Shown one piece after another: positions 1 to 64,000 of a stretch of 64,000 nucleotides of DNA. Numbering within the stretch: the first letter of the stretch is position 1; every line of letters starts with the position of its first letter. Location: contig NZ_CP093340.1 of NCBI RefSeq assembly GCF_022637415.1, forward strand, positions 3,385,001-3,449,000, given 5' to 3'. Position numbers and translations under genes: made by a program. This DNA is from Luteimonas sp. S4-F44 (lineage in GTDB: Bacteria; Pseudomonadota; Gammaproteobacteria; Xanthomonadales; Xanthomonadaceae). The notes beneath the pieces are model-generated. The model ran no database searches, was not told the origin of the DNA, and saw only the letters and a program-made list of their open reading frames with translations.

Positions 1-416
1 TGCTGGTCATGGACCCGTTCAACGGCGGGCGCCCGCTGGACATCGACGAGTTGCGCCTGCGGGCGGCGGCGCATCTGGGCGGGATACCGCCCGACGACGA
101 CGCACTGGCCGCGCTGCTGCGCCCGGCCACGGCACGCGCGACGGTGATGCGGGTCCTGCGCAATCTGCATGCGGGCTATCGCGAGGCGGGCGACTGGGCA
201 CGTGCGGCGCGTTGCGCCGATCGACTGCTGACCCTGCATCCAGGCACGTGCGATGCACTGCGCGATCGCGGACTCGCCTATCTGGCCCTGGGACACGTGC
301 CGGGGGCGCGCGAGGACCTGACGCGCTACCTGCAGGCGGCCCCCGAGGCCGAGGACGCCGATGTGATCCGCGAACGGCTGGTCGAGGCGGGCCTGCGTCG
401 CCATCGCGCGCACTGA
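1..416 (+). CDS. SirB1-family transglutaminase-like/TPR protein, C-terminal part
   Basis: The reading frame is open to the left edge (codons for Leu-Val precede the first visible Met), so the gene begins before the window and only about 137 C-terminal residues are seen. The opening MDPFNGGR matches the conserved DPFNGG segment of SirB1-family transglutaminase-like proteins. It is followed by a helical region with tetratricopeptide character, in which AARCADRLLTLHPG and ARGLAYLALG-type helices repeat about every 34 residues. Family members are cytosolic and of unclear function. The catalytic Cys-His part lies outside the window, so activity cannot be judged. Confidence 0.75.
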   Translation, partial: LVMDPFNGGRPLDIDELRLRAAAHLGGIPPDDDALAALLRPATARATVMRVLRNLHAGYREAGDWARAARCADRLLTLHPGTCDALRDRGLAYLALGHVPGAREDLTRYLQAAPEAEDADVIRERLVEAGLRRHRAH

Positions 417-454
417 CCGGCCGCGAACGTGTGGCCGGCATGCCGCTGTGCGGT

Positions 455-646
455 TCAGAGCACCATCATCTCGAAGTCATCCTTGGTGACGCCGCAGTCG
501 GGACAGGTCCAGGTCTCGGGCACATCCTCCCAGCGCGTCCCCGGCGCGATGCCTTCGTCGGGCAGGCCTGCGGCCTCGTCGTAAAGGAAGCCGCAGACCA
601 CACACATCCAGGTGCGGTAGGCGGTCTGCGTCGATGTGTCGTTCAT
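455..646 (-). CDS. rubA: Rubredoxin
   Basis: A 63-residue protein with the two CxxCG-type iron knuckles of rubredoxin: CVVCG near residue 15 and CPDCG near residue 48, with the family's aromatic/Asp-rich middle ([17 protein letters not shown]). It should bind one Fe(Cys)4 centre and act as a small cytosolic electron carrier. The length is slightly above the classic 52-55 residues because of about ten extra N-terminal residues. It is divergent from thiE with 71 bases between the two starts, the usual arrangement in xanthomonads. Confidence 0.95.
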
Positions 647-717
647 CGGATAATGGCGGCTGCAGCGGTGTCGGTCCGGAGCCGCATTGTCCCATCGCGT
701 CCCGTGGACCGGAACCC

Positions 718-1353
718 ATGCCGATGAACGCTTCCCCGACCGAGCCGCCGCGCGGGCTGTACCTGCTCACACCCGACGAGATCGACACTGCGCGGCTGCT
801 GGCGCGCGTCGCCAGCGTGCTGCCGCATGCGACCTGGCTGCAGTACCGCAACAAACGCGCCGACGCGGCGCTGCGCCGGGAGCAGGCCAGCGCATTGTTG
901 GCGCTGTGCCGGGCCACCGGCGTGCCGTTGCTGGTGAACGACGACTGGCGGCTGGCGGCCGAGCTCGGCGCCGACGGTGCGCATCTGGGCGAAGACGACG
1001 GCGCGCTCGTCGAGGCACGAACGGCGCTGGGGACGCAGGCGATCCTCGGTGCGTCCTGCTACGACGACGGTGCCCTGGCGGTGCGCGCGGTCGAGGCCGG
1101 CGCCAGCTACGTCGCCTTCGGCAGCTTCTACCCCTCGCCCACCAAGCCGGCGGCGCGGCGCGCACGTCCCGCACTGCTGCGCGAGGCCGCCGCGCTGGGC
1201 GTGCCGCGGGTGGCGATCGGCGGCATCACCCCGGACAATGCGCGCACGCTCATCGCGGCCGGCGCGGATCTGGTCGCCGTCGTCAGCGGCGTCTTCGATG
1301 CGCCGCACCCCGCCGGCGCCGCACGCGCCTACCGCGCCTGCTTCGGGCTCTGA
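718..1353 (+). CDS. thiE: Thiamine-phosphate synthase
   Basis: A 211-residue TIM-barrel enzyme that joins HMP-pyrophosphate and thiazole phosphate to make thiamine monophosphate in the cytosol. Diagnostic stretches are QYRNK near residue 42, [20 protein letters not shown] (Mg/pyrophosphate site), [11 protein letters not shown] (thiazole-phosphate loop) and AIGGITPDN plus VAVVSGVF (phosphate-binding C-terminus). The frame is open further upstream, but homology begins close to Met718; Met724 is an alternative. It lies 24 bases ahead of hemL on the same strand and is probably cotranscribed with it. Confidence 0.95.
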
Positions 1354-1377
1354 GCCCGCCCCTTCTCTGGAGTCGTC

Positions 1378-2670
1378 ATGGATACCGCCCGTTCGCTAGC
1401 CCTGTTCGCCCGCGCCCGCACGCTGCTGCCCGGAGGCGTCAACTCGCCGGTGCGCGCGTTCAAATCCGTGGGCGGCGAGCCGTTCTTCGTGCAGCGCGCC
1501 GATGGCCCGTACCTGTTCGACGTCGACGACAACCGCTACATCGACTACGTCGGCTCGTGGGGCCCGATGATCGTCGGCCACAACCACCCGCAGGTGCGGC
1601 AGGCGGTCAAGCGCGCGATCGGCGACGGCCTGTCCTTCGGCGCGCCGTGCCCGGCGGAGGTCACGATGGCCGAGCGCATCACCGCGCTGGTGCCCTCCTG
1701 CGAGATGGTGCGCATGGTCAACTCGGGCACCGAGGCCACGCTGTCGGCGATCCGTCTGGCGCGCGGGGCGACCGGTCGCAGCTGCATCGTGAAGTTCGAG
1801 GGCTGCTACCACGGCCACGGCGATTCGTTCCTGGTCAAGGCCGGCAGCGGCGCGCTGACCTTCGGCGTGCCGACCTCGCCGGGTGTGCCCAAGGCGCTGG
1901 CCGACCTCACGCTGACCCTGCCCTACAACGACTTCGACGCCGCCACCGAGTTGTTCGCGCGCGCCGGCGACCAGATCGCCGGGCTGATCATCGAGCCGGT
2001 GGTCGGCAACGCCAACTGCCTGCCGCCGCGCGAGGGCTATCTGCAGCACCTGCGCGCGTTATGCACGCAGTACGGTGCGTTGCTGATCTTCGACGAGGTG
2101 ATGACCGGTTTCCGCGTCGCGCTCGGCGGCGCGCAGGCGCGCTATGGCGTGACGCCGGACCTGAGCACGTTCGGCAAGATCATCGGCGGCGGCATGCCGG
2201 TGGGCGCCTACGGCGGCCGGCGCGCGTTGATGGAACAGATCGCGCCTGCCGGCCCGATCTACCAGGCCGGCACACTGAGCGGCAATCCGGTCGCGATGGC
2301 GGCCGGGCTGGCAATGCTCGACCTGATTTCCGAGCCGGGCTTCCACGCCGCGCTCGAGGCGGCGACGCACACGCTGTGCGACGGCCTGGAGGCAGCCGCG
2401 CGCGAAGCCGGCGTGCCGTTCACGACCACCCGCGTCGGCGCGATGTTCGGCCTGTTCTTCACCGACCAGCCGCGTGTCGACACCTACGCGCAAGCCGTCG
2501 CCTGCGACACCGCGGCCTTCAACCGCTTCTTCCACGGCATGCTCGAACGCGGTGTGTTCCTCGCGCCCTCGGCGTTCGAGGCCGGGTTCCTGTCCGCGGC
2601 GCACGATGCCGATGTGATCGACGCGACGATCGCCGCGGCCCGGGAGGCGTTCGCCGACATCGCCGCGTGA
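1378..2670 (+). CDS. hemL: Glutamate-1-semialdehyde 2,1-aminomutase
   Basis: A 430-residue PLP enzyme that converts glutamate-1-semialdehyde to 5-aminolevulinate, the C5 route into tetrapyrroles. Visible hallmarks are [15 protein letters not shown] at the N-terminus, [17 protein letters not shown] (PLP phosphate region), [28 protein letters not shown] and [17 protein letters not shown], with the Schiff-base lysine at residue 267. Full length and no breaks. The stop overlaps the GTG start of the following HAD gene, which suggests translational coupling. hemH, the last haem step, is encoded elsewhere in this window (about 62 kb). Confidence 0.97.
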
Positions 2671-3284
2671 GCCCGACGCTGCCGCGGCTGGTGCTGTTCG
2701 ACTTCGACGGCGTGCTCGCACATTACGCGCACGAGGCGCGCCTGCGTGACTTGGCGCGGGTCGCGGGGTGCGCGCCCGCCCGGGTCGCCGCCGCACTGTT
2801 CGAGTCGGGCCTGGAGCGCGCCTACGACAGCGGCGCGATCGACACCGCGGCCTACCTGCTGCAGCTCGGCGACGCACTCGATTGCACGATCGACGAGGCG
2901 GCGTGGATCGCCTCGCGCGTGGCCTCCAGTCGCGTGGATCCCGCGGTCCTGGCGCTGGTGACGTCGGTCGCGCAGCGCGTGCCGATCGGCGTGCTCAGCA
3001 ACAACGGTGCGCTGATGGCCGAGGCGATGCGTCACATCGTGACGCCACTGTTCCCGGCGCTCGACGGCCGTGTGCTGTGCAGCGGCGCGTTGCGGGCGCG
3101 CAAGCCCGAACGCGCGATTTTCGAACTGGCGCTCGCGCATTTCAGCGTCGCGGCGCGGGATGTGCTGTTCCTCGACGATCTGTTCGCCAACGTGCGCGGC
3201 GCCCGCGCCGCCGGGCTGCAGGCCGACACCGTGCACGACGCGCGCTCACTGCGGCGGGTGCTGCGGCGGCATGGGCTGGGCTAG
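2667..3284 (+). CDS. HAD-superfamily (subfamily IA) hydrolase
   Basis: A 205-residue haloacid-dehalogenase-type phosphatase. It shows motif I as LFDFDGVLA with the nucleophilic Asp near residue 11, motif II as GVLSNNG, motif III Lys in [11 protein letters not shown] and motif IV as [11 protein letters not shown]. The GTG start at 2667 is chosen because the protein begins just before motif I and GTGA overlaps the hemL stop; the frame itself stays open far upstream through hemL only as a high-GC artefact. The substrate cannot be read from sequence; small phosphorylated metabolites are usual for the subfamily. Confidence 0.85.
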
Positions 3285-3328
3285 CCGACGAGACGATGCA
3301 GGCAGCGCAGCGCACCCCGCCGGTGATC

Positions 3329-4555
<1,227 letters not shown>

Positions 4556-4659
4556 GCCAGAGGAATCTAGGGGAAGTGGAATCGCGCATTCTCGCGCATT
4601 CGGGCGCCGACAGGACCGCCGATGCGCGGGCTCAGCGGGGCGAAGGCGCACGCGTGCGC

Positions 4660-5475
4660 TTACAGGAACAGGTCGGGCAGCAGGGGCTGGCTGGGATCGA
4701 GCGCATAGTGCGAGAAGTCCTCGACCCCCGCCTCGCGCAGCACCTCGTCGTCGATCAGGAACTGCCCGTGGAACCCGGCGGCCGGACGCACCAGGATCGC
4801 GTGCGCCGCGTCGCCCATGATCGCCGGGCTGCGGCCGTTGCCGCGTTCGACCCCGGGAATCATGTTCAAGGCATCGGTGCCGATCAGCGTACGGGGCCAC
4901 AGCGCATTGACCGCGACCCCCTGCGGGCCGAACTCGGCCGCCAGGCCGAGCGTGACGAAGCTCATGCCCATCTTGGCCAGCGTGTAACCGGTGTGTGGCG
5001 CCCACCATTTGGGATCGAGCGACGGCGGCGGGCACAGGGTCAGGATGTGCGGATTGGGGGCTGCGAGCAGATGCGGCAGGCAGGCCTGCGCGCACAGGAA
5101 GCTGCCGCGGGCGTTGACCTGCTGCATCAGGTCGAAGCGCTTCATCGGTGTTTCAAGGGTGCCGCGCAGCCAGATCGCACTGGCGTTGTTGACCAGGATG
5201 TCGATGCCGCCGAAGGCGTCAACAGTGGCGGCGACCGCGGCACGCACCTGGTCCTCGTCGCGGATGTCGCATTTGAGGGCCAAGCCCCGGCCGCCCGCCG
5301 CGTTCACCGCCTCGGCCGCGCTGTGGATGGTGCCCGGCAACCTGGGGTTGGGCACCGACGACTTCGCGGCGATCGCAACGTTGGCGCCATCGCGCGCAGC
5401 GCGCAGCGCGATCGCCAGACCGATGCCGCGCGAGGCGCCGGTGATGAAAAGTGTCTTGCCGGCGAGTGTGGGCAT
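4660..5475 (-). CDS. SDR-family oxidoreductase (HSDL2-like)
   Basis: A 271-residue short-chain dehydrogenase. The Rossmann dinucleotide motif TGASRGIGLAIA is at residues 11-22, the NNASAI motif follows strand 4, and the active-site pair appears as YTLAKMG (Tyr-x3-Lys). The C-terminal tail GQFLIDDEVLREAGVEDFSHY is typical of the HSDL2/DHRS-like subgroup rather than FabG, so it more likely acts on a lipid or steroid-like alcohol with NAD(P). Met5475 is chosen because homology starts at MPTLAGKT; the frame extends upstream without support. It runs in the same direction as argD, with 104 bases between. Confidence 0.88.
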   Translation of the reverse strand: MPTLAGKTLFITGASRGIGLAIALRAARDGANVAIAAKSSVPNPRLPGTIHSAAEAVNAAGGRGLALKCDIRDEDQVRAAVAATVDAFGGIDILVNNASAIWLRGTLETPMKRFDLMQQVNARGSFLCAQACLPHLLAAPNPHILTLCPPPSLDPKWWAPHTGYTLAKMGMSFVTLGLAAEFGPQGVAVNALWPRTLIGTDALNMIPGVERGNGRSPAIMGDAAHAILVRPAAGFHGQFLIDDEVLREAGVEDFSHYALDPSQPLLPDLFL

Positions 5476-5579
5476 GTCTGGGGTCCGGTCGATGAGATCG
5501 CAGGCATTATGCGCGTGGCGCTGGCCGCATTCAGGCCGCGGCGCGATACTGGCCGGCCCTTCCGCCACAGGTCCTGTCG

Positions 5580-6308
5580 ATGCGCCCCACTATCGCCCTC
5601 GCATTGCTCGCACTGTCGCTGGCCGCCTGCGGCGATGCAGCGCCCGATGCCGCCAACCGCGACGTCCCGGTCGCCCGGCCGGCTGCGCAGTCCGCGGCGG
5701 AGACCGGGTCGATGCCGGCACCGATGGCGCCCGAAGCGATCGCCGACGGTGATGACCTGGTGGTGGGCCCGGCCTCGGTCTGGCAGGGCGACCTGTCGCC
5801 TTGCCGCACCGCCGCGACGGCGATCGACGCCTGCCTGCTGTCGACCATGCAGGCCGGTGACGCCTCACCCGAGGCGTTGGCGGCGACCACCCGCCTGATC
5901 GCACTCGGCGACCCCGGCCACGTCAGCGGCTGGCGCTCGGTCGACGGTGTGGGTTACGCGCAGATCACCTATCCGTTCCGCGCCAATACCAACGAGGGCG
6001 TGTGGTTGGTCGATGCCGACGGCCACGCGGTGGACGTGGACGAGGCCGTGCTGCCGGCAGGCGCAAGCCGGATGCGCGACGCGCTCAAGCCGTTCCTCGA
6101 TGCGCATCCCGATGCGATGCCGTTCGCGCCGGCCAAGGCCGCCGGCAGCGAGGCCCTGGCCGACGGCGGCCTGCGGTTGCGTTTCGAGGTACCGATGCGC
6201 AACTGCCACGCCTGCGCGGATCTCGGCACGCTGGTGTTGGGCTACGACTTCGACGCCGATCGCCAGTACACCGGTCGCACCCTCGTCGCGGTGCGCGCGG
6301 CCGACTGA
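5580..6308 (+). CDS. Uncharacterised lipoprotein
   Basis: A 242-residue protein with a lipoprotein signal peptide (LALSLAACGD, lipobox Cys near residue 17), so it is likely anchored in the inner or outer membrane facing the periplasm. The mature part begins with an Ala/Pro-rich linker and then a compact domain with WQGDLSPCRTAATAIDACLLSTM, an STM-rich middle and, near the C-terminus, MRNCHACADLGTLVLGYDFD, whose paired cysteines could form a disulphide or bind a metal. I do not recognise the family. It is divergent from the SDR gene. Confidence 0.75.
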   Translation: MRPTIALALLALSLAACGDAAPDAANRDVPVARPAAQSAAETGSMPAPMAPEAIADGDDLVVGPASVWQGDLSPCRTAATAIDACLLSTMQAGDASPEALAATTRLIALGDPGHVSGWRSVDGVGYAQITYPFRANTNEGVWLVDADGHAVDVDEAVLPAGASRMRDALKPFLDAHPDAMPFAPAKAAGSEALADGGLRLRFEVPMRNCHACADLGTLVLGYDFDADRQYTGRTLVAVRAAD

Positions 6309-6333
6309 CGGGGCGCGCCAGCCGCCGGCGCGC

Positions 6334-6840
6334 TCAGGTGTAGGCGCGCACCTGCCGCCGGAGCAGGTGCGGCACGATCAGCCGATGGATCGGCGCGACG
6401 GGCTGCATGTACAGACGCCCGAACGCATTGTGGACGTGCACGACCGTTGCCACCTCGAGCATCTCCTCGCCATGCCATTGCACCGCCACTTGCACACGCA
6501 GGTGGCGGTCGTCGTCTTCAAGCACGATTGCCGCGTCGCACAGCGCCTGCAACGTGAAGATACCGATGCGCTCGCCCGGCCGCGGCGTACCGGCCGACGG
6601 CACCGCGCGCAGCGCGCCCAGGTCCTTCATGCCCAGCAGCCTCAGCCCCCGATTGCGCACCGCCATCAGGCCGTCGAATCAACCCGGCACGGCGGCAGCG
6701 AAGTCGCGATAGGCCTGCAAGGCCGTGCGGCCGCCACGTACAGTCTGGACCCGGCTGGCATGGCGGAAATCGGCGCCGGGCAGCTGCGCATACAGCGCAA
6801 TGCGTGCATCGGGCACGCCGGACACCACACGCGGCTTCAA
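6334..6840 (-). pseudogene. DUF2867-family protein broken by an in-frame TGA
   Basis: The frame from a TTG at 6840 (overlapping the TGA stop of the kinase gene) reads a continuous DUF2867-like protein of about 168 residues: VPDARIALYAQLPGADFRHA, then TALQAYRDFAAAVPG, then FDGLMAVRNRGLRLLGMKDL, then a beta-rich tail ending HLLRRQVRAYT. A single TGA at 6679-6681 separates PG from FDGLM. Family members normally carry Trp in this PGW-x-DGLM-type position, so one TGG-to-TGA change explains it. Downstream translation could restart at Met6666 (110 residues), but that fragment lacks the N-terminal third. A sequencing error is the main alternative. Confidence 0.7.
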
Positions 6841-7508
6841 GGCTTCGGCCCTCGACCCTCGTTATCTTCCCACTTGAGCAGCTTGCGGGTGACCACGCGA
6901 TAGACCGGCTTGCCGGTGCGGAACCACAGATCGCGCACCCAGGAGCGCCGCCGCAGCAGGCGCTGCTCGACCGGCGTGAGCGCGGCGCGGCAATAGGTGC
7001 GCTTGTGCTTGAGCAGGTGACGCAGGTCCTCGCGCGCGAGCAGCCGCATCCAACGCGAACGCGGATCGCCGACGACGGCGAGCTGGAAGTCGATGATCGC
7101 CGGGCGGCCATCGTCGAGCACCAGCCAGTTCGCCTCTTTGGCCAGGTCGTTGTGCGCCAGGCCGCGCCGATGCAACGCCTGGAGTTGCCGCCGCGCGTGA
7201 CGGAAGTACGCCAGATCGCCGTGCGGCGGGCGCTGGTACATCGCCGCGCCAGCCATGTAGCTGCGATCGAGCCGCCGCCCGTCCCAGCGCAGCAGCTGCG
7301 GCACATCGGCCATGCCGCGCACGCGGGCCAGTCCGCGCGCCTCGCGACGCGCCAGCCACCACGCCGGCAGCCGCAGCCACAGCGGCACATGGCGCAGGTC
7401 CCGGCGCACGAACAGGCTGCCGTCGGCGCCGCGCATCAACGCGATGCGGCCGAAGCTGTCGGACTTGAGCGCATGCAGCTCGATGGCGGGGTCGGCGGAC
7501 GATGACAT
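6837..7508 (-). CDS. Small RIO/Bud32-like protein kinase
   Basis: A 223-residue protein that keeps the core of a compact kinase fold. A catalytic loop HNDLAKEANWL (HxD...N) near residue 120 is followed by a metal-binding IIDFQLA, equivalent to DFG/DFx, near residue 138. The ATP-binding half is reduced, as in RIO and lipopolysaccharide-core (Kdo/heptose) kinases. The C-terminus is rich in Arg/Trp (RRSWVRDLWFRTGKPVYRVV), which suggests membrane contact or a phosphorylated lipid/sugar substrate rather than a regulatory protein kinase. The stop overlaps the start of the broken DUF2867 gene, so the two formed an operon. Confidence 0.75.
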   Translation of the reverse strand: MSSSADPAIELHALKSDSFGRIALMRGADGSLFVRRDLRHVPLWLRLPAWWLARREARGLARVRGMADVPQLLRWDGRRLDRSYMAGAAMYQRPPHGDLAYFRHARRQLQALHRRGLAHNDLAKEANWLVLDDGRPAIIDFQLAVVGDPRSRWMRLLAREDLRHLLKHKRTYCRAALTPVEQRLLRRRSWVRDLWFRTGKPVYRVVTRKLLKWEDNEGRGPKP

Positions 7509-7602
7509 GGCCGCATTGTACGGATCGCGCCCGGGTTAACGTCGGCCGACGCGAGGGTGGGGACGCGGCGGGCTGGGCGCGATGCCCTGCCATAATGGCG
7601 CG

Positions 7603-9615
7603 ATGCTCAGCGAATTCTTCAATAGCCTCATCGGGTGGGTCGGCGACCACCCGGTCGCGGCCGGCATCGTCGTCTTCCTGATCGCCTTCTGCGACTCAGT
7701 CATCGTGCTCGGCGCCATCGTGCCGGCGCTGCCGCTGCTGTTCGCGATCGGCGTGCTGATCGGCCTGGGCGAGATCTCCGGCCCGTACGCGGTCGCCTGC
7801 GCCACGCTCGGCGCGATGGCCGGCGACGGGCTGAGCTATTGGGTCGGCCGACGCTGGGGCCACGGGCTGCGGACGGTGTGGCCGTTCCACAAGTTTCCGC
7901 AATTGCTCGACCGCGGCGAGAACCTGTTCCGCCGCAATGCCGTCAAGAGCATCCTGATCGCACGCTACGTCGGCGCCATCCGGCCGTTCGTGCCTGCGAT
8001 CGCCGGCATCGCGAAGATGCCGTTGCGGCGCTACCTGCCGGTCAGCGGCGTGGCCTGCCTGTCATGGGGTGCGCTGTTCTTGGCCCCGGGCTGGCTGTTC
8101 GGCGCGTCCTACGATGCGGTCGCCGCGGTCGCCGACCGGCTGGCGATCGTGCTCGGCGCGCTGGTCGCGGTGCTGGCGCTGGCCTGGGCCATCGTGCTCT
8201 ACACCTATCGCTGGTTCGACGCGCACGCCAACAGCCTGCTCGCCCGCCTGCTCGGCTGGACCCGCCAGCATCCGCGGCTGGGCCGCTACGCGGTGGCGCT
8301 GGTCGATCCGCGGCGCCCGGAATCGGCCTCGCTGGCGATCCTGGCGGTCTGCCTGCTGGCGATTGGCTGGGCCTGGTTCGCGCTGCTGGCGACAGTGATC
8401 ATGCGCGGCGAGCCGCTGCTGCTCGACCAGACCGTGTTCCAGTTCATGTACGAGCTGCGCAACCCGCTGGCCGACCGGCTGATGGCCGGCCTGGCCTCGA
8501 TCGGCGATGTGCATGTGCTCGGTCCGGCGGTCGCGTTGACGCTCGGCTGGCTGATCTGGCGGCGCCGCTGGCTGGGCGCGGCGCACTGGCTGGCGGCTCT
8601 GGCCTTCGGCATGGCGCTGACCGCGCTGCTGGGCGCGGTGATCGACATGCCCAGGCCGCCGACCGCGCACGGCGGCTTTGGCTTCCCCGCGGTCGAGATC
8701 ACGATGGCGACGATCGTCTTCGGCTTCTTCGCGGTGCTGATCGCACGCGAGCTGCCCGGGCGCTCGCGGGTCTGGCCGTACCTGGTGTCAGGCGCGGTGG
8801 TCGCGGTGCTGGGCTTCGCGCGGTTGTACCTGGGCGCGCATTGGCTCAGCGACATCGTCGGCGGCATGCTGCTGGGCATCGTCTGGCTGCTGGTGCTGGG
8901 CATCGCCTATCGCCGCCACGTGGACCGCTCATTCTGGATGCGTCCGGTGGCGACGATCTTCTACGTCACCTTCGTGCTGGCCGCGCTGTGGCATGCGCCG
9001 CGCGCAGTCGATCCGCTACTGGCACGCTTGGTCGCCGCCCCGCCGGCGCGGACGTTGGCGGTCGGCGACTGGTGGGCGCGCGACTGGGCGCAGCTGCCCG
9101 GCCAGCTGCGCGAGCGCGACCCGGCCCACCGCTGGCCGCTGGATCTGCAGGTCGCCGGCCCGCTGGCGCCGCTGCAGGCCCGGCTCCAGGCGCAAGGCTG
9201 GCAGGTGCAGCCGCAGGCCGACTGGATGCAGGTGCTCAACCTGCTCGACGACGATGTGCCCGCCGACGACAAGCCGGTGCTGCCGGCCACACTCGACGCC
9301 AATGCCGAATCGCTGTTGATGCGTCGGGTCACCGACGAATCCCGGATCGAGGTCCTGCGCCTGTGGCGCGCGCCGGTGCAGCTCGACGATGCCCAACCGC
9401 TGTGGCTGGGCACCAGCCAGTCGATGCTGCAGACCCGACCGTTCGGCCTGTTCAGCCTGTGGCAGCCGCAGCCCGATGCGCACGGCGTGCATCGCGGCTT
9501 GCGCGATGTGCTGACGGGCTTCGAATGGCGCGAGGACGTGCACCCGCAGTCGGGCGTACCGACCTTGCGGCTGCGCATCGCCGGCGACGGCTCAGTCGTC
9601 GACCAGCCGCAGTAG
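7603..9615 (+). CDS. DedA / PAP2-like / LssY-C fusion membrane protein
   Basis: A 670-residue polytopic membrane protein with three modules: an N-terminal DedA domain (about residues 1-200, with GDGLSYWVGRRWG and ARYVGAIRPFVPAIAG), a PAP2-type phosphatase fold (about 240-450) and a soluble LssY-like C-terminus (about 480-670). DedA proteins recycle polyprenyl-phosphate or lipids; PAP2 enzymes remove lipid phosphates. In the PAP2 domain motif 3 is kept (ARLYLGAHWLSD), but the usual motif-1 Lys is Gly (GAVIDMPRPP) and the motif-2 His is Glu (FPAVEITMA), so activity is doubtful. Met7603 is preferred; an upstream in-frame ATG at 7582 gives seven unsupported residues. Confidence 0.88.
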   Translation: MLSEFFNSLIGWVGDHPVAAGIVVFLIAFCDSVIVLGAIVPALPLLFAIGVLIGLGEISGPYAVACATLGAMAGDGLSYWVGRRWGHGLRTVWPFHKFPQLLDRGENLFRRNAVKSILIARYVGAIRPFVPAIAGIAKMPLRRYLPVSGVACLSWGALFLAPGWLFGASYDAVAAVADRLAIVLGALVAVLALAWAIVLYTYRWFDAHANSLLARLLGWTRQHPRLGRYAVALVDPRRPESASLAILAVCLLAIGWAWFALLATVIMRGEPLLLDQTVFQFMYELRNPLADRLMAGLASIGDVHVLGPAVALTLGWLIWRRRWLGAAHWLAALAFGMALTALLGAVIDMPRPPTAHGGFGFPAVEITMATIVFGFFAVLIARELPGRSRVWPYLVSGAVVAVLGFARLYLGAHWLSDIVGGMLLGIVWLLVLGIAYRRHVDRSFWMRPVATIFYVTFVLAALWHAPRAVDPLLARLVAAPPARTLAVGDWWARDWAQLPGQLRERDPAHRWPLDLQVAGPLAPLQARLQAQGWQVQPQADWMQVLNLLDDDVPADDKPVLPATLDANAESLLMRRVTDESRIEVLRLWRAPVQLDDAQPLWLGTSQSMLQTRPFGLFSLWQPQPDAHGVHRGLRDVLTGFEWREDVHPQSGVPTLRLRIAGDGSVVDQPQ

Positions 9616-10173
9616 CGTCTCCAGGCGGACGTCGGGATCGTCCTGCTGCAACAGCTGCTGGCGCTGCGCGGCGGCCAGCGGCAGCAGTTCGGCCAACCGC
9701 CAGCCGACCCAGGCCGCATCGTCGAACCGTGGCTCGGGGAAGGCGCGGTCGGCGCCGTCGATGCGTTCGAGGATCTTGCGCAGCACCACACCCAGCAGGG
9801 CATGTTCGGGCTGCAGCTCGATCTGCGGATCGGGGGCGCACCAGTCGACATCGGCGACCACCAGCCCGTTGTCGCGGACGCGGGTGCGCTCGACGCGGAA
9901 GCGTCGCGCGCCGCGCACGCGCAACCGCAGCAGGCCATCGACGCCGGTGTCGAAGTCTTCGATCACCGCCTCGGTGCCGACGCTGGCCGGCGTCGCCGGC
10001 CCACCGACCTCCCCGCCCTCGAGAATCAGGCAGATACCGAAGCCGCTGTCGCGTCGACCGCATTCGCGGAGCATGTCGAGATAGCGCGACTCGAACACAC
10101 GCAGTGCCAGCGACGCGCCGGGCAGCAGCACGGCATCGAGCGGAAACAGCGGCAGCGTCGCGGATGTCGTCAT
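9592..10173 (-). CDS. Lon N-terminal (LAN/ASCH-like substrate-binding) domain protein
   Basis: A 193-residue protein consisting of the Lon protease N-terminal substrate-binding domain without ATPase or protease. LPLFPLDAVLLPGASLALRVFESRYLDM at the N-terminus is the classic start of this domain, followed by VGTEAVIEDFDTGVDGLLRLRVRGARRFRV. The helical C-terminus (ELLPLAAAQRQQLLQQDDPDVRLETLLRL) matches stand-alone family members. The biochemical role is unknown. Its 3' end overlaps that of the DedA/PAP2 gene by 24 bases in convergent orientation. Met10173 has a better spaced AGGATGG than Met10182. Confidence 0.85.
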   Translation of the reverse strand: MTTSATLPLFPLDAVLLPGASLALRVFESRYLDMLRECGRRDSGFGICLILEGGEVGGPATPASVGTEAVIEDFDTGVDGLLRLRVRGARRFRVERTRVRDNGLVVADVDWCAPDPQIELQPEHALLGVVLRKILERIDGADRAFPEPRFDDAAWVGWRLAELLPLAAAQRQQLLQQDDPDVRLETLLRLVDD

Positions 10174-10244
10174 GCCGGCCATCCTAGTGGCTGCACGATG
10201 AAATCGTCATCCTGCGTGAGGCGCAGGGCGCGAAGCACCCGCGT

Positions 10245-10266
10245 GCCGGCCCGTTGCCTGGCCGGC
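10245..10266. terminator. Hairpin downstream of the porin gene
   Basis: GCCGGCC at 10245-10251 and GGCCGGC at 10260-10266 form a perfect 7-bp stem with an 8-base loop in the 115-base gap between the porin stop and the Lon-N gene. There is no T-tract on either strand, so it may be a stability or Rho-assisted element rather than a true intrinsic terminator. Confidence 0.3.
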
Positions 10267-10288
10267 GTGCAAGGTGCTGTGCTTGCGA

Positions 10289-11674
10289 TCAGAAGCTGTA
10301 CTTGATGTGCGTGTGCACGCGCTGCAGATCGCCTTCCAGGCCGTTCTCCAGGCGACGATCGGCCCAGCTCAGTTCGCCGCCGACATCGAGGTTGCGGGCC
10401 GGCGAATAGATCATGTTGACGCGGAACGATTGCGCACGCTCGGTGACGCTGCCGCCGGTCAACAGCGGATCGTTGTCGAGCGAGGCCAGCGAATAGATGA
10501 CATTGCTGCGCAGCTTGGGCGAGAACGCGTGCCGCCATGCGGCGAAGCCGCCGTAGCCGCGCTGACTGTGCAGGCGGCCGTCGGCGTCGAGCACGGTGTC
10601 GCTGCCGAGCGCGAAGCCGAGATACCGGCCGATGCCGTCGCCGCCGCTGACCATGTAGCGGATGTCGTCGTTGGCGCCGAGGTTGAACCGGCCCGAGACG
10701 CTCAGCGCCGCGCCCGAGGTGCTGGCATCGCCACTGCGGAAGCGACGCGCCAGCCCGGCGACGGTGAAGTGGCCCCAGTCGCCGCGGGTGATCCAACGCG
10801 CGGTGACGTCGGGCAGCCGGTCGTCGCCGCTGTTGAAGCGCGCGGCCCGCGACAGGTACGGCGTCACCGTGGTCTGCGGGTTCTCCACCGAGACCGACCA
10901 CGGGCCGCGCGTGTAGCGCAACTGCGCCTGGCGGTTGAAGACGGTGCCTTCGGACGGGCCGGTGAAGTCGACCGCGTCGGGCAGCGCCGCGACATCCTGG
11001 AAGTTCGACCACGTCTGGCCGGCGAGCCAGCCGTTGTAGCTGACGTAAGCCTGGCGCAGGGTCAGCGCGTAGGTGTTGGTGATCACCTCGTTACCAGCCA
11101 ACGCGTTGCTGCCGCCGCCGTACATGTCGGCCTCGATGTAGGCCTTGATCGTCTTGCCGCTGTCGGTGACGGTGTCGGCGCCCAGCCAGAAGCGCGAGAA
11201 CTGCGCGTGTACATCGCTGTAGGTGCTGCTCTGGCCCTGGCCGTCGGCCGCGACCGGGGTGGCGCCGGGGAAGTAGAACAGGCGGCCGGGTGAGCCGTCG
11301 GCGATCTGCCCATCGCTGGTGCGCGTGGTCATCGCATCGAACTTGATGAAACCGCCGAACGAGAACGTGGTGCCGGGCGCCGCGCCGGGCATCATCGGGT
11401 TGCGGGCGGGCGTCGCGCTGCCCGTAGGCGCGGGCGCCGTGGTCGCAGTGGCGGTCGCGGTCGCGGGCACCGCAGCGGGCGTAGCCGCAGGCGTCGCGGT
11501 GCCGCGATGGCTGTCGAGCAGCGCGCGCAGTTCACGCATCTCGCGCTCCATCTGGCCCAGTCGCGCCTCGACCGCCGCGACGTCGACGTCCTGCGCCGAC
11601 ACCGGCGCGATGCAGGCGGCCGCAACGGCCAGGGCGATCGGCGACAGCCATCGCTTCGCGTTGGATCTGGACAT
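10289..11674 (-). CDS. DcaP-like trimeric porin
   Basis: A 461-residue outer-membrane protein. A signal peptide (ALAVAAACIAPVSAQ) is followed by a short coiled coil (VAAVEARLGQMEREMRELRALL), an Ala/Thr/Pro-rich linker (about 60-95) and a long beta-barrel ending in the outer-membrane signature HIKYSF. FGGFIKFDAM, VHAQFSRFWLG, ALTLRQAYVSYNGWLAGQTWSNF and RQAQLRYTRG are typical of DcaP-like porins, which pass dicarboxylates and aromatic acids in trimers. It is the last gene of the meta-cleavage operon (87 bases after the decarboxylase), so uptake of that pathway's substrate is the likely job. Confidence 0.88.
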   Translation of the reverse strand: MSRSNAKRWLSPIALAVAAACIAPVSAQDVDVAAVEARLGQMEREMRELRALLDSHRGTATPAATPAAVPATATATATTAPAPTGSATPARNPMMPGAAPGTTFSFGGFIKFDAMTTRTSDGQIADGSPGRLFYFPGATPVAADGQGQSSTYSDVHAQFSRFWLGADTVTDSGKTIKAYIEADMYGGGSNALAGNEVITNTYALTLRQAYVSYNGWLAGQTWSNFQDVAALPDAVDFTGPSEGTVFNRQAQLRYTRGPWSVSVENPQTTVTPYLSRAARFNSGDDRLPDVTARWITRGDWGHFTVAGLARRFRSGDASTSGAALSVSGRFNLGANDDIRYMVSGGDGIGRYLGFALGSDTVLDADGRLHSQRGYGGFAAWRHAFSPKLRSNVIYSLASLDNDPLLTGGSVTERAQSFRVNMIYSPARNLDVGGELSWADRRLENGLEGDLQRVHTHIKYSF

Positions 11675-11761
11675 GTGGTTCCCTCTCCCAAGCAGCGGCC
11701 CGCCCCGGGCTGGGGCGGCGACCGAAAACAGCGGCGCCGGCGCATCAGCCGGCGCGGCGGC

Positions 11762-12550
11762 TCAGACGAAGCGCAGGCCCGTCGAGCCGAGTCCGTCGAT
11801 GCGGACCTGGACGTTGTCGCCCGCCTCGACGGCGACGGCGGCGGTGATCGCGCCCGAGAGCACGACGCTGCCGGCCGGCAGCGACTGGCCGCGGGCGTGC
11901 AGCATGTCGACCAGCATCGCGACCGCGAGCGCGGGATTGCCCAGCACCGCGGCGCCTGCGCCGACCTCGACGACCTGGCCGTTCTTCTCCAGCACCACAC
12001 CCGTGGTCTCCAGGTCGAGGCCCTGCGGCGCGGTCGGGCGCGAGCCGATCACGTAGCGCGCGGCCGAGGTGTTGTCGGCGATCACGCTCGGCAGGTCGAA
12101 GCGGAAGTTCTCGTAGCGCGAGTCGATGACCTCGATCGCCGGCAGCAGGCACAGCGTCGCGGCCATGACCTGCTCGGGCGTGCAGCCCGGCCCCTGCAAT
12201 GCATCGCGCATCACGAAGGCGATCTCGGCCTCGACCTTGGGATGGATCAGCCGCGCGGCCTCGATCTCGGCGCCATCATCGACTGCGTTGTCGCTGCCCA
12301 GAAAGCCGTAGATCGGCGTCTCGACGCCCATCTGCTGCATCTTGGCGTACGAGGTCAGGCCCATCTTCATGCCGACGCAGCGCACACCGCGCGCCTGCTT
12401 GTGCGCGCGCAACGCATCCTGGATGCGGTAGGCGTCCTCGATCGACAGGTCGGGGTGCGCGTCGGTGATCTTGACCGTGTCGCGCACGTCGCGCTCGGCA
12501 TCGTGCAGCAGGGTCGCCAGCTGCGCGATCGTCTCCGGTGACAGGCTCAT
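11762..12550 (-). CDS. dmpH: 4-oxalocrotonate (2-oxo-3-hexenedioate) decarboxylase
   Basis: A 262-residue member of the XylI/DmpH decarboxylase-hydratase family. [58 protein letters not shown] and [14 protein letters not shown] follow XylI almost residue by residue; the Glu/Glu metal site is in [10 protein letters not shown]. It removes CO2 from 4-oxalocrotonate to give 2-hydroxypenta-2,4-dienoate, normally in complex with the hydratase. The YENFRF stretch separates it from the hydratase paralogue encoded at 14593. Its ATG overlaps the aldolase stop (ATGA). Confidence 0.93.
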
Positions 12551-13593
12551 GCCGTGGCCTCCCGGCGGGCGTCGGCACTTTCGCGCGCGCGCACCATGTC
12601 GAGCGCGACGTCGACGATCATGTCTTCCTGGCCGCCAACCATGCGCCGCTTGCCCAGCTCGACCAGGATGTCGACCGCGCTGATGCCGAAGCGCTCGGCC
12701 GCGGCTTCCGCGTGGCGCAGGAAGCTCGAGTACACGCCGGCATAGCCCAGCGCCAGGGTTTCGCGATCGACGCGCACCGGACGCTCCTGCAGCGGGCGAA
12801 CGATGTCGTCGGCGGCGTCCATCAGCATGCGCAGGTCGCAGCCGTGCCGCCAGCCCAACCGCGAGGCCGCGGCGATGAACACTTCGAGCGGCGCATTGCC
12901 GGCGCCTGCGCCCATGCCCGCCAGGCTGGCGTCGATGCGGTCGCAGCCTTCCTCGGCCGCGACGATCGAATTGGCGACGCCGAGCGAGAGGTTGTGGTGG
13001 GCGTGGATGCCGGTCTGCGTGCGCGGATCGAGCACGTCCTTGAACGCGCGGAACCGTGCGCGCACGTCCTGCATGCCCAGCGCGCCGCCCGAGTCGACGA
13101 CATACACGCACGAGGCGCCGTAGCTTTCCATCTTCTTCGCCTGCTCGGCGAGCGCAGCCGGTTCGGCCATGTGGCTCATCATCAGAAAGCCCACCGCATC
13201 CATGCCCAGGGCATTGGCCGCCTCGATGTGCTGACGCGAGACGTCGGCCTCGGTGCAGTGGGTGGCCACGCGCACCACGCGGGCGCCGGCGGCATGGGCG
13301 TTCTTCAGATCGTGGACCGTGCCGATGCCCGGCAGCAGCAGGGTCGCGACCTTCGCGTGTTGCACGGTCTCGGCGACTGCCTCGATCCATTCGACATCGC
13401 TGTGCGCGCCGAAGCCGTAGTTGAACGACGCCCCCTGCAGGCCGTCGCCGTGCGCGACCTCGATCGAATCCACGCCCGCAGCGTCGAGTGCGCCGGCGAT
13501 CCGGCGCACCTGGTCCAGCGTGTACTGGTGGCGCACCGCGTGCGAGCCGTCGCGCAGGGTGACGTCGGAAATGGTGAGCTTGCGGTCGTTCAT
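12547..13593 (-). CDS. dmpG: 4-hydroxy-2-oxovalerate aldolase
   Basis: A 348-residue class-II (Mn-dependent) aldolase of the DmpG/MhpE type. [15 protein letters not shown] contains the catalytic Arg and metal Asp; [28 protein letters not shown] and THAHHNL-equivalent [15 protein letters not shown] supply the metal histidines; the C-terminal communication domain ([20 protein letters not shown]) contacts the dehydrogenase. It cleaves 4-hydroxy-2-oxovalerate to pyruvate and acetaldehyde, which is channelled to DmpF. Both ends overlap neighbours by four bases (ATGA), so translation is tightly coupled across the three genes. Confidence 0.96.
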
Positions 13594-14534
13594 CGGGTCG
13601 GCTCCGGCTGCGCGGCCGCCAGGCGCGCGGCGATGCGCTCGCCGGTGGCCAGGGCCGCGGAGGTCATGATGTCGAGGTTGCCGGCGTACGCCGGCAGGTA
13701 ATGCGCGGCACCCTCGACCTCGAGGAACACCGAGGTCTTCAGGCCGGTCGTCGGACCGACCCCCGGCACGTTGCAGGGACGCTCGATGCGTTCGAACTGC
13801 ACGGCCTGCTTGAGCCGGTAGCCGGGCACGTGGCGCGCCACGTCGGCGACCATCGCCTCGATCGCCGCGGCGATGCGCGCGGTGTCGGCCTCGTCGGACA
13901 GCACGTAGACGGTATCGCGCATCAGCAGCGGCGGCTCGGCCGGATTGAGCACGATGATCGCCTTGCCCTTGCGCGCGCCGCCGACCGCTTCGATCGCGCG
14001 CGAGGTGGTCTCGGTGAATTCGTCGATGTTGGCTCGCGTGCCCGGTCCTGCGGAGCGGCTGGAGATCGACGCGACGATCTCGGCGTAGTGCACCTTCGCC
14101 ACGCTGGCGACGGCCGCGACGATCGGGATCGTCGCCTGTCCGCCGCAGGTGACCATGTTGACGTTCGGCGCGTCGATATGCGCGTCGAGGTTGACCGTCG
14201 GCACGCAATAGGGACCGATCGCGGCGGGGGTGAGGTCGACGACGCGGATGTCCGGCCGTGCCTGGCGCAACACCGCATCGTTGCGCACGTGCGCGCCGGC
14301 GGATGTGGCGTCGAACACCACCTGCACGTCGTCGAACAACGGCGAGGCGACCAGCCCCTCGACGCCCGCGTCGCAGGTCTGCACACCCATCGCACGCGCG
14401 CGCGCCAGGCCGTCGGAGGCCGGATCGATGCCGACCAGCGGGCCCATGGCCAGGTGCTGGCCGTGGCGCAGGATCTTGATCATCAGATCGGTGCCGATGT
14501 TGCCGGGACCGATCACGGCTGCCTTGACGGGCAT
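13590..14534 (-). CDS. dmpF: Acetaldehyde dehydrogenase (acylating)
   Basis: A 314-residue CoA-acylating dehydrogenase of the DmpF/MhpF type. [17 protein letters not shown] is the NAD-binding start, [14 protein letters not shown] and [19 protein letters not shown] follow, and the catalytic Cys is in [13 protein letters not shown]. It oxidises acetaldehyde from the aldolase to acetyl-CoA. The two enzymes form a channelling complex, in line with the ATGA overlap of their genes. Full length with no changes at key residues. Confidence 0.96.
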
Positions 14535-14592
14535 GGGGACTCCTCGAAGCGTTGAAACGGACGTGGGGAAGGGCGGACGCGACGGGCGTCGG

Positions 14593-15372
14593 TCAGTCGA
14601 AATGCAGATCCAGCGCGCCGAGGCCGCCGACCCGCAGGCGCAGGTGATCGCCGCGCACGACCGGGGTCAGCGGGACCAGCGCACCGGAGAGCACGGTGTC
14701 GCCGGCGCGCAGGCCGTCGCCCAGGCGCCCGAGCTGATTGGCCAGCCAGACCACGCAATTGAGCGGCGAGCCCAGCGCCGCGGCGCCGGCGCCGGTGGAC
14801 AGCAGCGCGCCGTTCTTCTCGAGCACCATGCCGCAGGTGCCCAGGTCCAGGTCGCGCAGCGCGACCCGCGTGCGCGAAGTGACGAAGGCCGCGGCCGAGG
14901 CGTTGTCGGCGACGGTGTCGAGGATGCCGATCTTCCAGTCGCGGATGCGCGAGTCGACGATCTCGAAGCACGCCGACACCGACTCGGTCGCCAGCAGCAC
15001 GTCATGCAGGCCGATGCCAGGGCCGGCCAGGTCGCGCTTGAGGTGGAATGCGATCTCGCCTTCGGCGCGCGGCGCGATCATGCCGGCCACCGCGACCGCA
15101 CCGCGGTCGGAGTGATCCATGCGATCGGTCAGCACGCCGAAGTCGGGCTGGTCGACGCCGAGCATGCGCTGCACGGCGGCGCTGGTCAGGCCGATCTTGC
15201 GACCGACCACGCGTTCGCCCTCGGCCACGCGCCGGGCGATGCCGGCCTGCGCGATCGCGTAGGCACCGGCGAGGTCCAGGCCCTGCACGCGTCCGGTCAG
15301 CGGCGCAATCGGCGCGGCCTCGCGCAACGCGGCGTGCAGCGCATCGGCATGCACGGTCGGATCGGCGCTCAT
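14593..15372 (-). CDS. dmpE: 2-oxopent-4-enoate (2-hydroxypentadienoate) hydratase
   Basis: A 259-residue hydratase of the XylJ/DmpE/MhpD family. [71 protein letters not shown] and [11 protein letters not shown] match DmpE; the Glu metal ligands lie in RAEGEIAF. It adds water to 2-hydroxypenta-2,4-dienoate to give 4-hydroxy-2-oxovalerate. SRIRDWKI separates it from the decarboxylase paralogue, which has SRYENFRF. The start overlaps the tautomerase stop by four bases, and 58 bases separate it from dmpF. Confidence 0.93.
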
Positions 15373-15578
15373 GCCGTCCCCCCGGCGGGCGTCGGCGGAT
15401 CGCTCTTGAGCGTGGTGCCCACGGCGAAGCGGTTGGCCGGCACTTCGGTGACCATCACGCGGATCGAGGCGAGCGGCGCGTCCAGCGTCTCGCTGGCCAC
15501 GCGTGCGACCTCGCGGATGCAGCGCTCCACGCGGGCGGTGTCTCGGCCTTCGACCAGGGTGATCTGGATGATGGGCAT
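15369..15578 (-). CDS. dmpI: 4-oxalocrotonate tautomerase
   Basis: A 69-residue tautomerase-superfamily protein. Removal of the initiator Met exposes the catalytic Pro-1 (PIIQITLVEGRD); an Arg equivalent to Arg11 is in GRDTARVE, and Arg39 may be in SIRVMVTEVP. It isomerises 2-hydroxymuconate to 4-oxalocrotonate, feeding the decarboxylase. It is a few residues longer than the 62-residue archetype because of a C-terminal tail ([12 protein letters not shown]). It lies 19 bases after the transporter gene in the same operon. Confidence 0.92.
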   Translation of the reverse strand: MPIIQITLVEGRDTARVERCIREVARVASETLDAPLASIRVMVTEVPANRFAVGTTLKSDPPTPAGGTA

Positions 15579-15597
15579 AGCGTGTCCTTCAGGGGTG

Positions 15598-16857
15598 TCA
15601 GGCGAGCTCGCGACCCTTGGTCTCGGGCAGGAACAGCCAGACGATCAAGCCGGCCAGCGCGAAGAACGCCGCCGTGGTCACCAGGCCGCTGCCGACGCCG
15701 TAACGGGTGGAGATGAAGCCGATCAGGAACGGCGCGACCGCCGCGATCGCGCGGCCGCCGTTGTAGACGAAGCCCTGCGCGGTGGCGCGGATCGAGGTCG
15801 GGAACAGTTCGGCGAACGTCGGCGCAAAGCCGCTGTAGAAGCCGGTGCCGAAGTAGGCGACCACGATGCCGAACACCATCAGCATGTCGGGCGAGCGGAT
15901 CGTCGCAAACACCGGCACCACGACTGCCGAGGCCAGGAAGAACAGCAGGAAGGCCTTCTTGCGGCCGATGCGGTCGGCGAAGTATCCGAAGGTGATGAAG
16001 CCGGCGGCCGCGCCGACCTGCATGATCACGATCCAGATCGTCGACTTCACCAAGTCCAGTCCCGGGCCGCCGTCGGCCACGGGCGTCGCCAGATAGGTCG
16101 GGATCCAGGTGAACAGCCCCCAGTAGCCGCACATCGCCGCGGTCGTGAACGCCAGGCCGATCCAGGTATTGCGGGCGAACGGCCCGCCGAACAGTTCGCG
16201 CACGGTCTCACCAAAGCCCAGCCGCCGGGTCTGGTTGCGCCAGATCTCCGGTTCCTCGACGTGGCGGCGCACATAGAACGCCAGCAGCGCCGGCAGCAGG
16301 CCGACCGCGAACACCCAGCGCCAGCCACCGACCGGGATCACCAGCGCGGCGACCACCGCGGCGGCGGCGTAGCCGGCCGCGAACGCGCTCTGCACCCAGG
16401 CCATGACCTTGCCGCGATGCTTCGCAGGCCAGGTCTCGCTGACCAGCGCCGAGCCGGCCGACCATTCGCCGCCGACGCCCAGGCCGACGATGATCCTAAA
16501 CAGCATCAGCTGGCCGAGGGTGTCAGCCAGACCGCACAGGGCGGTGCCGATCGAGTAGCAGATGATGCTGAGCATCATCGAGCGCGCCCGGCCGAGCCGG
16601 TCGGCGAGGAAGCCGAAGACCAGGCCGCCGGCGGCGGTGGCCATCAACGTCGCCGACATCACCAGGCCGGCCGACGACTTGTCCATGCCCAGGTCGACGA
16701 TCACGTACTTGATGACCATCGCGAACAGCATGAGATCCATGATGTCGAGCATCCAGCCCAGATAGGCCGAGTTGAACGCGCGCCATTGCTGCTTGCTCGC
16801 GCCCTTCCACCAGCGCTCGCCGATCTCCTGCCCCGCACCTGTCGTGTTCTGCGCCAT
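15598..16857 (-). CDS. MFS transporter, probable aromatic-acid or muconate-type importer
   Basis: A 419-residue, 12-helix major-facilitator protein. The MFS signature between helices 2 and 3 is GFLADRLGRARSM and its copy between helices 8 and 9 is GYFADRIGRKKAF; LGWMLDIMDLMLFAMV in helix 1 carries the paired Asp residues of the aromatic-acid:H+ symporter group. As first gene of the meta-cleavage operon it probably imports the pathway substrate, a carboxylated aromatic or a muconate-like diacid. The exact substrate cannot be told from sequence. It is transcribed away from the cupin gene across an operator-rich gap. Confidence 0.88.
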   Translation of the reverse strand: MAQNTTGAGQEIGERWWKGASKQQWRAFNSAYLGWMLDIMDLMLFAMVIKYVIVDLGMDKSSAGLVMSATLMATAAGGLVFGFLADRLGRARSMMLSIICYSIGTALCGLADTLGQLMLFRIIVGLGVGGEWSAGSALVSETWPAKHRGKVMAWVQSAFAAGYAAAAVVAALVIPVGGWRWVFAVGLLPALLAFYVRRHVEEPEIWRNQTRRLGFGETVRELFGGPFARNTWIGLAFTTAAMCGYWGLFTWIPTYLATPVADGGPGLDLVKSTIWIVIMQVGAAAGFITFGYFADRIGRKKAFLLFFLASAVVVPVFATIRSPDMLMVFGIVVAYFGTGFYSGFAPTFAELFPTSIRATAQGFVYNGGRAIAAVAPFLIGFISTRYGVGSGLVTTAAFFALAGLIVWLFLPETKGRELA

Positions 16858-16903
16858 TGCACGCCCTCCCGAGGCGATTGAGGGGGTGTGCCCCCGGCTG
16901 CTT

Positions 16904-16982
16904 GTATCGTTGCTCGATACCCAAGTATCACTATACGATAAGTCTCGACTGAAGAGTCAAGACTTGAATTTTGTATCGATCA
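16904..16982. promoter_or_regulatory. Operator-like GTATCG palindromes between divergent genes
   Basis: The 143-base gap between the transporter and the cupin gene is unusually AT-rich and holds repeated GTATC/GATAC half-sites: a perfect GTATCG-N5-CGATAC at 16904-16920, an imperfect GTAT-N4-ATAC at 16925-16936 continuing to GATA at 16940, and GTATCGAT at 16973-16980. The IclR-type regulator encoded at 17744 is the obvious candidate binder. Site identity is inferred from position and symmetry. Confidence 0.55.
16930..16960 (-). promoter_or_regulatory. Candidate sigma-70 promoter for the meta-cleavage operon
   Basis: On the minus strand a -35-like TTGACT (16955-16960) is followed after 19 bases by a -10-like TATAGT (16930-16935), about 73 bases upstream of the transporter ATG. 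The -10 box lies inside the palindrome-rich stretch, as expected for control by a repressor. The 19-base spacer is long, so confidence is limited. Confidence 0.4.
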
Positions 16983-17000
16983 CCGAAACAAGGAACCGCC

Positions 17001-17672
17001 ATGTCCAGCCTGATGCTGCGCCTGTTCGAAGACGAACTGCCTGCCCACTGCCCGCCGATTTATCTGCCGGCCGCCCCGCGCGCGCTGTACCTGGCGCAGG
17101 GCGAGGCCACGGTGGAGGACGCGGTCTCGGGCACCCTGCTGTTGCAGGGCGCGGCCTGGGTCGGCGAGGACGCGCTGACGCTCAACATCGGCGCCGCGCC
17201 CGTCCGCATGTGGCGCTGGGAGCTGTCGACCGCCGCCACCGCCGCACCGGGCCTGCCCTCGGCGCCGGCGACCCGCACGGCGCTCAAGCTCGAAGCGCCG
17301 GTCGAACTCGATCCGGGCTTCGACTGGCTGATGCGCTGCGACGAAGTGGGCTTCCCGCCCGGCGGCGTCGCGCTGACCCATGTGCACCAGGGCCCCGGCA
17401 TCCGGATCTGCGCCGAGGGCGAAATCGGGATCGAAACACAGGGCCGGGCGCAACGTCTGGGACCGGGCCAGGCCTGGTTCGAGCTGGGCCCGGCGCCGGT
17501 GTTGGCGCCGACCACCGAGCGCGAACCCACGCGTTTCGTGCGCTGCTTCCTGCTGCCGCGCCAGCTCAAGGGCCGCAGTTCGATCCGCTATGTGCGCCAG
17601 GAAGACGCCGACGCGCCCAAGGTGCAGACCTATCGGGTTTTCGCGGAGCGATACATCCGTCTACCTCAGTGA
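17001..17672 (+). CDS. Cupin-domain protein of the catabolic locus
   Basis: A 223-residue protein with a cupin barrel in its second half. GVALTHVHQGPGIRICAEGEIGI resembles cupin motif 1 (G-x5-HxH...E...G) and RLGPGQAWFELGPAP resembles motif 2. The first half (YLPAAPRALYLAQGEATVEDA) looks like a degenerate second barrel. Function is not recognised; a dioxygenase, isomerase or small-molecule sensor are all possible. Met17001 follows AAGGA after ten bases and is preferred to the ATG-less upstream extension. It is divergent from the transporter and 71 bases before the IclR gene, so it probably belongs to the same regulon. Confidence 0.75.
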   Translation: MSSLMLRLFEDELPAHCPPIYLPAAPRALYLAQGEATVEDAVSGTLLLQGAAWVGEDALTLNIGAAPVRMWRWELSTAATAAPGLPSAPATRTALKLEAPVELDPGFDWLMRCDEVGFPPGGVALTHVHQGPGIRICAEGEIGIETQGRAQRLGPGQAWFELGPAPVLAPTTEREPTRFVRCFLLPRQLKGRSSIRYVRQEDADAPKVQTYRVFAERYIRLPQ

Positions 17673-17743
17673 CATCGCCTCGGGGTACCCTGATGGGCGC
17701 GGCCCTGCCGCGTTCATCGGCTTCACCGCACAGGACGACCCCC

Positions 17744-18538
17744 ATGGCCCAGGCCGGCCCCGCCTCCGACGACGCCGCGGACGCGTCGCTTCCCACCGCC
17801 ATCGTGTCGCTGCAAGTCATCGACGCGCTGTCCAACGCGCCCCAGGGGCTGGGGGTCACCCAGCTGTCGCAGCAGCTGGGCATGCCCAAGGCGCGCGCGC
17901 ACCGGCATCTGCGTGCGTTGCGCGATCACGGCTACCTGCTGCAGGACCCGGTCACCAACCAGTACCGGGTCGGCTGGAAGCTCTATCTGCTGGGCAAGGC
18001 CTGCGTTGGGCGCTTCGACCTGACCACGCTGGCGCGGCCGGCGCTCGAACGCCTGCGCGACGCCGTCGGCCAGACGGTCGTCATCGCCTCCTATGCCGAG
18101 CAGGAGGTGGCGGTCATCGACGTGTTGCGCGGCACCTCGCCGTTGGAGATCAGCCTGCGGCCGGGCAGCCGCTTTCCCCACCACGCCAGCGCCCAGGGCA
18201 AGCTGGTGCTGGCCTACGGGCCGGCCGCGCTGCGCGAGCAGTATCTGGCGCAGCCGCTCGAGCCCGAGACGCCGCGCACGATCACCACGCATGCGCGCCT
18301 GCGCAACGAACTCGACCGGGTCCGCGACTGCGGCTGGGCCGACGCGCCCGAGGAACTGTTCACCGGCATCAACGCGCTCGCCGCGCCGCTGTTGCAGGCG
18401 GGCGGTGCGCTGTTCGGCACCTTGGCCATCGTCGGCTCGATCCACTATCTGCCGGCCACGCCCGATCCGGCGCATGTGGACGCTTTGCGCCGGACGGCCG
18501 CCGAACTGTCGACGATGATGGGTTACGCCGGCACCTGA
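17744..18538 (+). CDS. IclR-family transcriptional regulator
   Basis: A 264-residue IclR regulator. The winged helix-turn-helix is at about residues 20-85 (LGVTQLSQQLGMPKARAHRH as recognition region), followed by an effector domain with VIDVLRGTSPLEISLRPGSR, FPHHASAQGKLVLAY and GWADAPEELFTGINALAAPL. IclR proteins of aromatic pathways (PcaR, PobR, MhpR types) bind a pathway intermediate. Position next to the meta-cleavage operon makes that operon the expected target. Its last 16 bases overlap the 3' end of mpl in convergent orientation. A start at 17693 would add 17 residues. Confidence 0.9.
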   Translation: MAQAGPASDDAADASLPTAIVSLQVIDALSNAPQGLGVTQLSQQLGMPKARAHRHLRALRDHGYLLQDPVTNQYRVGWKLYLLGKACVGRFDLTTLARPALERLRDAVGQTVVIASYAEQEVAVIDVLRGTSPLEISLRPGSRFPHHASAQGKLVLAYGPAALREQYLAQPLEPETPRTITTHARLRNELDRVRDCGWADAPEELFTGINALAAPLLQAGGALFGTLAIVGSIHYLPATPDPAHVDALRRTAAELSTMMGYAGT

Positions 18539-19947
18539 CCGGGCTGCAGTCCGGCGAGGAAGCGCCGCGGCGCGCCGTCGAAGCCGCCGTTGGACATGAA
18601 CACCACATGGTCGCCCTCGCGCGCCAGCCCGGTGAGGACCTCCAGCAGTGCATCGGTATCGGGCACCGTGCGCGCCTGCCCGCGGACCGCCTCGACCACG
18701 CGCCGCGCGTCCCAGGCCAGTTCCGGCCGGTGCAGAAAGACCACCGCATCGGCGGCGTCGAGCGACGGCGCCAGGGCCTGGGCATGTGCGCCCAGGCGCA
18801 TCGAATTGCTGCGCGGCTCCATCGCCACGACGATCCGCGCATCACCGACCTTCGCCCGCAGCCCGGCCAGCGTGGTCGAGATCGCGGTGGGGTGGTGCGC
18901 AAAGTCGTCGTAGACGGTGACCCCGCGGACGCAGCCGAGCAGTTCGAGCCGGCGCTTGACGCTGCGAAAGCGCGCGAGCGCCGGCAGCACGTCCGCCGGA
19001 TCGACGCCCACCGCCGCGCAGGCCGCCAGCGCCGCCAGCGCATTGAGCACGTTGTGGTCGCCCAGCAGCGGCCAGTCGACGGTACCCACGTCGACGCCGC
19101 GCCGGCGGACCCGGAACGCGCTGCCGTCGGCGACGATGCGTTCGGCGCTCCAGTCGAACGCGGGATCGAAGCCGAAGCGTTCGACCGGCGTCCAGCAGCC
19201 CATCGCCAGCACCTCGTCCAGGCGCGCGTCATGGCCGTTGACGATCAGCCGTCCGCGGCCGGGCACGGTGCGCACCAGATGGTGGAACTGGCGCTGGATC
19301 GCGGCGACATCAGGGAAGATGTCGGCGTGATCGAATTCGAGGTTGTTGAGGATCGCCACCGTCGGGCGGTAGTGCACGAACTTGCTGCGCTTGTCGAAGA
19401 ACGCGGTGTCGTACTCGTCGGCCTCCACCACGAACAGCGGTCGCGCCGGCGCCTGTGTGCCTTTGCCCGCCTGTGGGGACGCAGGATCGGCAGGGCCGCC
19501 CAACCGCGCGGAGACGCCGAAGTCCTCGGCCACACCACCGATCAGAAAGCCCGGCGCGCGGCCGGCGGCCTCGAGCAGGAAAGCCAAAATCGTCGTCGTC
19601 GTGGTCTTGCCGTGAGTGCCGGCGACCGCCAGCACCTCACGTCCGGGCAGCACCTGCTCGCTGAGCCACTGCGCGCCCGAGGTGTAGGCGCGGCCGGCGT
19701 CGAGCACGGCCTCGACCGCGGGGTTGCCGCGCGAGAGCGCATTGCCGATCACCACCTGGTCGACGTCCGCGCCGATGTGCGCCGGGTCGTAGCCCTGGCG
19801 CAGCGCGATGCCCAACTGCTCGAGCTGGGTCGACATCGGCGGATAGACCGCCTGGTCGCTGCCCTCGACCGCATGGCCGAGTTCGCGCGCGAGCGCCGCG
19901 ACGCCGCCCATGAAGGTGCCGGCGATGCCGAGAATATGGAGTTTCAC
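18523..19947 (-). CDS. mpl: UDP-N-acetylmuramate:L-Ala-gamma-D-Glu-meso-DAP ligase
   Basis: A 474-residue Mur-ligase used in peptidoglycan recycling: it attaches the recycled tripeptide to UDP-MurNAc in the cytosol. The N-terminus HILGIAGTFMGGVAALARELGH is diagnostic for Mpl, the ATP loop is AVAGTHGKTTTTT, and FVVEADEYDTAFFDKRSKFVHY and LNNLEFDHADIF follow; DDFAHHPTAI is in the third domain. A GTG start at 19947 (KLHILG next) is used because homology starts there. About 20 Pro/Ala-rich residues are inserted around GPADPASPQAGKG. Confidence 0.95.
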   Translation of the reverse strand: MKLHILGIAGTFMGGVAALARELGHAVEGSDQAVYPPMSTQLEQLGIALRQGYDPAHIGADVDQVVIGNALSRGNPAVEAVLDAGRAYTSGAQWLSEQVLPGREVLAVAGTHGKTTTTTILAFLLEAAGRAPGFLIGGVAEDFGVSARLGGPADPASPQAGKGTQAPARPLFVVEADEYDTAFFDKRSKFVHYRPTVAILNNLEFDHADIFPDVAAIQRQFHHLVRTVPGRGRLIVNGHDARLDEVLAMGCWTPVERFGFDPAFDWSAERIVADGSAFRVRRRGVDVGTVDWPLLGDHNVLNALAALAACAAVGVDPADVLPALARFRSVKRRLELLGCVRGVTVYDDFAHHPTAISTTLAGLRAKVGDARIVVAMEPRSNSMRLGAHAQALAPSLDAADAVVFLHRPELAWDARRVVEAVRGQARTVPDTDALLEVLTGLAREGDHVVFMSNGGFDGAPRRFLAGLQPGQVPA

Positions 19948-20079
19948 GGGCTGGAGGTCCTGGACGGGGCCGCACTGCACCGGGCGGCTGCGGCGCGCGC
20001 GGACGACCGACGGCCGCGCCGAAGGAAAGCAGGCACCGTGGCGCGCCGCCACCGGACCCGGCGGCGCGCTCGGCGCGGT

Positions 20080-20658
20080 TCAGGCTGCGGCGTCGGCCTT
20101 GCCGATCGCCGCGACGATGCGCGCAAACACCTCGTCGAGCGGACCGACGCCGTCGACCACCGTCAGCTGGCCGTGGTCGCGGTAGAAGCCGATCACCGGC
20201 GCGGTCTGCTGGTCATAGACCTTGAGGCGGTGGCGCACCGATTCGGGACTGTCGTCGGCGCGCCCTTCCGCCTTCGCCCGGCCGGCGAGCCGCTCGACGA
20301 TCTGCTCGTTGTCGACCTCCAGCTGCACGGCGGCATCGAAGGTCTGGCCCAGCTTGGCCAGCAACGCATCGAGCGCGGCGGCCTGGGCGAGGTTGCGCGG
20401 GTAGCCGTCGAGGATGAAGCCGGCGCGGGTGTCCTCGCGCGACAGGCGGTCCTCGAGCATGCCCAGCAGGATCTCGTCGGAGACCAGGTCGCCGCGGTCC
20501 ATCACCGCCTTGGCCTGAAGACCCAGCGGCGTGCCGGCGGCGACTTCGGCGCGCAGCAGATCGCCGGTGGAGATGTGCGGCACGTGCAGGTGCTCCTTCA
20601 GTCGTGCGGCCTGCGTGCCTTTGCCCGAACCGGGCGCTCCGAGAAGAACCAAACGCAT
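20080..20658 (-). CDS. adk: Adenylate kinase
   Basis: A 192-residue short-form adenylate kinase, which interconverts ATP + AMP and 2 ADP. LLGAPGSGKGTQAARL is the P-loop; DLLRAEVAAGTPLG and GFILDGYPRNLAQA (AMP site) follow; the lid is the short type (RAKAEGRADDSPESVRHRLKVY) without zinc cysteines. ATG20658 begins MRLVLLGAP; five upstream residues are unsupported. It is divergent from pfp with a 118-base shared promoter region. Confidence 0.97.
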   Translation of the reverse strand: MRLVLLGAPGSGKGTQAARLKEHLHVPHISTGDLLRAEVAAGTPLGLQAKAVMDRGDLVSDEILLGMLEDRLSREDTRAGFILDGYPRNLAQAAALDALLAKLGQTFDAAVQLEVDNEQIVERLAGRAKAEGRADDSPESVRHRLKVYDQQTAPVIGFYRDHGQLTVVDGVGPLDEVFARIVAAIGKADAAA

Positions 20659-20776
20659 CGAACGCTCCTGCAAGTGTGGGGAGCCCTCCGGTCCTGCGAC
20701 TACACTCGGGCAGGGCGGCGAACGGCCGCATCAGCTTAACGTATCCCGCCACGACCCGAATCGACGAGGCCCTGCG

Positions 20777-22033
20777 ATGCCCTCCGGAACCCTGCTCTAC
20801 GCCCAGTCGGGCGGCGTCACCGCCGTCATCAACGCCACCGCCTCGGCCGTCCTGCAGGAGGCGCGTGCGCAAGGCGTCCGCGTGCTGGCCGCGCGCAACG
20901 GCATCCTCGGCGCGCTGCGAGAGGACCTGGTCGACGCCTCGAAGCTGCCGATCTCCGCGGTCCGGGCGCTGGCGCACACCCCCGGCGGCGCCTTCGGCTC
21001 GTGCCGCCACAAGCTCGGCACGCTCGAGGCCGACCGCGCGCGCTACGAGCGCCTGCTGGACGTGCTGCGCGCGCACGATGTGCGCTGGTTCCTCTACAAC
21101 GGCGGCAACGACTCGGCCGACACCGCGCTCAAGGTCTCGAAGCTGGCGCGGGCCTTCGATTACCCGCTGACCTGCATCGGCGTGCCCAAGACCGTCGACA
21201 ACGACCTGGCGGTCACCGACTGCTGCCCGGGCTTCGGCTCGGCGGCCAAGTACACCGCGGTGTCGGTGCGCGAGGCCGCGCTCGACGTCGCCGCGATGGC
21301 CGACACCTCGACCAAGGTCTTCGTCTACGAGGCCATGGGCCGCCATGCCGGCTGGCTCGCCGCAGCCGCGGGCCTGGCCGGCCAGGGCCCGGACGAGGCG
21401 CCGCAGTTGATCCTGTTCCCCGAACGCGCGTTCGACGAGGCCGACTTCCTGGCCAACGTGCGCCGCGTGGTCGAGCGCGTGGGCTGGTGCGTCGTGGTCG
21501 CAAGCGAGGGCATCCGCACCGCCGATGGCCGCTTCGTCAGCGACGCCGGCGGCGGCCGCGACGCCTTCGGCCATGCCCAGCTCGGCGGCGTCGCCGCGCA
21601 TCTGGCCGGTCGGGTCAAGGACGCGCTGGGTCTGAAGGTGCACTGGGCGCTGCCCGATTACCTGCAGCGCTCGGCCCGGCACCTGGCCTCCAAGACCGAT
21701 GTCGAGCACGCGATGGCGGTCGGTCGCGAGGCGGTGCGCTTCGCGCTCGCCGGCCGCAACGCGACCATGCCGGTGATCCGGCGCACCGCCGACGCGCCGT
21801 ATCGCTGGAAGATCGAAGCCGCACCGCTGGAGAAGGTCGCCAACCACGAAAAGACCATGCCCGCCGGCTTCATCCGCCGCGACGGCTACGGCATCACCGC
21901 GGCCGCCCGCCGTTATCTCGAACCGCTGGTGCGCGGCGAGGCGCCGCCACCCTATGGGCGCGACGGTCTGCCGAAATACGTGACCCCAGCGTTGACCCCG
22001 GTGCCGCGCACCCTGGCCGACTGGGACGGCTGA
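20777..22033 (+). CDS. pfp: Pyrophosphate-dependent 6-phosphofructokinase
   Basis: A 418-residue phosphofructokinase of the PPi-using clade. LYAQSGGVTAVINATASAV starts the protein; LYNGGNDSADTA (the GG-N-D site that favours pyrophosphate over ATP), GVPKTVDNDL (catalytic PKT-x-DND) and YEAMGRHAGWLAAA are the signature stretches. It phosphorylates fructose-6-phosphate reversibly with PPi. In xanthomonads this type replaces or supplements ATP-PfkA. Full length, with the substrate-contact NHEKTMPAGFI preserved near the C-terminus. Confidence 0.93.
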   Translation: MPSGTLLYAQSGGVTAVINATASAVLQEARAQGVRVLAARNGILGALREDLVDASKLPISAVRALAHTPGGAFGSCRHKLGTLEADRARYERLLDVLRAHDVRWFLYNGGNDSADTALKVSKLARAFDYPLTCIGVPKTVDNDLAVTDCCPGFGSAAKYTAVSVREAALDVAAMADTSTKVFVYEAMGRHAGWLAAAAGLAGQGPDEAPQLILFPERAFDEADFLANVRRVVERVGWCVVVASEGIRTADGRFVSDAGGGRDAFGHAQLGGVAAHLAGRVKDALGLKVHWALPDYLQRSARHLASKTDVEHAMAVGREAVRFALAGRNATMPVIRRTADAPYRWKIEAAPLEKVANHEKTMPAGFIRRDGYGITAAARRYLEPLVRGEAPPPYGRDGLPKYVTPALTPVPRTLADWDG

Positions 22034-22139
22034 CGGCATCGGCGGCCTCGCCGCGCAGGATGACCGAGTCATGACGTGCCATTGAATCGCCGGCACCACC
22101 CCCGATCTTGGTCGGCACCCCCGACGCCAGCCGCGCCCG

Positions 22140-22952
22140 ATGCCCGAACTGCCCGAAGTCGAAACCACCCGTGCCGGCCTGGCGCCGCATCTCGAAGGTC
22201 GCCGGATCGTGGCGGTCCAGATGCGCCGGCCCGACCTGCGCTGGCCGATCCCGCCGGAAGTGGCTGCACAGTTGCCCGGTCAGCGCATCGACGGCATCCG
22301 CCGCCGCGCCAAGTACCTGCTGCTCGACACTGCGGCCGGCAGCGCGCTGCTGCATCTGGGCATGTCGGGCAGCCTGCGCGTACTCACGCCCGAGGTGCCG
22401 GTGCGCGCCCACGACCATGTCGACATCGCCTTGGATTCGGGCCGGGTGCTGCGCTTCAACGACCCCCGGCGGTTCGGCTGCCTGCTGTGGCAGGCGCCGG
22501 GCCAGACTCATGCGCTGCTGCAGGACCTGGGCCCCGAACCGCTCGGCGACGCCTTCGACGGCGACCATCTGTTCCACGCCAGCCGCGGCCGGCGCGCGCC
22601 GGTCAAGGCCATGCTGATGGACCAGCGCATCGTCGTCGGGGTCGGCAACATCTACGCGGCCGAAGCACTGTTCGCGGCCGGCATCTCGCCGCTGCGCGAG
22701 GCCGGCAAGATCTCGCGCGCCCGCTACGCGCGCCTGGCCGACGAGGTCCGCCGCATCCTCGCCTATGCGATCCGGCGCGGCGGCACCACGCTGCGCGACT
22801 TCATCAGCCCCGACGGCGCGCCGGGCTACTTCGAGCAGGAACTGTCGGCCTACGGCCGCGGCGGCGCGCCGTGCCCGCGCTGCGGCGGCGTGCTGCGCCA
22901 GGCCTCGATCGCCCAGCGCGCGACCGTGTGGTGCCCGCGCTGCCAGCGCTGA
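22140..22952 (+). CDS. mutM: Formamidopyrimidine-DNA glycosylase
   Basis: A 270-residue base-excision repair enzyme that removes 8-oxoguanine and formamidopyrimidines. Processing exposes the catalytic [10 protein letters not shown] start (Pro-2, Glu-3); the lysine is in [22 protein letters not shown] and [13 protein letters not shown] are family blocks, and [13 protein letters not shown] precedes the helix-two-turn-helix. The C-terminal zinc finger CPRCGG...CPRCQ is complete. The gene converges on tdk with four bases between the stops. Confidence 0.97.
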
Positions 22953-22956
22953 AGCG

Positions 22957-23583
22957 CTACAACGGCAGCTCGGGCTGCGCCGGTTCGATCCGGCCTTCGC
23001 CGCGCACGATGCGCTTGAACTCGGCCCGGCTCACCGACACGTAGCGTTCGTTGCCGCCGATCTCGACCTGCGGGCCGTCGTGCACGGCGTAGCCGCGCTC
23101 GTCCACGCGCACGGTCATCGTCGCCTTCCTGCCGGTGTGGCAGATGGTCTTGATCTCGCTCAGTTCGTCGGCCCAGGCCAGCAGCGCCTGGCTGCCTTCG
23201 AACAGCTCGCCGCGGAAATCTGTCCGCAGGCCGTAGCACAGCACCGGAATGCGCAGCGCATCGACGACCTCCGACAGCTGCCAGACCTGGGCGCGGGTCA
23301 GGAACTGGGCCTCGTCGACCAACACGCAGTCGATCCTGGGCACATCGTCGCCCGTGCCCAGCGCGCGCACGCAGGCGAGCAGGTCGTCGTCGCGGTCGAA
23401 CGCGATCGCCTCGGCCGACAGCCCGATCCGCGAGGCCACCCGCCCGACCCCGGCGCGGTCGTCGAGCCGCGGGGTGAGGATCGCCACGCGCATGCCGCGC
23501 TCGCGGTAGTTGTGCGCGCTCTGCAGCAGCGTGGTGGTCTTCCCGGCGTTCATCGCCGAATAGTAGAAGTAGAGCTTGGCCAT
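22957..23583 (-). CDS. tdk: Thymidine kinase
   Basis: A 208-residue type-II thymidine kinase for nucleoside salvage. [20 protein letters not shown] is the P-loop region, [13 protein letters not shown] the Walker-B/lasso region and [17 protein letters not shown] the substrate lid. Compared with the usual family pattern, the zinc-binding cysteines are largely missing: the ICFC-type knuckle reads ICHTG and the late VCR reads VSR. The fold may manage without structural zinc. It is divergent from rep (75 bases apart). Confidence 0.94.
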
Positions 23584-23658
23584 CGCCGGATTCTACCGGC
23601 CCAGGGGCCGGCGCCGTCGGCCGGTACACTATGCGTCGCTAGACAGACGCCCCACCCG

Positions 23659-25635
23659 ATGTACGGTCTGAACCCCCAACAAGCCCAGGCTCTCGGCCAC
23701 GTCGAGGGCCCGCTGCTCGTGCTGGCCGGCGCGGGCAGCGGCAAGACGCGCGTGATCGTGGAGAAGATCGCCCATCTGATCCAGTCCGGGCGCTACCCGG
23801 CCAAGCGCATCGCCGCGATCACATTCACCAACAAGTCGGCCAAGGAGATGCGCGAGCGCATCGCCAAGCGCCTGCGCGGCGACGCCGCCGATGGGCTGAC
23901 GATCTGCACCTTCCACGCCCTGGGCCTGAAGATGCTGCAGATCGAGCACGCCAAGCTGGGGCTGCGTCGCGGGTTTTCGATCTTCGACGCCGACGATGCC
24001 GCCGCGCAGATCAAGGACCTGCTGCCCGGCGCCAAGCCCGACGTGGTGCAGGCGATGCAGGGCCTGGTCTCACGCGCCAAGAACGCCGGCCTGTCGCCCG
24101 AGCAAGCGCACGCGGCCGCGACCAGCGCGCGCGAATTCGAGGCCGCCGCGCTCTACGCCCGTTACCAGGAGCGTCTGGCGGCGTTCAACGCGGTCGACTT
24201 CGACGACCTGATCCGCTTGCCGGTGCAACTGCTCGAATCCGACGAGGACGCGGTGCTGGGCTGGCGCGAGCGCATCGGCTATCTGCTGGTCGACGAGTGC
24301 CAGGACACCAACGACGCGCAGTACCGGCTGCTCAAGGCGATCGCCGGGCCCAAAGGCAACTTCACCTGCGTTGGCGACGACGACCAGAGCATTTACGCCT
24401 GGCGCGGCGCCAATCCCGAAAATCTGGCCGCCCTGGGGCACGATTACCCGACGCTGCGCATCGTCAAGCTCGAACAGAACTACCGCTGCAGCAACCGCGT
24501 CCTGCGCGCGGCCAATGCGCTGATCGCCAACAACCCGCACGAACACCCCAAGACGCTGTGGAGCGCGCAACCAGACGGCGAGCGCATCCGGGTGTGGGAG
24601 TGCCGTGACAGCGCGCACGAGGCCGAGAAAGTCGCCGGCGAGATCCACTTCCTGCAGTCCGCGCGCAAGGCCGAGTGGAGCGAGTTCTGCATCCTGTTCC
24701 GCAGCAATCACCTTTCGCGGCCGCTGGAAAAAGCGTTGCAACTGCTGCGCGTGCCCTACCACCTGAGCGGCGGCACCGCGTTCCTGGACCGCGGCGAGGT
24801 CAAGGACGCGATGTCGTGGCTGCGCGTGCTGGCCAATCCTGACGACGACTCGGCGTTCCTGCGCGCGGTGCAGTCGCCCAGCCGCGGTGTCGGCCAGACG
24901 ACGCTGGCCAAGCTGGCCGAGCTTTCGCGCAGTGCGCAGATGCCGATGTCGCGGGCGATCGAATCGATGGGGCTGCTCAAGCAGCTGACCCCGCGCGCGG
25001 CCAATGCGCTGAGCGAGTTCGCCGACATCCTGCGCGAACTGCGCGACGACGCGCGCCACATGCTGCCGGGCGATCTGGTGCGCAAGCTCAACGAGCGCTC
25101 CGGCCTGATCGCGATGCTGCAGGCGCAGTGCAAGAGCGAAGAGCTGTTCCGGATCCGCCGCGGCAATCTCGACGAACTCGCCGACTGGTTCGAAGGCGCG
25201 CGCGGCGCGGGGCCGGGCGAACTGGCTTCGCAGCTGGCGCTGCTCACGCATGCCGACAAGGGCGATGCCGGCAACCAGGTGCGGCTGATGAGCATGCACG
25301 CCGCCAAGGGTCTGGAGTTCCGCTATGTGTTCATCATCGGTATGGACGACAACACCCTGCCGCACGAATCGAGCATCGACGAGGGCCGCATCGACGAAGA
25401 GCGCCGGCTGCTGTACGTGGGCATCACCCGCGCCAAGGAACAGCTGTGGCTGTCGTATCCGCGCGAGACCCAGCGCTGGGGTCAGAAGCTGCGACTGACC
25501 CCCAGCCGGTTCTTCGAGGAACTGCCGGCCGCCGAGATCCAGCGCGATGGCGCCGACCCGGTCGCCGACGCGCAGCGCAAGCGCGAGCGCGCCAACCACG
25601 GCTTCGCCTCGATCAAGGCGCTGCTCGACAGCTGA
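23659..25635 (+). CDS. rep: ATP-dependent DNA helicase Rep
   Basis: A 658-residue superfamily-1A 3'-5' helicase. The order of motifs is intact: Q-motif LNPQQAQAL, Walker A LAGAGSGKTRV, motif Ia AITFTNKSAKEMRER, Walker B LVDECQDTN, motif III VGDDDQSIYAWRGA, motif IV LEQNYRCSNRVLRAA, motif V MSMHAAKGLEF and motif VI RRLLYVGITRAKEQL. Length and the DDQSIYAWRGA form fit Rep rather than UvrD or PcrA. Rep helps replication forks pass protein roadblocks and restarts. Met23659 is the first residue of the family alignment. Confidence 0.95.
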   Translation: MYGLNPQQAQALGHVEGPLLVLAGAGSGKTRVIVEKIAHLIQSGRYPAKRIAAITFTNKSAKEMRERIAKRLRGDAADGLTICTFHALGLKMLQIEHAKLGLRRGFSIFDADDAAAQIKDLLPGAKPDVVQAMQGLVSRAKNAGLSPEQAHAAATSAREFEAAALYARYQERLAAFNAVDFDDLIRLPVQLLESDEDAVLGWRERIGYLLVDECQDTNDAQYRLLKAIAGPKGNFTCVGDDDQSIYAWRGANPENLAALGHDYPTLRIVKLEQNYRCSNRVLRAANALIANNPHEHPKTLWSAQPDGERIRVWECRDSAHEAEKVAGEIHFLQSARKAEWSEFCILFRSNHLSRPLEKALQLLRVPYHLSGGTAFLDRGEVKDAMSWLRVLANPDDDSAFLRAVQSPSRGVGQTTLAKLAELSRSAQMPMSRAIESMGLLKQLTPRAANALSEFADILRELRDDARHMLPGDLVRKLNERSGLIAMLQAQCKSEELFRIRRGNLDELADWFEGARGAGPGELASQLALLTHADKGDAGNQVRLMSMHAAKGLEFRYVFIIGMDDNTLPHESSIDEGRIDEERRLLYVGITRAKEQLWLSYPRETQRWGQKLRLTPSRFFEELPAAEIQRDGADPVADAQRKRERANHGFASIKALLDS

Positions 25636-25671
25636 GCGACGGCGGCCGCTGCGGCCACCGTCGCGGCGGCA

Positions 25672-26325
25672 TCAGGGCGTGACGTCCCCAGCCGGCGCGA
25701 GCGCGGCCAGGGCCTCGCGCAGCGCCGCGACCTCGGCCTCGAGCGCCTCCACGCGCGCCACCAGCGCCTCGTCGCTGCGCGCGGCCTCGCCCCGTGGCTC
25801 GGTCATCGGCAGGCTCTCGACATCGACCGGCCCGCACAGCAGATGCGCGAACCGTTCCTCGCGGCGGCCCGCGCCCGGCGGGATGCGCACCAGCAGCGCC
25901 TTGGCCGCCATCCGCTCCAGATGGTGGCGCACGTCCTCGATGTCGCCAAAGGCATGCAGCCGCTCGCTGCGCGCCTGCAACTCGTGCGCGGTCTGCACGC
26001 CGCGCAGCAGCAGCACGGCGAGCAGCGCGATCTGCGGCGGCGGCAGGTCCAGCACGCTGCCCACGCTGTGCTCGTAGCGCTCGGCGCGCGACGAGAACGA
26101 CTGCCGCGCCAGCCGATGCTGCTCGAGCTGGCGCAGAGCGTGGTGGGTGTCGCCGAAGCTCAACGCCATCACCGGCTCGCGCGCGGTCTTCTGGTTGGCC
26201 GCCGACTGCGCAGCGTTGACGGTCAGCGGATAGACGTCGGGCGTGGTCGCCTGTTTTTCGATCAGGCAGCCGAGCACGCGGGCCTCGGCGGGACTCAGTT
26301 CCGGCCAGCGGACGGTCTGGTGCAT
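25672..26325 (-). CDS. YceH-like (DUF480) protein
   Basis: A 217-residue protein of the YceH family, built of two winged-helix domains followed by a C-terminal coiled coil. [21 protein letters not shown] and [16 protein letters not shown] at the start, and [22 protein letters not shown] in the second winged helix, are conserved. The tail ([21 protein letters not shown]) is a clear coiled coil. The role is unknown; the folds suggest nucleic-acid binding. It converges on rep, with 36 bases between the stops. Confidence 0.9.
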
Positions 26326-26438
26326 GTCGGCTCCTGTCGAACGGGGCGGGCATGATCGCCCGAGTGCGCCGGGATGTCATGCCGGCGTGAAGACCTGCGG
26401 TTACACTCCCCGGCCGATCGATCCACAGGCGTTCCGCG

Positions 26439-27353
26439 ATGCGCACCACGTTCTCCGCCATGCCCCTGCTCGCCAGCGCGTTGCTGATCGCGGCCTGCAA
26501 ACCCGTGGCCGCGCCCGCCGACGCCCCCGCGGCCGCGCCGCAAGCCGCCGCGACGCCCGCCACCGACGCCAGCGCGCCCGCCGACAACCTCAATGCGGTG
26601 CTCTGGGTGCAGCGTTCGGAGGAATACCGCGCCAACAGCCTGTCGCTGTTCCGCGCCGCCGCCGACCACCTCGATGCGGCCCTCGCCGAGCCGAACTGGG
26701 ACGCGCTGGTGCCGGCCGAGCGCGAGTTGGCGGGCGACGCACGCGCGCTGCCGCCGGCGGTGATCATGGACATCGACGAAACCGTGCTCGACAACTCGCC
26801 CTACCAGGCACGCCTGGTGCACAACGGCCTGGAGTACGACGAGGTCAGCTGGGCGCAATGGGTCGCCGAGAAGAAGGCCCGCCCGGTCCCCGGCGTGCTC
26901 GAATTCGCCAAGGCCGCCGAAGCCAAGGGCGTGACCATCCTCTACCTGTCCAACCGCGCGCAACACCTGCAGGAAGCGACGCTCGCCAACCTGCGCGCCG
27001 AAGGTCTGCCGGTGAAGAACGACAGTGTGTTCCTGGGACTGGGCACGCACGTGGAAGGCTGCGAACAGCACGGCAGCGAGAAGACCTGCCGCCGCCGCCT
27101 GGCCGGACGCCAGTACCGGGTGCTGATGCAGTTCGGCGATCAGCTCGGCGACTTCGTCGAAGTGCTCGCCAACACGGGCGAGGCGCGCACGCAGTTGCTC
27201 GACGAGTACGGCGACTGGTTCGGCGAGCGCTGGTGGATGCTGGCCAATCCGACCTACGGCGGCTGGGAACCGGCCCAGTTCAACAACGCCTGGGACCAGC
27301 CCGCGTCGGCCAGGCGTGCCGCCAAGCGCGCGGCCCTCGATCTGGCGCCCTGA
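26439..27353 (+). CDS. e(P4)-type class C acid phosphatase lipoprotein
   Basis: A 304-residue lipoprotein (lipobox LLIAACK, Cys near residue 21) with an Ala/Pro-rich linker and a HAD class-C phosphatase domain. The nucleophile motif is VIMDIDETVLDNSPYQ near residue 108; YLSNRAQHLQE is motif II, and QFGDQLGDFVE the metal motif. Relatives (e(P4), OlpA) are outer-membrane-anchored 5'-nucleotidases that release nucleosides or nicotinamide riboside for uptake. It is the last ordinary gene before the secretion locus and is followed by a strong terminator. Confidence 0.9.
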   Translation: MRTTFSAMPLLASALLIAACKPVAAPADAPAAAPQAAATPATDASAPADNLNAVLWVQRSEEYRANSLSLFRAAADHLDAALAEPNWDALVPAERELAGDARALPPAVIMDIDETVLDNSPYQARLVHNGLEYDEVSWAQWVAEKKARPVPGVLEFAKAAEAKGVTILYLSNRAQHLQEATLANLRAEGLPVKNDSVFLGLGTHVEGCEQHGSEKTCRRRLAGRQYRVLMQFGDQLGDFVEVLANTGEARTQLLDEYGDWFGERWWMLANPTYGGWEPAQFNNAWDQPASARRAAKRAALDLAP

Positions 27354-27385
27354 TCGAAGGCGCAAGGCTGCCTCGCCCTCAACCA

Positions 27386-27504
27386 CTTAGGTCGCAAACC
27401 TGAAGCATTGCGTCAGCTTGCTGGACCCGTTAAGCTGAACAGGTCAACACCGAGTCCTCCGGCATCGTCCGGTTCAGGGAGACCCCACGGGTCTCCCTTT
27501 TTTT
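27386..27504 (+). ncRNA. Candidate structured RNA or attenuator ahead of the secretion locus
   Basis: The 368-base gap 27354-27721 contains no plausible coding region in its first part but a row of hairpins: CTTAGGT/ACCTGAAG with one bulge (27386-27405); TCAGCTT (27413-27419) with AAGCTGA (27432-27438); CTGAAC (27435-27440) with GTTCAG (27472-27477), which competes with the previous stem; and the terminator starting at 27477. The mutually exclusive pairings suggest either a 3'-UTR small RNA of about 120 bases or a leader/attenuator. No known RNA family was recognised. Confidence 0.35.
27477..27504 (+). terminator. Strong intrinsic terminator
   Basis: GGGAGACCC (27477-27485), loop CAC, GGGTCTCCC (27489-27497), then seven T residues. 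It is a perfect 9-bp stem with a 3-base loop. It ends transcripts from the acid phosphatase gene or from the structured RNA before it. Confidence 0.9.
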
Positions 27505-27627
27505 GTCCCGCGGTGCCACGCGGCCACGCGCCAGTCCCGACGGATGGCTCTGCACCGCGATCGCGCGATGCGGCACCGTCGCGACAGTGGGTAGATGCAG
27601 CGTGCGCCTCGTCTACCTGTCCGCCCC

Positions 27628-27645
27628 CCTGGGGTTGTCCCCAGG
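27628..27645. repeat. CCTGGGG-N4-CCCCAGG palindrome upstream of the Pro-rich gene
   Basis: A perfect 7-bp inverted repeat (27628-27634 and 27639-27645) with the 4-base spacer TTGT lies 76 bases before the GTG start of the Pro-rich gene. Its geometry resembles the CTAGGG-N4-CCCTAG elements found at 31791 and 33069, but the downstream GATRCCAACG block is absent. The remainder of 27505-27721 shows nothing else clear. Confidence 0.35.
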
Positions 27646-27721
27646 TGTGGGCGTCAAAGCGTTCGGCTACCTTCGGGGGGTCCGGCCTGCACAGCCGACC
27701 GGGTCATCCCGAGGCCTCGTC

Positions 27722-29344
27722 GTGTCGCACTTCGACTCCATCGCAGATCGCGTCTCATCCGACCGGAGCAGAGTTACTGCGCTGCTGAACAACGGGCCGG
27801 GCGGACACGGTCTTGATATTGGTCCGCGGTTGGCGAACGCGTTCTCCGACACCATGAAATTGCTGACGGGCCAATTGGCTCAACAACAGTTCCCCGGCGT
27901 GAACTTCGTGAACGGGGCTCGCCCCTGGGACGGCGGCGCGCCGGTGGCGGATGCACGTCCGGGCTCCACCACGCTCCCTGGCGGCCTTCCGGTCCCGCCG
28001 CCCCCGCCGCTGCCGGCACTTCACGGCGGACAACCCATCCACAATGCCTGGAACGGCGGTCATCTCCACTCCGGTCATCCTTTCGGTCCGAACGTTGCAC
28101 CCCCTAACGGCATTCCCGCCGGTTCAGGGAACGACCTCGCCCCGGTCGCGCCCCGACCCGAGGGCAGTCATATGCCCCCTCTGCCTGCACCCAGCATCCC
28201 GGCACCGCCCCCAAGCCAGACCGGCGTGCTGCCGGCGCTAAGCAACCTGCTCGGCAATGCCCTACAGGCCGTCCACCAGTTGCTATCACCCGGCGCGGTG
28301 ACGACGCCCACAGTCGTCCAGCCAGGCCTGCCCGGCGGCGGCCCGCTCTCGACGCCGCAGGCCCTGCCGACGCCGATCACATCGGCTGCCAACCAGGTCG
28401 TGCGCGCGCTCAGCAATGCAGTGCCGGCCACCCCTCCGCCGACTGCCAGCATCACCACGCCTAACGCCGCGACGACGAACACACCACAGATGGGGGTCCC
28501 GAGCCAGGCAACCACCGCGCAGGCGATGCCGGCGCAGCAGGCGACCGCACCCGCACAGACGCTCGCGCAGCAGGCCGCGATTCCGCAGGTGCCGCAGACG
28601 ACGACCGCACAGCCCGGCCCACCGGCCCCCGGCACGGCGGCGTCGGTGCAGCCAGGGCCGGCGTCGGTGCCCGTGCAGGCGCCGCTTGCCCAGCCGCAGC
28701 GTACGGACGCCGCCGTGGTGCCAGTAGGCAACCCAGCCGCCGAGCGCAGCGCAGCGCCGCCGCAGACCGCCCCGCCGTCGCAGCTCGCGATCGCCAATAC
28801 GCCTGCCGGCACAACGCTCGCCGCCGTACCGGCGGCGGTGATGGCGGCCCAGACACCGCCCGCGCAACAGGTGGCCGGCAATACCCAGATCGCAGGCAAT
28901 CCCCAGGCAACGACACCGGCCGCCGGCGAACGCGGCGGCCCTTCGCGTGTCGACCTGGTGGCCACCGGCGTTTACACCGCCGACGGCCCGGGCCTGCGCC
29001 GCCGCAACTGGCTCAAGGTCGGCCCCGCCGACATCGGCCAGTGGATGCTCGCGCTGGCGCAGGGCCGGCGAGTGCTGATCCGCCCCCAGGACGATCTGCC
29101 GGCCGAAATCGCGCGTGCAATGCAGTGGCTGTTCTGGACACTTGCCCTGGTGGCCTACGGCTGCCTGGGCCTGGTGCTGGTCAGCGTTCTGCTGAACGTC
29201 AGCGACGTGCCGACTGTCCCTGCGATGCGACGCTGGAGCAGCGAACTCGCGTTCGCGGGCCTGGCGGCCGCCTGCGGTGCATGGTGGCTCGCCCGCCGGC
29301 TCAACGCTCCGGCACGCGGCTCGGCCGGCCCGCTCCGGCGATAG
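27722..29344 (+). CDS. Pro/Ala/Gln-rich protein with two C-terminal membrane helices
   Basis: About 540 residues from a GTG at 27722 (start uncertain; the frame is open from 27503 but the upstream part has no protein-like composition). After a short helical N-terminus (FDSIADRVSSDRSRVTALL), residues about 80-400 are a low-complexity stretch rich in Pro, Ala, Gln and Thr. A compact C-terminal domain follows (RVDLVATGVYTADGPGLRRR, KVGPADIGQWMLALAQGRRV) and then two hydrophobic helices at about 467-491 and 509-525. The family is not recognised. Position at the edge of the type III locus and the two-helix end make a translocon, secreted or membrane-anchored accessory role possible. Confidence 0.6.
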   Translation: MSHFDSIADRVSSDRSRVTALLNNGPGGHGLDIGPRLANAFSDTMKLLTGQLAQQQFPGVNFVNGARPWDGGAPVADARPGSTTLPGGLPVPPPPPLPALHGGQPIHNAWNGGHLHSGHPFGPNVAPPNGIPAGSGNDLAPVAPRPEGSHMPPLPAPSIPAPPPSQTGVLPALSNLLGNALQAVHQLLSPGAVTTPTVVQPGLPGGGPLSTPQALPTPITSAANQVVRALSNAVPATPPPTASITTPNAATTNTPQMGVPSQATTAQAMPAQQATAPAQTLAQQAAIPQVPQTTTAQPGPPAPGTAASVQPGPASVPVQAPLAQPQRTDAAVVPVGNPAAERSAAPPQTAPPSQLAIANTPAGTTLAAVPAAVMAAQTPPAQQVAGNTQIAGNPQATTPAAGERGGPSRVDLVATGVYTADGPGLRRRNWLKVGPADIGQWMLALAQGRRVLIRPQDDLPAEIARAMQWLFWTLALVAYGCLGLVLVSVLLNVSDVPTVPAMRRWSSELAFAGLAAACGAWWLARRLNAPARGSAGPLRR

Positions 29345-29390
29345 ACCCGCCAGCCGCGCGACCCGGCGCGCTCCCCGGTCCTGACCGCGC

Positions 29391-30089
29391 TCAGCGCGCG
29401 ACCAGGCCGTCGTCGGTCAGTTCGATGCGCTGCAGATCGATGCCACTGCCCTGCAGGCCTTTGCGCGCCGCCGAGGCCAAGGCCGCCAGCGCTTCGCGAT
29501 TGCCCTGGCGCTTCATCGTCTGGTACGACAGCGCCGAGACCATCGTCAAATAAGCCGTGCGCTCGGCCTGCGCCTGCTTGGCCGCATCGCTCATGCCGGC
29601 GATCTGCGGCACGGCGGCCAAGGGACCGATCAACTGACGACGGACCGCGCGCTGTCCCTCCGGTACACGCGCCGAGTCGCGGTCGTTGGCGACCTCCCAG
29701 GAGATCAGCAGGTGCGCGGCCAGCACGTCGCCGAGATTGGTCGGGTCGTATCCGTAGCGCCGCAAAATGCCATCGAACTGGCGCAGCAACTCGCCCGAGC
29801 CGATCACCTTTTCCAAGTCGGCGACCTGCTGCGGATCGCGCCCGAAGGCCTGGATGGTTTCTTGCTGCACCCGCTCGCTGATGGCGCGATCGCGCCGGAA
29901 CGATAGGGTCTGGACCGCCTGTGCATCGACCTGCGCGGGCGCCGGTCGCGAGACCGCCTGTTGCAATGCGCGCTGGACAGCCGCGTCGCCATCGGCGCCC
30001 TGTCCCGTGGCCGCGGCGAGCAGCATCGCCCCGCACATCAAAAGCCCGGCGACAGCGCGGACACGGGATTTCGAACGATCAAACATCAC
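29391..30089 (-). CDS. Exported protein of the secretion locus, paralogue of its neighbour
   Basis: A 232-residue protein with a signal peptide (AVAGLLMCGAMLLAAATGQGADG) and an otherwise helical periplasmic domain. RRYGYDPTNLGDVLAAHLLISWEVAND and the C-terminal SGIDLQRIELTDDGLV align with GYPGTDIVDANALLFLVHWE and GNDLATIELTGAGF of the next gene, so the two are diverged paralogues. The family resembles uncharacterised DUF6683-type proteins, an assignment from memory only. ATGA overlap with the upstream gene shows cotranslation. Its role in the type III locus is unknown. Confidence 0.7.
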   Translation of the reverse strand: MMFDRSKSRVRAVAGLLMCGAMLLAAATGQGADGDAAVQRALQQAVSRPAPAQVDAQAVQTLSFRRDRAISERVQQETIQAFGRDPQQVADLEKVIGSGELLRQFDGILRRYGYDPTNLGDVLAAHLLISWEVANDRDSARVPEGQRAVRRQLIGPLAAVPQIAGMSDAAKQAQAERTAYLTMVSALSYQTMKRQGNREALAALASAARKGLQGSGIDLQRIELTDDGLVAR

Positions 30090-30805
30090 GAACCTCCCTG
30101 CGATGCGGCGTCCTGGCTGGACTGGAAGCCCGCGCCGGTCAATTCGATGGTGGCGAGATCGTTCCCGGTCTGCCGTTGAAAATCCTGCCGGATCGCCTGC
30201 GAGAACGCGGCCTGCGCGCGCGCCTGGCCGCGCATGCGATCGACCTGCCGCCCCAGGGCGGCGGCGACCAGTTCGTAAACGCGCTGGCGGTTGGCGAGCG
30301 CCTGCGTATCGCGCGCCTGCGCCCCCTGGCGCGCCCAGTGCGCAGCCATCTGCTCACGCAGGCCCGCCGCTTGCGACGGTGTCGCACGCACGCCGTGGAA
30401 GGCCTCCCAATGCACGAGAAAGAGCAGCGCATTGGCATCGACGATGTCGGTCCCGGGATAGCCAAGGGCCCGGTATCGTGCCTGCAGCCAGGCGTCCGCA
30501 TCGCCGGAGTTCACGAACTGGGAGAGATCGTCGATCCGCACACTGCTCAATGCCGGCCATTGCGCGCTGAACGCGGCACCCTCGCCGTCATCGGCAGACG
30601 CGGACGAGGTTGCCCCGGCGACACTCTGCACACCAGCGTTGTAGGCCTCGAGAAATGCCTGTTGATCCTGTTCGCCGGCGTCCGCACGCCCCGTGGCCTG
30701 GGTGGCTTGCGCCCCGTCCGAGCACGCCGTGACCAGACCGACGACAGCGAAAAGGAGCGGGCAACATGCCAATGCGCGACGTCGCCGCTGCACGCTACCG
30801 CTCAT
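30086..30805 (-). CDS. Lipoprotein of the secretion locus
   Basis: A 239-residue lipoprotein: after an Arg-rich start the signal ends LLFAVVGLVTACSD (lipobox Cys near residue 28). The mature protein begins with a Gln/Asp-rich stretch and continues as a helical domain shared with the gene at 29391 (GY-x-T-[DN]-[IL]-x-D...LL...WE core and an IELT C-terminal motif). ATG30805 is preferred; the frame extends 18 residues upstream. It overlaps the stop of the small exported protein gene before it. A lipoprotein here could be a pilotin-like or periplasmic accessory factor, which is inference only. Confidence 0.7.
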   Translation of the reverse strand: MSGSVQRRRRALACCPLLFAVVGLVTACSDGAQATQATGRADAGEQDQQAFLEAYNAGVQSVAGATSSASADDGEGAAFSAQWPALSSVRIDDLSQFVNSGDADAWLQARYRALGYPGTDIVDANALLFLVHWEAFHGVRATPSQAAGLREQMAAHWARQGAQARDTQALANRQRVYELVAAALGRQVDRMRGQARAQAAFSQAIRQDFQRQTGNDLATIELTGAGFQSSQDAASQGGS

Positions 30806-31166
30806 GCGCGTCCCGGCGTCCCAGTTCGAACGCCCACGCCCTGGCGCTCTCGACGCCATCCCGTTCCACGCGCTGACGATACTCGCGCGTCAGCGATTGG
30901 AGGCGCTGCGCGTCCATCGGTGCTTGGCCACTTGTCGACGCCTCCTCCGAGGCATCGTCCTCGCCACCCTCGCTGGTCACATCCATCGTGTGTTCCAGCG
31001 TGGTCTGCGACAACGCAGCCTGCCCATACCCCATGCCCAGGTCGGCCGTGGCGGACGGATCCCATTGCGCGAGGCTGGACAGCGAGAGCGGGAGCGCGAC
31101 CGCGCCCAGAATCAGACATAACGCTCGCGGCTTGCGAGGCGCGTGCTTGCGAACCGAAGACTTCAT
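30795..31166 (-). CDS. Small exported protein with the AW-helix motif
   Basis: A 123-residue protein. ATG31166 has a strong AGGAGGT ribosome-binding site five bases upstream and opens a signal peptide (KPRALCLILGAVALPLSLSSLAQ). The mature part is acidic and Ser/Thr-rich, then ends in a helix, REYRQRVERDGVESARAWAF. That helix resembles segments of the proteins encoded at 31817 and 32392 (aromatic, then D/R-G-x-[ED]-x-A-x-x-W). No known family. It overlaps the following lipoprotein gene by 11 bases. Confidence 0.65.
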   Translation of the reverse strand: MKSSVRKHAPRKPRALCLILGAVALPLSLSSLAQWDPSATADLGMGYGQAALSQTTLEHTMDVTSEGGEDDASEEASTSGQAPMDAQRLQSLTREYRQRVERDGVESARAWAFELGRRDAHER

Positions 31167-31295
31167 CGCACACCTCCTGTCGTCGACAACACGATTGATG
31201 GCGGGAACGACTCGACTGTAACGGTTGGACGGCACCGAAAGATGGACGCGGCCCAACGCGCCGATCAGCATCGGGAATGCGCGGTGTCCACCAAG

Positions 31296-31328
31296 ACGAA
31301 GGGCGAGTGCCAAGCACTCGCCCTTCGT
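31296..31328. repeat. Perfect 15-bp hairpin between accessory genes
   Basis: ACGAAGGGCGAGTGC (31296-31310), loop CAA, GCACTCGCCCTTCGT (31314-31328). It sits just after the stop of the needle-like gene at 31346 (leftward transcription). There is no T-tract beyond it on the minus strand (CTTGGTGG), so it more likely works as a 3'-end stabiliser or partial terminator that raises the level of the upstream gene relative to those downstream. Confidence 0.6.
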
Positions 31329-31345
31329 TGAACCGCGCCTGGCAA

Positions 31346-31669
31346 TTACTGCTTGCGGGCGGCGCTGGTCAGACCTTCACCGATCGACTTGATCGCGGTG
31401 CTGATCGTGTTCGACAGCATGCTGAACATCTGCGATTCGGCCTGGAATTCCATCTGCGTCTTGCTGAATTCCTTGGCGTCCTTCTTGCTGTCCAGACCGC
31501 CCAGCTTGTCGCTGAGCTCGGTCATCTTCTCGGCCTTCTCGCCGAGCTTGGCACCCATCGCCTTGGCGATCGCCACCAGCCAGCTCTCACCCTTGCCGCC
31601 GCTGCTGCCGCTGACGCTGTCCAGGCCGATCTGACCGAGGGAAATGTTGAAATCGAGGTTGACGCTCAT
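31346..31669 (-). CDS. Needle/pilin-like small helical protein, paralogue of the SctF-position gene
   Basis: A 107-residue protein without signal peptide or Cys. A Gly/Ser-rich N-terminus (NISLGQIGLDSVSGSSGGKG) is followed by a long amphipathic helical region. SWLVAIAKAMGAKLGEKAEK and MTELSDKLGG align without gaps with SWYEAMSRAWGQTLDAQATR and ITNLSDVIGQ of the protein at 38958 (12 of 30 identical), and both end in an LSN...S...G-x-x-L...RKQ pattern. Size and shape fit a polymerising type III needle, pilus or filament subunit. A 15-bp hairpin after the gene and its own AT-rich leader suggest high expression. Confidence 0.65.
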   Translation of the reverse strand: MSVNLDFNISLGQIGLDSVSGSSGGKGESWLVAIAKAMGAKLGEKAEKMTELSDKLGGLDSKKDAKEFSKTQMEFQAESQMFSMLSNTISTAIKSIGEGLTSAARKQ

Positions 31670-31760
31670 GAGCTTCGTCTCCGTAGTTGAAAAAATTACC
31701 GAACCAAAAATGCTGGGCGGACAAGGAGAATCGCGTGCGTCCGCATCTATCGTTGGTATC

Positions 31761-31806
31761 GATGCTGCCGTTCCAACCAGCTTCGAACAACTAGGGGCGA
31801 CCCTAG
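31761..31806 (-). promoter_or_regulatory. Composite element A upstream of the needle-like gene
   Basis: Read on the minus strand, CTAGGG-TCGC-CCCTAG (31806 to 31791) is followed after exactly 30 bases by GATACCAACG (31770-31761). The same arrangement with a 29-base spacer occurs at 33069. It lies about 90-140 bases upstream of the ATG at 31669, a fitting place for an activator site and promoter. Confidence 0.5.
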
Positions 31807-31816
31807 CGAAGCGTAT

Positions 31817-32227
31817 TCAGATGACGCCAGAGCGCTGCGCCGCCGTGGCAGTTGCCAACCATTCACGCGCTGCGTCCTCGCCGCGCTCCCTGGAAATCCG
31901 CGCGAACTCGAGCGCGCGCTGTACCGAGGGGTTTTCGAAGACCTGAAGTGTGTCGGCAAATGCCCGCTGTACTTCGTCGGCGCCGGAGGCATCGAGCAAG
32001 CCGTGTTGCCCGAGCAGTCCGATCGTGTCGTCGAGACTGGCCCGGATCTGATCGGGGTTCGCGTCGGAGGGCGCGGTCATCGTCGCAAGCGTCTGCTCCA
32101 GATGCCCGAGCATGCTCTCCCGGCTGGCCGCGTCGATATCCTGCTGCTCGCGCAACTCCGCCTCGAACCGTTCCAGCAATGCGGCGCGCAGCGTTTCAAA
32201 ATTCTGTTCGGGGGATGTTGACGACAT
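31817..32227 (-). CDS. Small helical protein with the AW-helix motif
   Basis: A 136-residue, acidic, all-helical protein without signal peptide or membrane segment. The ATG at 32227 has AGGAG nine bases upstream. The N-terminal half (ETLRAALLERFEAELREQQD) is a probable coiled coil. Near the C-terminus FARISRERGEDAAREWLATA carries the aromatic-x(n)-G-x-[ED]-x-A-x-x-W pattern also seen at 30795 and 32392. Size and acidity resemble type III chaperones, but no chaperone family is recognised. Confidence 0.65.
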   Translation of the reverse strand: MSSTSPEQNFETLRAALLERFEAELREQQDIDAASRESMLGHLEQTLATMTAPSDANPDQIRASLDDTIGLLGQHGLLDASGADEVQRAFADTLQVFENPSVQRALEFARISRERGEDAAREWLATATAAQRSGVI

Positions 32228-32347
32228 GGACGGGAGCTCCTGCGGGTGGATCGGTGCGGGTGTGCGGTGTGGCCAATGGATTAAACGAAGGGACGCATGA
32301 CGCTGTCGTTACGATGGCAGCTGGCAACGCCGACGGCAAATACCATA

Positions 32348-32367
32348 CCGGGGCCTATCGGCCCCGG
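32348..32367. terminator. Hairpin after the 32392 gene
   Basis: CCGGGGCC (32348-32355), loop TATC, GGCCCCGG (32360-32367). It lies in the 164-base gap between two leftward genes. On the minus strand it is followed by TATGGTATTTG, a weak T-rich stretch, so it may terminate or attenuate transcription. Confidence 0.45.
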
Positions 32368-32391
32368 CATGGATCGCACATCGAACATGCA

Positions 32392-32694
32392 TCAAGGCCC
32401 GACTTCGATGGTACTCAGCGAGTTGACCATCCGCCTGGCCTCGGCGCCTTCCCGCTCGCCCATTTCGCGAGCCTGTGCCCCCAGCCAGGCGTCGGCGACC
32501 TCCCGGCCGTCGCTCGCAGCGCGCCGATCGTACTCGGGGACGAGCGCCTTGAGTTCCTGCTGGACGACGTCGAGACGCTCGTCCATGTGCCGGATCAGCA
32601 CTGTCTCATCCTCGGCAGAGATCGCGCCCTGTTCACGCAACTGCGCGAGGCCGTCGATCCATGCCTGGCGCTGGGCCTGCTGGTCGTACTGCAT
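32392..32694 (-). CDS. Small helical protein with the AW-helix motif
   Basis: A 100-residue soluble helical protein starting QYDQQAQRQAWIDGLAQLRE. Its second half, EYDRRAASDGREVADAWLGA followed by an Arg/Glu-rich helix, shares the aromatic...DG-x-E-x-A-x-A-W pattern with the exported protein at 30795 and the protein at 31817. It begins three bases after the glycine-rich gene, so both are in one transcript. No family recognised; a chaperone or secreted-substrate role for the type III machine is possible. Confidence 0.6.
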   Translation of the reverse strand: MQYDQQAQRQAWIDGLAQLREQGAISAEDETVLIRHMDERLDVVQQELKALVPEYDRRAASDGREVADAWLGAQAREMGEREGAEARRMVNSLSTIEVGP

Positions 32695-32697
32695 GGA

Positions 32698-32922
32698 TCA
32701 GTTGCCCACGCCGAAGTTGAAGTTGAAGCCGCCCTTGAAGCCGTCGCTGACGGCGTCCTGCGCCGACTGCGGCAGGCCCATCGACGAGAACAGGCTGTCG
32801 AACGCGCCGCTGAAGGCCTGGCCGATCAGATCGCCCAGGATGTTGCCGATAATGCCGCCGAGCGGGCCGCCCAGCGCAGTACCGATGACGGAACCGATGG
32901 CGTCGGAAATTCCACCTGACAT
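32698..32922 (-). CDS. Glycine-zipper-like hydrophobic small protein
   Basis: A 74-residue protein with AAGGAG seven bases before its ATG. The first half is a run of Gly spaced every three to four residues among Ile, Leu and Val (IGTALGGPLGGIIGNILGDL, then IGQAFSGAF), a GxxxG pattern that packs membrane helices or self-assembles. The tail (KGGFNFNFGVGN) is Gly/Phe/Asn-rich. There is no charge pattern of a signal peptide. Harpin-like secreted, pore-forming or amyloid-like roles are imaginable; none is shown. It is the first gene of the accessory operon behind composite element B. Confidence 0.6.
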   Translation of the reverse strand: MSGGISDAIGSVIGTALGGPLGGIIGNILGDLIGQAFSGAFDSLFSSMGLPQSAQDAVSDGFKGGFNFNFGVGN

Positions 32923-33029
32923 GATGTGTCTCCTTGTCGACTGATGATTGATGATTGAGAGGTACAACGAAGAATCGTGCGCGTCAGGACCGGTGAAGCG
33001 GGGCCGATCGCGGCTGCAGGGCAAGTCTG

Positions 33030-33084
33030 CGTTGGCATCAAACACCGCGCATCTGGGACGCACCCCATCTAGGGTCCGCCCTAG
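33030..33084 (-). promoter_or_regulatory. Composite element B between the glycine-rich gene and the GNAT gene
   Basis: On the minus strand CTAGGG-CGGA-CCCTAG (33084 to 33069) is followed after 29 bases by GATGCCAACG (33039-33030), matching element A at 31761-31806. It stands about 110-160 bases before the ATG at 32922 and 67 bases before the rightward GNAT gene. The rest of the 229-base gap is AT-richer than the surroundings and shows no other clear site. Confidence 0.5.
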
Positions 33085-33151
33085 TTCACATCCCCGGCGT
33101 GACAGCTGCCGCATTTAGGTCCGGCGCATTCGCGCTATAACGGCGACCACG

Positions 33152-33835
33152 ATGTCCGCTCACGACGCACACGCCGCGCCCCCGCCCGAAGAGGCGCTGC
33201 CGCAGTTCTCCAAGGCCGATCTGCCGGCCAATGGCCGCGACTATCCCGCCGAACTGCAGCTGCGCAGCCGCCGGATGCAACTGTGCGGCTTCGCGTTCCG
33301 GCACGTGCTCGAACTGCTGCAGCTCGGTCGCGAGGAGCGGGTGACGCGCCTGCTGCTCGACAACCGCCTCGACACCCTCGACGACGCGATGGGGCTGGTG
33401 GTGTGGGCCAATCGTATCTATCGCGAGCGTCCAGGCCTGGGCCTGTGGCGCGCCGCCGATCACTGCGACCGGTTCATCGGCATGTTCTCGCTGGTGCCGC
33501 TGGGCACCACGCGCGATGTCTCGATCGGGGTACGTCTGCTGCCGTCGGCTTGGGGACGCGGCTACGCGATCGAAGGCGGCGCGGCCCTGTGCGCGCATGC
33601 CTTCGACGGGTTGAGGCTCGAAGACCTCGTGGCGCACTGCGCGCCGGACAATCGGTCGGTGCCGCCCTTGTTGCTTCGGCTGGGGTTTGAAGAGATCGAT
33701 CGCGGCATGCACTTCGGCAAGCCAGCGCGCCGGTTTCGCCTGCGGCGCGAGGACTGGCACGGCCTGCGTCCGCGTCGGGAGAGCGTGGCCCGAAACGCGC
33801 AGCGAGACGCGTCGGTGCCGCCCTTGGCGCCGTGA
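33152..33835 (+). CDS. GNAT-family acetyltransferase
   Basis: A 227-residue protein with a GNAT core. The beta-4 and acetyl-CoA loop are seen as SIGVRLLPSAWGRGYAIEGG (R/Q-x-x-G-x-G/A equivalent WGRGYA), followed by VAHCAPDNRSVPPLLLRLGF, the typical RimJ/RimL-like N-x-S-x-x-x-x-x-x-x-G-F end. It thus likely acetylates a protein N-terminus or a small amine. It is the only rightward gene among the leftward type III genes; whether it serves the secretion system or merely sits there is unknown. Confidence 0.82.
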   Translation: MSAHDAHAAPPPEEALPQFSKADLPANGRDYPAELQLRSRRMQLCGFAFRHVLELLQLGREERVTRLLLDNRLDTLDDAMGLVVWANRIYRERPGLGLWRAADHCDRFIGMFSLVPLGTTRDVSIGVRLLPSAWGRGYAIEGGAALCAHAFDGLRLEDLVAHCAPDNRSVPPLLLRLGFEEIDRGMHFGKPARRFRLRREDWHGLRPRRESVARNAQRDASVPPLAP

Positions 33836-33882
33836 TCCGCGCCGCAACGGCCGGCCCGAGGGCAGGCCAAAGGCGCGGGATC
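33834..33882. terminator. Convergent hairpin between GNAT gene and sctP
   Basis: GATCCGCGCC (33834-33843) pairs with GGCGCGG-G-ATC (33872-33882) with one bulged G. The inside can fold into further GGCC/GGCC and GCCC/GGGC stems. It covers the whole 45-base gap between two convergent genes, so it probably limits read-through on both strands, although no T-tract is present. Confidence 0.4.
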
Positions 33883-34537
33883 AGCCGTGGAAGTGCGGGT
33901 CGATCGTCAGCGTGCCGAGATTGCGCTCGGCAAAGCGGCGGGCCAACTGCGGCCCGGCTTCGCGGATGGCGTCGAAGCTCTCACGCGAACGACTGTCGGC
34001 GCGCAGCACCCAGCCCTCGCCCTCCCGCGTGAGCAGCAGGTCGGTGCCCGGGAGCGTGGCATCGGACATGCGCAGCAGCACCTGGCCATCACCGCCGGAC
34101 TGGCGTGCATCGTGGACCGCGAGCTGGCGGACGTGTCGCTCCATCATGTCGAGCAGTTGGCCCGGATCGGCGGGCGCCGGGGCCGCGGACGGCTGTGGCG
34201 CAGCGGCGCCATCGCGCAGCGCCATCTGCGCCTGCAGCATCGCCGCCGATTCGGCGGGCATGGGCTGGGACGACAGCCCGGACTCGTGCTGCTGCCGGAA
34301 CGTGCGCGCATCGAGGACGTCGGCCAGCGACTGGCCGGTCTTCGCCGCTTCCTGGCGGCTCGCCTGCTCGACCCCCGTGCCGCCGCCTTTGGCCTGCTGC
34401 ATCAACGAGCGGAACTTGTCGACCTGCTCGCGCGTGGCGACCTCGCGCGGGTCGGCCTTGGCCTGGCGATCGACCTGACGGTTGCGCGCCGACTGATCCG
34501 GGGGCCGGGCGCTCGAATCGTTGCGTTGAATGGTCAT
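33881..34537 (-). CDS. sctP: Type III secretion SctP candidate (needle-length/substrate switch)
   Basis: A 218-residue, Gln/Ala-rich, mostly unstructured protein with a compact C-terminal domain (LLDMMERHVRQLAVHDARQS, VLLRMSDATLPGTDLLLTRE, LARRFAERNLGTLTI). It resembles the T3S4/HpaP-type end of SctP proteins, which measure needle length and switch secretion specificity. The call rests mainly on gene order (L-N-O-P) and on the low-complexity N-terminus with a folded C-terminus. It follows sctO after 20 bases and is the last gene of the leftward run. Confidence 0.65.
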   Translation of the reverse strand: MTIQRNDSSARPPDQSARNRQVDRQAKADPREVATREQVDKFRSLMQQAKGGGTGVEQASRQEAAKTGQSLADVLDARTFRQQHESGLSSQPMPAESAAMLQAQMALRDGAAAPQPSAAPAPADPGQLLDMMERHVRQLAVHDARQSGGDGQVLLRMSDATLPGTDLLLTREGEGWVLRADSRSRESFDAIREAGPQLARRFAERNLGTLTIDPHFHG

Positions 34538-34557
34538 CGTCGTCTCCTACGGCTTGG

Positions 34558-35040
34558 CTAGCGGCGCGCCAGATGGCGCGCCTGCATCAGATCCTCGGCA
34601 GTCGCCTCTTCCTGGCGCGCCTGCAACCCGCGTTGCTCGCCGCGCCACACGTCGCGCCGCTTCTCCAGCGCATCCTCGCGTGCCTTGGCGCGGAAGAACG
34701 CATCGCGCGCGGCCTGCAGGGCCTGCTCGGCCTCGCGCACCGCCTCCTGGGCCTTGGCCAGGCGCGCCTGGGCACCGACGATCTGCTCGCCGATCAGTTC
34801 GATGCACAGCTCGCGCTGAGTCAGCGCCGCCGGCCACGGCACGCCGGCCGGTGGTGGGTCGAGCAACCGCGCACGGTGCTGCGCACGCGAGGCGCGCAGG
34901 TCGTCGATCTCGCCTTCGATCCGCTGACAGGCCTCCTGGCACTGCTGCAGTGCGCGCTGCCGGTCCAGCACCACGCGCCGCGCCGCCTCGGTGCGATGCG
35001 CGCGCAGTTGCAGCAGCGTCTGCAGCGGGTAACGTTTCAT
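34558..35040 (-). CDS. sctO: Type III secretion SctO stalk protein
   Basis: A 160-residue protein that is almost entirely an antiparallel coiled coil (TLLQLRAHRTEAARRVVLDR, then KAQEAVREAEQALQAARDAF), with loop PPPAGVPWP at the tip. That is the shape of SctO/YscO/FliJ, the stalk that enters the hexameric ATPase and couples it to the export gate. Primary sequence is poorly conserved in this family; identification rests on length, coiled-coil pattern and position, with a four-base ATGA overlap after sctN. Confidence 0.8.
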   Translation of the reverse strand: MKRYPLQTLLQLRAHRTEAARRVVLDRQRALQQCQEACQRIEGEIDDLRASRAQHRARLLDPPPAGVPWPAALTQRELCIELIGEQIVGAQARLAKAQEAVREAEQALQAARDAFFRAKAREDALEKRRDVWRGEQRGLQARQEEATAEDLMQARHLARR

Positions 35041-36395
35041 GCGAACAGCTTCCGCAAGGCCGCCGACGAGGTATCGAACGGCACCAGTTCGTGTTCGGAC
35101 TGTTGCAGCAGCGCGCGAATCGCGCCGATCTTCTCGATCGCCAGATCGGCGTCGGGATCGGTGCCGCGCTTGTACTCGCCCAGCTGCACCAGCAGTTCGA
35201 TGTCCTGGTGCTTGGCCAGCAACTTGCGCAGCTGCCCGGCCGCGCGCAGATGCGGCTGCTCGACGACCCTGGGCATCGTACGGCTGAGGCTGGTGAGCAC
35301 GTCGATCGCCGGGTAATGGTAGGCGGCGGCGAGCTTGCGCGAGAGCACGATGTGGCCGTCAAGGATCGAGCGCACTTCCTCGACGATCGGGTCGCCGCCG
35401 TCCTCGTCCTCGGCCAGCACGGTGTAGAACGCGGTGATCGAGCCCTTGTCGTTGTTGCCTGCGCGCTCGAACAGCTTCGGCAGCTCGCTGAACACCGAGG
35501 GCGGAAACCCGCGCCGCGCCGGCGGTTCGCCGACCGCCAGGCCGACATCGCGCAGCGCGCGCGCAAAGCGGGTGACCGAGTCGACCAACAACAGCACGCG
35601 CTTGCCCTGGTCGCGAAAGTACTCGGCGACCGCAGTGCCGACCCACGCGGCGCGACTGCGCTCGAGCGCGGGCCGGTCGGAGGTGGCGACGACGATGACC
35701 GACTTGGCCAGGCCGGCCGCACCGAGGTTGTCGTTGATGAACTCGTTGACCTCGCGGCCGCGCTCGCCGACCAGCACGACCACGTTGACGTCGGCATCGC
35801 CGCCCCGGGCGAGCATGCCCAGCAGCGTGCTCTTGCCGCCGCCGGCCACGGCGAAGATGCCGATGCGCTGGCCCTCGCCTGCGGTCATGACGGTGTCGAT
35901 CGCACGCACGCCGGTCGAGAACGGACGTTCGATCAGCGCGCGGCGCAGTGGATTGGGCGAGGCGGCGTAGATCGGCGCGTCGACCGTCGGACCGATCGCC
36001 CCGAGGCCGTCGATCGGCGTGCCGTGGGCATCGAGAATGCGCCCGAGCAGGCCGTCGCCGACCGGCACCGACGCCTGGCGGCCGGAGGCATAGACCTCGG
36101 TCGTCGCGGCAATGCCGTCGAGCGGCCCCAACGGGGTCAGCACAGTGTGCTGACGCGACACACCGACGACCTCGGCCGCCAGCTCGAACCGGCTGTCGCC
36201 GGGATTGCGCAGATGGCACAGCTCGCCGATCGCCGCGCGCAGCCCGGTCGCCTTGATCAGCGTGCCGTAGGCTTCGCTGACCCGGCCGACGCGCTCGATC
36301 GCCTGGACCTTGCCCAGCGCGTGCAGCAACGGATCGTGCGCCGGCGTCGGTGTGCCGACGGCGTCGAGCGCCGACAGGGCGAGATCGGCGGTCAT
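35037..36395 (-). CDS. sctN: Type III secretion ATPase
   Basis: A 452-residue F1-beta-like ATPase. Walker A is GGGKST at residues 185-190 within FAVAGGGKSTLLGMLARGGD, Walker B is VLLLVDSVTRFA, and RRGFPPSVFSELPKLFERAG and DGHIVLSRKLA are conserved type III ATPase blocks. It unfolds substrates and strips chaperones at the cytoplasmic base. The N-terminal sequence (ERVGRVSEAYGTLIKATGLR) fits injectisome SctN as well as FliI; injectisome identity follows from the surrounding SctD/I/J/K. It overlaps sctL and sctO by four bases each. Confidence 0.95.
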   Translation of the reverse strand: MTADLALSALDAVGTPTPAHDPLLHALGKVQAIERVGRVSEAYGTLIKATGLRAAIGELCHLRNPGDSRFELAAEVVGVSRQHTVLTPLGPLDGIAATTEVYASGRQASVPVGDGLLGRILDAHGTPIDGLGAIGPTVDAPIYAASPNPLRRALIERPFSTGVRAIDTVMTAGEGQRIGIFAVAGGGKSTLLGMLARGGDADVNVVVLVGERGREVNEFINDNLGAAGLAKSVIVVATSDRPALERSRAAWVGTAVAEYFRDQGKRVLLLVDSVTRFARALRDVGLAVGEPPARRGFPPSVFSELPKLFERAGNNDKGSITAFYTVLAEDEDGGDPIVEEVRSILDGHIVLSRKLAAAYHYPAIDVLTSLSRTMPRVVEQPHLRAAGQLRKLLAKHQDIELLVQLGEYKRGTDPDADLAIEKIGAIRALLQQSEHELVPFDTSSAALRKLFA

Positions 36396-37057
36396 GGCGC
36401 GGCCACGTGCGCGCTCGCCTGCGCCAACGCAGCGCGGATCGCCTCGATCTGCTGGCTGACCCCGGCGCGGACTTCGCCGGCCTCCGAGACCACGATGCAG
36501 CTCAAAGGGTCGAGACTTTCGTCATCGACCAGTTCGATCAGGCCGACACCCGGATGCGCCTGGCGCACGGCGCCCAGACCCTCGCCGACACGCTCGCGCA
36601 CCGAGGGGTGGACGCGGATCATCAGGAACTGTTCGGCCTGGGCCGATTCGACCGCCTGCATCACCAGTGCGGGCACGACCGCAGCGGCGTCGAAGCCCGG
36701 GGCCAGCCGCTGCACGATCGCGCAGGCCAGATCGCCGATGCGCCCGGCCGCGTCGGCCAGCACGCGCGCGCGGCGCTCGTTGAGCGACGCGAGCTGCTGG
36801 GTCATCTGCTGCTTGGCGCGCTCCAGGCCTTCGGAGAATCCTTCCGCGTAACCCTGCTCGCGCGCCTTCTGGATCTCGGCGCTTGCTTCCTCGTAGAGGG
36901 CGTTGACGCGTTCGAGCAGCGCGTCGAGCTCGCCCAGCGATCGCCACTCGGCCGCCCGGACGATTGGCCCGGCGACGCCGCGCTGGAACTGGCGGCGCTC
37001 GAAGACAGCGGCGCTGCCCTCGGGTCTGTGGCGCTGGGGAGAAGCGGCGGTCGACAT
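36392..37057 (-). CDS. sctL: Type III secretion SctL (ATPase stator)
   Basis: A 221-residue FliH/SctL-type protein. The middle is a charged coiled coil (SAEIQKAREQGYAEGFSEGL) and the C-terminal globular domain, HPSVRERVGEGLGAVRQAHP followed by VSEAGEVRAGVSQQIEAIRA, is the part that binds the ATPase. SctL links SctN to the SctQ pods. ATG37057 begins MSTAASPQ; the frame stays open upstream through sctK only as an artefact. It overlaps sctN (ATGA) and lies 31 bases after sctK. Confidence 0.9.
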   Translation of the reverse strand: MSTAASPQRHRPEGSAAVFERRQFQRGVAGPIVRAAEWRSLGELDALLERVNALYEEASAEIQKAREQGYAEGFSEGLERAKQQMTQQLASLNERRARVLADAAGRIGDLACAIVQRLAPGFDAAAVVPALVMQAVESAQAEQFLMIRVHPSVRERVGEGLGAVRQAHPGVGLIELVDDESLDPLSCIVVSEAGEVRAGVSQQIEAIRAALAQASAHVAAP

Positions 37058-37088
37058 ACGCGTTCGAGACTCCGTGGGTCTGCGTCGC

Positions 37089-37709
37089 TCAGGCGGCGAC
37101 AGCGCGGTTCTGGTGATGGGTCTGCACCACGAGCACGGGTTTTTCGGGCAAGTGCGCAGGCGGCAGCGTCTCGGGCGCTTCGAGCAACCGCGCCCATTGC
37201 GCGAGCGCCGGATCGCGATGGCTGGCCCAGGCCTGGAGTTCGGCCCGGCCTTGGTGTGAGAAGGTGCGCAGCAGCGTCGTCGCGCCGTCGGTCGCGGACA
37301 GGGCATGACGCAAGGACTCGGCGAGCCGTGCCTGGGTCTCGGGCTCGACCTTCGCGTCCCACACGCTGCGATCGAGCGCAAGCAGATAGCTGCTGCCCAG
37401 CGCCGCCTTGAGTCGACGCACCGGCTCGCGTCCGATCTCCGCCCGGATCGCAGGCGCGTAGGCGAGCACGCCCAGATCGCGGTGAAGCGCATCCAGACGG
37501 GCACGGCTCCAGCGCGTGATCAGCGCGCCGGGGCCGTCGGGTGAAGGCGCCAGCAGATGCGAGGCCGGCCCGGCCGCGAGCGAGCTGGCCAACAGCCGAC
37601 GACCCAGTGCACTGTCGCAGGCGCGGCGCAGCAGGGCGGGATCGAGGCCGCCGTCGCCGGCTTCGTGCCAAGCCGGATGGACCTCGGCCAGCAGCGCCCG
37701 CAGCGACAC
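37089..37709 (-). CDS. sctK: Type III secretion SctK (sorting-platform adaptor)
   Basis: A 206-residue helical protein between sctJ and sctL, the standard place for SctK. The stretch HRDLGVLAYAPAIRAEIGRE followed by VRRLKAALGSSYLLALDRSV resembles the YscK/HrpD-like core. SctK connects SctD of the inner ring to the cytoplasmic SctQ pods. The family is very divergent, so identification leans on position and size. It starts two bases after the sctJ stop. Confidence 0.8.
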   Translation of the reverse strand: MSLRALLAEVHPAWHEAGDGGLDPALLRRACDSALGRRLLASSLAAGPASHLLAPSPDGPGALITRWSRARLDALHRDLGVLAYAPAIRAEIGREPVRRLKAALGSSYLLALDRSVWDAKVEPETQARLAESLRHALSATDGATTLLRTFSHQGRAELQAWASHRDPALAQWARLLEAPETLPPAHLPEKPVLVVQTHHQNRAVAA

Positions 37710-37711
37710 GG

Positions 37712-38491
37712 TCAGCCCTGCCAGCGCTTCGGTGCGGGCTCTGCAGGCACGGCGCTACGCCCACGCAGACGGCTGCCGAACGCGAGCAGCAGCGCGATGA
37801 TCACCACCACCGCCGCCGCGATGCCAATCGCCAGCGGGCTCACCGCCGACAGCGCCATCGCGGTGCCGCCGCTCTGGCCGGCCTCCGGCGGTGCCGGCAT
37901 CGCCACGAACTTGACCGAGACCTGGTTGATGTCGGTCAGGCCTTCGACGCCGTCCTTGACCACGATCTTGATATCGGCCTCACGGTCGCGGACGCTGGCG
38001 CCGGGTTGCTCGAAGATCCATACCGCCGCCGAGGTCTTGCCGGTCGAGCCGCCGAGCGGATCGCGCTCGGGCAGTGCGATGTGCACGCGGGCGTTTGCCA
38101 CGCCCGGCAACATGCTCAGCGTGTGCGAGATTTCCTGCTGCAGACCGTGGATGTAACGGCCGCGCTCGTCGGTCGCCGACGATGCGAAGCCTTCCTTCTT
38201 GAAGATGTCGCCGAGGGTCTGATAGTGCTGCCGCGGCAGGCCGCGTGCCTCCAGCACCGCCATCGCCTGCGGGATGTCGCTCTCGGCCACGACGACGTCC
38301 CAACCGACCTTGGTCGCCGAGGGCTTCTTCTTGGCCTGGATGCCCGAGCCGATCAACGCGCCCATCATCTCGTTGGCCTGCCGTTCCTCGAGCGCGCTGT
38401 ACAACGGGCTGCCGCCGCAGCCGGCGAGCACCAGACACGCCAGCAGCAGGGCCACCCAGCTCGACCATCGATTCGGGTTGGAAAGACGCAT
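37712..38491 (-). CDS. sctJ: Type III secretion inner-ring lipoprotein
   Basis: A 259-residue lipoprotein (lipobox VLAGCGG, Cys at residue 25) with two ring-building domains: PLYSALEERQANEMMGALIG and GLQQEISHTLSMLPGVANAR, then VHIALPERDPLGG. A C-terminal membrane helix (about 212-238) and a basic tail follow. This is the inner-membrane ring protein SctJ/PrgK/YscJ, and it distinguishes an injectisome from a flagellum. ATG38491 has GAGGTG seven bases upstream; a GTG at 38500 is possible. Confidence 0.95.
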   Translation of the reverse strand: MRLSNPNRWSSWVALLLACLVLAGCGGSPLYSALEERQANEMMGALIGSGIQAKKKPSATKVGWDVVVAESDIPQAMAVLEARGLPRQHYQTLGDIFKKEGFASSATDERGRYIHGLQQEISHTLSMLPGVANARVHIALPERDPLGGSTGKTSAAVWIFEQPGASVRDREADIKIVVKDGVEGLTDINQVSVKFVAMPAPPEAGQSGGTAMALSAVSPLAIGIAAAVVVIIALLLAFGSRLRGRSAVPAEPAPKRWQG

Positions 38492-38504
38492 CCAGGTCAC
38501 CTCG

Positions 38505-38924
38505 TCAGGACTGCTGGCGGAACAGCTGCTGGATGCCGTCGGACGTGCGGTTGGCGACGTTCGATGTCATTTCGCACTGGAACAGGAAGTGGTGCGACTT
38601 CATCGTCATCTCGATGACCTGGCCGGGCGTCAGCTCCCCGGTGTTCTGGGTCATGGTCTTGGCCAGCGAGTTGATGCTTTCGGCACCGCCGTTGAGGTTG
38701 TCGACCGCCGACATCAGCATCCGCATGCCCTGCGACGGCTCGGACACACCGACGCTGGCGACGTCAGGCGTCGCATTGGCGGCCGAAGGACTGCCGCCGG
38801 CGCGGTTCATCGCCTCGGCGAACTGGTTGACTTCATAGGCATCGGCGACGGGTTGTCCACCGCCCGGTGCGCCTGCCACCTGCGCCGCGGGTTCGATGCC
38901 GACGGCCTGGATTGCGTCCACCAT
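38505..38924 (-). CDS. sctI: Type III secretion inner-rod protein
   Basis: A 139-residue protein with a flexible Ala/Gly-rich N-terminus and a helical C-terminus. GQVIEMTMKSHHFLFQCEMT followed by SNVANRTSDGIQQLFRQQ is the typical YscI/HrpB-like SctI end, which polymerises as inner rod between export gate and needle. AAGGAG lies seven bases before the ATG. It sits between the SctF-position gene and sctJ, the canonical F-I-J order. Confidence 0.88.
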   Translation of the reverse strand: MVDAIQAVGIEPAAQVAGAPGGGQPVADAYEVNQFAEAMNRAGGSPSAANATPDVASVGVSEPSQGMRMLMSAVDNLNGGAESINSLAKTMTQNTGELTPGQVIEMTMKSHHFLFQCEMTSNVANRTSDGIQQLFRQQS

Positions 38925-38957
38925 GATGATCTCCTTAGAGCGATTGGCGCGTGTCGT

Positions 38958-39293
38958 TTACTGCTTGCGACCCAGCGTCTCGAGGGCCTGGCCGACGCTG
39001 TTCTGCGAGGTCGAGGCGTTGTTGGACAGGAACTGCATGCGCAGGCTCTCGGCGGTGAGGGCGACCACGTTCGACGGCTGGTCGCCGCCCTGGCCGATCA
39101 CGTCCGACAGGTTGGTGATGCGCGTGGCCTGCGCGTCGAGGGTCTGGCCCCAAGCGCGCGACATCGCTTCGTACCAGCTGGCGCTGCCGCCGCTGGCGCC
39201 ACCGGTGCGCGTGCCGCGCAGGGTGTTCTGATCGTTGTGCATCGATGCGCGACCGATGAAGTTGCCGATCGCGTCGTTGGAGATGGTGGTCAT
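38958..39293 (-). CDS. SctF-position needle/pilin candidate
   Basis: A 111-residue helical protein without signal or Cys, with AGGAG before the ATG. It occupies the slot of the needle gene sctF, after sctD and before sctI. It is longer than classic needles (70-90 residues) and nearer to HrpA-type pilins. It aligns with the protein at 31346 over SWYEAMSRAWGQTLDAQATR and shares the RKQ C-terminus, so the locus has two related subunits. Which one forms the needle and which might extend or cap it cannot be decided from sequence. Confidence 0.7.
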   Translation of the reverse strand: MTTISNDAIGNFIGRASMHNDQNTLRGTRTGGASGGSASWYEAMSRAWGQTLDAQATRITNLSDVIGQGGDQPSNVVALTAESLRMQFLSNNASTSQNSVGQALETLGRKQ

Positions 39294-39364
39294 GTCGTGG
39301 CTCCTGTCGTCTGCAAAAGGGGGTGTTTGTCAGGGGAACGAACGCGGCGCAGTGCGCCTCGGGG

Positions 39365-40627
39365 TTACTGGGTGGTGGTGTTGGCAGGGCCACCCTGCGC
39401 CGCACCGCCGTCGGCGGCCGCGACGACGCCGCGGCTGCCGGCGGTAACGCCGGCAACAACCTGCGTAAAGCGCGGGTCGACCTGCTCTTGGGCCGGTGCC
39501 GAGGCGGTCGCGGTGTCGTCGAGCGTGGCCACTGGGCCGGGGGTGATCTTGACCAGGTCGCCGCGCGCATTGAGCACGTGGGCGGACGCGCCGATGGAGA
39601 TCAGCCGCCCTTTGCCGGGCAGTTCGTCGCCGGGCACGAAACGCCGACCGTCGGACGCGATCAGGTGCGGGTCCTCGCCGCGCACGATCGAGACGATGTG
39701 CGGCGGGGGTTCTTCGGGCGCCTGCCCTTGCGACGCGATGCGCGGCACGTGGCCGTCCGGCGTCCGCGGCAGGATGCGCGCGACACCGGAAATCTCGCTG
39801 ACCGCCCGCGAACGGGCCAGGCGCTCGATCTCGGCGCCGTCTTCGAACTCGCCGACCACTTCGACATCGCCATTGCCGGTGTAACGGGCCTTCACTGGAA
39901 TACCGTGCCCGCGGAACATCTCGGCCACGTCAGCGGCAATGTTCTCGCCGGTGCGCAACTGCAGCGAGGCGACGATGCCCTCGGCCTGGAGCTGCGCGCG
40001 CAGCCGCTCGAGCGTCGCAGCGCTGTCGACCGCGCCGGTCACCGACGGCCGCCCATCGACGCCGTCGGAGATGCCCGGGTTCATCACCCCGTGTTCCTGA
40101 AGCAGCGCATCGAGCCGATCGCGCGGATCGACCGTGGCCTGCGACCCCGGTAGCACTGCAGCGAAGATCGCCAGCGAGGCGAGCGACAGCGCGGCGATGC
40201 CCGCGATCAGCGGCAGCCGGCGCACGAAGCCCGAGCGTCGCGGCGCAGCGTCATCGGGCGGCGCGAAAACAGTCACAAAGCCGTCCCAGTCCGGGTCGTC
40301 CTCGCGGCCGAACGCGATCGCGGCCTCGCCCAGCCGCACCGACTGCACAGTGGCCAGTTCGACCGGATCGCCGGGCTCGACCTGGGTGGCGCCGATCTGG
40401 ACCGGCGCATCGAGCGCACGCACCAGGAACCGGCCGCCCATCAGGGTCACCAACGCATGGTGGCCGGCGACGCCGTCGTCGGCGAGGACGATGTCGCAGT
40501 CCTCACCGCTGCCCACCAGGATCATTTCCTCGTCGCCGAGCACGCGGCTTGCACCGGCGTGCAGGCCATCGACGATGCGCAGCACCTGGTGCACGGGCCG
40601 CGTCGGATTGTCGTTGCGTTGCGTCAT
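39365..40627 (-). CDS. sctD: Type III secretion inner-membrane ring protein SctD
   Basis: A 420-residue bitopic protein. The N-terminal cytoplasmic FHA-like domain is at about 10-105 (MILVGSGEDCDIVLADDGVA, then GHHALVTLMGGRFLVRAL), a single membrane helix at about 140-160 (IAGIAALSLASLAIFAAVLP), and periplasmic BON/ring-building domains follow (DALLQEHGVMNPGISDGVDG; IPVKARYTGNGDVEVVGEFE). It forms the outer of the two inner-membrane rings and contacts SctK. The C-terminus ends in an Ala/Gly-rich tail. It starts 87 bases after the sctV stop. Confidence 0.88.
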   Translation of the reverse strand: MTQRNDNPTRPVHQVLRIVDGLHAGASRVLGDEEMILVGSGEDCDIVLADDGVAGHHALVTLMGGRFLVRALDAPVQIGATQVEPGDPVELATVQSVRLGEAAIAFGREDDPDWDGFVTVFAPPDDAAPRRSGFVRRLPLIAGIAALSLASLAIFAAVLPGSQATVDPRDRLDALLQEHGVMNPGISDGVDGRPSVTGAVDSAATLERLRAQLQAEGIVASLQLRTGENIAADVAEMFRGHGIPVKARYTGNGDVEVVGEFEDGAEIERLARSRAVSEISGVARILPRTPDGHVPRIASQGQAPEEPPPHIVSIVRGEDPHLIASDGRRFVPGDELPGKGRLISIGASAHVLNARGDLVKITPGPVATLDDTATASAPAQEQVDPRFTQVVAGVTAGSRGVVAAADGGAAQGGPANTTTQ

Positions 40628-40714
40628 GAGTGTCCTCGCTTGGCGTACGCTGCGCGCGGCACCGCGAATATCCGTGCGGCCCGGCGGCATGCGCCCAGGT
40701 TTGATACGACATGG

Positions 40715-42772
40715 TCACGCATTGATCTGCCCCGCCTGCACGATGCGCAGATCCGGTGCCAGCTCCTGGTACGAGAGCACCGGCAGGTCGAAGAAATCGA
40801 CCTCCATGAGCTTGCGCAGATGCCTGCGCACGTCCAGCGAACACAACAGCACCGGTCTGACGCCGGAGGCTTGCCGGCCCAGGTGCGCACGCACCTCGTT
40901 GCCGAGCCGTCCGGCCAATTCCGGAGAGATCGCAAGCTGGCTGGCACCACCCGCCACGCGGACCGATTGCCGCAGCTTGTCTTCCAGTTCGGGATGGATC
41001 AACAGTACATGCAGCGTGCGCTCGTCGTCTGAATAGCGATCGGCGATTTCGCGCTTGAGCGCAACGCGCACGTATTCAGTCAACAGCACCACGTCCTTTT
41101 CGCGGCCACCGACATCGGTGATCGCCTCGAATGCATCGCGCAGGTTGCGGATCGGCACGCCTTCTTCCGACAGCCGCCGCAGCACGTCGGCCACGCGCTG
41201 CGGCGCGACCACGCGCAGCATTTCCTTGACCAGGTCCGGATAGTCGCGCTGCATGCGCGCGAACAGGTTCGAGGTCTCCTGGATGCCCAGAAAACCGCCC
41301 ATGCGCCGACGGATCGCCGCATCGGTGTGGTGGGCGAGCACGTCGATCGGTGCCTGCGCGTCCTCGGTTTGCGCCTGGGTCCACTCGCCGGCGATCACCG
41401 CCGGATAGAAGCCCGGTTGCTTCGCCGCACCGGCCGCACTGGCCGGCTGTGGCTGCAACCAGGCGTCGGTGCGCAGGCGCCCGGTTGCGATCCGTGCGCC
41501 GAATGCCATCACGCGGTATTCGTCCTCGGCCAGGGCCGGCGCGATGCGTATCGACGGCACCGGCACCGGCACGCCGTACTCTTCGCGCAGCCGCTGCGCG
41601 GTCTCGGCAATGCGCACCTCGAGGTTGTGGGTGCCCAGCGTCTGCGCAAGCGCCGGCGAGACCTGCAACTGCAGCGGCGCCGGCGGCGCGAGATCGTCGC
41701 GCTCGGTCGTCTGCTGCGCTTCGGCCACGACCTCTTCCTCGCTGACGCGGAAGGCGCGGCGCAGCAGTTCGAACTGGTGGCGGTAGCGCCAGGCACTCAG
41801 GGTCAGCAGGCCGACGCCCAGCACCAGGAAGACCGCCCACGGGAAGCCAGGCACCAGGGTCATCAGCAACGCCAGGATGCCGGTGATCAGCAACACGCGC
41901 GGCTGGTCCGACACCTGGCGGGTGATCGCATCGCCCAGATGGCGGTCGTCGATTTCGCCGGTGGTGCGGGTGACGACGAGGCCGGCGGCAATCGTCGCCA
42001 GAATCGCCGGGATCTGCGAGACCAGGCCATCACCGATGGTCAGGATGCTGTAGACGTGCGTCGCCTCGGCCAGCGGCATGCCTTTCTGCAACACGCCGAT
42101 GGCCAGACCACCGAGCAGATTGATCAGAATGATGACGATGCCGGCGATCGCATCGCCCTTGACGAACTTCATCGCACCATCGAGCGAGCCGTGCAGCTGG
42201 CTCTCGGTCTCGAGCAGGCGGCGCTTGCGGCGTGCCTCGTCCTTGTCGATCAGGCCCGCGCGCAGGTCCGAATCGATCGACAGCTGCTTGCCGGGCATCG
42301 CATCGAGGGTGAAGCGCGCAGCGACCTCGGCCACGCGCTCGGCGCCCTTGGCGATCACGATGAACTGCACGACGGTGATGATCAGAAACACCACCAGACC
42401 GACGACCAGGTTGCCGCCGGCGACCAGCGTGCCGAAGGTCTCGACGATATGGCCGCCTTCGGCGTGCAGCAGGATCGAACGGGTGATCGCGATCGAGATC
42501 GCCAGCCTAAACAGCGTTGTCAGCAGCAGCACGCTGGGGAAGCTGGAGAACGCAACCGGTGTGGGGATGTAGATGCCGAGCAGCAGCAGGCCGAAGCCGA
42601 TGGAGATGTTCACCGCTACAAGCGTGTCGATGATCACCAGCGGCAGCGGCAGGATCATCACACTGATGATGGTGACCGCCGCGAACGCCAGAATGACGTC
42701 GCTGTAGCCGAACTTGCCGCGGGGCGCGGCGCCGGCCGGTGCACCGGTCAGGGTGGCGAACAGAGCCTTCAT
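40715..42772 (-). CDS. sctV: Type III export-gate protein SctV
   Basis: A 685-residue protein of the FHIPEP family. Eight membrane helices fill residues about 20-320. The loop after helix 5 has the conserved GAERVAEVAARFTLDAMPGK and QLSIDSDLRAGLIDKDEARR, and the C-terminal cytoplasmic domain forms the nonameric ring that receives substrates (LFARMQRDYPDLVKEMLRVV, RNLRDAFEAITDVGGREKDV). AAGGAG precedes the ATG at 42772; 19 upstream residues of the frame are not supported. It is the largest core gene of the leftward operon. Confidence 0.96.
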   Translation of the reverse strand: MKALFATLTGAPAGAAPRGKFGYSDVILAFAAVTIISVMILPLPLVIIDTLVAVNISIGFGLLLLGIYIPTPVAFSSFPSVLLLTTLFRLAISIAITRSILLHAEGGHIVETFGTLVAGGNLVVGLVVFLIITVVQFIVIAKGAERVAEVAARFTLDAMPGKQLSIDSDLRAGLIDKDEARRKRRLLETESQLHGSLDGAMKFVKGDAIAGIVIILINLLGGLAIGVLQKGMPLAEATHVYSILTIGDGLVSQIPAILATIAAGLVVTRTTGEIDDRHLGDAITRQVSDQPRVLLITGILALLMTLVPGFPWAVFLVLGVGLLTLSAWRYRHQFELLRRAFRVSEEEVVAEAQQTTERDDLAPPAPLQLQVSPALAQTLGTHNLEVRIAETAQRLREEYGVPVPVPSIRIAPALAEDEYRVMAFGARIATGRLRTDAWLQPQPASAAGAAKQPGFYPAVIAGEWTQAQTEDAQAPIDVLAHHTDAAIRRRMGGFLGIQETSNLFARMQRDYPDLVKEMLRVVAPQRVADVLRRLSEEGVPIRNLRDAFEAITDVGGREKDVVLLTEYVRVALKREIADRYSDDERTLHVLLIHPELEDKLRQSVRVAGGASQLAISPELAGRLGNEVRAHLGRQASGVRPVLLCSLDVRRHLRKLMEVDFFDLPVLSYQELAPDLRIVQAGQINA

Positions 42773-42989
42773 GCCGCCACTCCTTGGCACCGGAACGCAC
42801 GCACGCGCCGTAGCGCGGGCACCGCGCAATTCCGCACTCCGCGCAATCTGGACTTCATTCGGCGCATCTGCCCCTGCCCTCGTGCGTCACTTTTTGCCCC
42901 TGTACGATACCCTATGGATGTTAGGAAGTGGTCAACCGGATATTGCAAGGGTGTCGCAACGCCGGGCGCATGCAATGTGAAGGCCTCCT

Positions 42990-43022
42990 CCTGCTAGCAG
43001 GCCGGGTGACGCGCGGCGTCAC
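42990..43022. repeat. Palindrome pair between the FliO-like gene and sctV
   Basis: The 256-base gap 42773-43028 holds GTGACGC-GCG-GCGTCAC (43006-43022, a 7-bp stem with 3-base loop) and next to it the 12-base palindrome CCTGCTAGCAGG (42990-43001). Both lie just after the FliO-like stop on the minus strand. They may be transcript-processing or attenuating hairpins. A convincing sctV promoter could not be picked, although the stretch around 42895-42960 is AT-rich. Confidence 0.4.
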
Positions 43023-43028
43023 GCAGGC

Positions 43029-43472
43029 TTAACGATCGCCAGCGATATTGAAGCGCGCGTCTGTGCGCGTGGTCGTCTCGGGGGTCGGGGCGAGGTCGTC
43101 CGCCTCCAGATCGGTGACAAACGTCACGGATTGGGCGCCCACGCCGATGGCGAATGCCCGGCCGGCGCGCGATCGCACGACCACCAGCCGTTCCCGGGGA
43201 CCGACCGGCAGGATCTGCACCACCGTCAACGGCGTATCCCCGCCGGACAACCCATAGCGGCGGCGCAGCAACCGCAGCAGCAAGAGCAGGCCAGCGATGA
43301 TGAAGACCAGAGGCAGCACGATGGCCAGCATTTCGCCGACGAATGAGTCGCTGGTCGGCGCAACGGGTGCGGCAGGCGCAGCGGCGGCCCATCCCGGCAG
43401 CCAGGCGATGGCCAGTAGGCCGGACGCCCGGCGCAGTGCGGAGAAACGGGACGGGCAGGCGGCACGGGTCAT
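43029..43472 (-). CDS. FliO/MopB-like membrane protein in the type III locus
   Basis: A 147-residue protein. A signal-like hydrophobic stretch (SGLLAIAWLPGWAAA) is followed by one membrane helix at about 49-70 (LAIVLPLVFIIAGLLLLLRL), then a small beta domain with LTVVQILPVGPRERLVVVRS and AFAIGVGAQSVTFVTDL. That is the layout and core sequence of FliO, the flagellar scaffold for assembling the FliP/FliR (SctR/SctT) export gate. FliO homologues are not usual in injectisome loci. It stands at the head of the leftward operon, divergent from the histidine kinase (72 bases apart). Confidence 0.75.
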   Translation of the reverse strand: MTRAACPSRFSALRRASGLLAIAWLPGWAAAAPAAPVAPTSDSFVGEMLAIVLPLVFIIAGLLLLLRLLRRRYGLSGGDTPLTVVQILPVGPRERLVVVRSRAGRAFAIGVGAQSVTFVTDLEADDLAPTPETTTRTDARFNIAGDR

Positions 43473-43544
43473 GGCATCTGGGCGGGTGCGCACCGGAGCG
43501 GTGCCGGCCTACGGTATCAGCGCCGTGCGGGCTGCCGCTGTCGC

Positions 43545-44648
43545 ATGACAAGGGTCCCCGGCCAGGCGCGCGCATCCCGCTCCCGATCGACCGGGGGCGG
43601 TGCGCAATCCGAAGCGCTGGCCGCCGTGCTGACAGCCGTGCCGTTCGCGTGCGCGGCGTTCGACCGGCGCAGCGGCGCGCTGGTGGCTGCCAATCCGCGT
43701 TTCTCGGCCGACCTGGGCGCGCTGCCCGGCCACGGCCAGCGCGATGCGCTGCTGGCCAGTCTGTATGGCGACCTGACCGGCGAAGCGCGCGGCGAGGAAG
43801 TCCGCGCGCCGCACAGCGGCCGTTGGTATGCACTGCATTGGCGCGATCTCGACTGCGGCGGCCAAGCGTTGTCGCTGCTGACCGCGGTTGACATCAGCGA
43901 GCGCATCGAAACCCTGGACTCGCACAAGTCGCAGCAGGAAAAGCTGCTGTTCACCTCGCGGATGATGTCGGTCGGCGAGATGGCCGCCACGCTCGCGCAC
44001 GAGCTCAACCAGCCGCTGGCGGCGATCGTGAACTACCTCAACGGCAGCCTGCGGCTGGTCGGCCAGGCCGGCGGCCCGGTCCAGGTCGAGCGCGCGCTGC
44101 AGGCCGCGCGCACCCAGGCCGAGCATGCGAGCGCGGTGATCGCGCGCGTGCGCGAGTTCGTCCGCGCCCGCGAGCCGCGCCGCGACGCCCAGGAATTGCC
44201 GCTGATCGTCGACACCGTGCTCGAGCTGCTGCGGCTGGAAGCCGAGCGTCAGCAGTTGCGCGTGGAACTGGCGCTACCGGCCTCGCTGCCGCCGGTCTAT
44301 GCCGACCGGGTGATGATCGAGCAGGTGCTGCTGAATCTGGTCAAGAACGCGATCGAGGCGATGCGCGAGGTCCCCGCCGCGCAGCGCGGCCTGCGGATCG
44401 AGGCCCGGGTCAACCTGGACGACGAGATCGAGGTCCGGGTCTGCGACCGCGGCCCGGGCCTGAGCCCGGCACAGAGCGAGCAGCTGTTCTCGCCGTTCTA
44501 CACCACCAAATCCGATGGCCTGGGCATTGGCTTGGCGATCTGCAGGTCGATCATCGAATACCACGAAGGGCGGCTATTCTTCGAGGCCATGGATGGCGGA
44601 GGCAGCGTGTTCGGTTTCACGCTGCCCACGCCCGACAGGAGGATCTAG
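43545..44648 (+). CDS. Soluble PAS-type sensor histidine kinase
   Basis: A 367-residue histidine kinase with no membrane segment. The N-terminal 120 residues look like a PAS fold (VPFACAAFDRRSGALVAANP). The H box is LAHELNQPLAAIVNYLNG near residue 150, and the ATPase boxes are NLVKNAIEAM (N), VCDRGPGLSP (G1), LFSPFYTTKSDG (F) and GLGIGLAICRSI (G2). The type (HELNQPL) is that of FixL/DctB/TtrS kinases. It probably senses an internal signal and pairs with the regulator one base downstream. As first gene of the sctQ-T operon it is probably dedicated to this machine. Confidence 0.92.
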   Translation: MTRVPGQARASRSRSTGGGAQSEALAAVLTAVPFACAAFDRRSGALVAANPRFSADLGALPGHGQRDALLASLYGDLTGEARGEEVRAPHSGRWYALHWRDLDCGGQALSLLTAVDISERIETLDSHKSQQEKLLFTSRMMSVGEMAATLAHELNQPLAAIVNYLNGSLRLVGQAGGPVQVERALQAARTQAEHASAVIARVREFVRAREPRRDAQELPLIVDTVLELLRLEAERQQLRVELALPASLPPVYADRVMIEQVLLNLVKNAIEAMREVPAAQRGLRIEARVNLDDEIEVRVCDRGPGLSPAQSEQLFSPFYTTKSDGLGIGLAICRSIIEYHEGRLFFEAMDGGGSVFGFTLPTPDRRI

Positions 44649-44650
44649 CG

Positions 44651-45250
44651 ATGCCCGGCACGCCTTGCGTCTATCTGGTCGACGACAACGATGGTTTCCG
44701 CGACTCCACGGCCTGGCTGCTGGAGACGGCGAACTTCGAAGTGCGGGCGTTCGCATCCGCCGCCGCCTTTTTGACCGTGTTCGACAGCACCCGCCACGGC
44801 GACGACGAATGCCTGGTGTCGGACATCCGCATGCCCGAGATGAGCGGCCTGCAGTTGCAGGACGAACTGCTGCGCCGCGGCTCCTCGCTACCGTTGATCT
44901 TCGTGACCGCGCACGGCGACGTGCCGCTGGCGGTCGAGGCGATGCGAAAGGGCGCATCGAACTTCCTGGAAAAGCCCTTCAGCGACGAGGCACTGGTCGA
45001 GGCGATCGGCCATGCGCTGCGCCGCGAGCGCCGACAGGCGGGGGCGCCCCAGGGCGAGGCGCTGGCGAAACTGAGCCCGCGCGAGCGCCAGGTACTCGAC
45101 CTGGTCGTGGCCAGCAAGCCCAACAAGATCATCGCCGACATCCTGGGCATCAGCATCAAGACCGTGGAACTGCATCGCGCGAACATGATGAGCAAACTGG
45201 GCGTACGCTCGTTGCCCGAACTGATGAAGGTGGCGCTTGGACATGGCTGA
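44651..45250 (+). CDS. FixJ/TtrR-type response regulator
   Basis: A 199-residue regulator. The receiver domain has VYLVDDNDGFRDSTAWLLET, phospho-acceptor Asp in CLVSDIRMPEMSGLQLQDEL (near residue 58), FVTAHGDVPLAVEAMRKGA and EKPF. The C-terminal LuxR-type helix-turn-helix is KLSPRERQVLDLVVASKPNK followed by ISIKTVELHRANMMSKLGVR. It is cognate to the kinase before it. The last codons overlap the start of sctQ, so regulator and ring protein are translated together. Likely targets are the type III promoters, including the palindromic elements near 31.8 and 33.1 kb (inference). Confidence 0.92.
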   Translation: MPGTPCVYLVDDNDGFRDSTAWLLETANFEVRAFASAAAFLTVFDSTRHGDDECLVSDIRMPEMSGLQLQDELLRRGSSLPLIFVTAHGDVPLAVEAMRKGASNFLEKPFSDEALVEAIGHALRRERRQAGAPQGEALAKLSPRERQVLDLVVASKPNKIIADILGISIKTVELHRANMMSKLGVRSLPELMKVALGHG

Positions 45251-46295
45251 CTCGGGCGCATCGGCCCACCCCCGCACCGCGACCGCGCTGCGCGAGCGCA
45301 TCCCCCATCTGACCGCCGCCCAGGCGCAGGCACTGCGCGCGCTGCACCGCCGGCGCCGGCAGTGGCCGTCGCCCGCCGGCACGCTGGTCCTGCGCGAGGG
45401 CCGCCCCGGCGATCCGGCAAGCGTGTTCGAGCTCGACGCCGACGGCAGCCGGGTGGGCCTGCGCCTGAGCGCAGCACCGGCGGCCGCCGACGATGATGCG
45501 CTACGCTGGCAGGACCACCAGGGACGCGCGCGCGTGCTCGCCTGGAGCCTGACGCACGAGGCCGCGCTGGTGCGGCTGAGCGAGGCGCTGGGCACCTCGC
45601 TGCTGCCGCTGCCCGACCCACCGCCGGCACCGGCTGTCGATGAGGTCTGGGTCGACTTCGAGCTGCGTACCGACGACGGCGCGTCGCTGACCGGCAGTCT
45701 GCGCGCGAGCGTCGACTGGCTGACCGCCGCGCTCGGCCGCGACGCAGCGACCGATGCCGTGGCCGCCGATACCGGCCACTGGCGCCAATTGCCGGCCGCC
45801 GTGTCGCTGGCGCTGGCCGGGCCGCCGCTGACCACCGCCGATCTACGCGATCTGCGTCCCGGCGATGTGGTGATCGTCGGTTCGACCCGCCAGCCGACGC
45901 TGCACGCCGATGCCGTCGGCCTGCGCTGGCCGATCCGGCCCGGCGCCGAGGGCTGGCGGATCGACGGCCCCCCGAGCCCCCAACCCCGATTCCAGGAGAG
46001 TGCCCCAATGAGCGACACCGACGCGCCCGACGCGCCCGACACCCCCGCCGCCGAGGCGCCCGCGCCCGTCGAGGACCCGGCCAGCCGCCTGCCGGTGGAG
46101 GTGGCGTTCGAGCTGGGCAAGGTCGAGCTGCGGCTGGGCGATGTCGCCGGCCTGCAGCCGGGCTACGTGTTCGCGCTGCCTGCGCATCTGGAAGGGGCGA
46201 ACGTGACGATCCGCGCCAACGGCCGTGTCGCCGGCCAAGGGGAACTGGTCGCTGTCGGCGACACGCTCGGCGTGCGCCTGCTGTCCTGGAGCTGA
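45243..46295 (+). CDS. sctQ: Type III cytoplasmic-ring protein SctQ
   Basis: A 350-residue SctQ/YscQ protein. The N-terminal part is Ala/Arg-rich and divergent; the C-terminal SpoA domain (LPVEVAFELGKVELRLGDVA, then GANVTIRANGRVAGQGELVA and GDTLGVRLLSW) is clear. SctQ builds the pods of the sorting platform with SctL and SctK. ATG45243 overlaps the regulator stop; a TTG at 45237 is an alternative. Residues about 230-285 are a Pro/Ala/Asp-rich linker that contains a second start signal (separate entry). Confidence 0.88.
   Translation: MADSGASAHPRTATALRERIPHLTAAQAQALRALHRRRRQWPSPAGTLVLREGRPGDPASVFELDADGSRVGLRLSAAPAAADDDALRWQDHQGRARVLAWSLTHEAALVRLSEALGTSLLPLPDPPPAPAVDEVWVDFELRTDDGASLTGSLRASVDWLTAALGRDAATDAVAADTGHWRQLPAAVSLALAGPPLTTADLRDLRPGDVVIVGSTRQPTLHADAVGLRWPIRPGAEGWRIDGPPSPQPRFQESAPMSDTDAPDAPDTPAAEAPAPVEDPASRLPVEVAFELGKVELRLGDVAGLQPGYVFALPAHLEGANVTIRANGRVAGQGELVAVGDTLGVRLLSWS
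46008..46295 (+). other. Probable internal start giving the 95-residue SctQ-C
   Basis: Inside sctQ, AGGAG (45994-45998) lies nine bases before an in-frame ATG at 46008. The resulting product would be the SpoA domain with a short Asp/Pro-rich N-terminal extension (MSDTDAPDAPDTPAAEAPAP). Internal starts producing SctQ-C of similar size are known in YscQ, SsaQ and Spa33, where full-length and short forms assemble together. Confidence 0.6.
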
Positions 46296-46298
46296 GGC

Positions 46299-47276
46299 AT
46301 GGACTTCAGCACGTTCTCGCCCGCCCTCGTCCTGGTGACGGTGGTCAGCCTGGCGCTGGCGCCGTTCGTGGCGGTGATGGTGACCTCCTTCACCAAGATC
46401 GTGGTGGTGCTCAGTCTGTTGCGTAACGCGCTCGGCCTGCAGCAGGTGCCGCCGAACGTGGTCATCAACGGCCTGGCGATCGTGCTGTCGATCTACGTGA
46501 TGTACCCGGTGATCCTCGACGTCAACGCCGCCGTCGAGGCGCGGCTCGAAGGGCGGCCGCCGCCGGCGTCGGTGCAGCGCCAGATCGAGGCGCGCGCCCA
46601 GCAGCAGGCCGTGCGCGAGGGTCGCGCGATCGAAGTCCGGCCCGCGGCCCCAACCACCGCGACGCAGGCCGAGACCGCGACCAGCCCGGCCGCGGCCGAC
46701 GGCCTGGCCGCCGAAGCGCAGGCCCGCGGCCCGGCGCCCGATCCGATGTTCAGTGCGGTGCGTGGTGGCTCGAGCAACGACCCGCCCGAAGCGCGCGAGC
46801 CGGTGCTGCCGGCGCTTGCCGAAGAGATCACCCAGCCGGCCACGCCGAGCGCGGCACCGGCGGTGAGCGGCGCGTTCGACACCAACCGGCTGCTGACGAT
46901 GATCGACGCTGGCAAGGAACCATTGCGCACATTCCTGATCCAGCACTCCAGCGATGCCGAGCGTGCGTTCTTCCTGCGCAGCGTGCAGCGCATGCTGCCG
47001 GCCGAGCGCCGCGGCGACCTGACGCCCGATGACTTCATCGTCGTGGTGCCGGCCTTCACCGTCAGCGAGCTCACCGCCGCGTTCCAGATCGGCTTTCTGA
47101 TCTTCCTGCCGTTCTTGATCATCGACCTGGTCGTGGCCAACATCCTGCTCGCACTGGGCATGATGATGCTCTCGCCCACGACCGTGTCGCTGCCGTTCAA
47201 GCTACTGCTGTTCGTGCTGATCGACGGCTGGGCCAAGCTGGTGCACGGCCTCGTGCTCACTTACGGAACGACCTGA
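46299..47276 (+). CDS. sctR: Type III export-gate protein SctR with a long inserted segment
   Basis: A 325-residue SctR/FliP-family protein, against about 215-250 usually. The N-terminal helices (VTSFTKIVVVLSLLRNALGL, QQVPPNVVINGLAIVLSIYV) and the C-terminal part (FIVVVPAFTVSELTAAFQIG, FLIFLPFLIIDLVVANILLA) are typical. Between them, residues about 85-195 are a Gln/Ala/Pro-rich stretch with no counterpart in the family. SctR forms the pore with SctS and SctT. No signal peptide is obvious. It starts three bases after sctQ and overlaps sctS by one base. Confidence 0.93.
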   Translation: MDFSTFSPALVLVTVVSLALAPFVAVMVTSFTKIVVVLSLLRNALGLQQVPPNVVINGLAIVLSIYVMYPVILDVNAAVEARLEGRPPPASVQRQIEARAQQQAVREGRAIEVRPAAPTTATQAETATSPAAADGLAAEAQARGPAPDPMFSAVRGGSSNDPPEAREPVLPALAEEITQPATPSAAPAVSGAFDTNRLLTMIDAGKEPLRTFLIQHSSDAERAFFLRSVQRMLPAERRGDLTPDDFIVVVPAFTVSELTAAFQIGFLIFLPFLIIDLVVANILLALGMMMLSPTTVSLPFKLLLFVLIDGWAKLVHGLVLTYGTT

Positions 47277-47542
47277 TGGGCGACGTCCTGGAGTTCACCA
47301 AGGAAGCGCTGTGGCTGGTGCTGCTGCTGTCGGGGCCGCCGATCGCGGCCGCGGCGCTGATCGGCCTGGTGGTCGCGTTCCTGCAAGCGGCCACGCAGCT
47401 GCAGGAGCAGACGTTCCCCTACGCGCTGAAGTTTCTGACCGTGGTCATCATGCTGTTTGTGACCGGATCGCTGATCGGCGGCACGCTGTATGTGTTCGCC
47501 GACCGCATCTTCCTCGACTTCCCCGGCCTCGTCCGGCGCTGA
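47276..47542 (+). CDS. sctS: Type III export-gate protein SctS
   Basis: An 88-residue protein with two membrane helices, a helical hairpin. LVLLLSGPPIAAAALIGLVV and AFLQAATQLQEQTFPYALKF are the conserved FliQ/SctS core, in which the Gln/Glu-rich loop forms the lower gate of the pore. The ATG shares its first base with the sctR stop, and the stop overlaps sctT as TGATG, so R, S and T are translated as a block. Confidence 0.95.
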   Translation: MGDVLEFTKEALWLVLLLSGPPIAAAALIGLVVAFLQAATQLQEQTFPYALKFLTVVIMLFVTGSLIGGTLYVFADRIFLDFPGLVRR

Positions 47543-48327
47543 TGTTCGACTTCACGCAGAACCCGTTACTGGCGCTGGCGCTGACGCTGCCGCGCGTGGC
47601 CGGGGCGTTTTTGATGCTGCCGCTGCTGACCACCGAGACGGTGCCGGCGATGGTGCGCAACAGCTTCATGGTCAGCCTGGCGATCGTGGCAATCCCGATC
47701 GCACTGGCTGGGGCGCCGCCGATCGAGGCCGCCGGCACCGCGCACTGGTCGGCGATCGTGCTCAAGGAAACCTTCATCGGCATCTCGATCGGGTTCTGCT
47801 ACGGCATCGTGTTCTGGGCGATCAGCTCGGCCGGCGTGATCATCGACACCCAGGTGGGCATGTCGATGGCGCAGATCTTCGATCCGATCCAGGGCCACCA
47901 GACCTCGCTGCATGGCGAGTTCCTGTCGCAACTCTCGTCGTGGCTGTTCATGGCCAGTGGCGCATTCCTGGTGTTCCTGGACCTGCTGATGACCAGCTAC
48001 ACGGTGTGGCCGGTCATGAGTTTCTTCCCCGACATCCGGCTCAGTGGCATGGCCTTGTTCGTCGGGCAGTTCAGTTACCTGATGACAGCGATGCTGCTGC
48101 TCGCCGCGCCGGCGATGGTGATCCTGCTGGTCATCGACCTGTCGTTCGGCCTGGTCAACCGCTACGCGCCGCAGCTCAACGTGTTCGCGCTGACGATGCC
48201 GATCAAGGCCTGGCTGGCGACGGCGATCATCCTGCTGATGCTCGGCGTATTCGTCGAGATCGTGATGCGCCGGCTGGTCGACAACAGCGGACTGGTGAAT
48301 GCCTTGAAGAACGCGTTCGGCGGTTAG
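47542..48327 (+). CDS. sctT: Type III export-gate protein SctT
   Basis: A 261-residue FliR/SctT-family protein with about six membrane helices. LPRVAGAFLMLPLLTTETVP, KETFIGISIGFCYGIVFWAI and DTQVGMSMAQIFDPIQGHQT are family blocks, and NRYAPQLNVFALTMPIKAWL is the strongest signature. SctT completes the pore complex and links it to SctU. It is the last gene of the rightward operon and converges on sctU with 24 bases between the stops. Confidence 0.95.
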   Translation: MFDFTQNPLLALALTLPRVAGAFLMLPLLTTETVPAMVRNSFMVSLAIVAIPIALAGAPPIEAAGTAHWSAIVLKETFIGISIGFCYGIVFWAISSAGVIIDTQVGMSMAQIFDPIQGHQTSLHGEFLSQLSSWLFMASGAFLVFLDLLMTSYTVWPVMSFFPDIRLSGMALFVGQFSYLMTAMLLLAAPAMVILLVIDLSFGLVNRYAPQLNVFALTMPIKAWLATAIILLMLGVFVEIVMRRLVDNSGLVNALKNAFGG

Positions 48328-48351
48328 CCGGGCCGAGCGCGCTGTGTGCGG

Positions 48352-49557
48352 TCAGCGCATCGGATCGCGCGGATCCTCAAACCGCTGAAGGACCGACGGA
48401 TCGTCGGCCAGCGGCGGCGCGGGCGCAGGCTCGGCCGCCAGGCCGATCTCCTCGCGCATGTCCTCGGGCGGCACGAACTCCGGCGGCTCGGGGCGCGACT
48501 CGCCCGAGCGCATGCCTTCGGCCCAGTACAGCACCTGGGCGACGGCCTCGAAGAATTCGTTGCCGATGTAGTCGTCGATCTCCACGCGCGCATTGAGGCC
48601 GCGCGCCAGCGGCACGTTCTGCAGGATCGGCACGCCCGATTCCTCGGCCACGCGCCGGATCTCCTCGGCCATGTGCCCTTCGCCCTTGGCCACGACCAGC
48701 GGCAGGTCGTCGGTGCCCTGCTCGTACTGCAAAGCGACGGCGATGTGGGTGGGATTGGTCACAACGACGCTCGATCCGCGGACGGCATTGAGCATGTTCT
48801 GCTGCGACCACTCCTGGTGCAACTGCTTGCGCCGCTGCTTGACGTACGGGTCGCCCTCGTTCTCCTTGACCTCCTGCTTGATGTCGCGCCGGCTCATGCG
48901 CAGCTTCTTGATGTAGGAGTACTTCTGGTAGGAGGCGTCGACCGCGGAGACGAAGAAGAAAACGAAGATCGTCCAGATCCCGATCCACTTGAGCGCATGC
49001 CAGATCCCGCTACCGATCGCCGCGGGCTGGGCGAACGGCAGGTTCAGCAGGCTGGGGAGCATGCCCCAGAGCACGAAACCGCCGATGGCGAGCAGCGCCA
49101 CGCTCTTGAACATCGACTTGATCAGCTCGATGAGATTGTCCATCGAGAACATCTTCTTGATGCCGCTGACCGGGTTCATCTTCGACAGATCGGGCGTGAC
49201 CTTTTTCATCGTGGCCACCGGCCCGACCTGCAGGAATTCCACCAGCAGGCCCAGCAGCACCGCCATCAACAGCAGCGGCAGCGTCATCGACAGGAATACC
49301 TGCGCGGCCAGCGGCACAACGGTGCGCAGCGCGATGTCGAACGGCTGGTTCAAGACCTCGAGGGTCTGATCGAACAGCCCGCGCACGCGCCGGAACATGA
49401 AACCCATCAACAGCCAGCCGCCGACCAGCCAGCCCATCACCAGCACGGTGCTGGTCAGTTCCCGGCTCTTGCTGACATTGCCTTCCTTGCGGGCATCCTT
49501 GAGCTTCTTGCTGGTCGGCTGTTCAGTCTTGTCGGCGCCTTCGTTCTGCTCTGCCAT
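48352..49557 (-). CDS. sctU: Type III autoprotease switch protein SctU
   Basis: A 401-residue FlhB/SctU-type protein. The N-terminus KTEQPTSKKLKDARKEGNVS, four membrane helices (about 38-205), a charged linker (KKLRMSRRDIKQEVKENEGD) and the autocleavage motif NPTH at 268-271 in VVVTNPTHIAVALQYEQG are all intact. Cleavage switches specificity from rod/needle to later substrates. After the usual end near residue 350 there is an extra acidic Pro-rich tail of about 50 residues. It is transcribed alone, opposite to sctQ-T. Confidence 0.95.
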   Translation of the reverse strand: MAEQNEGADKTEQPTSKKLKDARKEGNVSKSRELTSTVLVMGWLVGGWLLMGFMFRRVRGLFDQTLEVLNQPFDIALRTVVPLAAQVFLSMTLPLLLMAVLLGLLVEFLQVGPVATMKKVTPDLSKMNPVSGIKKMFSMDNLIELIKSMFKSVALLAIGGFVLWGMLPSLLNLPFAQPAAIGSGIWHALKWIGIWTIFVFFFVSAVDASYQKYSYIKKLRMSRRDIKQEVKENEGDPYVKQRRKQLHQEWSQQNMLNAVRGSSVVVTNPTHIAVALQYEQGTDDLPLVVAKGEGHMAEEIRRVAEESGVPILQNVPLARGLNARVEIDDYIGNEFFEAVAQVLYWAEGMRSGESRPEPPEFVPPEDMREEIGLAAEPAPAPPLADDPSVLQRFEDPRDPMR

Positions 49558-49798
49558 ACGGGCCTGCACCGGCGCATCACGGGGATCTGGAGGCTAGCAC
49601 GCAGCACGCAGGCATCGCGCAGTGCGCAGACAACGCGGAAGCGGGACACCGGCCATCGTGCATTCATGTTGAGGCCGGCGAGCGCCGGCCACAGCGCGCA
49701 CCCCTAGGGCCAGCCCGAGATAGCCCGCATGTGGCACCGGCGTTACAGTCGCGCCATCGTCGCCACGAGCGGCATCCACGGACCCCAGCGGACACGGC

Positions 49799-50116
49799 AT
49801 GAGCGGTATCTCTTCCAACACCGGCTTCACCGCCGCCAGCCTCGAACGGCTGGGCAGCCAGGTCACATTCGACGACCTGCGCCAGCCCGATGGCAGCGGG
49901 CTCGTCGGTCTGGGCGAGGCCGACAACGCGCTCATAGCCCGCGGTCCGCAGGCCGATCCGGGTGAGGACATGCTCAATGCCGTCGCCTGGGCCGATGTTC
50001 CGGACGGATCGCGGCTGTTCGCCGGCGATCGCGCGTTCGAAGGCCGGCTCGCCGGCCTGGATCTCGCCGCCGCAGCCGATCACGGCACCGACGCGATCCT
50101 CGACGCGCTCGGCTAG
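49799..50116 (+). CDS. Unrecognised small acidic protein next to sctU
   Basis: A 105-residue acidic protein without signal peptide, Cys or membrane helix. Sequence such as NTGFTAASLERLGSQVTFDD and DEDMLNAVAW-type segments is not of a family known to me. It is divergent from sctU across a 241-base gap that contains CCCTAGGG at 49702-49709 and otherwise nothing clear. Composition (Asp, Gly, Ala, Leu) is like that of small type III substrates or chaperones, so it may be the right-hand end of the secretion locus. Confidence 0.55.
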   Translation: MSGISSNTGFTAASLERLGSQVTFDDLRQPDGSGLVGLGEADNALIARGPQADPGEDMLNAVAWADVPDGSRLFAGDRAFEGRLAGLDLAAAADHGTDAILDALG

Positions 50117-50170
50117 GGCAGCGCGCGCACGACGCGCTAGAGTGCCGTCGTCCTTGTTGGCCGCTCTGCG

Positions 50171-50848
50171 ATGAACGCCGTCCCTTCCGCGCACTCCCTG
50201 CGTGCCGCCGCCGACCGTCTGGTGTCGACCCTGGCCGCGCATTCCGATCCCGAGTACCGGTTGACCATCCTCAAACGGCTGGCGCGGCGTTTGGGCGAGG
50301 ACCGCTATCCGCTGTTCCTGCGCCTGCTGGAAGTGGTCGCCGAGAGCGACGACGCCCACGCGCAGCGCCTGATCGCCGACACCTTCGGCACCGCGCTGCG
50401 CCGCATGGATCTGCCCGGCGGCGCGCTGAGCTCGTGGGGCGCGACCCGCCTGCCCGATGCCAGCGGGCCGGTCGCGGCCAGTGCGTTCTCCGGCCAGTTC
50501 TTCGGCGGCACCCCGCGCCGGCTGCTCGGGCCAGTGGAGTACCTGACGGTCTGGCACCTGCAGCGGACCCAGCGCACCGCATTGTCGGCGCCGACCTTCC
50601 GTAAGAGCCTGGCCAGGATGATCGCGCTGCTCAACCGCAGCGAGGATGCGCGCACGTTGTATCCGCAGAAGCTCGCCGCCGATGCCCAGAACGAACTGGA
50701 AGGCGCCTACACCCGGGCCACCCGCGAGCGGCTGGCCGCGATCGCCGCGGCCTGGCGCGCCGGGCGCACGCCCGAGGAAATCGCCCAGGCCGCGCTCGAT
50801 GCCGCGGCGGCCGACACCCCGCGCGGCTGGGTCACGCACGATCTGTGA
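50171..50848 (+). CDS. Conserved hypothetical protein
   Basis: A 225-residue soluble protein, largely helical. Stretches such as DPEYRLTILKRLARRLGEDR and FGGTPRRLLGPVEYLTVWHL look like a folded protein with normal codon use, and AAAWRAGRTPEEIAQAALDA forms the C-terminal helix pair. I do not recognise the family or a catalytic motif. It is separated from the secretion locus by 54 bases and from the following lipoprotein gene by 83 bases. Confidence 0.7.
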   Translation: MNAVPSAHSLRAAADRLVSTLAAHSDPEYRLTILKRLARRLGEDRYPLFLRLLEVVAESDDAHAQRLIADTFGTALRRMDLPGGALSSWGATRLPDASGPVAASAFSGQFFGGTPRRLLGPVEYLTVWHLQRTQRTALSAPTFRKSLARMIALLNRSEDARTLYPQKLAADAQNELEGAYTRATRERLAAIAAAWRAGRTPEEIAQAALDAAAADTPRGWVTHDL

Positions 50849-50931
50849 GCACGGCCCGGTCGGCTCACTTGTCGTGAGCGACCCGGCCATTGCAGGATGG
50901 TCGGTCTGAGGGGGCCGAGGAGAATCGCCGG

Positions 50932-51837
50932 ATGCACGCGCACGCGCCGACCCGCCGCCGGTCCCGCCGGCGCCCGCATCGTGCCTGCACGGCGCTGTTG
51001 CCGCTGCTGCTGTGGCTGGGCGGCTGCGACCGGCCTGCGCCCGAAGCCGCCCCGACGCCGACCGGCGGCGCGACCCCGGTCGAGGCGGTCACGCGTCTGA
51101 CCGGCCACCTGCGCGGCGGGGACCTGGCCGCGTTCGCCCGCGATGCGCTGCCGGCCGATCTGGCGCCGGCGCTCGAGCAGGCTTGGCGCGAGGATCGCAC
51201 CCGGTGGCCACTGTCGGAGTTGCCGCTGTCGGGCCAGATTCCCGCGGCGCTGGCCGCGCTGCACGCGCCGGATGCCGAGCGGGCGCTGCTGGCGACTTTC
51301 GATCGGCAGTTCGCCGGCGCCGAGGGCGAGCTGCGCTCGACCGCGCGCGCGCTGGCCGTGTTCGCCACCCAGTACCTGACCCAGTCGCCCGGCTTCAGTG
51401 ACGACGAGCGCCGGCACTACACCCAACTGGTGGCGGCCACCGGTGAATGGGCGGCCCGGGCGCCGCTGGCCGACCGCGCGCTCGCCCAGCAGACCATCGA
51501 CGCGCTGGCCACGGCCGTCCGGCGCCAGGCCCTCGACAGCGATGCCGCGCTCGGTCGCGCCGGCATGGCGGCCGGGCTGCGCCGCCTGTCGCCGGTGTTC
51601 GAGGTCGGCAAGCAGCAGTTGCGCGCCTATGGCCTGGACCTGGATGCGAGCTTCGACAGCGTCGCGCCGACATTGGCCTCGCAAACCGGCGACCAGGCGC
51701 GGGTGCGGCTGCATTACCTGCTCGATGGCCGCTCGATCGATGCCGAGATCGGGGTCGAGCGCGTGGACGGGCGCTGGTACGTGGCGGACTTCCTGCGCCA
51801 CGCCCGGGCCGCGGCCACGCCCCCGCAGGATCCCTGA
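50932..51837 (+). CDS. Uncharacterised lipoprotein
   Basis: A 301-residue lipoprotein. After an Arg-rich start the signal ends LLPLLLWLGGCDRP (lipobox Cys near residue 29). The mature part has two helical segments (AVTRLTGHLRGGDLAAFARD; RYTQLVAATGEWAARA-like) and a C-terminal alpha/beta end (VRLHYLLDGRSIDAEIGVER, GRWYVADFLRHA). AGGAG precedes ATG50932 by nine bases. The C-terminus resembles NTF2/DUF4878-type domains, but this is weak. No functional call. Confidence 0.75.
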   Translation: MHAHAPTRRRSRRRPHRACTALLPLLLWLGGCDRPAPEAAPTPTGGATPVEAVTRLTGHLRGGDLAAFARDALPADLAPALEQAWREDRTRWPLSELPLSGQIPAALAALHAPDAERALLATFDRQFAGAEGELRSTARALAVFATQYLTQSPGFSDDERRHYTQLVAATGEWAARAPLADRALAQQTIDALATAVRRQALDSDAALGRAGMAAGLRRLSPVFEVGKQQLRAYGLDLDASFDSVAPTLASQTGDQARVRLHYLLDGRSIDAEIGVERVDGRWYVADFLRHARAAATPPQDP

Positions 51838-51875
51838 CGCCCGCCGCGCGAGGCCGCTTGGGCATAATGCCGCCG

Positions 51876-54632
51876 ATGCCCGACCAACCGACCTTCCCCT
51901 TTCCCGACGATCCGCGCGCCCCGCGCGACGGCGACGACAGCGCCCGGACGCCCGCCGTGGCGCCGGTCGACGCTGACGCTCATGCCGCGCACGATGCCGC
52001 CCGGGCAGACGCTGCGGACCCGGCCCGGACCGCCGAGGCGGCCCCCGCCACGGACGCACGCACGCCCCTCGTGGCGCGCCCTGCGGCCACGCAGCGCCGC
52101 GCCGCACGCCGACCCTGGTGGGCCGGCCTGCTCGACCGACTCCTGCGCCCCTGGATCGGGCTGAAGGTCGAACCCCAGGCTCCGGAGACACTGGTCGACC
52201 ATCGTCCGGTCTGTTACGTGCTCGAGGATTACGGCCTGTCGAACGCGCTGATCCTCGAGCGCGCCTGCCGCGACGCCGGCCTGCCGTCGCCGCTGCAGCC
52301 GCTGCCCGGCGATCCGCTGGGGCGCAAGCGCGCCTACGTCGCGCTGTCGCGGCGCAACGCCGGCAGTGCGCTGGCGCTGGCGGCCGGCAAGCCGCCGTCC
52401 AAGTCGACGCATTCCGAGTCGCTGTCGCGCCTGCTCGAGGCGCACCGGCTCGATCCCACGCTCGACGTGCAAGTGGTGCCGGTCTCGATCTTCGTGGGTC
52501 GCTCGCCCGACAAGGCCAACGGCTGGTTCTCGGTGCTGTTTTCGGAGAACTGGACGATCGTCGGCCGCTTCCGGCGCCTGCTGTCGATCCTGCTCAACGG
52601 CCGCGACACGCTGGTGCGTTTCGCCGAGCCGGTCGCGGTGCGACCGCTGCTCGACGAGGACCTGGGCGCCGAACGCACGGTACGCAAGCTCTCGCGCGTG
52701 CTGCGCACGCACTTCAACCGCATGCGCGAAGCCATCATCGGCCCCGACCTGTCGACCCGCCGGCTGCTGGTCGACAAGGTGCTGGCTGCGCCGTCGGTCA
52801 AGGACGCGATCGCCGACCAGGCGCGGCGCGACAACAGCCGGCCGGAGGACGCGTGGAAGAAGGCGCACGCCTACGCCTACGAGATCGCCGCCGACTACTC
52901 GCACCCACTGGTGCGCTCGGCCAGCTTCCTGCTGACCACGGTATGGAACCGGATCTTCCGCGGTGTGCTGGTCCACCACCTGGACCGCTTCAAGGAAGCC
53001 GCGCCCGGGCACGAGATCATCTACGTGCCCAGCCACCGCAGCCACATGGACTACCTGCTGCTGTCCTACCTGCTCTACGGCCGCGGCATCGTGCCGCCGC
53101 ACATCTTCGCCGGCGTCAATCTCAACCTGCCTGTGATCGGCACGCTGCTGCGCAAGGGCGGCGCGTTCTTCGCCCGGCGCAGCTTCCGCGGCAACGCGCT
53201 GTATTCGGCGGTGTTCTCCGAGTACATGGCGCAGTTGGTCGGCGGCGGCTATTCGATCGAGTACTTCATCGAGGGCGGTCGCTCGCGCACCGGCCGGCTG
53301 CTGCCGCCCAAGGGCGGCGCGCTGGCGATGACGCTGCGCGCCTACCTGCGCGAGCCGCGCAAGCCGGTGCTGTTCCAGCCGGTGTACATCGGCTACGAAA
53401 AGCTGATGGAGGGCAGCAGCTACCTCGACGAGCTGTCGGGCAAGGCCAAGAAGAAGGAATCGATCTGGCGGTTGCTGTGGGGCATCCCGCAGGTGCTGCG
53501 CAGCAACTACGGCCAGGTGGTGGTGAACTTCGGCGAGCCGATCCATCTCAACGCGGTGCTGGCCGAACTGGCGCCGGACTGGGACGGCCGTGCGGTACCC
53601 GAGGACGCGAAGCCGGCCTGGCTGGCGAACACGATCGACGTGCTGGCCCAGCGCATCCACGTCAACATCAACCGCGCCGCCGACGTCAACCCGATCAACC
53701 TGCTCTCGCTCGCGCTGCTGTCCACGCCCAAGCACGCAATGGGCGAGGCCGACCTGCTGGCGCAGATCACGCTGTCCAAGCAGTTGCTTGACGACGTGCC
53801 GTATTCCGATCGGGTCACGCTGACTCCGCACACGCCGGCCGAGATCGTCGCCCACGGCGAGGAGATCGGCGTGCTCGAACGCGTCGCCCATCCGCTGGGC
53901 GATGTGCTGCGGGTCGGCGACGACGAGCAGGCGGTGCTGCTGACCTACTTCCGCAACAACGTCCTGCACCTGTACACGGCCTCGGCGTGGATCGCCTGCT
54001 GCTTCCTGCACAACCGTCGCATGAGCCGGCACACGTTGCTGCGCCTGGGGCGCACGATGTATCCGTTCCTGCAGGCCGAACTGTTCCTGCCGTGGACCGA
54101 GGACGCCTTCGCCGACCGCATCGAGCGCACGTTGGCCACATTCGTGCGCGAGGGACTGCTCGAACCGCTCGCCGGCGACCAGGACGGCGACGCGGTCTAC
54201 GGCCGCAACGCCGGGCAGACCGACGAGGTGTTCCGGCTGCGCGCGCTCAGCCACCCGCTGCAGCAGGCGTTCGAGCGTTACTACATCGCGATCTCGGTGC
54301 TGGCCAAGAACGGGCCGGGCACGCTCGGCGCCGGCGAGCTGGAAGGTCTGTGCCAGTTGGCCGCGCAGCGCCTGTCGCTGCTGTACGCGCCGGCCGCGCC
54401 GGAGTTCTTCGACAAGTCGCTGTTCCGCGGCTTCATTCAGAAGCTGCGCGAACTTGGGCTGGTCAAGCTCGACGGCAACAGCAAGCTGGTGTTCGACGAG
54501 CGCCTGACCGCGCTGGCCAAGGACGCGAAGGTGATCCTGGGCCGCGAGCTGCGGCACTCGATCGAGAAGGTCAGCCCCGAAGCGGTGCGGACCGAGTCGG
54601 TATCGAACGCGACGACCGAAGCGGCCGACTAA
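51876..54632 (+). CDS. plsB: Glycerol-3-phosphate 1-O-acyltransferase
   Basis: A 918-residue membrane-bound acyltransferase that starts phospholipid synthesis by acylating sn-1 of glycerol-3-phosphate. The four acyltransferase blocks are clear: PSHRSHMDYLLLSY (H-x4-D), GAFFARRSFRGN, YFIEGGRSRTGRLLPPK and LFQPVYIGYEKLMEGSSY. The protein carries about 80 N-terminal Asp/Ala/Pro-rich residues before the conserved core, which makes it longer than the approximately 800-residue E. coli enzyme. Start 51876 is chosen; 51867 adds three residues. Confidence 0.96.
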   Translation: MPDQPTFPFPDDPRAPRDGDDSARTPAVAPVDADAHAAHDAARADAADPARTAEAAPATDARTPLVARPAATQRRAARRPWWAGLLDRLLRPWIGLKVEPQAPETLVDHRPVCYVLEDYGLSNALILERACRDAGLPSPLQPLPGDPLGRKRAYVALSRRNAGSALALAAGKPPSKSTHSESLSRLLEAHRLDPTLDVQVVPVSIFVGRSPDKANGWFSVLFSENWTIVGRFRRLLSILLNGRDTLVRFAEPVAVRPLLDEDLGAERTVRKLSRVLRTHFNRMREAIIGPDLSTRRLLVDKVLAAPSVKDAIADQARRDNSRPEDAWKKAHAYAYEIAADYSHPLVRSASFLLTTVWNRIFRGVLVHHLDRFKEAAPGHEIIYVPSHRSHMDYLLLSYLLYGRGIVPPHIFAGVNLNLPVIGTLLRKGGAFFARRSFRGNALYSAVFSEYMAQLVGGGYSIEYFIEGGRSRTGRLLPPKGGALAMTLRAYLREPRKPVLFQPVYIGYEKLMEGSSYLDELSGKAKKKESIWRLLWGIPQVLRSNYGQVVVNFGEPIHLNAVLAELAPDWDGRAVPEDAKPAWLANTIDVLAQRIHVNINRAADVNPINLLSLALLSTPKHAMGEADLLAQITLSKQLLDDVPYSDRVTLTPHTPAEIVAHGEEIGVLERVAHPLGDVLRVGDDEQAVLLTYFRNNVLHLYTASAWIACCFLHNRRMSRHTLLRLGRTMYPFLQAELFLPWTEDAFADRIERTLATFVREGLLEPLAGDQDGDAVYGRNAGQTDEVFRLRALSHPLQQAFERYYIAISVLAKNGPGTLGAGELEGLCQLAAQRLSLLYAPAAPEFFDKSLFRGFIQKLRELGLVKLDGNSKLVFDERLTALAKDAKVILGRELRHSIEKVSPEAVRTESVSNATTEAAD

Positions 54633-54715
54633 CGCGACCGCGCCGCTGTCCGCTCGGCGGACGCGACGTCGCCGGGGCACGCGGCCGACGGCCTCTGCGG
54701 CCGGCACTGGCCTGC

Positions 54716-54925
54716 TCAGGCCGGTTCGTCGGGGATCAGCGACGATTCGAGCTGCGCGATCGCATCGCGCAGCGCCAGCTTGCGCTTCTTCAGGCGCTTG
54801 AGCATGACCTCGTCGTGCAGCGGGTCGTGCTGCAGCCGGTCGATCAACGCGTCGAGCTCGCGATGCTCGCCGCGCAGCGCGACAAGACGCTGGGCGGGGG
54901 AGTCGTCGGCACGCTCGAAAGCCAT
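54716..54925 (-). CDS. YdcH-like (DUF465) small protein
   Basis: A 69-residue protein, one helical hairpin: LVALRGEHRELDALIDRLQH and then EVMLKRLKKRKLALRDAIAQ. The LKKRKLALRD-type motif is the DUF465/YdcH signature. The function is unknown; SlyX-like coiled coils are similar. ATG54925 begins MAFERADD; the longer upstream frame overlaps other sequence and lacks family similarity. It lies divergent from the lipoprotein at 55071. Confidence 0.88.
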   Translation of the reverse strand: MAFERADDSPAQRLVALRGEHRELDALIDRLQHDPLHDEVMLKRLKKRKLALRDAIAQLESSLIPDEPA

Positions 54926-55070
54926 GGCGGTGAGCTTACCCGAGCGGTCGCGGCCCCGCTTGGCGCCTGCGCCCGGTCCTGCAAGAATGCGATCGCGCCA
55001 GTCGGGGGATGGCGCGTCGCCCATCGTCGATCCGCGGCGCCTCCGGCCGCGTCCGCTCTGGAAGATCACG

Positions 55071-55649
55071 ATGCGAATCCAAGCAAGCTCTCTGTCGATC
55101 GCCTGCGCCGCGCTGCTGGTCGCCTGCGCCACCTCCGCCAGCGCCGAGTCCAAGTACGACGGCTACCTGTGCTGCAACCTGCGCAGCGATGGCAGCTGGA
55201 TCAGCGACAGCAACTACGCCGAGAACGGCAAGCGGGTGATCCCGGCCGGCACCCCGGCCAGCGTCACTGGCCACGGCCGCTACCGCGTCAACGTCCGGAT
55301 CGACGGCCAGCGCCAGGCGATCGGCAACGACTACAGCCGCGACCTGGATCTGGACACCTTCGCACGCCGCTATGTGGTGACCGAGGACCCGGCGGCGAAG
55401 ATCGCGACCTGGCCGGCCAAGGTGCAGGAGGCGGTGCGCCGCGCCAAGATCACCCCGGGCATGACCCGCGAGCAGGTCATCACTTCGCTGGGCTATCCGA
55501 TCAGCAGCGAGAACCCCGACCTCGATGCACCGCTGTGGCGCTATTGGCTCAGCAGCTTCGCCGAGTTCCAGGTGCTGTTCGACGGCTCGGGCCGCGTGCG
55601 CGACATCAGCACCGACGCCAACACCCGCAATCTGGTCTGGGTGCCCTGA
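55071..55649 (+). CDS. Lipoprotein with SmpA/OmlA (BamE-like) domain
   Basis: A 192-residue exported protein; the signal ends ALLVACATSASAE, and Cys19 fits a lipobox, although cleavage at ASA-E by signal peptidase I is also possible. The C-terminal domain contains RRAKITPGMTREQVITSLGY and later WLSSFAEFQVLFDGSGRVRD, the SmpA/OmlA fold (GMTREQV...LGYP). Such proteins sit at the periplasmic face of the outer membrane. The N-terminal domain (SKYDGYLCCNLRSDGSWISD) is a distinct SH3-like unit. Exact role unknown. Confidence 0.8.
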   Translation: MRIQASSLSIACAALLVACATSASAESKYDGYLCCNLRSDGSWISDSNYAENGKRVIPAGTPASVTGHGRYRVNVRIDGQRQAIGNDYSRDLDLDTFARRYVVTEDPAAKIATWPAKVQEAVRRAKITPGMTREQVITSLGYPISSENPDLDAPLWRYWLSSFAEFQVLFDGSGRVRDISTDANTRNLVWVP

Positions 55650-55686
55650 CCCTGCGGCCGGCGCCGGGCACGCCCGGACGCCGGCC

Positions 55687-57351
<1,665 letters not shown>

Positions 57352-57564
57352 GACGTGACCTGTGCGCAGACTCGAAGGACGTCCTCGCGCGGAGGACGGC
57401 GGATCGGATGTCGGCTCAGCGCTTCACGTCTGCGGGTCTCCCAAGGGCGGCGCGACGGGCGCCGACGGTCGGGCCGCAGTATAGGCACACAGGCCGGCAG
57501 CACGCGACACGCGGGCTGAACGCCGGTCGCAGCCGCAGCGACCGCCCCCGTTAGACTATGGACG

Positions 57565-58458
57565 ATGAGCATCGTCCTGCCCCTGCCAGACCCCCTGCCC
57601 CGCACACTCGACCCGCGCCGCGCCGCGCACGAGACCCAGAAGCTGGGCAAGCGCCTGCGCCACCAGGTGGGACGCGCGATCGCCGACTTCGGCATGATCG
57701 AGGACGGCGACAAGGTGATGGTCTGCCTGTCGGGCGGCAAGGACAGCTACACGCTGCTCGACATCCTGCTGCAGTTGCAGGCCAAGGCGCCGGTGTCGTT
57801 TTCGATCACTGCGGTCAACCTGGACCAGAAGCAGCCCGGTTTTCCCGAGCACATCCTGCCCGAGTACCTGCGCACGCTCGGCGTGGATTTCCACATCATC
57901 GAGCAGGACACCTATTCGGTCGTCTCGCGGGTCGTGCCCGAAGGCAAGACGATGTGCTCGCTGTGTTCGCGGCTGCGTCGTGGCGCGCTGTACACCTACG
58001 CCGAGGCCAACGGTTTCACCAAGATCGCGCTGGGCCACCACCGCGACGACCTGGTGGCCACGTTTTTCCTCAACATGTTCTTCCACGCCAAGCTCAGCGG
58101 CATGCCGCCCAAGCTGCGCAGCGACGACGGCAAGCACGTGGTGATCCGCCCGCTGGCTTATGTCGCCGAGGCCGACATCGTCGCCTATGCCGACGCCAAG
58201 GCCTTCCCGATCATCCCGTGCAACCTATGCGGCTCGCAGGAGAATCTGCAGCGCAAGCAGGTCGGGCTGATGATGGCGCAGTGGGAGAAGGCGCACCCCG
58301 GTCGCATCGAAACCATCGCGCGCGCGCTCGGCGACATCCGCCCCTCGCAGCTCAGCGATCCGAAGCTGTTCGACTTCCTGTCGCTGGGCAGCCGCGGCGC
58401 GGCCTTGCCCGATGCGCACGATTGGCTGGCCGGCGCGCCGCACGACGCCCGCGACTGA
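57565..58458 (+). CDS. ttcA: tRNA 2-thiocytidine(32) synthetase
   Basis: A 297-residue PP-loop ATPase that thiolates C32 of certain tRNAs. The PP-loop is [19 protein letters not shown], and the two CxxC pairs that hold the 4Fe-4S cluster are [13 protein letters not shown] and [31 protein letters not shown] is between them. Full length. The N-terminal extension [19 protein letters not shown] is short. It is followed by a GC-rich hairpin and T-tracts. Confidence 0.96.
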
Positions 58459-58464
58459 GCCGCG

Positions 58465-58541
58465 CCGCCGCCGCGTCCGATAACGTGGCGGCGGGCCGCG
58501 CACGCGATGGCGGGCGCCACGGCTTTTTTTTCCTTTTTTTT
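58465..58541 (+). terminator. Probable ttcA terminator with double T-tract
   Basis: CCGCCGCCGCGT (58465-58476) pairs with ACGTGGCGGCGG (58483-58494), with one G-U pair in RNA, around the loop CCGATA. A second small hairpin (TGGC/GCCA, 58508-58519) directly precedes T8 (58524-58531), CC and T8 (58534-58541). The T-runs are exceptional for this genome. Confidence 0.55.
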
Positions 58542-58570
58542 AATCCCCCATCCCCAATCACGGCCTTTCG

Positions 58571-59473
58571 ATGTTCTTCAAGAATCTGACCCTGTTCCGC
58601 TTCCCCACCTCCGTCGATGTGTCCGAACTGGAGACCCAGGTCGGCGAGTTCCGTCTGCGCGACGTCGGCCCGCTGGAGATGTCCACGCACGGCTTCGTGC
58701 CGGCGCTGGGCCGCGAGGCCGATGCACTGACCCACCGCATGGAGGATGGCATCTGGCTGGCCGTCGGCGGCCAGGAGAAGATCCTGCCCGGCGCGGTGGT
58801 CAACGAGTTCCTGGCCGTGCGCATTGAGGAGTACGAGGAGAAGAACGCGCGCAAACCCGGCGGCAAGATGCGCAAGCAGATGAAGGACGACATCCTGCAG
58901 GAGCTGCTGCCGCGCGCGTTCGTGCGCCCGGTGCGGTCGGATGCGTTGATCGACCTGGAACTGGGCGTGATCGCGGTCAACACCTCCAGCCGCAAGAGCG
59001 CCGAGAACGTGGTCAGTCAGGTGCGCACCGCGATGGGCAGCTTCCCAGCGCTGCCGCTCAATGCCGAGACCTCGCCGCGCGCGGTGATGACCGGCTGGAT
59101 CGCCGGCGAGCCGCTGCCCGACGGTCTGGCACTGGGTGAGGAATGCGAGCTCAAGGACCCGTCCGACCAGGGCGCGATCGTCAAATGCCAGCGCCAGGAC
59201 CTGCAGTGCGAGGAGATCACTCGCCATCTCGACGCCGGCAAGCAGGTGACCAAGCTGGCGCTCACGCTCGACGACCAGATCGAGTTCGTGCTCGGCGAGG
59301 ATCTGATCGTGCGCAAGTTCAAGTTGCTCGACGGCGCACTCGATACGCTCGAGCACACCGATGCCGACGACCGCCAGGCCGAACTCGATGCGCGGTTTGC
59401 GCTGATGCGCGGCGAGTTCAAGCGCTTGTTCAAGGTGCTCGAGGGCGCGTTCAAGCTGTCGAAGGTCGAATGA
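58571..59473 (+). CDS. rdgC: Recombination-associated protein RdgC
   Basis: A 300-residue RdgC, a ring-shaped DNA-binding protein that restrains RecA filament formation. The N-terminus MFFKNLTLFRFPTSVDVSEL, the region RVEEYEEKNARKPGGKMRKQ-like (IRIEEYEEKNARK) and ELLPRAFVRP are diagnostic. Length equals the family norm. The T-rich leader just upstream ends in CCCCCATCCCC rather than a clear Shine-Dalgarno sequence, so translation may be modest. Confidence 0.95.
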   Translation: MFFKNLTLFRFPTSVDVSELETQVGEFRLRDVGPLEMSTHGFVPALGREADALTHRMEDGIWLAVGGQEKILPGAVVNEFLAVRIEEYEEKNARKPGGKMRKQMKDDILQELLPRAFVRPVRSDALIDLELGVIAVNTSSRKSAENVVSQVRTAMGSFPALPLNAETSPRAVMTGWIAGEPLPDGLALGEECELKDPSDQGAIVKCQRQDLQCEEITRHLDAGKQVTKLALTLDDQIEFVLGEDLIVRKFKLLDGALDTLEHTDADDRQAELDARFALMRGEFKRLFKVLEGAFKLSKVE

Positions 59474-59510
59474 GCGCAGGCGCGCGCTGCGCGCGCCGTA
59501 CACTGCACGC

Positions 59511-60290
59511 ATGCCGCCGTCCTCGCGCCTGATCGCTTCGTCCCTGACCGCCGCATCGGTGCGTCGCGACACGCTCGAAGTCCAGCTCGACGATGGCCGC
59601 CGGATCGAGGTGCTGCGCGTGCGCGATCCGCGTGCGCGCCGCATCCGTCTGAGCGTCAGCGAGCGCGGCGCGCGCCTGACGTTGCCGCTGCGCGCCAGTC
59701 TGGCGTCCGGTGAGGCCTTCGTGCAGCAGCATCGCGCCTGGCTCGCCCAGCAGCTGGCCGAACACGGCGAGGCGCCGCCGCTGCGCCGCGACCTGACCAC
59801 GCACTTGCCGCTGCGCGGCGCGCTGCTGGCGGTGGATTGGCAACCCGGCCGCTTCGCGCACGTCCGCGCGGAGGACGCGCATCTGGTGTTCGCAGCGCCC
59901 GCCCAGGCCGGACCGGCGGCGCTGCAGCGCGCGCTGCGCGAGTTCTACGAAGCCCAGGCACGCGCCGATGTCGCGCGCTGGTTGCCCGGCTATCTGCCGG
60001 GCCTGCCGCGCACGCCGTCGCGGATCCGCATCCGGCCGATGTCATCGCAATGGGGCTCGCTGGCGCCCGACGGCACACTCGCGCTCGACCTGGCGCTGGT
60101 GCTCGGCGCACCGTCGGCGTTCGAGTACGTGCTGGTCCACGAGCTCTGCCATCTGGTACATGCCGACCACTCGCGCGCGTTCTGGCGCGAAGTCGAGGCG
60201 CGTTGTCCCGACTGGCGCCGGGCGCGCGACTATTTCCGCAGCGAAGGGCGACGGCTCAAGGGCACGCTGCATGCGCTGCTGACGGGCTGA
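59511..60290 (+). CDS. YgjP-like (M48/SprT-type) zinc metallopeptidase
   Basis: A 259-residue protein with a YgjP-type domain. The zinc motif is EYVLVHELCHLVHADHSRAF (HExxH with a third His in HADH), preceded by IRIRPMSSQWGSLAPDGTLA, which is strongly conserved in the family. The N-terminal half is a beta-rich domain (RRIRLSVSERGARLTLPLRA). Substrates are unknown; relatives associate with nucleoid or HsdR-linked functions. It lies 37 bases after rdgC. Confidence 0.9.
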   Translation: MPPSSRLIASSLTAASVRRDTLEVQLDDGRRIEVLRVRDPRARRIRLSVSERGARLTLPLRASLASGEAFVQQHRAWLAQQLAEHGEAPPLRRDLTTHLPLRGALLAVDWQPGRFAHVRAEDAHLVFAAPAQAGPAALQRALREFYEAQARADVARWLPGYLPGLPRTPSRIRIRPMSSQWGSLAPDGTLALDLALVLGAPSAFEYVLVHELCHLVHADHSRAFWREVEARCPDWRRARDYFRSEGRRLKGTLHALLTG

Positions 60291-60318
60291 GCGCCGGTCG
60301 ACACGCGCCGCGGCGAAC

Positions 60319-61167
60319 TCAACGCCGGAGGAAATCCCCGATCGCCGCGGCGACCGCATCGGGCTGCTCCATGTGCAGGTGGTGCCCGCCCGGGAGAACG
60401 ACCAGGTCGCCCTCGGGCAGCAGGCGCGCACGGCGGCTGCGATCGGGCTCGGGCAGGTAGTCCTGCGGCGGGTCGGCGTAAATCACCCGGGTCGGGCATT
60501 CGATGCCGGCCACCAACGCATCGACCTGGCCGGGCGTCATACGCACCGCAGTCGGCACAGTCAGCCGCGGATCGCTGCACCACACGTAGCCGCCGTCGAC
60601 CTTCTGCACGCCGCGCTCGACCAACCCACGCGCCGAACCTTCCGACAGTGCGTTGACGCGCATGCGCGTACGGACCGGTGCATCGAGATTGGGGAACACC
60701 CGCAAGGGCCGCTCGCCCAGCCCGCGCGCCGACGTCACCGCTTCGCGCAGACGCACGACGGTGTTGTCCTCGGTCTCGGGCAAGGCCCCGAGCGCTTCGA
60801 TCGCAACCAGCCGCTCGATCCGCGCCGGGCACGCGGCGGCAACCAGGCTGGCGATGCCCGCCCCCATCGAATGGCCCAGCAATGCAAAGCGATCCCACTG
60901 CAGCGCATCGGCGATGTCGAGCACCTGGTGCACTGCGCCGACGAAGGTGTAGTCGGTGCCCTCGGGCATGTGCGCGCTGCGGCCGTGCCCGGGCAGGTCG
61001 GGCGCGACCAGCTCGATCCCATCAAGATATCCGGCCAGTGGAGCGAAGCTCGCGGCGTTGTCGAGCCAGCCGTGCAACGCCAGCACCCGACGCGCGCCCG
61101 GCGTGCCGTAACGCAGGCCGCGCACGGTGCCGATGCCGATCTCCAGCGCGAAGTCCACACCGCTCAT
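60319..61167 (-). CDS. Alpha/beta-fold hydrolase
   Basis: A 282-residue hydrolase. The oxyanion region is ALHGWLDNAASF, the nucleophile elbow ALLGHSMGAGIASLVAAACP, and the catalytic His is in VVLPGGHHLHMEQPDAVA; the acid is likely in CPTRVIYADPPQDYLP. It resembles epoxide-hydrolase/MhpC-like serine hydrolases, but no substrate is evident. The ATG overlaps the hemH stop (ATGA), so it is cotranslated with ferrochelatase, an arrangement common in xanthomonads. Confidence 0.9.
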   Translation of the reverse strand: MSGVDFALEIGIGTVRGLRYGTPGARRVLALHGWLDNAASFAPLAGYLDGIELVAPDLPGHGRSAHMPEGTDYTFVGAVHQVLDIADALQWDRFALLGHSMGAGIASLVAAACPARIERLVAIEALGALPETEDNTVVRLREAVTSARGLGERPLRVFPNLDAPVRTRMRVNALSEGSARGLVERGVQKVDGGYVWCSDPRLTVPTAVRMTPGQVDALVAGIECPTRVIYADPPQDYLPEPDRSRRARLLPEGDLVVLPGGHHLHMEQPDAVAAAIGDFLRR

Positions 61168-62156
61168 GCCCATGCATCCAGTTCGCGGCGCAGCAGCGCG
61201 GCCATCGCGTTGGCATGCGCGGGGGCGTCGTTGAGGCAGGGGATGTAACGCAGCCGCGTGCCGCCATTGGCGACGAACAGCTCGGCGTTCTGCATCGCGA
61301 TTTCCTCGAGCGTCTCCAGGCAGTCGGCCGGAAAGCCCGGGCACAGCACATCGACCTCGCGCACGCCCGCCTTGGCCATCGCGACCAGGGTCGCGTCGGT
61401 CGCCGGCTGCAGCCATTTGCCGGCGCCGAAGCGGGACTGGTAGGCCATGCGGCAATCGCCGGCATCGTGACCCAGCGCGTCCACCAGACCGCGGAATGTC
61501 GCCTCGCAGCGCTCGGCGTAGGGATCGCCCTGGTCGACGATCCGCTGCGGAATGCCGTGGAACGAGCACAGCAGCACCTCGCCGCGACCGTGCGCCTGAC
61601 GGTGCGCGTGCACCGAACCGGCCAGCGCCTGCAGCCAGCCCGGATCGCGGGCGTAGTCCTCGATCATGCGGACCTCGACGCCGTCGATCGGCGTCTGCGC
61701 GATGCGGTCGGCGACCGAGGCGGTGGTCGTCGTCGAGTACTGCGGATACAACGGCAGGACCAGGATCCGGCGGATGCCCTCAGCGGCCAACGCGCTCATC
61801 GCCTGCGCCAGCGCCGGGCGGCCGTAGCGCATCGCGTGGACCACACGCAGCTCGGGCATCCGCGCATCGACCGCGTCGGCCAGCCGACGCGTGTACACCG
61901 CCAGCGGCGAGCCGCCATTGAGCCAGATCTCGGCGTACTTGTGCGCGACCTTCGGCGAGCGCCGCGGCAGGATCACCCAGCGCAGCAACGGCAGCCACAG
62001 CCAGCGCGGCAGGCGCACCACGCGCGGATCGGACAGGAACTCGTCCAGATACGCCCGCACCGCATCGGCGGTGGGTGCATCGGGCGTGCCGAGATTGACG
62101 ATCAACACGGCGGTGGGGACCGGCGCGGCGCCAGACAGAAGCGAGTGAGCGGACAT
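61164..62156 (-). CDS. hemH: Ferrochelatase
   Basis: A 330-residue ferrochelatase that inserts Fe2+ into protoporphyrin IX at the membrane. AVLIVNLGTPDAPTADAVRA begins the domain, WLNGGSPLAVYTRRLADAV and VLPLYPQYSTTTTASVADRI follow, and LLCSFHGIPQRIVDQGDPYA contains the catalytic His; the Glu is in CPGFPADCLETLEEIA. ATG62156 (MSAHSLLSG) is chosen over an unsupported 25-residue extension. Together with hemL the window has the first committed and the last haem steps. Confidence 0.96.
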   Translation of the reverse strand: MSAHSLLSGAAPVPTAVLIVNLGTPDAPTADAVRAYLDEFLSDPRVVRLPRWLWLPLLRWVILPRRSPKVAHKYAEIWLNGGSPLAVYTRRLADAVDARMPELRVVHAMRYGRPALAQAMSALAAEGIRRILVLPLYPQYSTTTTASVADRIAQTPIDGVEVRMIEDYARDPGWLQALAGSVHAHRQAHGRGEVLLCSFHGIPQRIVDQGDPYAERCEATFRGLVDALGHDAGDCRMAYQSRFGAGKWLQPATDATLVAMAKAGVREVDVLCPGFPADCLETLEEIAMQNAELFVANGGTRLRYIPCLNDAPAHANAMAALLRRELDAWA

Positions 62157-62314
62157 CCGCATAGGATGGCAGGCCGGCCGCTGCAATGCAGCCGACACGC
62201 GCGTGCGCTGCGACCGGCCGAACTCATGCACGATTCATGGCATCGTCACTAGCCTGAATCGGCCGCTCCGCGCGGCGTTGCGCGTTCGCCCCTTCTTAGT
62301 CTCCGGAGCCCTCC

Positions 62315-63175
62315 ATGCGCCTGTCCCCGCGTCGTTCTCTGCTGGTCGCCGGTCTCGCCGTCGTACTTGTCGCAGGTCCCGCTTTCGCCGGTCCGCAGGA
62401 AGAGGCGCGCGCCCGGAATGCGGTGCGCGTGCTCAACGAAATCCAGGCGATCCCCGAGTCCGGCATCCCGGACAAGCTGCTCGACGAGGCCCGCGCGATT
62501 ATCGTGATCCCCGACACCGTCAAGGCCGGCCTGGTGATCGGCGGCCGTCGTGGCCACGGCCTGCTGTCGGTGCGGACCGCCGACGGCACCTGGTCCAACC
62601 CGGCCTTCGTCAAGCTCACCGGCGGCAGCATCGGCCTGCAGGCGGGCGTGCAGTCCTCGGACGTGGTGCTGGTGTTCCGCAACGAACGCAGCCTCGAATC
62701 GATCGTCAACGGCAAGTTCACGCTCGGCGCCGATGCCGGCGTTGCCGCCGGCCCGGTGGGCCGCAATGCGGCGGCTCTGACCGACGGCCAGCTCAAGGCC
62801 GAGATCTGGTCGTGGTCGCGCGCGCGCGGCCTGTTCGCCGGCGTCGCGCTCGATGGTGCGGTGCTGTCGATCGACGACGAGGCCAATGTCGCGGTCTACG
62901 GCAATACCACCACGCCGCGCGCGATCCTCGAAAACCGCCCCGGCCAGGAACCGTCGGGCCCGATCGTCGATTTCCGCGATCGCCTGGAAGAAGCCAGCGC
63001 CACCGCGCGTGTGGCCCGCGGCGGCGCCGCGGTCGCCCCCCGCGCCGCGCAGCCGGCGCCGCCTATCCACAACGTGCCCGAAGCGACCACGGTGCCGGTG
63101 CAGTCGCACGATCCGGCCCCGCAGCCCTTCGAAACGGTCAACGACCAGCCCGCCCAGGTCGAGCAACTGCCGTAA
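62315..63175 (+). CDS. SYLF/Ysc84-domain exported protein
   Basis: A 286-residue protein with a signal peptide (LVAGLAVVLVAGPAFAGPQ) and a SYLF lipid-binding domain: PDKLLDEARAIIVIPDTVKA, GLVIGGRRGHGLLSVRTADG, NPAFVKLTGGSIGLQAGVQS, LGADAGVAAGPVGRNA and IWSWSRARGLFAGVALDG. After residue about 215 the protein is a disordered Ala/Pro-rich tail. Bacterial SYLF proteins are periplasmic and of unknown function. It is transcribed towards tat and away from hemH. Confidence 0.9.
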   Translation: MRLSPRRSLLVAGLAVVLVAGPAFAGPQEEARARNAVRVLNEIQAIPESGIPDKLLDEARAIIVIPDTVKAGLVIGGRRGHGLLSVRTADGTWSNPAFVKLTGGSIGLQAGVQSSDVVLVFRNERSLESIVNGKFTLGADAGVAAGPVGRNAAALTDGQLKAEIWSWSRARGLFAGVALDGAVLSIDDEANVAVYGNTTTPRAILENRPGQEPSGPIVDFRDRLEEASATARVARGGAAVAPRAAQPAPPIHNVPEATTVPVQSHDPAPQPFETVNDQPAQVEQLP

Positions 63176-63271
63176 CCCAGCGGAGGGGCCGGCGACGAGG
63201 AGACGCGTGAGGCCGGCAGGTGTGGCCGGTGCGCTATCCTAGCCGTCCACTCGAATCAGACTGGTCCCGCC

Positions 63272-63499
63272 ATGGGCAGTTTCAGCATCTGGCATTGGCT
63301 CATCGTCCTGCTCGTCGTGCTGCTGGTGTTCGGCACCAAGCGGCTGCGCGGCGCCGGGCGCGACCTCGGCGAGGCGGTCAAGGGCTTCAAGAAGGGCATG
63401 CACGACGACGACGTGCCGCCCGAGCGTCTCGATGACCAGTCGCGCGAGTCGGAGTCGGCCGCCGACCGCGCACGACGCGAAGACCACACCCCGCGCTGA
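63272..63499 (+). CDS. tatA: Sec-independent protein translocase subunit TatA
   Basis: A 75-residue TatA. The short N-terminal helix [20 protein letters not shown] is followed by the amphipathic helix [18 protein letters not shown] and a charged, acidic tail. FGTKRLR replaces the usual FGxKKLP hinge. TatA forms the pore for folded twin-arginine substrates. It is first in a tatABC operon, 23 bases before tatB. Confidence 0.95.
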
Positions 63500-63522
63500 T
63501 CGCGGGATCGACGCGCGCGACG

Positions 63523-63987
63523 ATGTTCGGGATCGGGTCCGGCGAACTGCTGATCATCGCGGTGGTCGCGTTGATCGTGCTCGGCCCGGAGCGATTGCCC
63601 AAGGCCGCGCGTTTCGCCGGGCTGTGGGTGCGCCGCGCGCGCACCCAGTGGCATTCGGTCAAGGCCGAACTGGAACGCGAACTCGAGGCCGAGGAGCTCA
63701 AGCGCAGTGTCCAGGACGCGCAGCGGTCGATCGCGGATGTCGGCACCCAGTTGCGCGATGCCCAGAGCAAGGTACGTGACGAGTTCGACGCCGTGCGTCG
63801 CGGCGCCGACGAACTCGCCGACGAAGCCCGCCGCGTGCCGGACACGCCGGCCGTGACCGAGGCGCCGCTCTCGCCCCCGCCCGCCGACGAGGCCGAGATG
63901 CCTGCCCTGCCGCCGGGCGCGATCGCCGCCGATCCGACCACGCCCCCGCGCGTCCCCCAGGAGGCCGGCGATGGCGCGGCACGCTGA
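63523..63987 (+). CDS. tatB: Sec-independent protein translocase subunit TatB
   Basis: A 154-residue TatB. MFGIGSGELLIIAVVALIVL and the hinge GPERLPKAARFAGLWVRRAR mark it as TatB (Glu in the membrane helix, GPERLP). A long amphipathic, Glu/Arg-rich helix and a Pro/Ala-rich C-terminal tail follow. With TatC it binds the signal peptide. Its last 17 bases overlap the probable start of tatC. Confidence 0.95.
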   Translation: MFGIGSGELLIIAVVALIVLGPERLPKAARFAGLWVRRARTQWHSVKAELERELEAEELKRSVQDAQRSIADVGTQLRDAQSKVRDEFDAVRRGADELADEARRVPDTPAVTEAPLSPPPADEAEMPALPPGAIAADPTTPPRVPQEAGDGAAR

Positions 63988-64000
63988 CGACGACGCAGGT
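63971..64000 (+). CDS. tatC: TatC, first ten codons only
   Basis: An ATG at 63971 in another frame, inside the end of tatB, opens MARHADDDAG and runs off the window. Position directly after tatB and the usual tatABC order make it the start of the TatC membrane receptor. The call rests on position, since too little sequence is present. Confidence 0.5.
   Translation, partial: MARHADDDAG

Follow-up and report, generated by a model that had tools for sequence, protein, structure and literature searches.

Background

A secretin is considered indispensable to injectisomes. Type III secretion systems (T3SS) without one are described in the parts available of the papers cited here: the T3S secretin was absent from five Lysobacter strains, in which only T2S and T4P secretin homologues were present (de Bruijn 2015, PMC4657364), and the Myxococcus non-flagellar (NF) T3SS, or needleless T3SS*, likewise has no secretin (PMC3459982, section 9; PMC12075869). 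The loss of the gene is not traced in the available parts of the Lysobacter papers. In that of PMC13163355, a secretin encoded next to T2SS genes is taken to be that of the Lysobacter T3SS; it might serve both systems. FliO in the Luteimonas T3SS was published in a 2025 PNAS paper. Lysobacter is a different genus from that of the locus described here, and has the T3SS core genes in common with it in the available parts of PMC4657364, PMC9410377, PMC10384520 and PMC13163355, as well as the two-component pair in those of PMC10384520 and PMC13163355.

Locus features and conservation

The window, meaning the whole 64,000-nucleotide stretch of the Luteimonas sp. S4-F44 chromosome that was analysed, holds in open frames a non-flagellar T3SS comprising SctD, F, I, J, K, L, N, O, P, Q, R, S, T, U and V, FliO and a two-component pair, without SctC. 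An earlier note on this DNA had placed a real non-flagellar T3SS at 27722-50116, which was confirmed, as the core genes were found at the positions first given and contain no inner stops. The assignments of SctP/HpaP, SctI, SctD and SctN are soft, and those of SctK and SctF were made from position and conservation.

The minus strand carries SctP, an HpaP-like ruler (33881..34537; PF09483 22.9 bits against a Pfam cut-off of 23.8), SctO (34558..35040; PF16789 61 bits), the SctN ATPase (35037..36395; PF00006 and PF18269, with SctN as the best NCBIfam names at scores below the SctN equivalog cut-offs and above the FliI/YscN subfamily cut-off), SctL (36392..37057, start picked by eye; PF02108 29.4 bits, cut-off 24.1; PF06635 22.8 bits, cut-off 23.3), SctK (37089..37709; by position, without a Pfam match, conserved in 10/10 congeners), SctJ (37712..38500; TIGR02544 162.2 bits, cut-off 161.95), the HrpB2-like inner rod SctI (38505..38924; PF09487 26.0 bits, cut-off 26.5), the putative SctF needle (38958..39293; by position and alignment pattern, without a Pfam needle match of its own), SctD (39365..40690; PF16697 39.4 bits, above cut-off; TIGR02500 81 bits, cut-off 86), SctV (40715..42772) and the FliO homologue (43029..43493; PF04347 41 bits, cut-off 22). 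The SctV-SctD junction, at which SctC is sited in relatives, measures 24 bp (40691..40714, minus strand). On the plus strand are the histidine kinase (43545..44648), the LuxR-type response regulator (44651..45250), SctQ (45237..46295; PF01052), SctR (46299..47276; TIGR01102 248.7 bits, above cut-off), SctS (47276..47542; PF01313) and SctT (47542..48327; PF01311; TIGR01401 216 bits using a longer frame). SctU is on the minus strand (48352..49569; PF01312 382 bits) and is adjoined on the plus strand by genes for a small conserved protein (49799..50116) and a conserved protein (50171..50848) that is also present in SctC-bearing loci and matches no Pfam family above cut-off.

The set SctR, S, T, U, V, N, Q and J is of the injectisome type, with SctV, R, T and J exceeding NCBIfam cut-offs and SctN, S, Q and U assigned by family only. 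SctJ is short and SctD is FHA-type, not FliF, and the export gate is not FlhA-type, the SctV model scoring above its cut-off (TIGR01399 742 bits) and the FlhA model below (588 bits). A separate FHIPEP protein is encoded elsewhere in the genome, at position 1739471. By clade and by a core gene order common to Dokdonella and Dyella loci, the locus is a Lysobacterales FliO-type T3SS. It was compared with Rhodanobacteraceae-type loci (Dokdonella, Dyella), with that of G699, a genome of another genus in the window's own family, Lysobacteraceae, and with a more distant sister clade (L105, L107-L115 and L158, from Sphingomonas, Novosphingobium, Erythrobacter, Burkholderiales and Granulosicoccaceae).

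A SctV homologue of at least 78 % identity is carried by 31 of the 37 genus genomes, counting the genome itself and the partial matches in G006 and G033, so chance occurrence is excluded; this SctV is not carried by the other six. The SctP to SctT genes were found in all ten congeners read, which also keep the needle-like and ruler genes, and SctU lay within the stretch in seven; its loss in the remaining three was considered and rejected, the gene being elsewhere in each genome. The dN/dS values of the sct genes and fliO, SctU left out, were 0.13-0.44 against G001 and 0.19-0.65 against G028, which within Luteimonas supports a machine that has probably been kept under purifying selection since SctC was lost. 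A decaying relic, as the missing core gene and the six genomes without SctV might suggest, is very improbable given the low dN/dS, the lack of inner stops in the window and the retention of SctP-SctT and SctU across the congeners.

Searches for secretin, gatekeeper, needle and translocon

No secretin was found in the window with an SctC profile. PF00263 matched two places in the complete genome (a single contig, 100 % complete), one within pilMNOPQ scoring 491 bits as PilQ and one within a gsp cluster scoring 538 bits as GspD; scored as SctC, these reached 140 and 109 bits against a cut-off of 238. With a profile built from eight sister SctC sequences, these two places scored 106 and 83 bits, as compared with 477-523 bits for six SctC sequences outside the profile. 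No SctC was found elsewhere in any of the ten T3SS-bearing Luteimonas genomes searched. The earlier note's description of a locus without SctC is thus borne out, and its alternative, that the gene is encoded elsewhere, fails to the extent that no dedicated SctC was found across the complete genome. The gatekeeper, which it had also thought might lie elsewhere, gave no HrpJ/SctW match in the genome at E<=1, a weak negative in that no control genome scored above cut-off either. Its reading that no translocon is recognisable holds for the classic translocator families, absent among 30 frames scanned (some of them wrong-frame around SctT/SctU), and is softened by a glycine-zipper protein and a needle-like protein, described below.

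The SctF-homologous domain in a sister protein matched PF09392 at 16.4 bits against a cut-off of 29.4. A PDB sequence search with SctF returned no needle match, and one with a fused glycine-zipper/needle-like protein returned weak needle matches (E 0.13-1.5) ranked below chance-like matches.

Accessory genes

A 540-aa protein rich in Pro and Ala (27722..29344, plus strand) is hydrophobic towards its C-terminus, where two segments are seen by eye, hydropathy exceeding 1.6 only at residues 468-502 and the second segment being taken from the alignment. The gene is present in 12/15 Luteimonas/Lysobacter loci, the three misses having 10-kb flanks, and was found neither in G699 nor in any of 17 SctC-bearing loci, many with short flanks. 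Database searching with the protein gave 18 proteins including itself, the names given being Luteimonas except for one labelled Xanthomonas. It is followed on the minus strand by an exported DUF6683 protein (29391..30089; Pfam 66.6 bits) and a relative of patchy occurrence, lipoprotein-like by eye (30086..30859; Pfam 13 bits, below cut-off). DUF6683 genes occur in 4/15 SctC-less loci, in all eight close-relative stretches reaching that far, and beside SctC in 3/6 Rhodanobacteraceae-type and 2/11 sister loci; they were not found in the other 11 SctC-less loci, some with short flanks.

The earlier note had offered the exported, lipoprotein and two-helix genes here as an outer-membrane substitute. 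Replacement of SctC by an unrelated outer-membrane protein from 27.7-31.2 kb would fit the exported and lipoprotein-like character of these genes, the constancy of DUF6683 in the close relatives and the finding of the 27722-29344 gene in the SctC-less group only, but DUF6683 stands beside SctC in 5/17 loci and was missed in 11/15 SctC-less ones, and the 540-aa protein ends, by eye, in hydrophobic helices with no outer-membrane barrel. Such a replacement is therefore doubtful in the extreme; the suggestion finds no support for the DUF6683 genes (29.4-30.9 kb), and the product of 27722-29344, a possible candidate, would more likely be translocator-like or an inner-membrane part than an outer-membrane pore.

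F1, a hypervariable second needle-like protein (31346..31669, minus strand), matches SctF by profile (96.5 % probability, E 1e-9), and with F1 as the only query sequence the window SctF is recovered at E 1.3e-7. F1 is 35-95 % identical across eight close relatives, whose SctV proteins are 89-97 % identical; its dN/dS is close to 1, a value obtained from strongly divergent alleles that does not amount to a clean test of selection. It is a candidate tip/translocon part. A small protein varying together with F1 (31817..32227, minus strand; 27-94 % identity in the same eight relatives) is possibly its partner or chaperone, and another sharing an iterated profile with that protein (32392..32694, minus strand) could likewise be a chaperone. 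A glycine-zipper protein of 74 aa (32698..32922, minus strand) has its profile in 8/15 Luteimonas/Lysobacter loci, and glycine zipper and needle-like domain are combined in one protein in 5/11 SctC-bearing sister loci by profile and in a sixth by eye.

Loss of SctC

SctC lies between SctV and SctD, in a core order otherwise shared, in 6/6 Rhodanobacteraceae-type loci and G699, and adjoins SctV in 11/11 sister loci; it is present in none of the 15 Luteimonas/Lysobacter loci, the Lysobacter loss being represented by one locus here (L122, likewise without SctC) and by the 2015 paper. In the SctV trees the clade without SctC lies within clades that have it, with 100/100 support (from an earlier row set minus 11 rows, plus 6) and an SH-aLRT of 99 with G699; the SctU tree agrees (99), as does the SctN tree weakly (91), and the sister SctC sequences form one clade among injectisome SctC. 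In the SctV tree the system did not fall within a family of the same gene set, and its nearest relatives outside Luteimonas/Lysobacter carry SctC. Because the SctC-less clade nests among SctC-bearing loci, SctC was lost rather than never acquired, which is the well-supported new result here, secretin absence in Lysobacter and FliO in the Luteimonas T3SS having already been published. On gene order and trees, the gene was very probably removed by one precise loss after Luteimonas/Lysobacter split from G699. A primitive system akin to that of Myxococcus, never having had a secretin, would account for FliO without secretin, as in two Myxococcota loci, but is scarcely credible: SctC-bearing loci branch on both sides of the SctC-less clade, basal placement was rejected (p=0.003), and so was grouping with the two Myxococcota rows (AU p=0.0003, L161 and L169 being taken as these rows).

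In the SctD C-terminal motif, read from alignments, the second aromatic residue is kept in all 17 SctC-bearing loci, as F or Y, and in G699, as Y, whereas none of the 15 SctC-less loci has F, Y or W at the site, one having H. The change is counted as a putative lost ring interface, for which a single event suffices since one clade stands against the others. The SctD C-terminal tail was rejected as a Luteimonas novelty, being present in Rhodanobacteraceae-type loci too. Loss of a lytic transglycosylase as the partner of SctC loss, suspected from its presence in 9/11 sister loci against matches of 62-65 bits in 3/15, was also rejected, as SctC-bearing Rhodanobacteraceae-type loci are without it beside SctV (41 bits, far off, in 1/6) and LysM/SLT proteins come after SctP in L039 and G699.

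Proposed export without a dedicated secretin

The best overall explanation, with a probability of about 0.58, is a derived T3SS without SctC that still exports through the outer membrane, along a route that the locus itself does not provide. What is left of the Luteimonas/Lysobacter T3SS after SctC loss is an export gate and a sorting platform, together with rod, ruler, a needle-like protein and the variable second one. Contact of SctD with the ring would no longer be needed, and needle and tip would still be exported past the outer membrane, the glycine-zipper protein and F1 perhaps forming the tip/translocon. That the machine still reaches the outside is suggested by the retention of needle-like, rod and ruler genes, by the sharp divergence of F1 and its neighbour between otherwise almost identical loci, and by the sister proteins that combine a needle-like domain with a glycine zipper. 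One possibility is that GspD or PilQ, both resident in the genome, is borrowed in place of SctC; another is that the needle crosses the outer membrane without a ring, perhaps upon contact only. The fuller version, a needle-bearing injectisome derived by loss that has no secretin of its own and either docks onto the T2S or T4P secretin or pushes a glycine-zipper-tipped needle across the outer membrane, is put forward tentatively, at slightly less than even odds.

Delivery to the periplasm only after SctC loss, or handover to another apparatus, as proposed for the Myxococcus needleless T3SS*, is the main alternative, less probable though sizeable, which would likewise account for the missing ring and fits the changed SctD motif; against it, genes for a rod, a ruler, a needle-like protein and a hypervariable tip-like protein have been kept. 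Tad-like pili have their own secretin. The Myxococcus system provides the precedent for an inner-membrane exporter (available parts of PMC3459982, section 9, and PMC12075869), but works with a Tad-like pilus according to the available part of PMC12075869, and the secretins of the present genome are only of the PilQ and GspD types.

Related lineages have the locus in common and are set apart in their core genes by SctC, so that whether and how a T3SS can function without SctC is open to direct testing in soil bacteria. A T3SS without a secretin is not necessarily primitive, a point of relevance to the Myxococcus-based account of T3SS origins.

Comparison with known systems

The core order, with FliO, the kinase and the regulator in it, recurs in the Rhodanobacteraceae-type loci and G699, as does SctU (in 5/6 Rhodanobacteraceae-type loci, one being at a contig edge); these loci differ by SctC between SctV and SctD and by the second SctD aromatic residue. 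The sister clade groups with the Luteimonas/Lysobacter and Rhodanobacteraceae-type loci (100/100) and has needle-like genes and, in 9/11 loci, FliO, but differs by SctC in 11/11 and by the lytic transglycosylase beside SctV in 9/11; SctP and SctK were not found in its 11 loci by the profiles used, and the family is therefore less uniform than the Lysobacterales loci. A FliO homologue is present in two of three Myxococcota loci examined, as in the window, but the Myxococcus NF-T3SS is described without a needle in the available parts of PMC3459982 (section 9) and PMC12075869, whereas the window keeps a needle-like gene between SctI and SctD.

Locus and genome features

A non-flagellar type III secretion system (NF-T3SS) is present in the region named by the earlier note, and its genes are free of internal stops. 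SctP-O-N-L-K-J-I-F-D-V and a FliO homologue are encoded on the minus strand, a kinase, a regulator and SctQ-R-S-T on the plus strand, and SctU on the minus strand after SctQ-R-S-T; the putative SctK and needle candidate SctF were named from position and conservation. The Luteimonas sp. S4-F44 genome is a single contig of 3,685,273 bases (100 % complete) and encodes a second, flagellar-type FHIPEP protein. Among the best 120 of 8000 matches, the named SctV homologues are mostly from Luteimonas. The genome with the closest SctV, G010, groups in the window's genus, and its record, labelled Xanthomonas citri pv. mangiferaeindicae, is probably misnamed.

A GNAT acetyltransferase gene (33152-33835, +) lies within the T3SS region of the window; such genes recur in 6 of the 15 SctC-less Luteimonas and Lysobacter loci, 4 of the 6 loci of the Rhodanobacteraceae-type family f12 and 2 of the 11 sister-clade loci. 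SctU lies away from the main locus in L187, L189 and L190 (genomes G001, G005 and G020), two of them having it on another contig. LysM/SLT proteins follow SctP in loci L039 (9902-10951, -) and L232 (8401-10041, +) and are absent there in the window; L232 is the locus of G699, a further genome of the window's family, where M23 occurs besides LysM/SLT.

Secretin and gatekeeper searches

The claim of the earlier note that this T3SS lacks SctC holds for the whole genome, in which PF00263 matches only two places and no dedicated sctC was found. Their surroundings, judged by eye, are pilMNOPQ and a gsp cluster, and the two secretins pass the NCBIfam cut-offs for PilQ and GspD, respectively, but fall short of the one for SctC. 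Exactly two secretins are encoded by ten genomes with a T3SS SctV and at least 99 % completeness (G000, G004, G005, G010, G014, G019, G024, G025, G030 and G035) among the 52 genus genomes surveyed; the remaining T3SS-bearing ones have three or more, except the less complete G006 and G033. Ten T3SS-bearing Luteimonas genomes, including some with three secretins, were searched with a profile built from eight sister-clade SctC, and none gave an SctC-like match. The profile's best score there was 121 bits, with all matches within columns 227-599 of 620, and six SctC left out of the profile scored 477-523 bits as a positive control. HrpJ/SctW gave no match at E ≤ 1, a weak negative given that the control genomes had none over the cut-off either.

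SctC-bearing relatives and mode of loss

Sister-clade loci (L105 from G341, L107-L115 and L158) were obtained, among the best 80 matches, by an SctV alignment scan of genome contigs, and all 11 proved to have SctC by an iterated SctC profile. The same profile found none in the window, 10 congeners, L116, L117, L119 or the Lysobacter locus L122; many further T3SS loci in the scan, on short stretches, were also without a match. A sample of 250 genomes of the order yielded SctV-type matches at E ≤ 1e-120 in eight genomes other than the window's; six of these are from f12 (SctV 58-62 % identical) and include Dokdonella sp., Dyella sp. SG609 and Dyella subtropica. Dokdonella belongs to the Rhodanobacteraceae and Luteimonas to the Lysobacteraceae. 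SctC directly follows SctV in all six f12 loci; the core order is otherwise that of the window, with SctU in five and one locus at a contig end. An SctC-type match at E ≤ 1e-50 was found in 30 of 395 sampled genomes of the window's family, none of the 30 from its genus. G699, the one of these whose locus was read, shares the locus and has SctC at the expected position; its SctV is up to 77 % identical to Luteimonas SctV.

The SctV tree, one of those proposed in the earlier note, nests the SctC-less loci among SctC-bearing relatives. By the careful method, support was 100/100 for the SctC-less clade, for its union with f12 and for that with the sister clade; a quick tree joined G699 to the SctC-less clade (SH-aLRT 99), outside Luteimonas and Lysobacter, themselves united at 99. 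With row sets not including f12, the clade uniting SctC-less with sister rows received 99 for SctU and 91 for SctN (midpoint rooting), and AU tests gave p=0.003 for SctC-less rows basal to other NF-T3SS rows and p=0.0003 for their joining to L161 and L169. Sister SctC form one clade (100/99) within injectisome SctC, separate from PilQ and GspD, in a tree whose branches are long, whose rows are short and whose outgroup gave no clean rooting. SctV and SctD lie 24 bp apart in the window; by frame limits this gap is at most 294 nt in the 15 SctC-less loci versus 299-2421 nt in the 17 SctC-bearing ones, where low values are due to long open frames. SctC was thus cleanly lost. NF-T3SS identity, secretin absence, a single loss and maintenance of the system are well supported.

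The C-terminus of SctD faces the secretin in injectisome structures. At the second of two aromatic positions in the SctD C-terminal motif, all 17 SctC-bearing loci have F or Y and G699 has Y; F, Y or W occurs there in none of the 15 SctC-less loci, one of which has H. A 540-aa protein at 27722 is found in 12 of the 15 SctC-less loci, whereas neither G699 nor any of the 17 SctC-bearing loci gave a match, many flanks being short; none of its 18 database matches bears the name Lysobacter.

Needle and tip candidates

The second needle-like protein, F1 (31346-31669, -), matches SctF with 96.5 % probability by profile and E 1.3e-7 by single sequence, and is on these matches a relative of SctF. A glycine-zipper and an F1-like domain share one open frame in sister loci L108, L110, L112, L114 and L115 (by profile), in L113 (by eye) and in f12G652, other f12 copies having different N-terminal parts; in the window and G699 they are separate adjoining genes. 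The glycine-zipper profile matches in 8 of the 15 SctC-less loci. Between the window and G010 (SctV 97 % identical), F1 is 42 % identical and its neighbour 32 % over part of its length, versus 95 and 94 % between the window and G024. F1 and its neighbour (31346-32227) thus look like a swapped cassette among otherwise near-identical loci, and their variation would fit a surface-exposed part. F1 dN/dS values were 1.03 and 0.98, both resting on very divergent alleles; the remaining T3SS genes are under purifying selection.

Because a needle candidate, a ruler and a variable tip candidate are present, we infer continued exit of the needle from the cell; these same components count against export to the periplasm only, which we consider less likely. 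For needle exit, GspD or PilQ might be borrowed as a conduit, or the crossing might be ring-free. A single loss of SctC with needle exit by either route is given a probability of roughly 58 %.

Comparison with known systems

In the portions of the published reports available, five Lysobacter strains were described as conspicuously lacking the secretin in their T3S pathways; their only secretin homologues were those of T2S and the type IV pilus (de Bruijn 2015, PMC4657364). FliO is stated to occur in the T3SS operons of Xanthomonadales and of two species of Luteimonas (PNAS 2025, PMC12403147), T3SS genes of Lysobacter capsici are listed with their expression (PMC10384520), and a secretin adjoining T2SS genes was designated a T3SS secretin (PMC13163355). 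No description of secretin loss in this lineage was found in the accessible portions of the literature searched, a set mostly without subscription papers. Myxococcota systems without a secretin are described in the portions available as needleless and, by Abby and Rocha (2012, PMC3459982), as early-diverging. The secretin-less Corallococcus locus L169 encodes a 72-aa protein (8079-8297, +) scoring 13.5 bits with PF09392, far below the cut-off. L161 and L169 (Archangium and Corallococcus) fall near Chlamydiota here, whereas such systems are basal in the part of Abby and Rocha's account available (PMC3459982).
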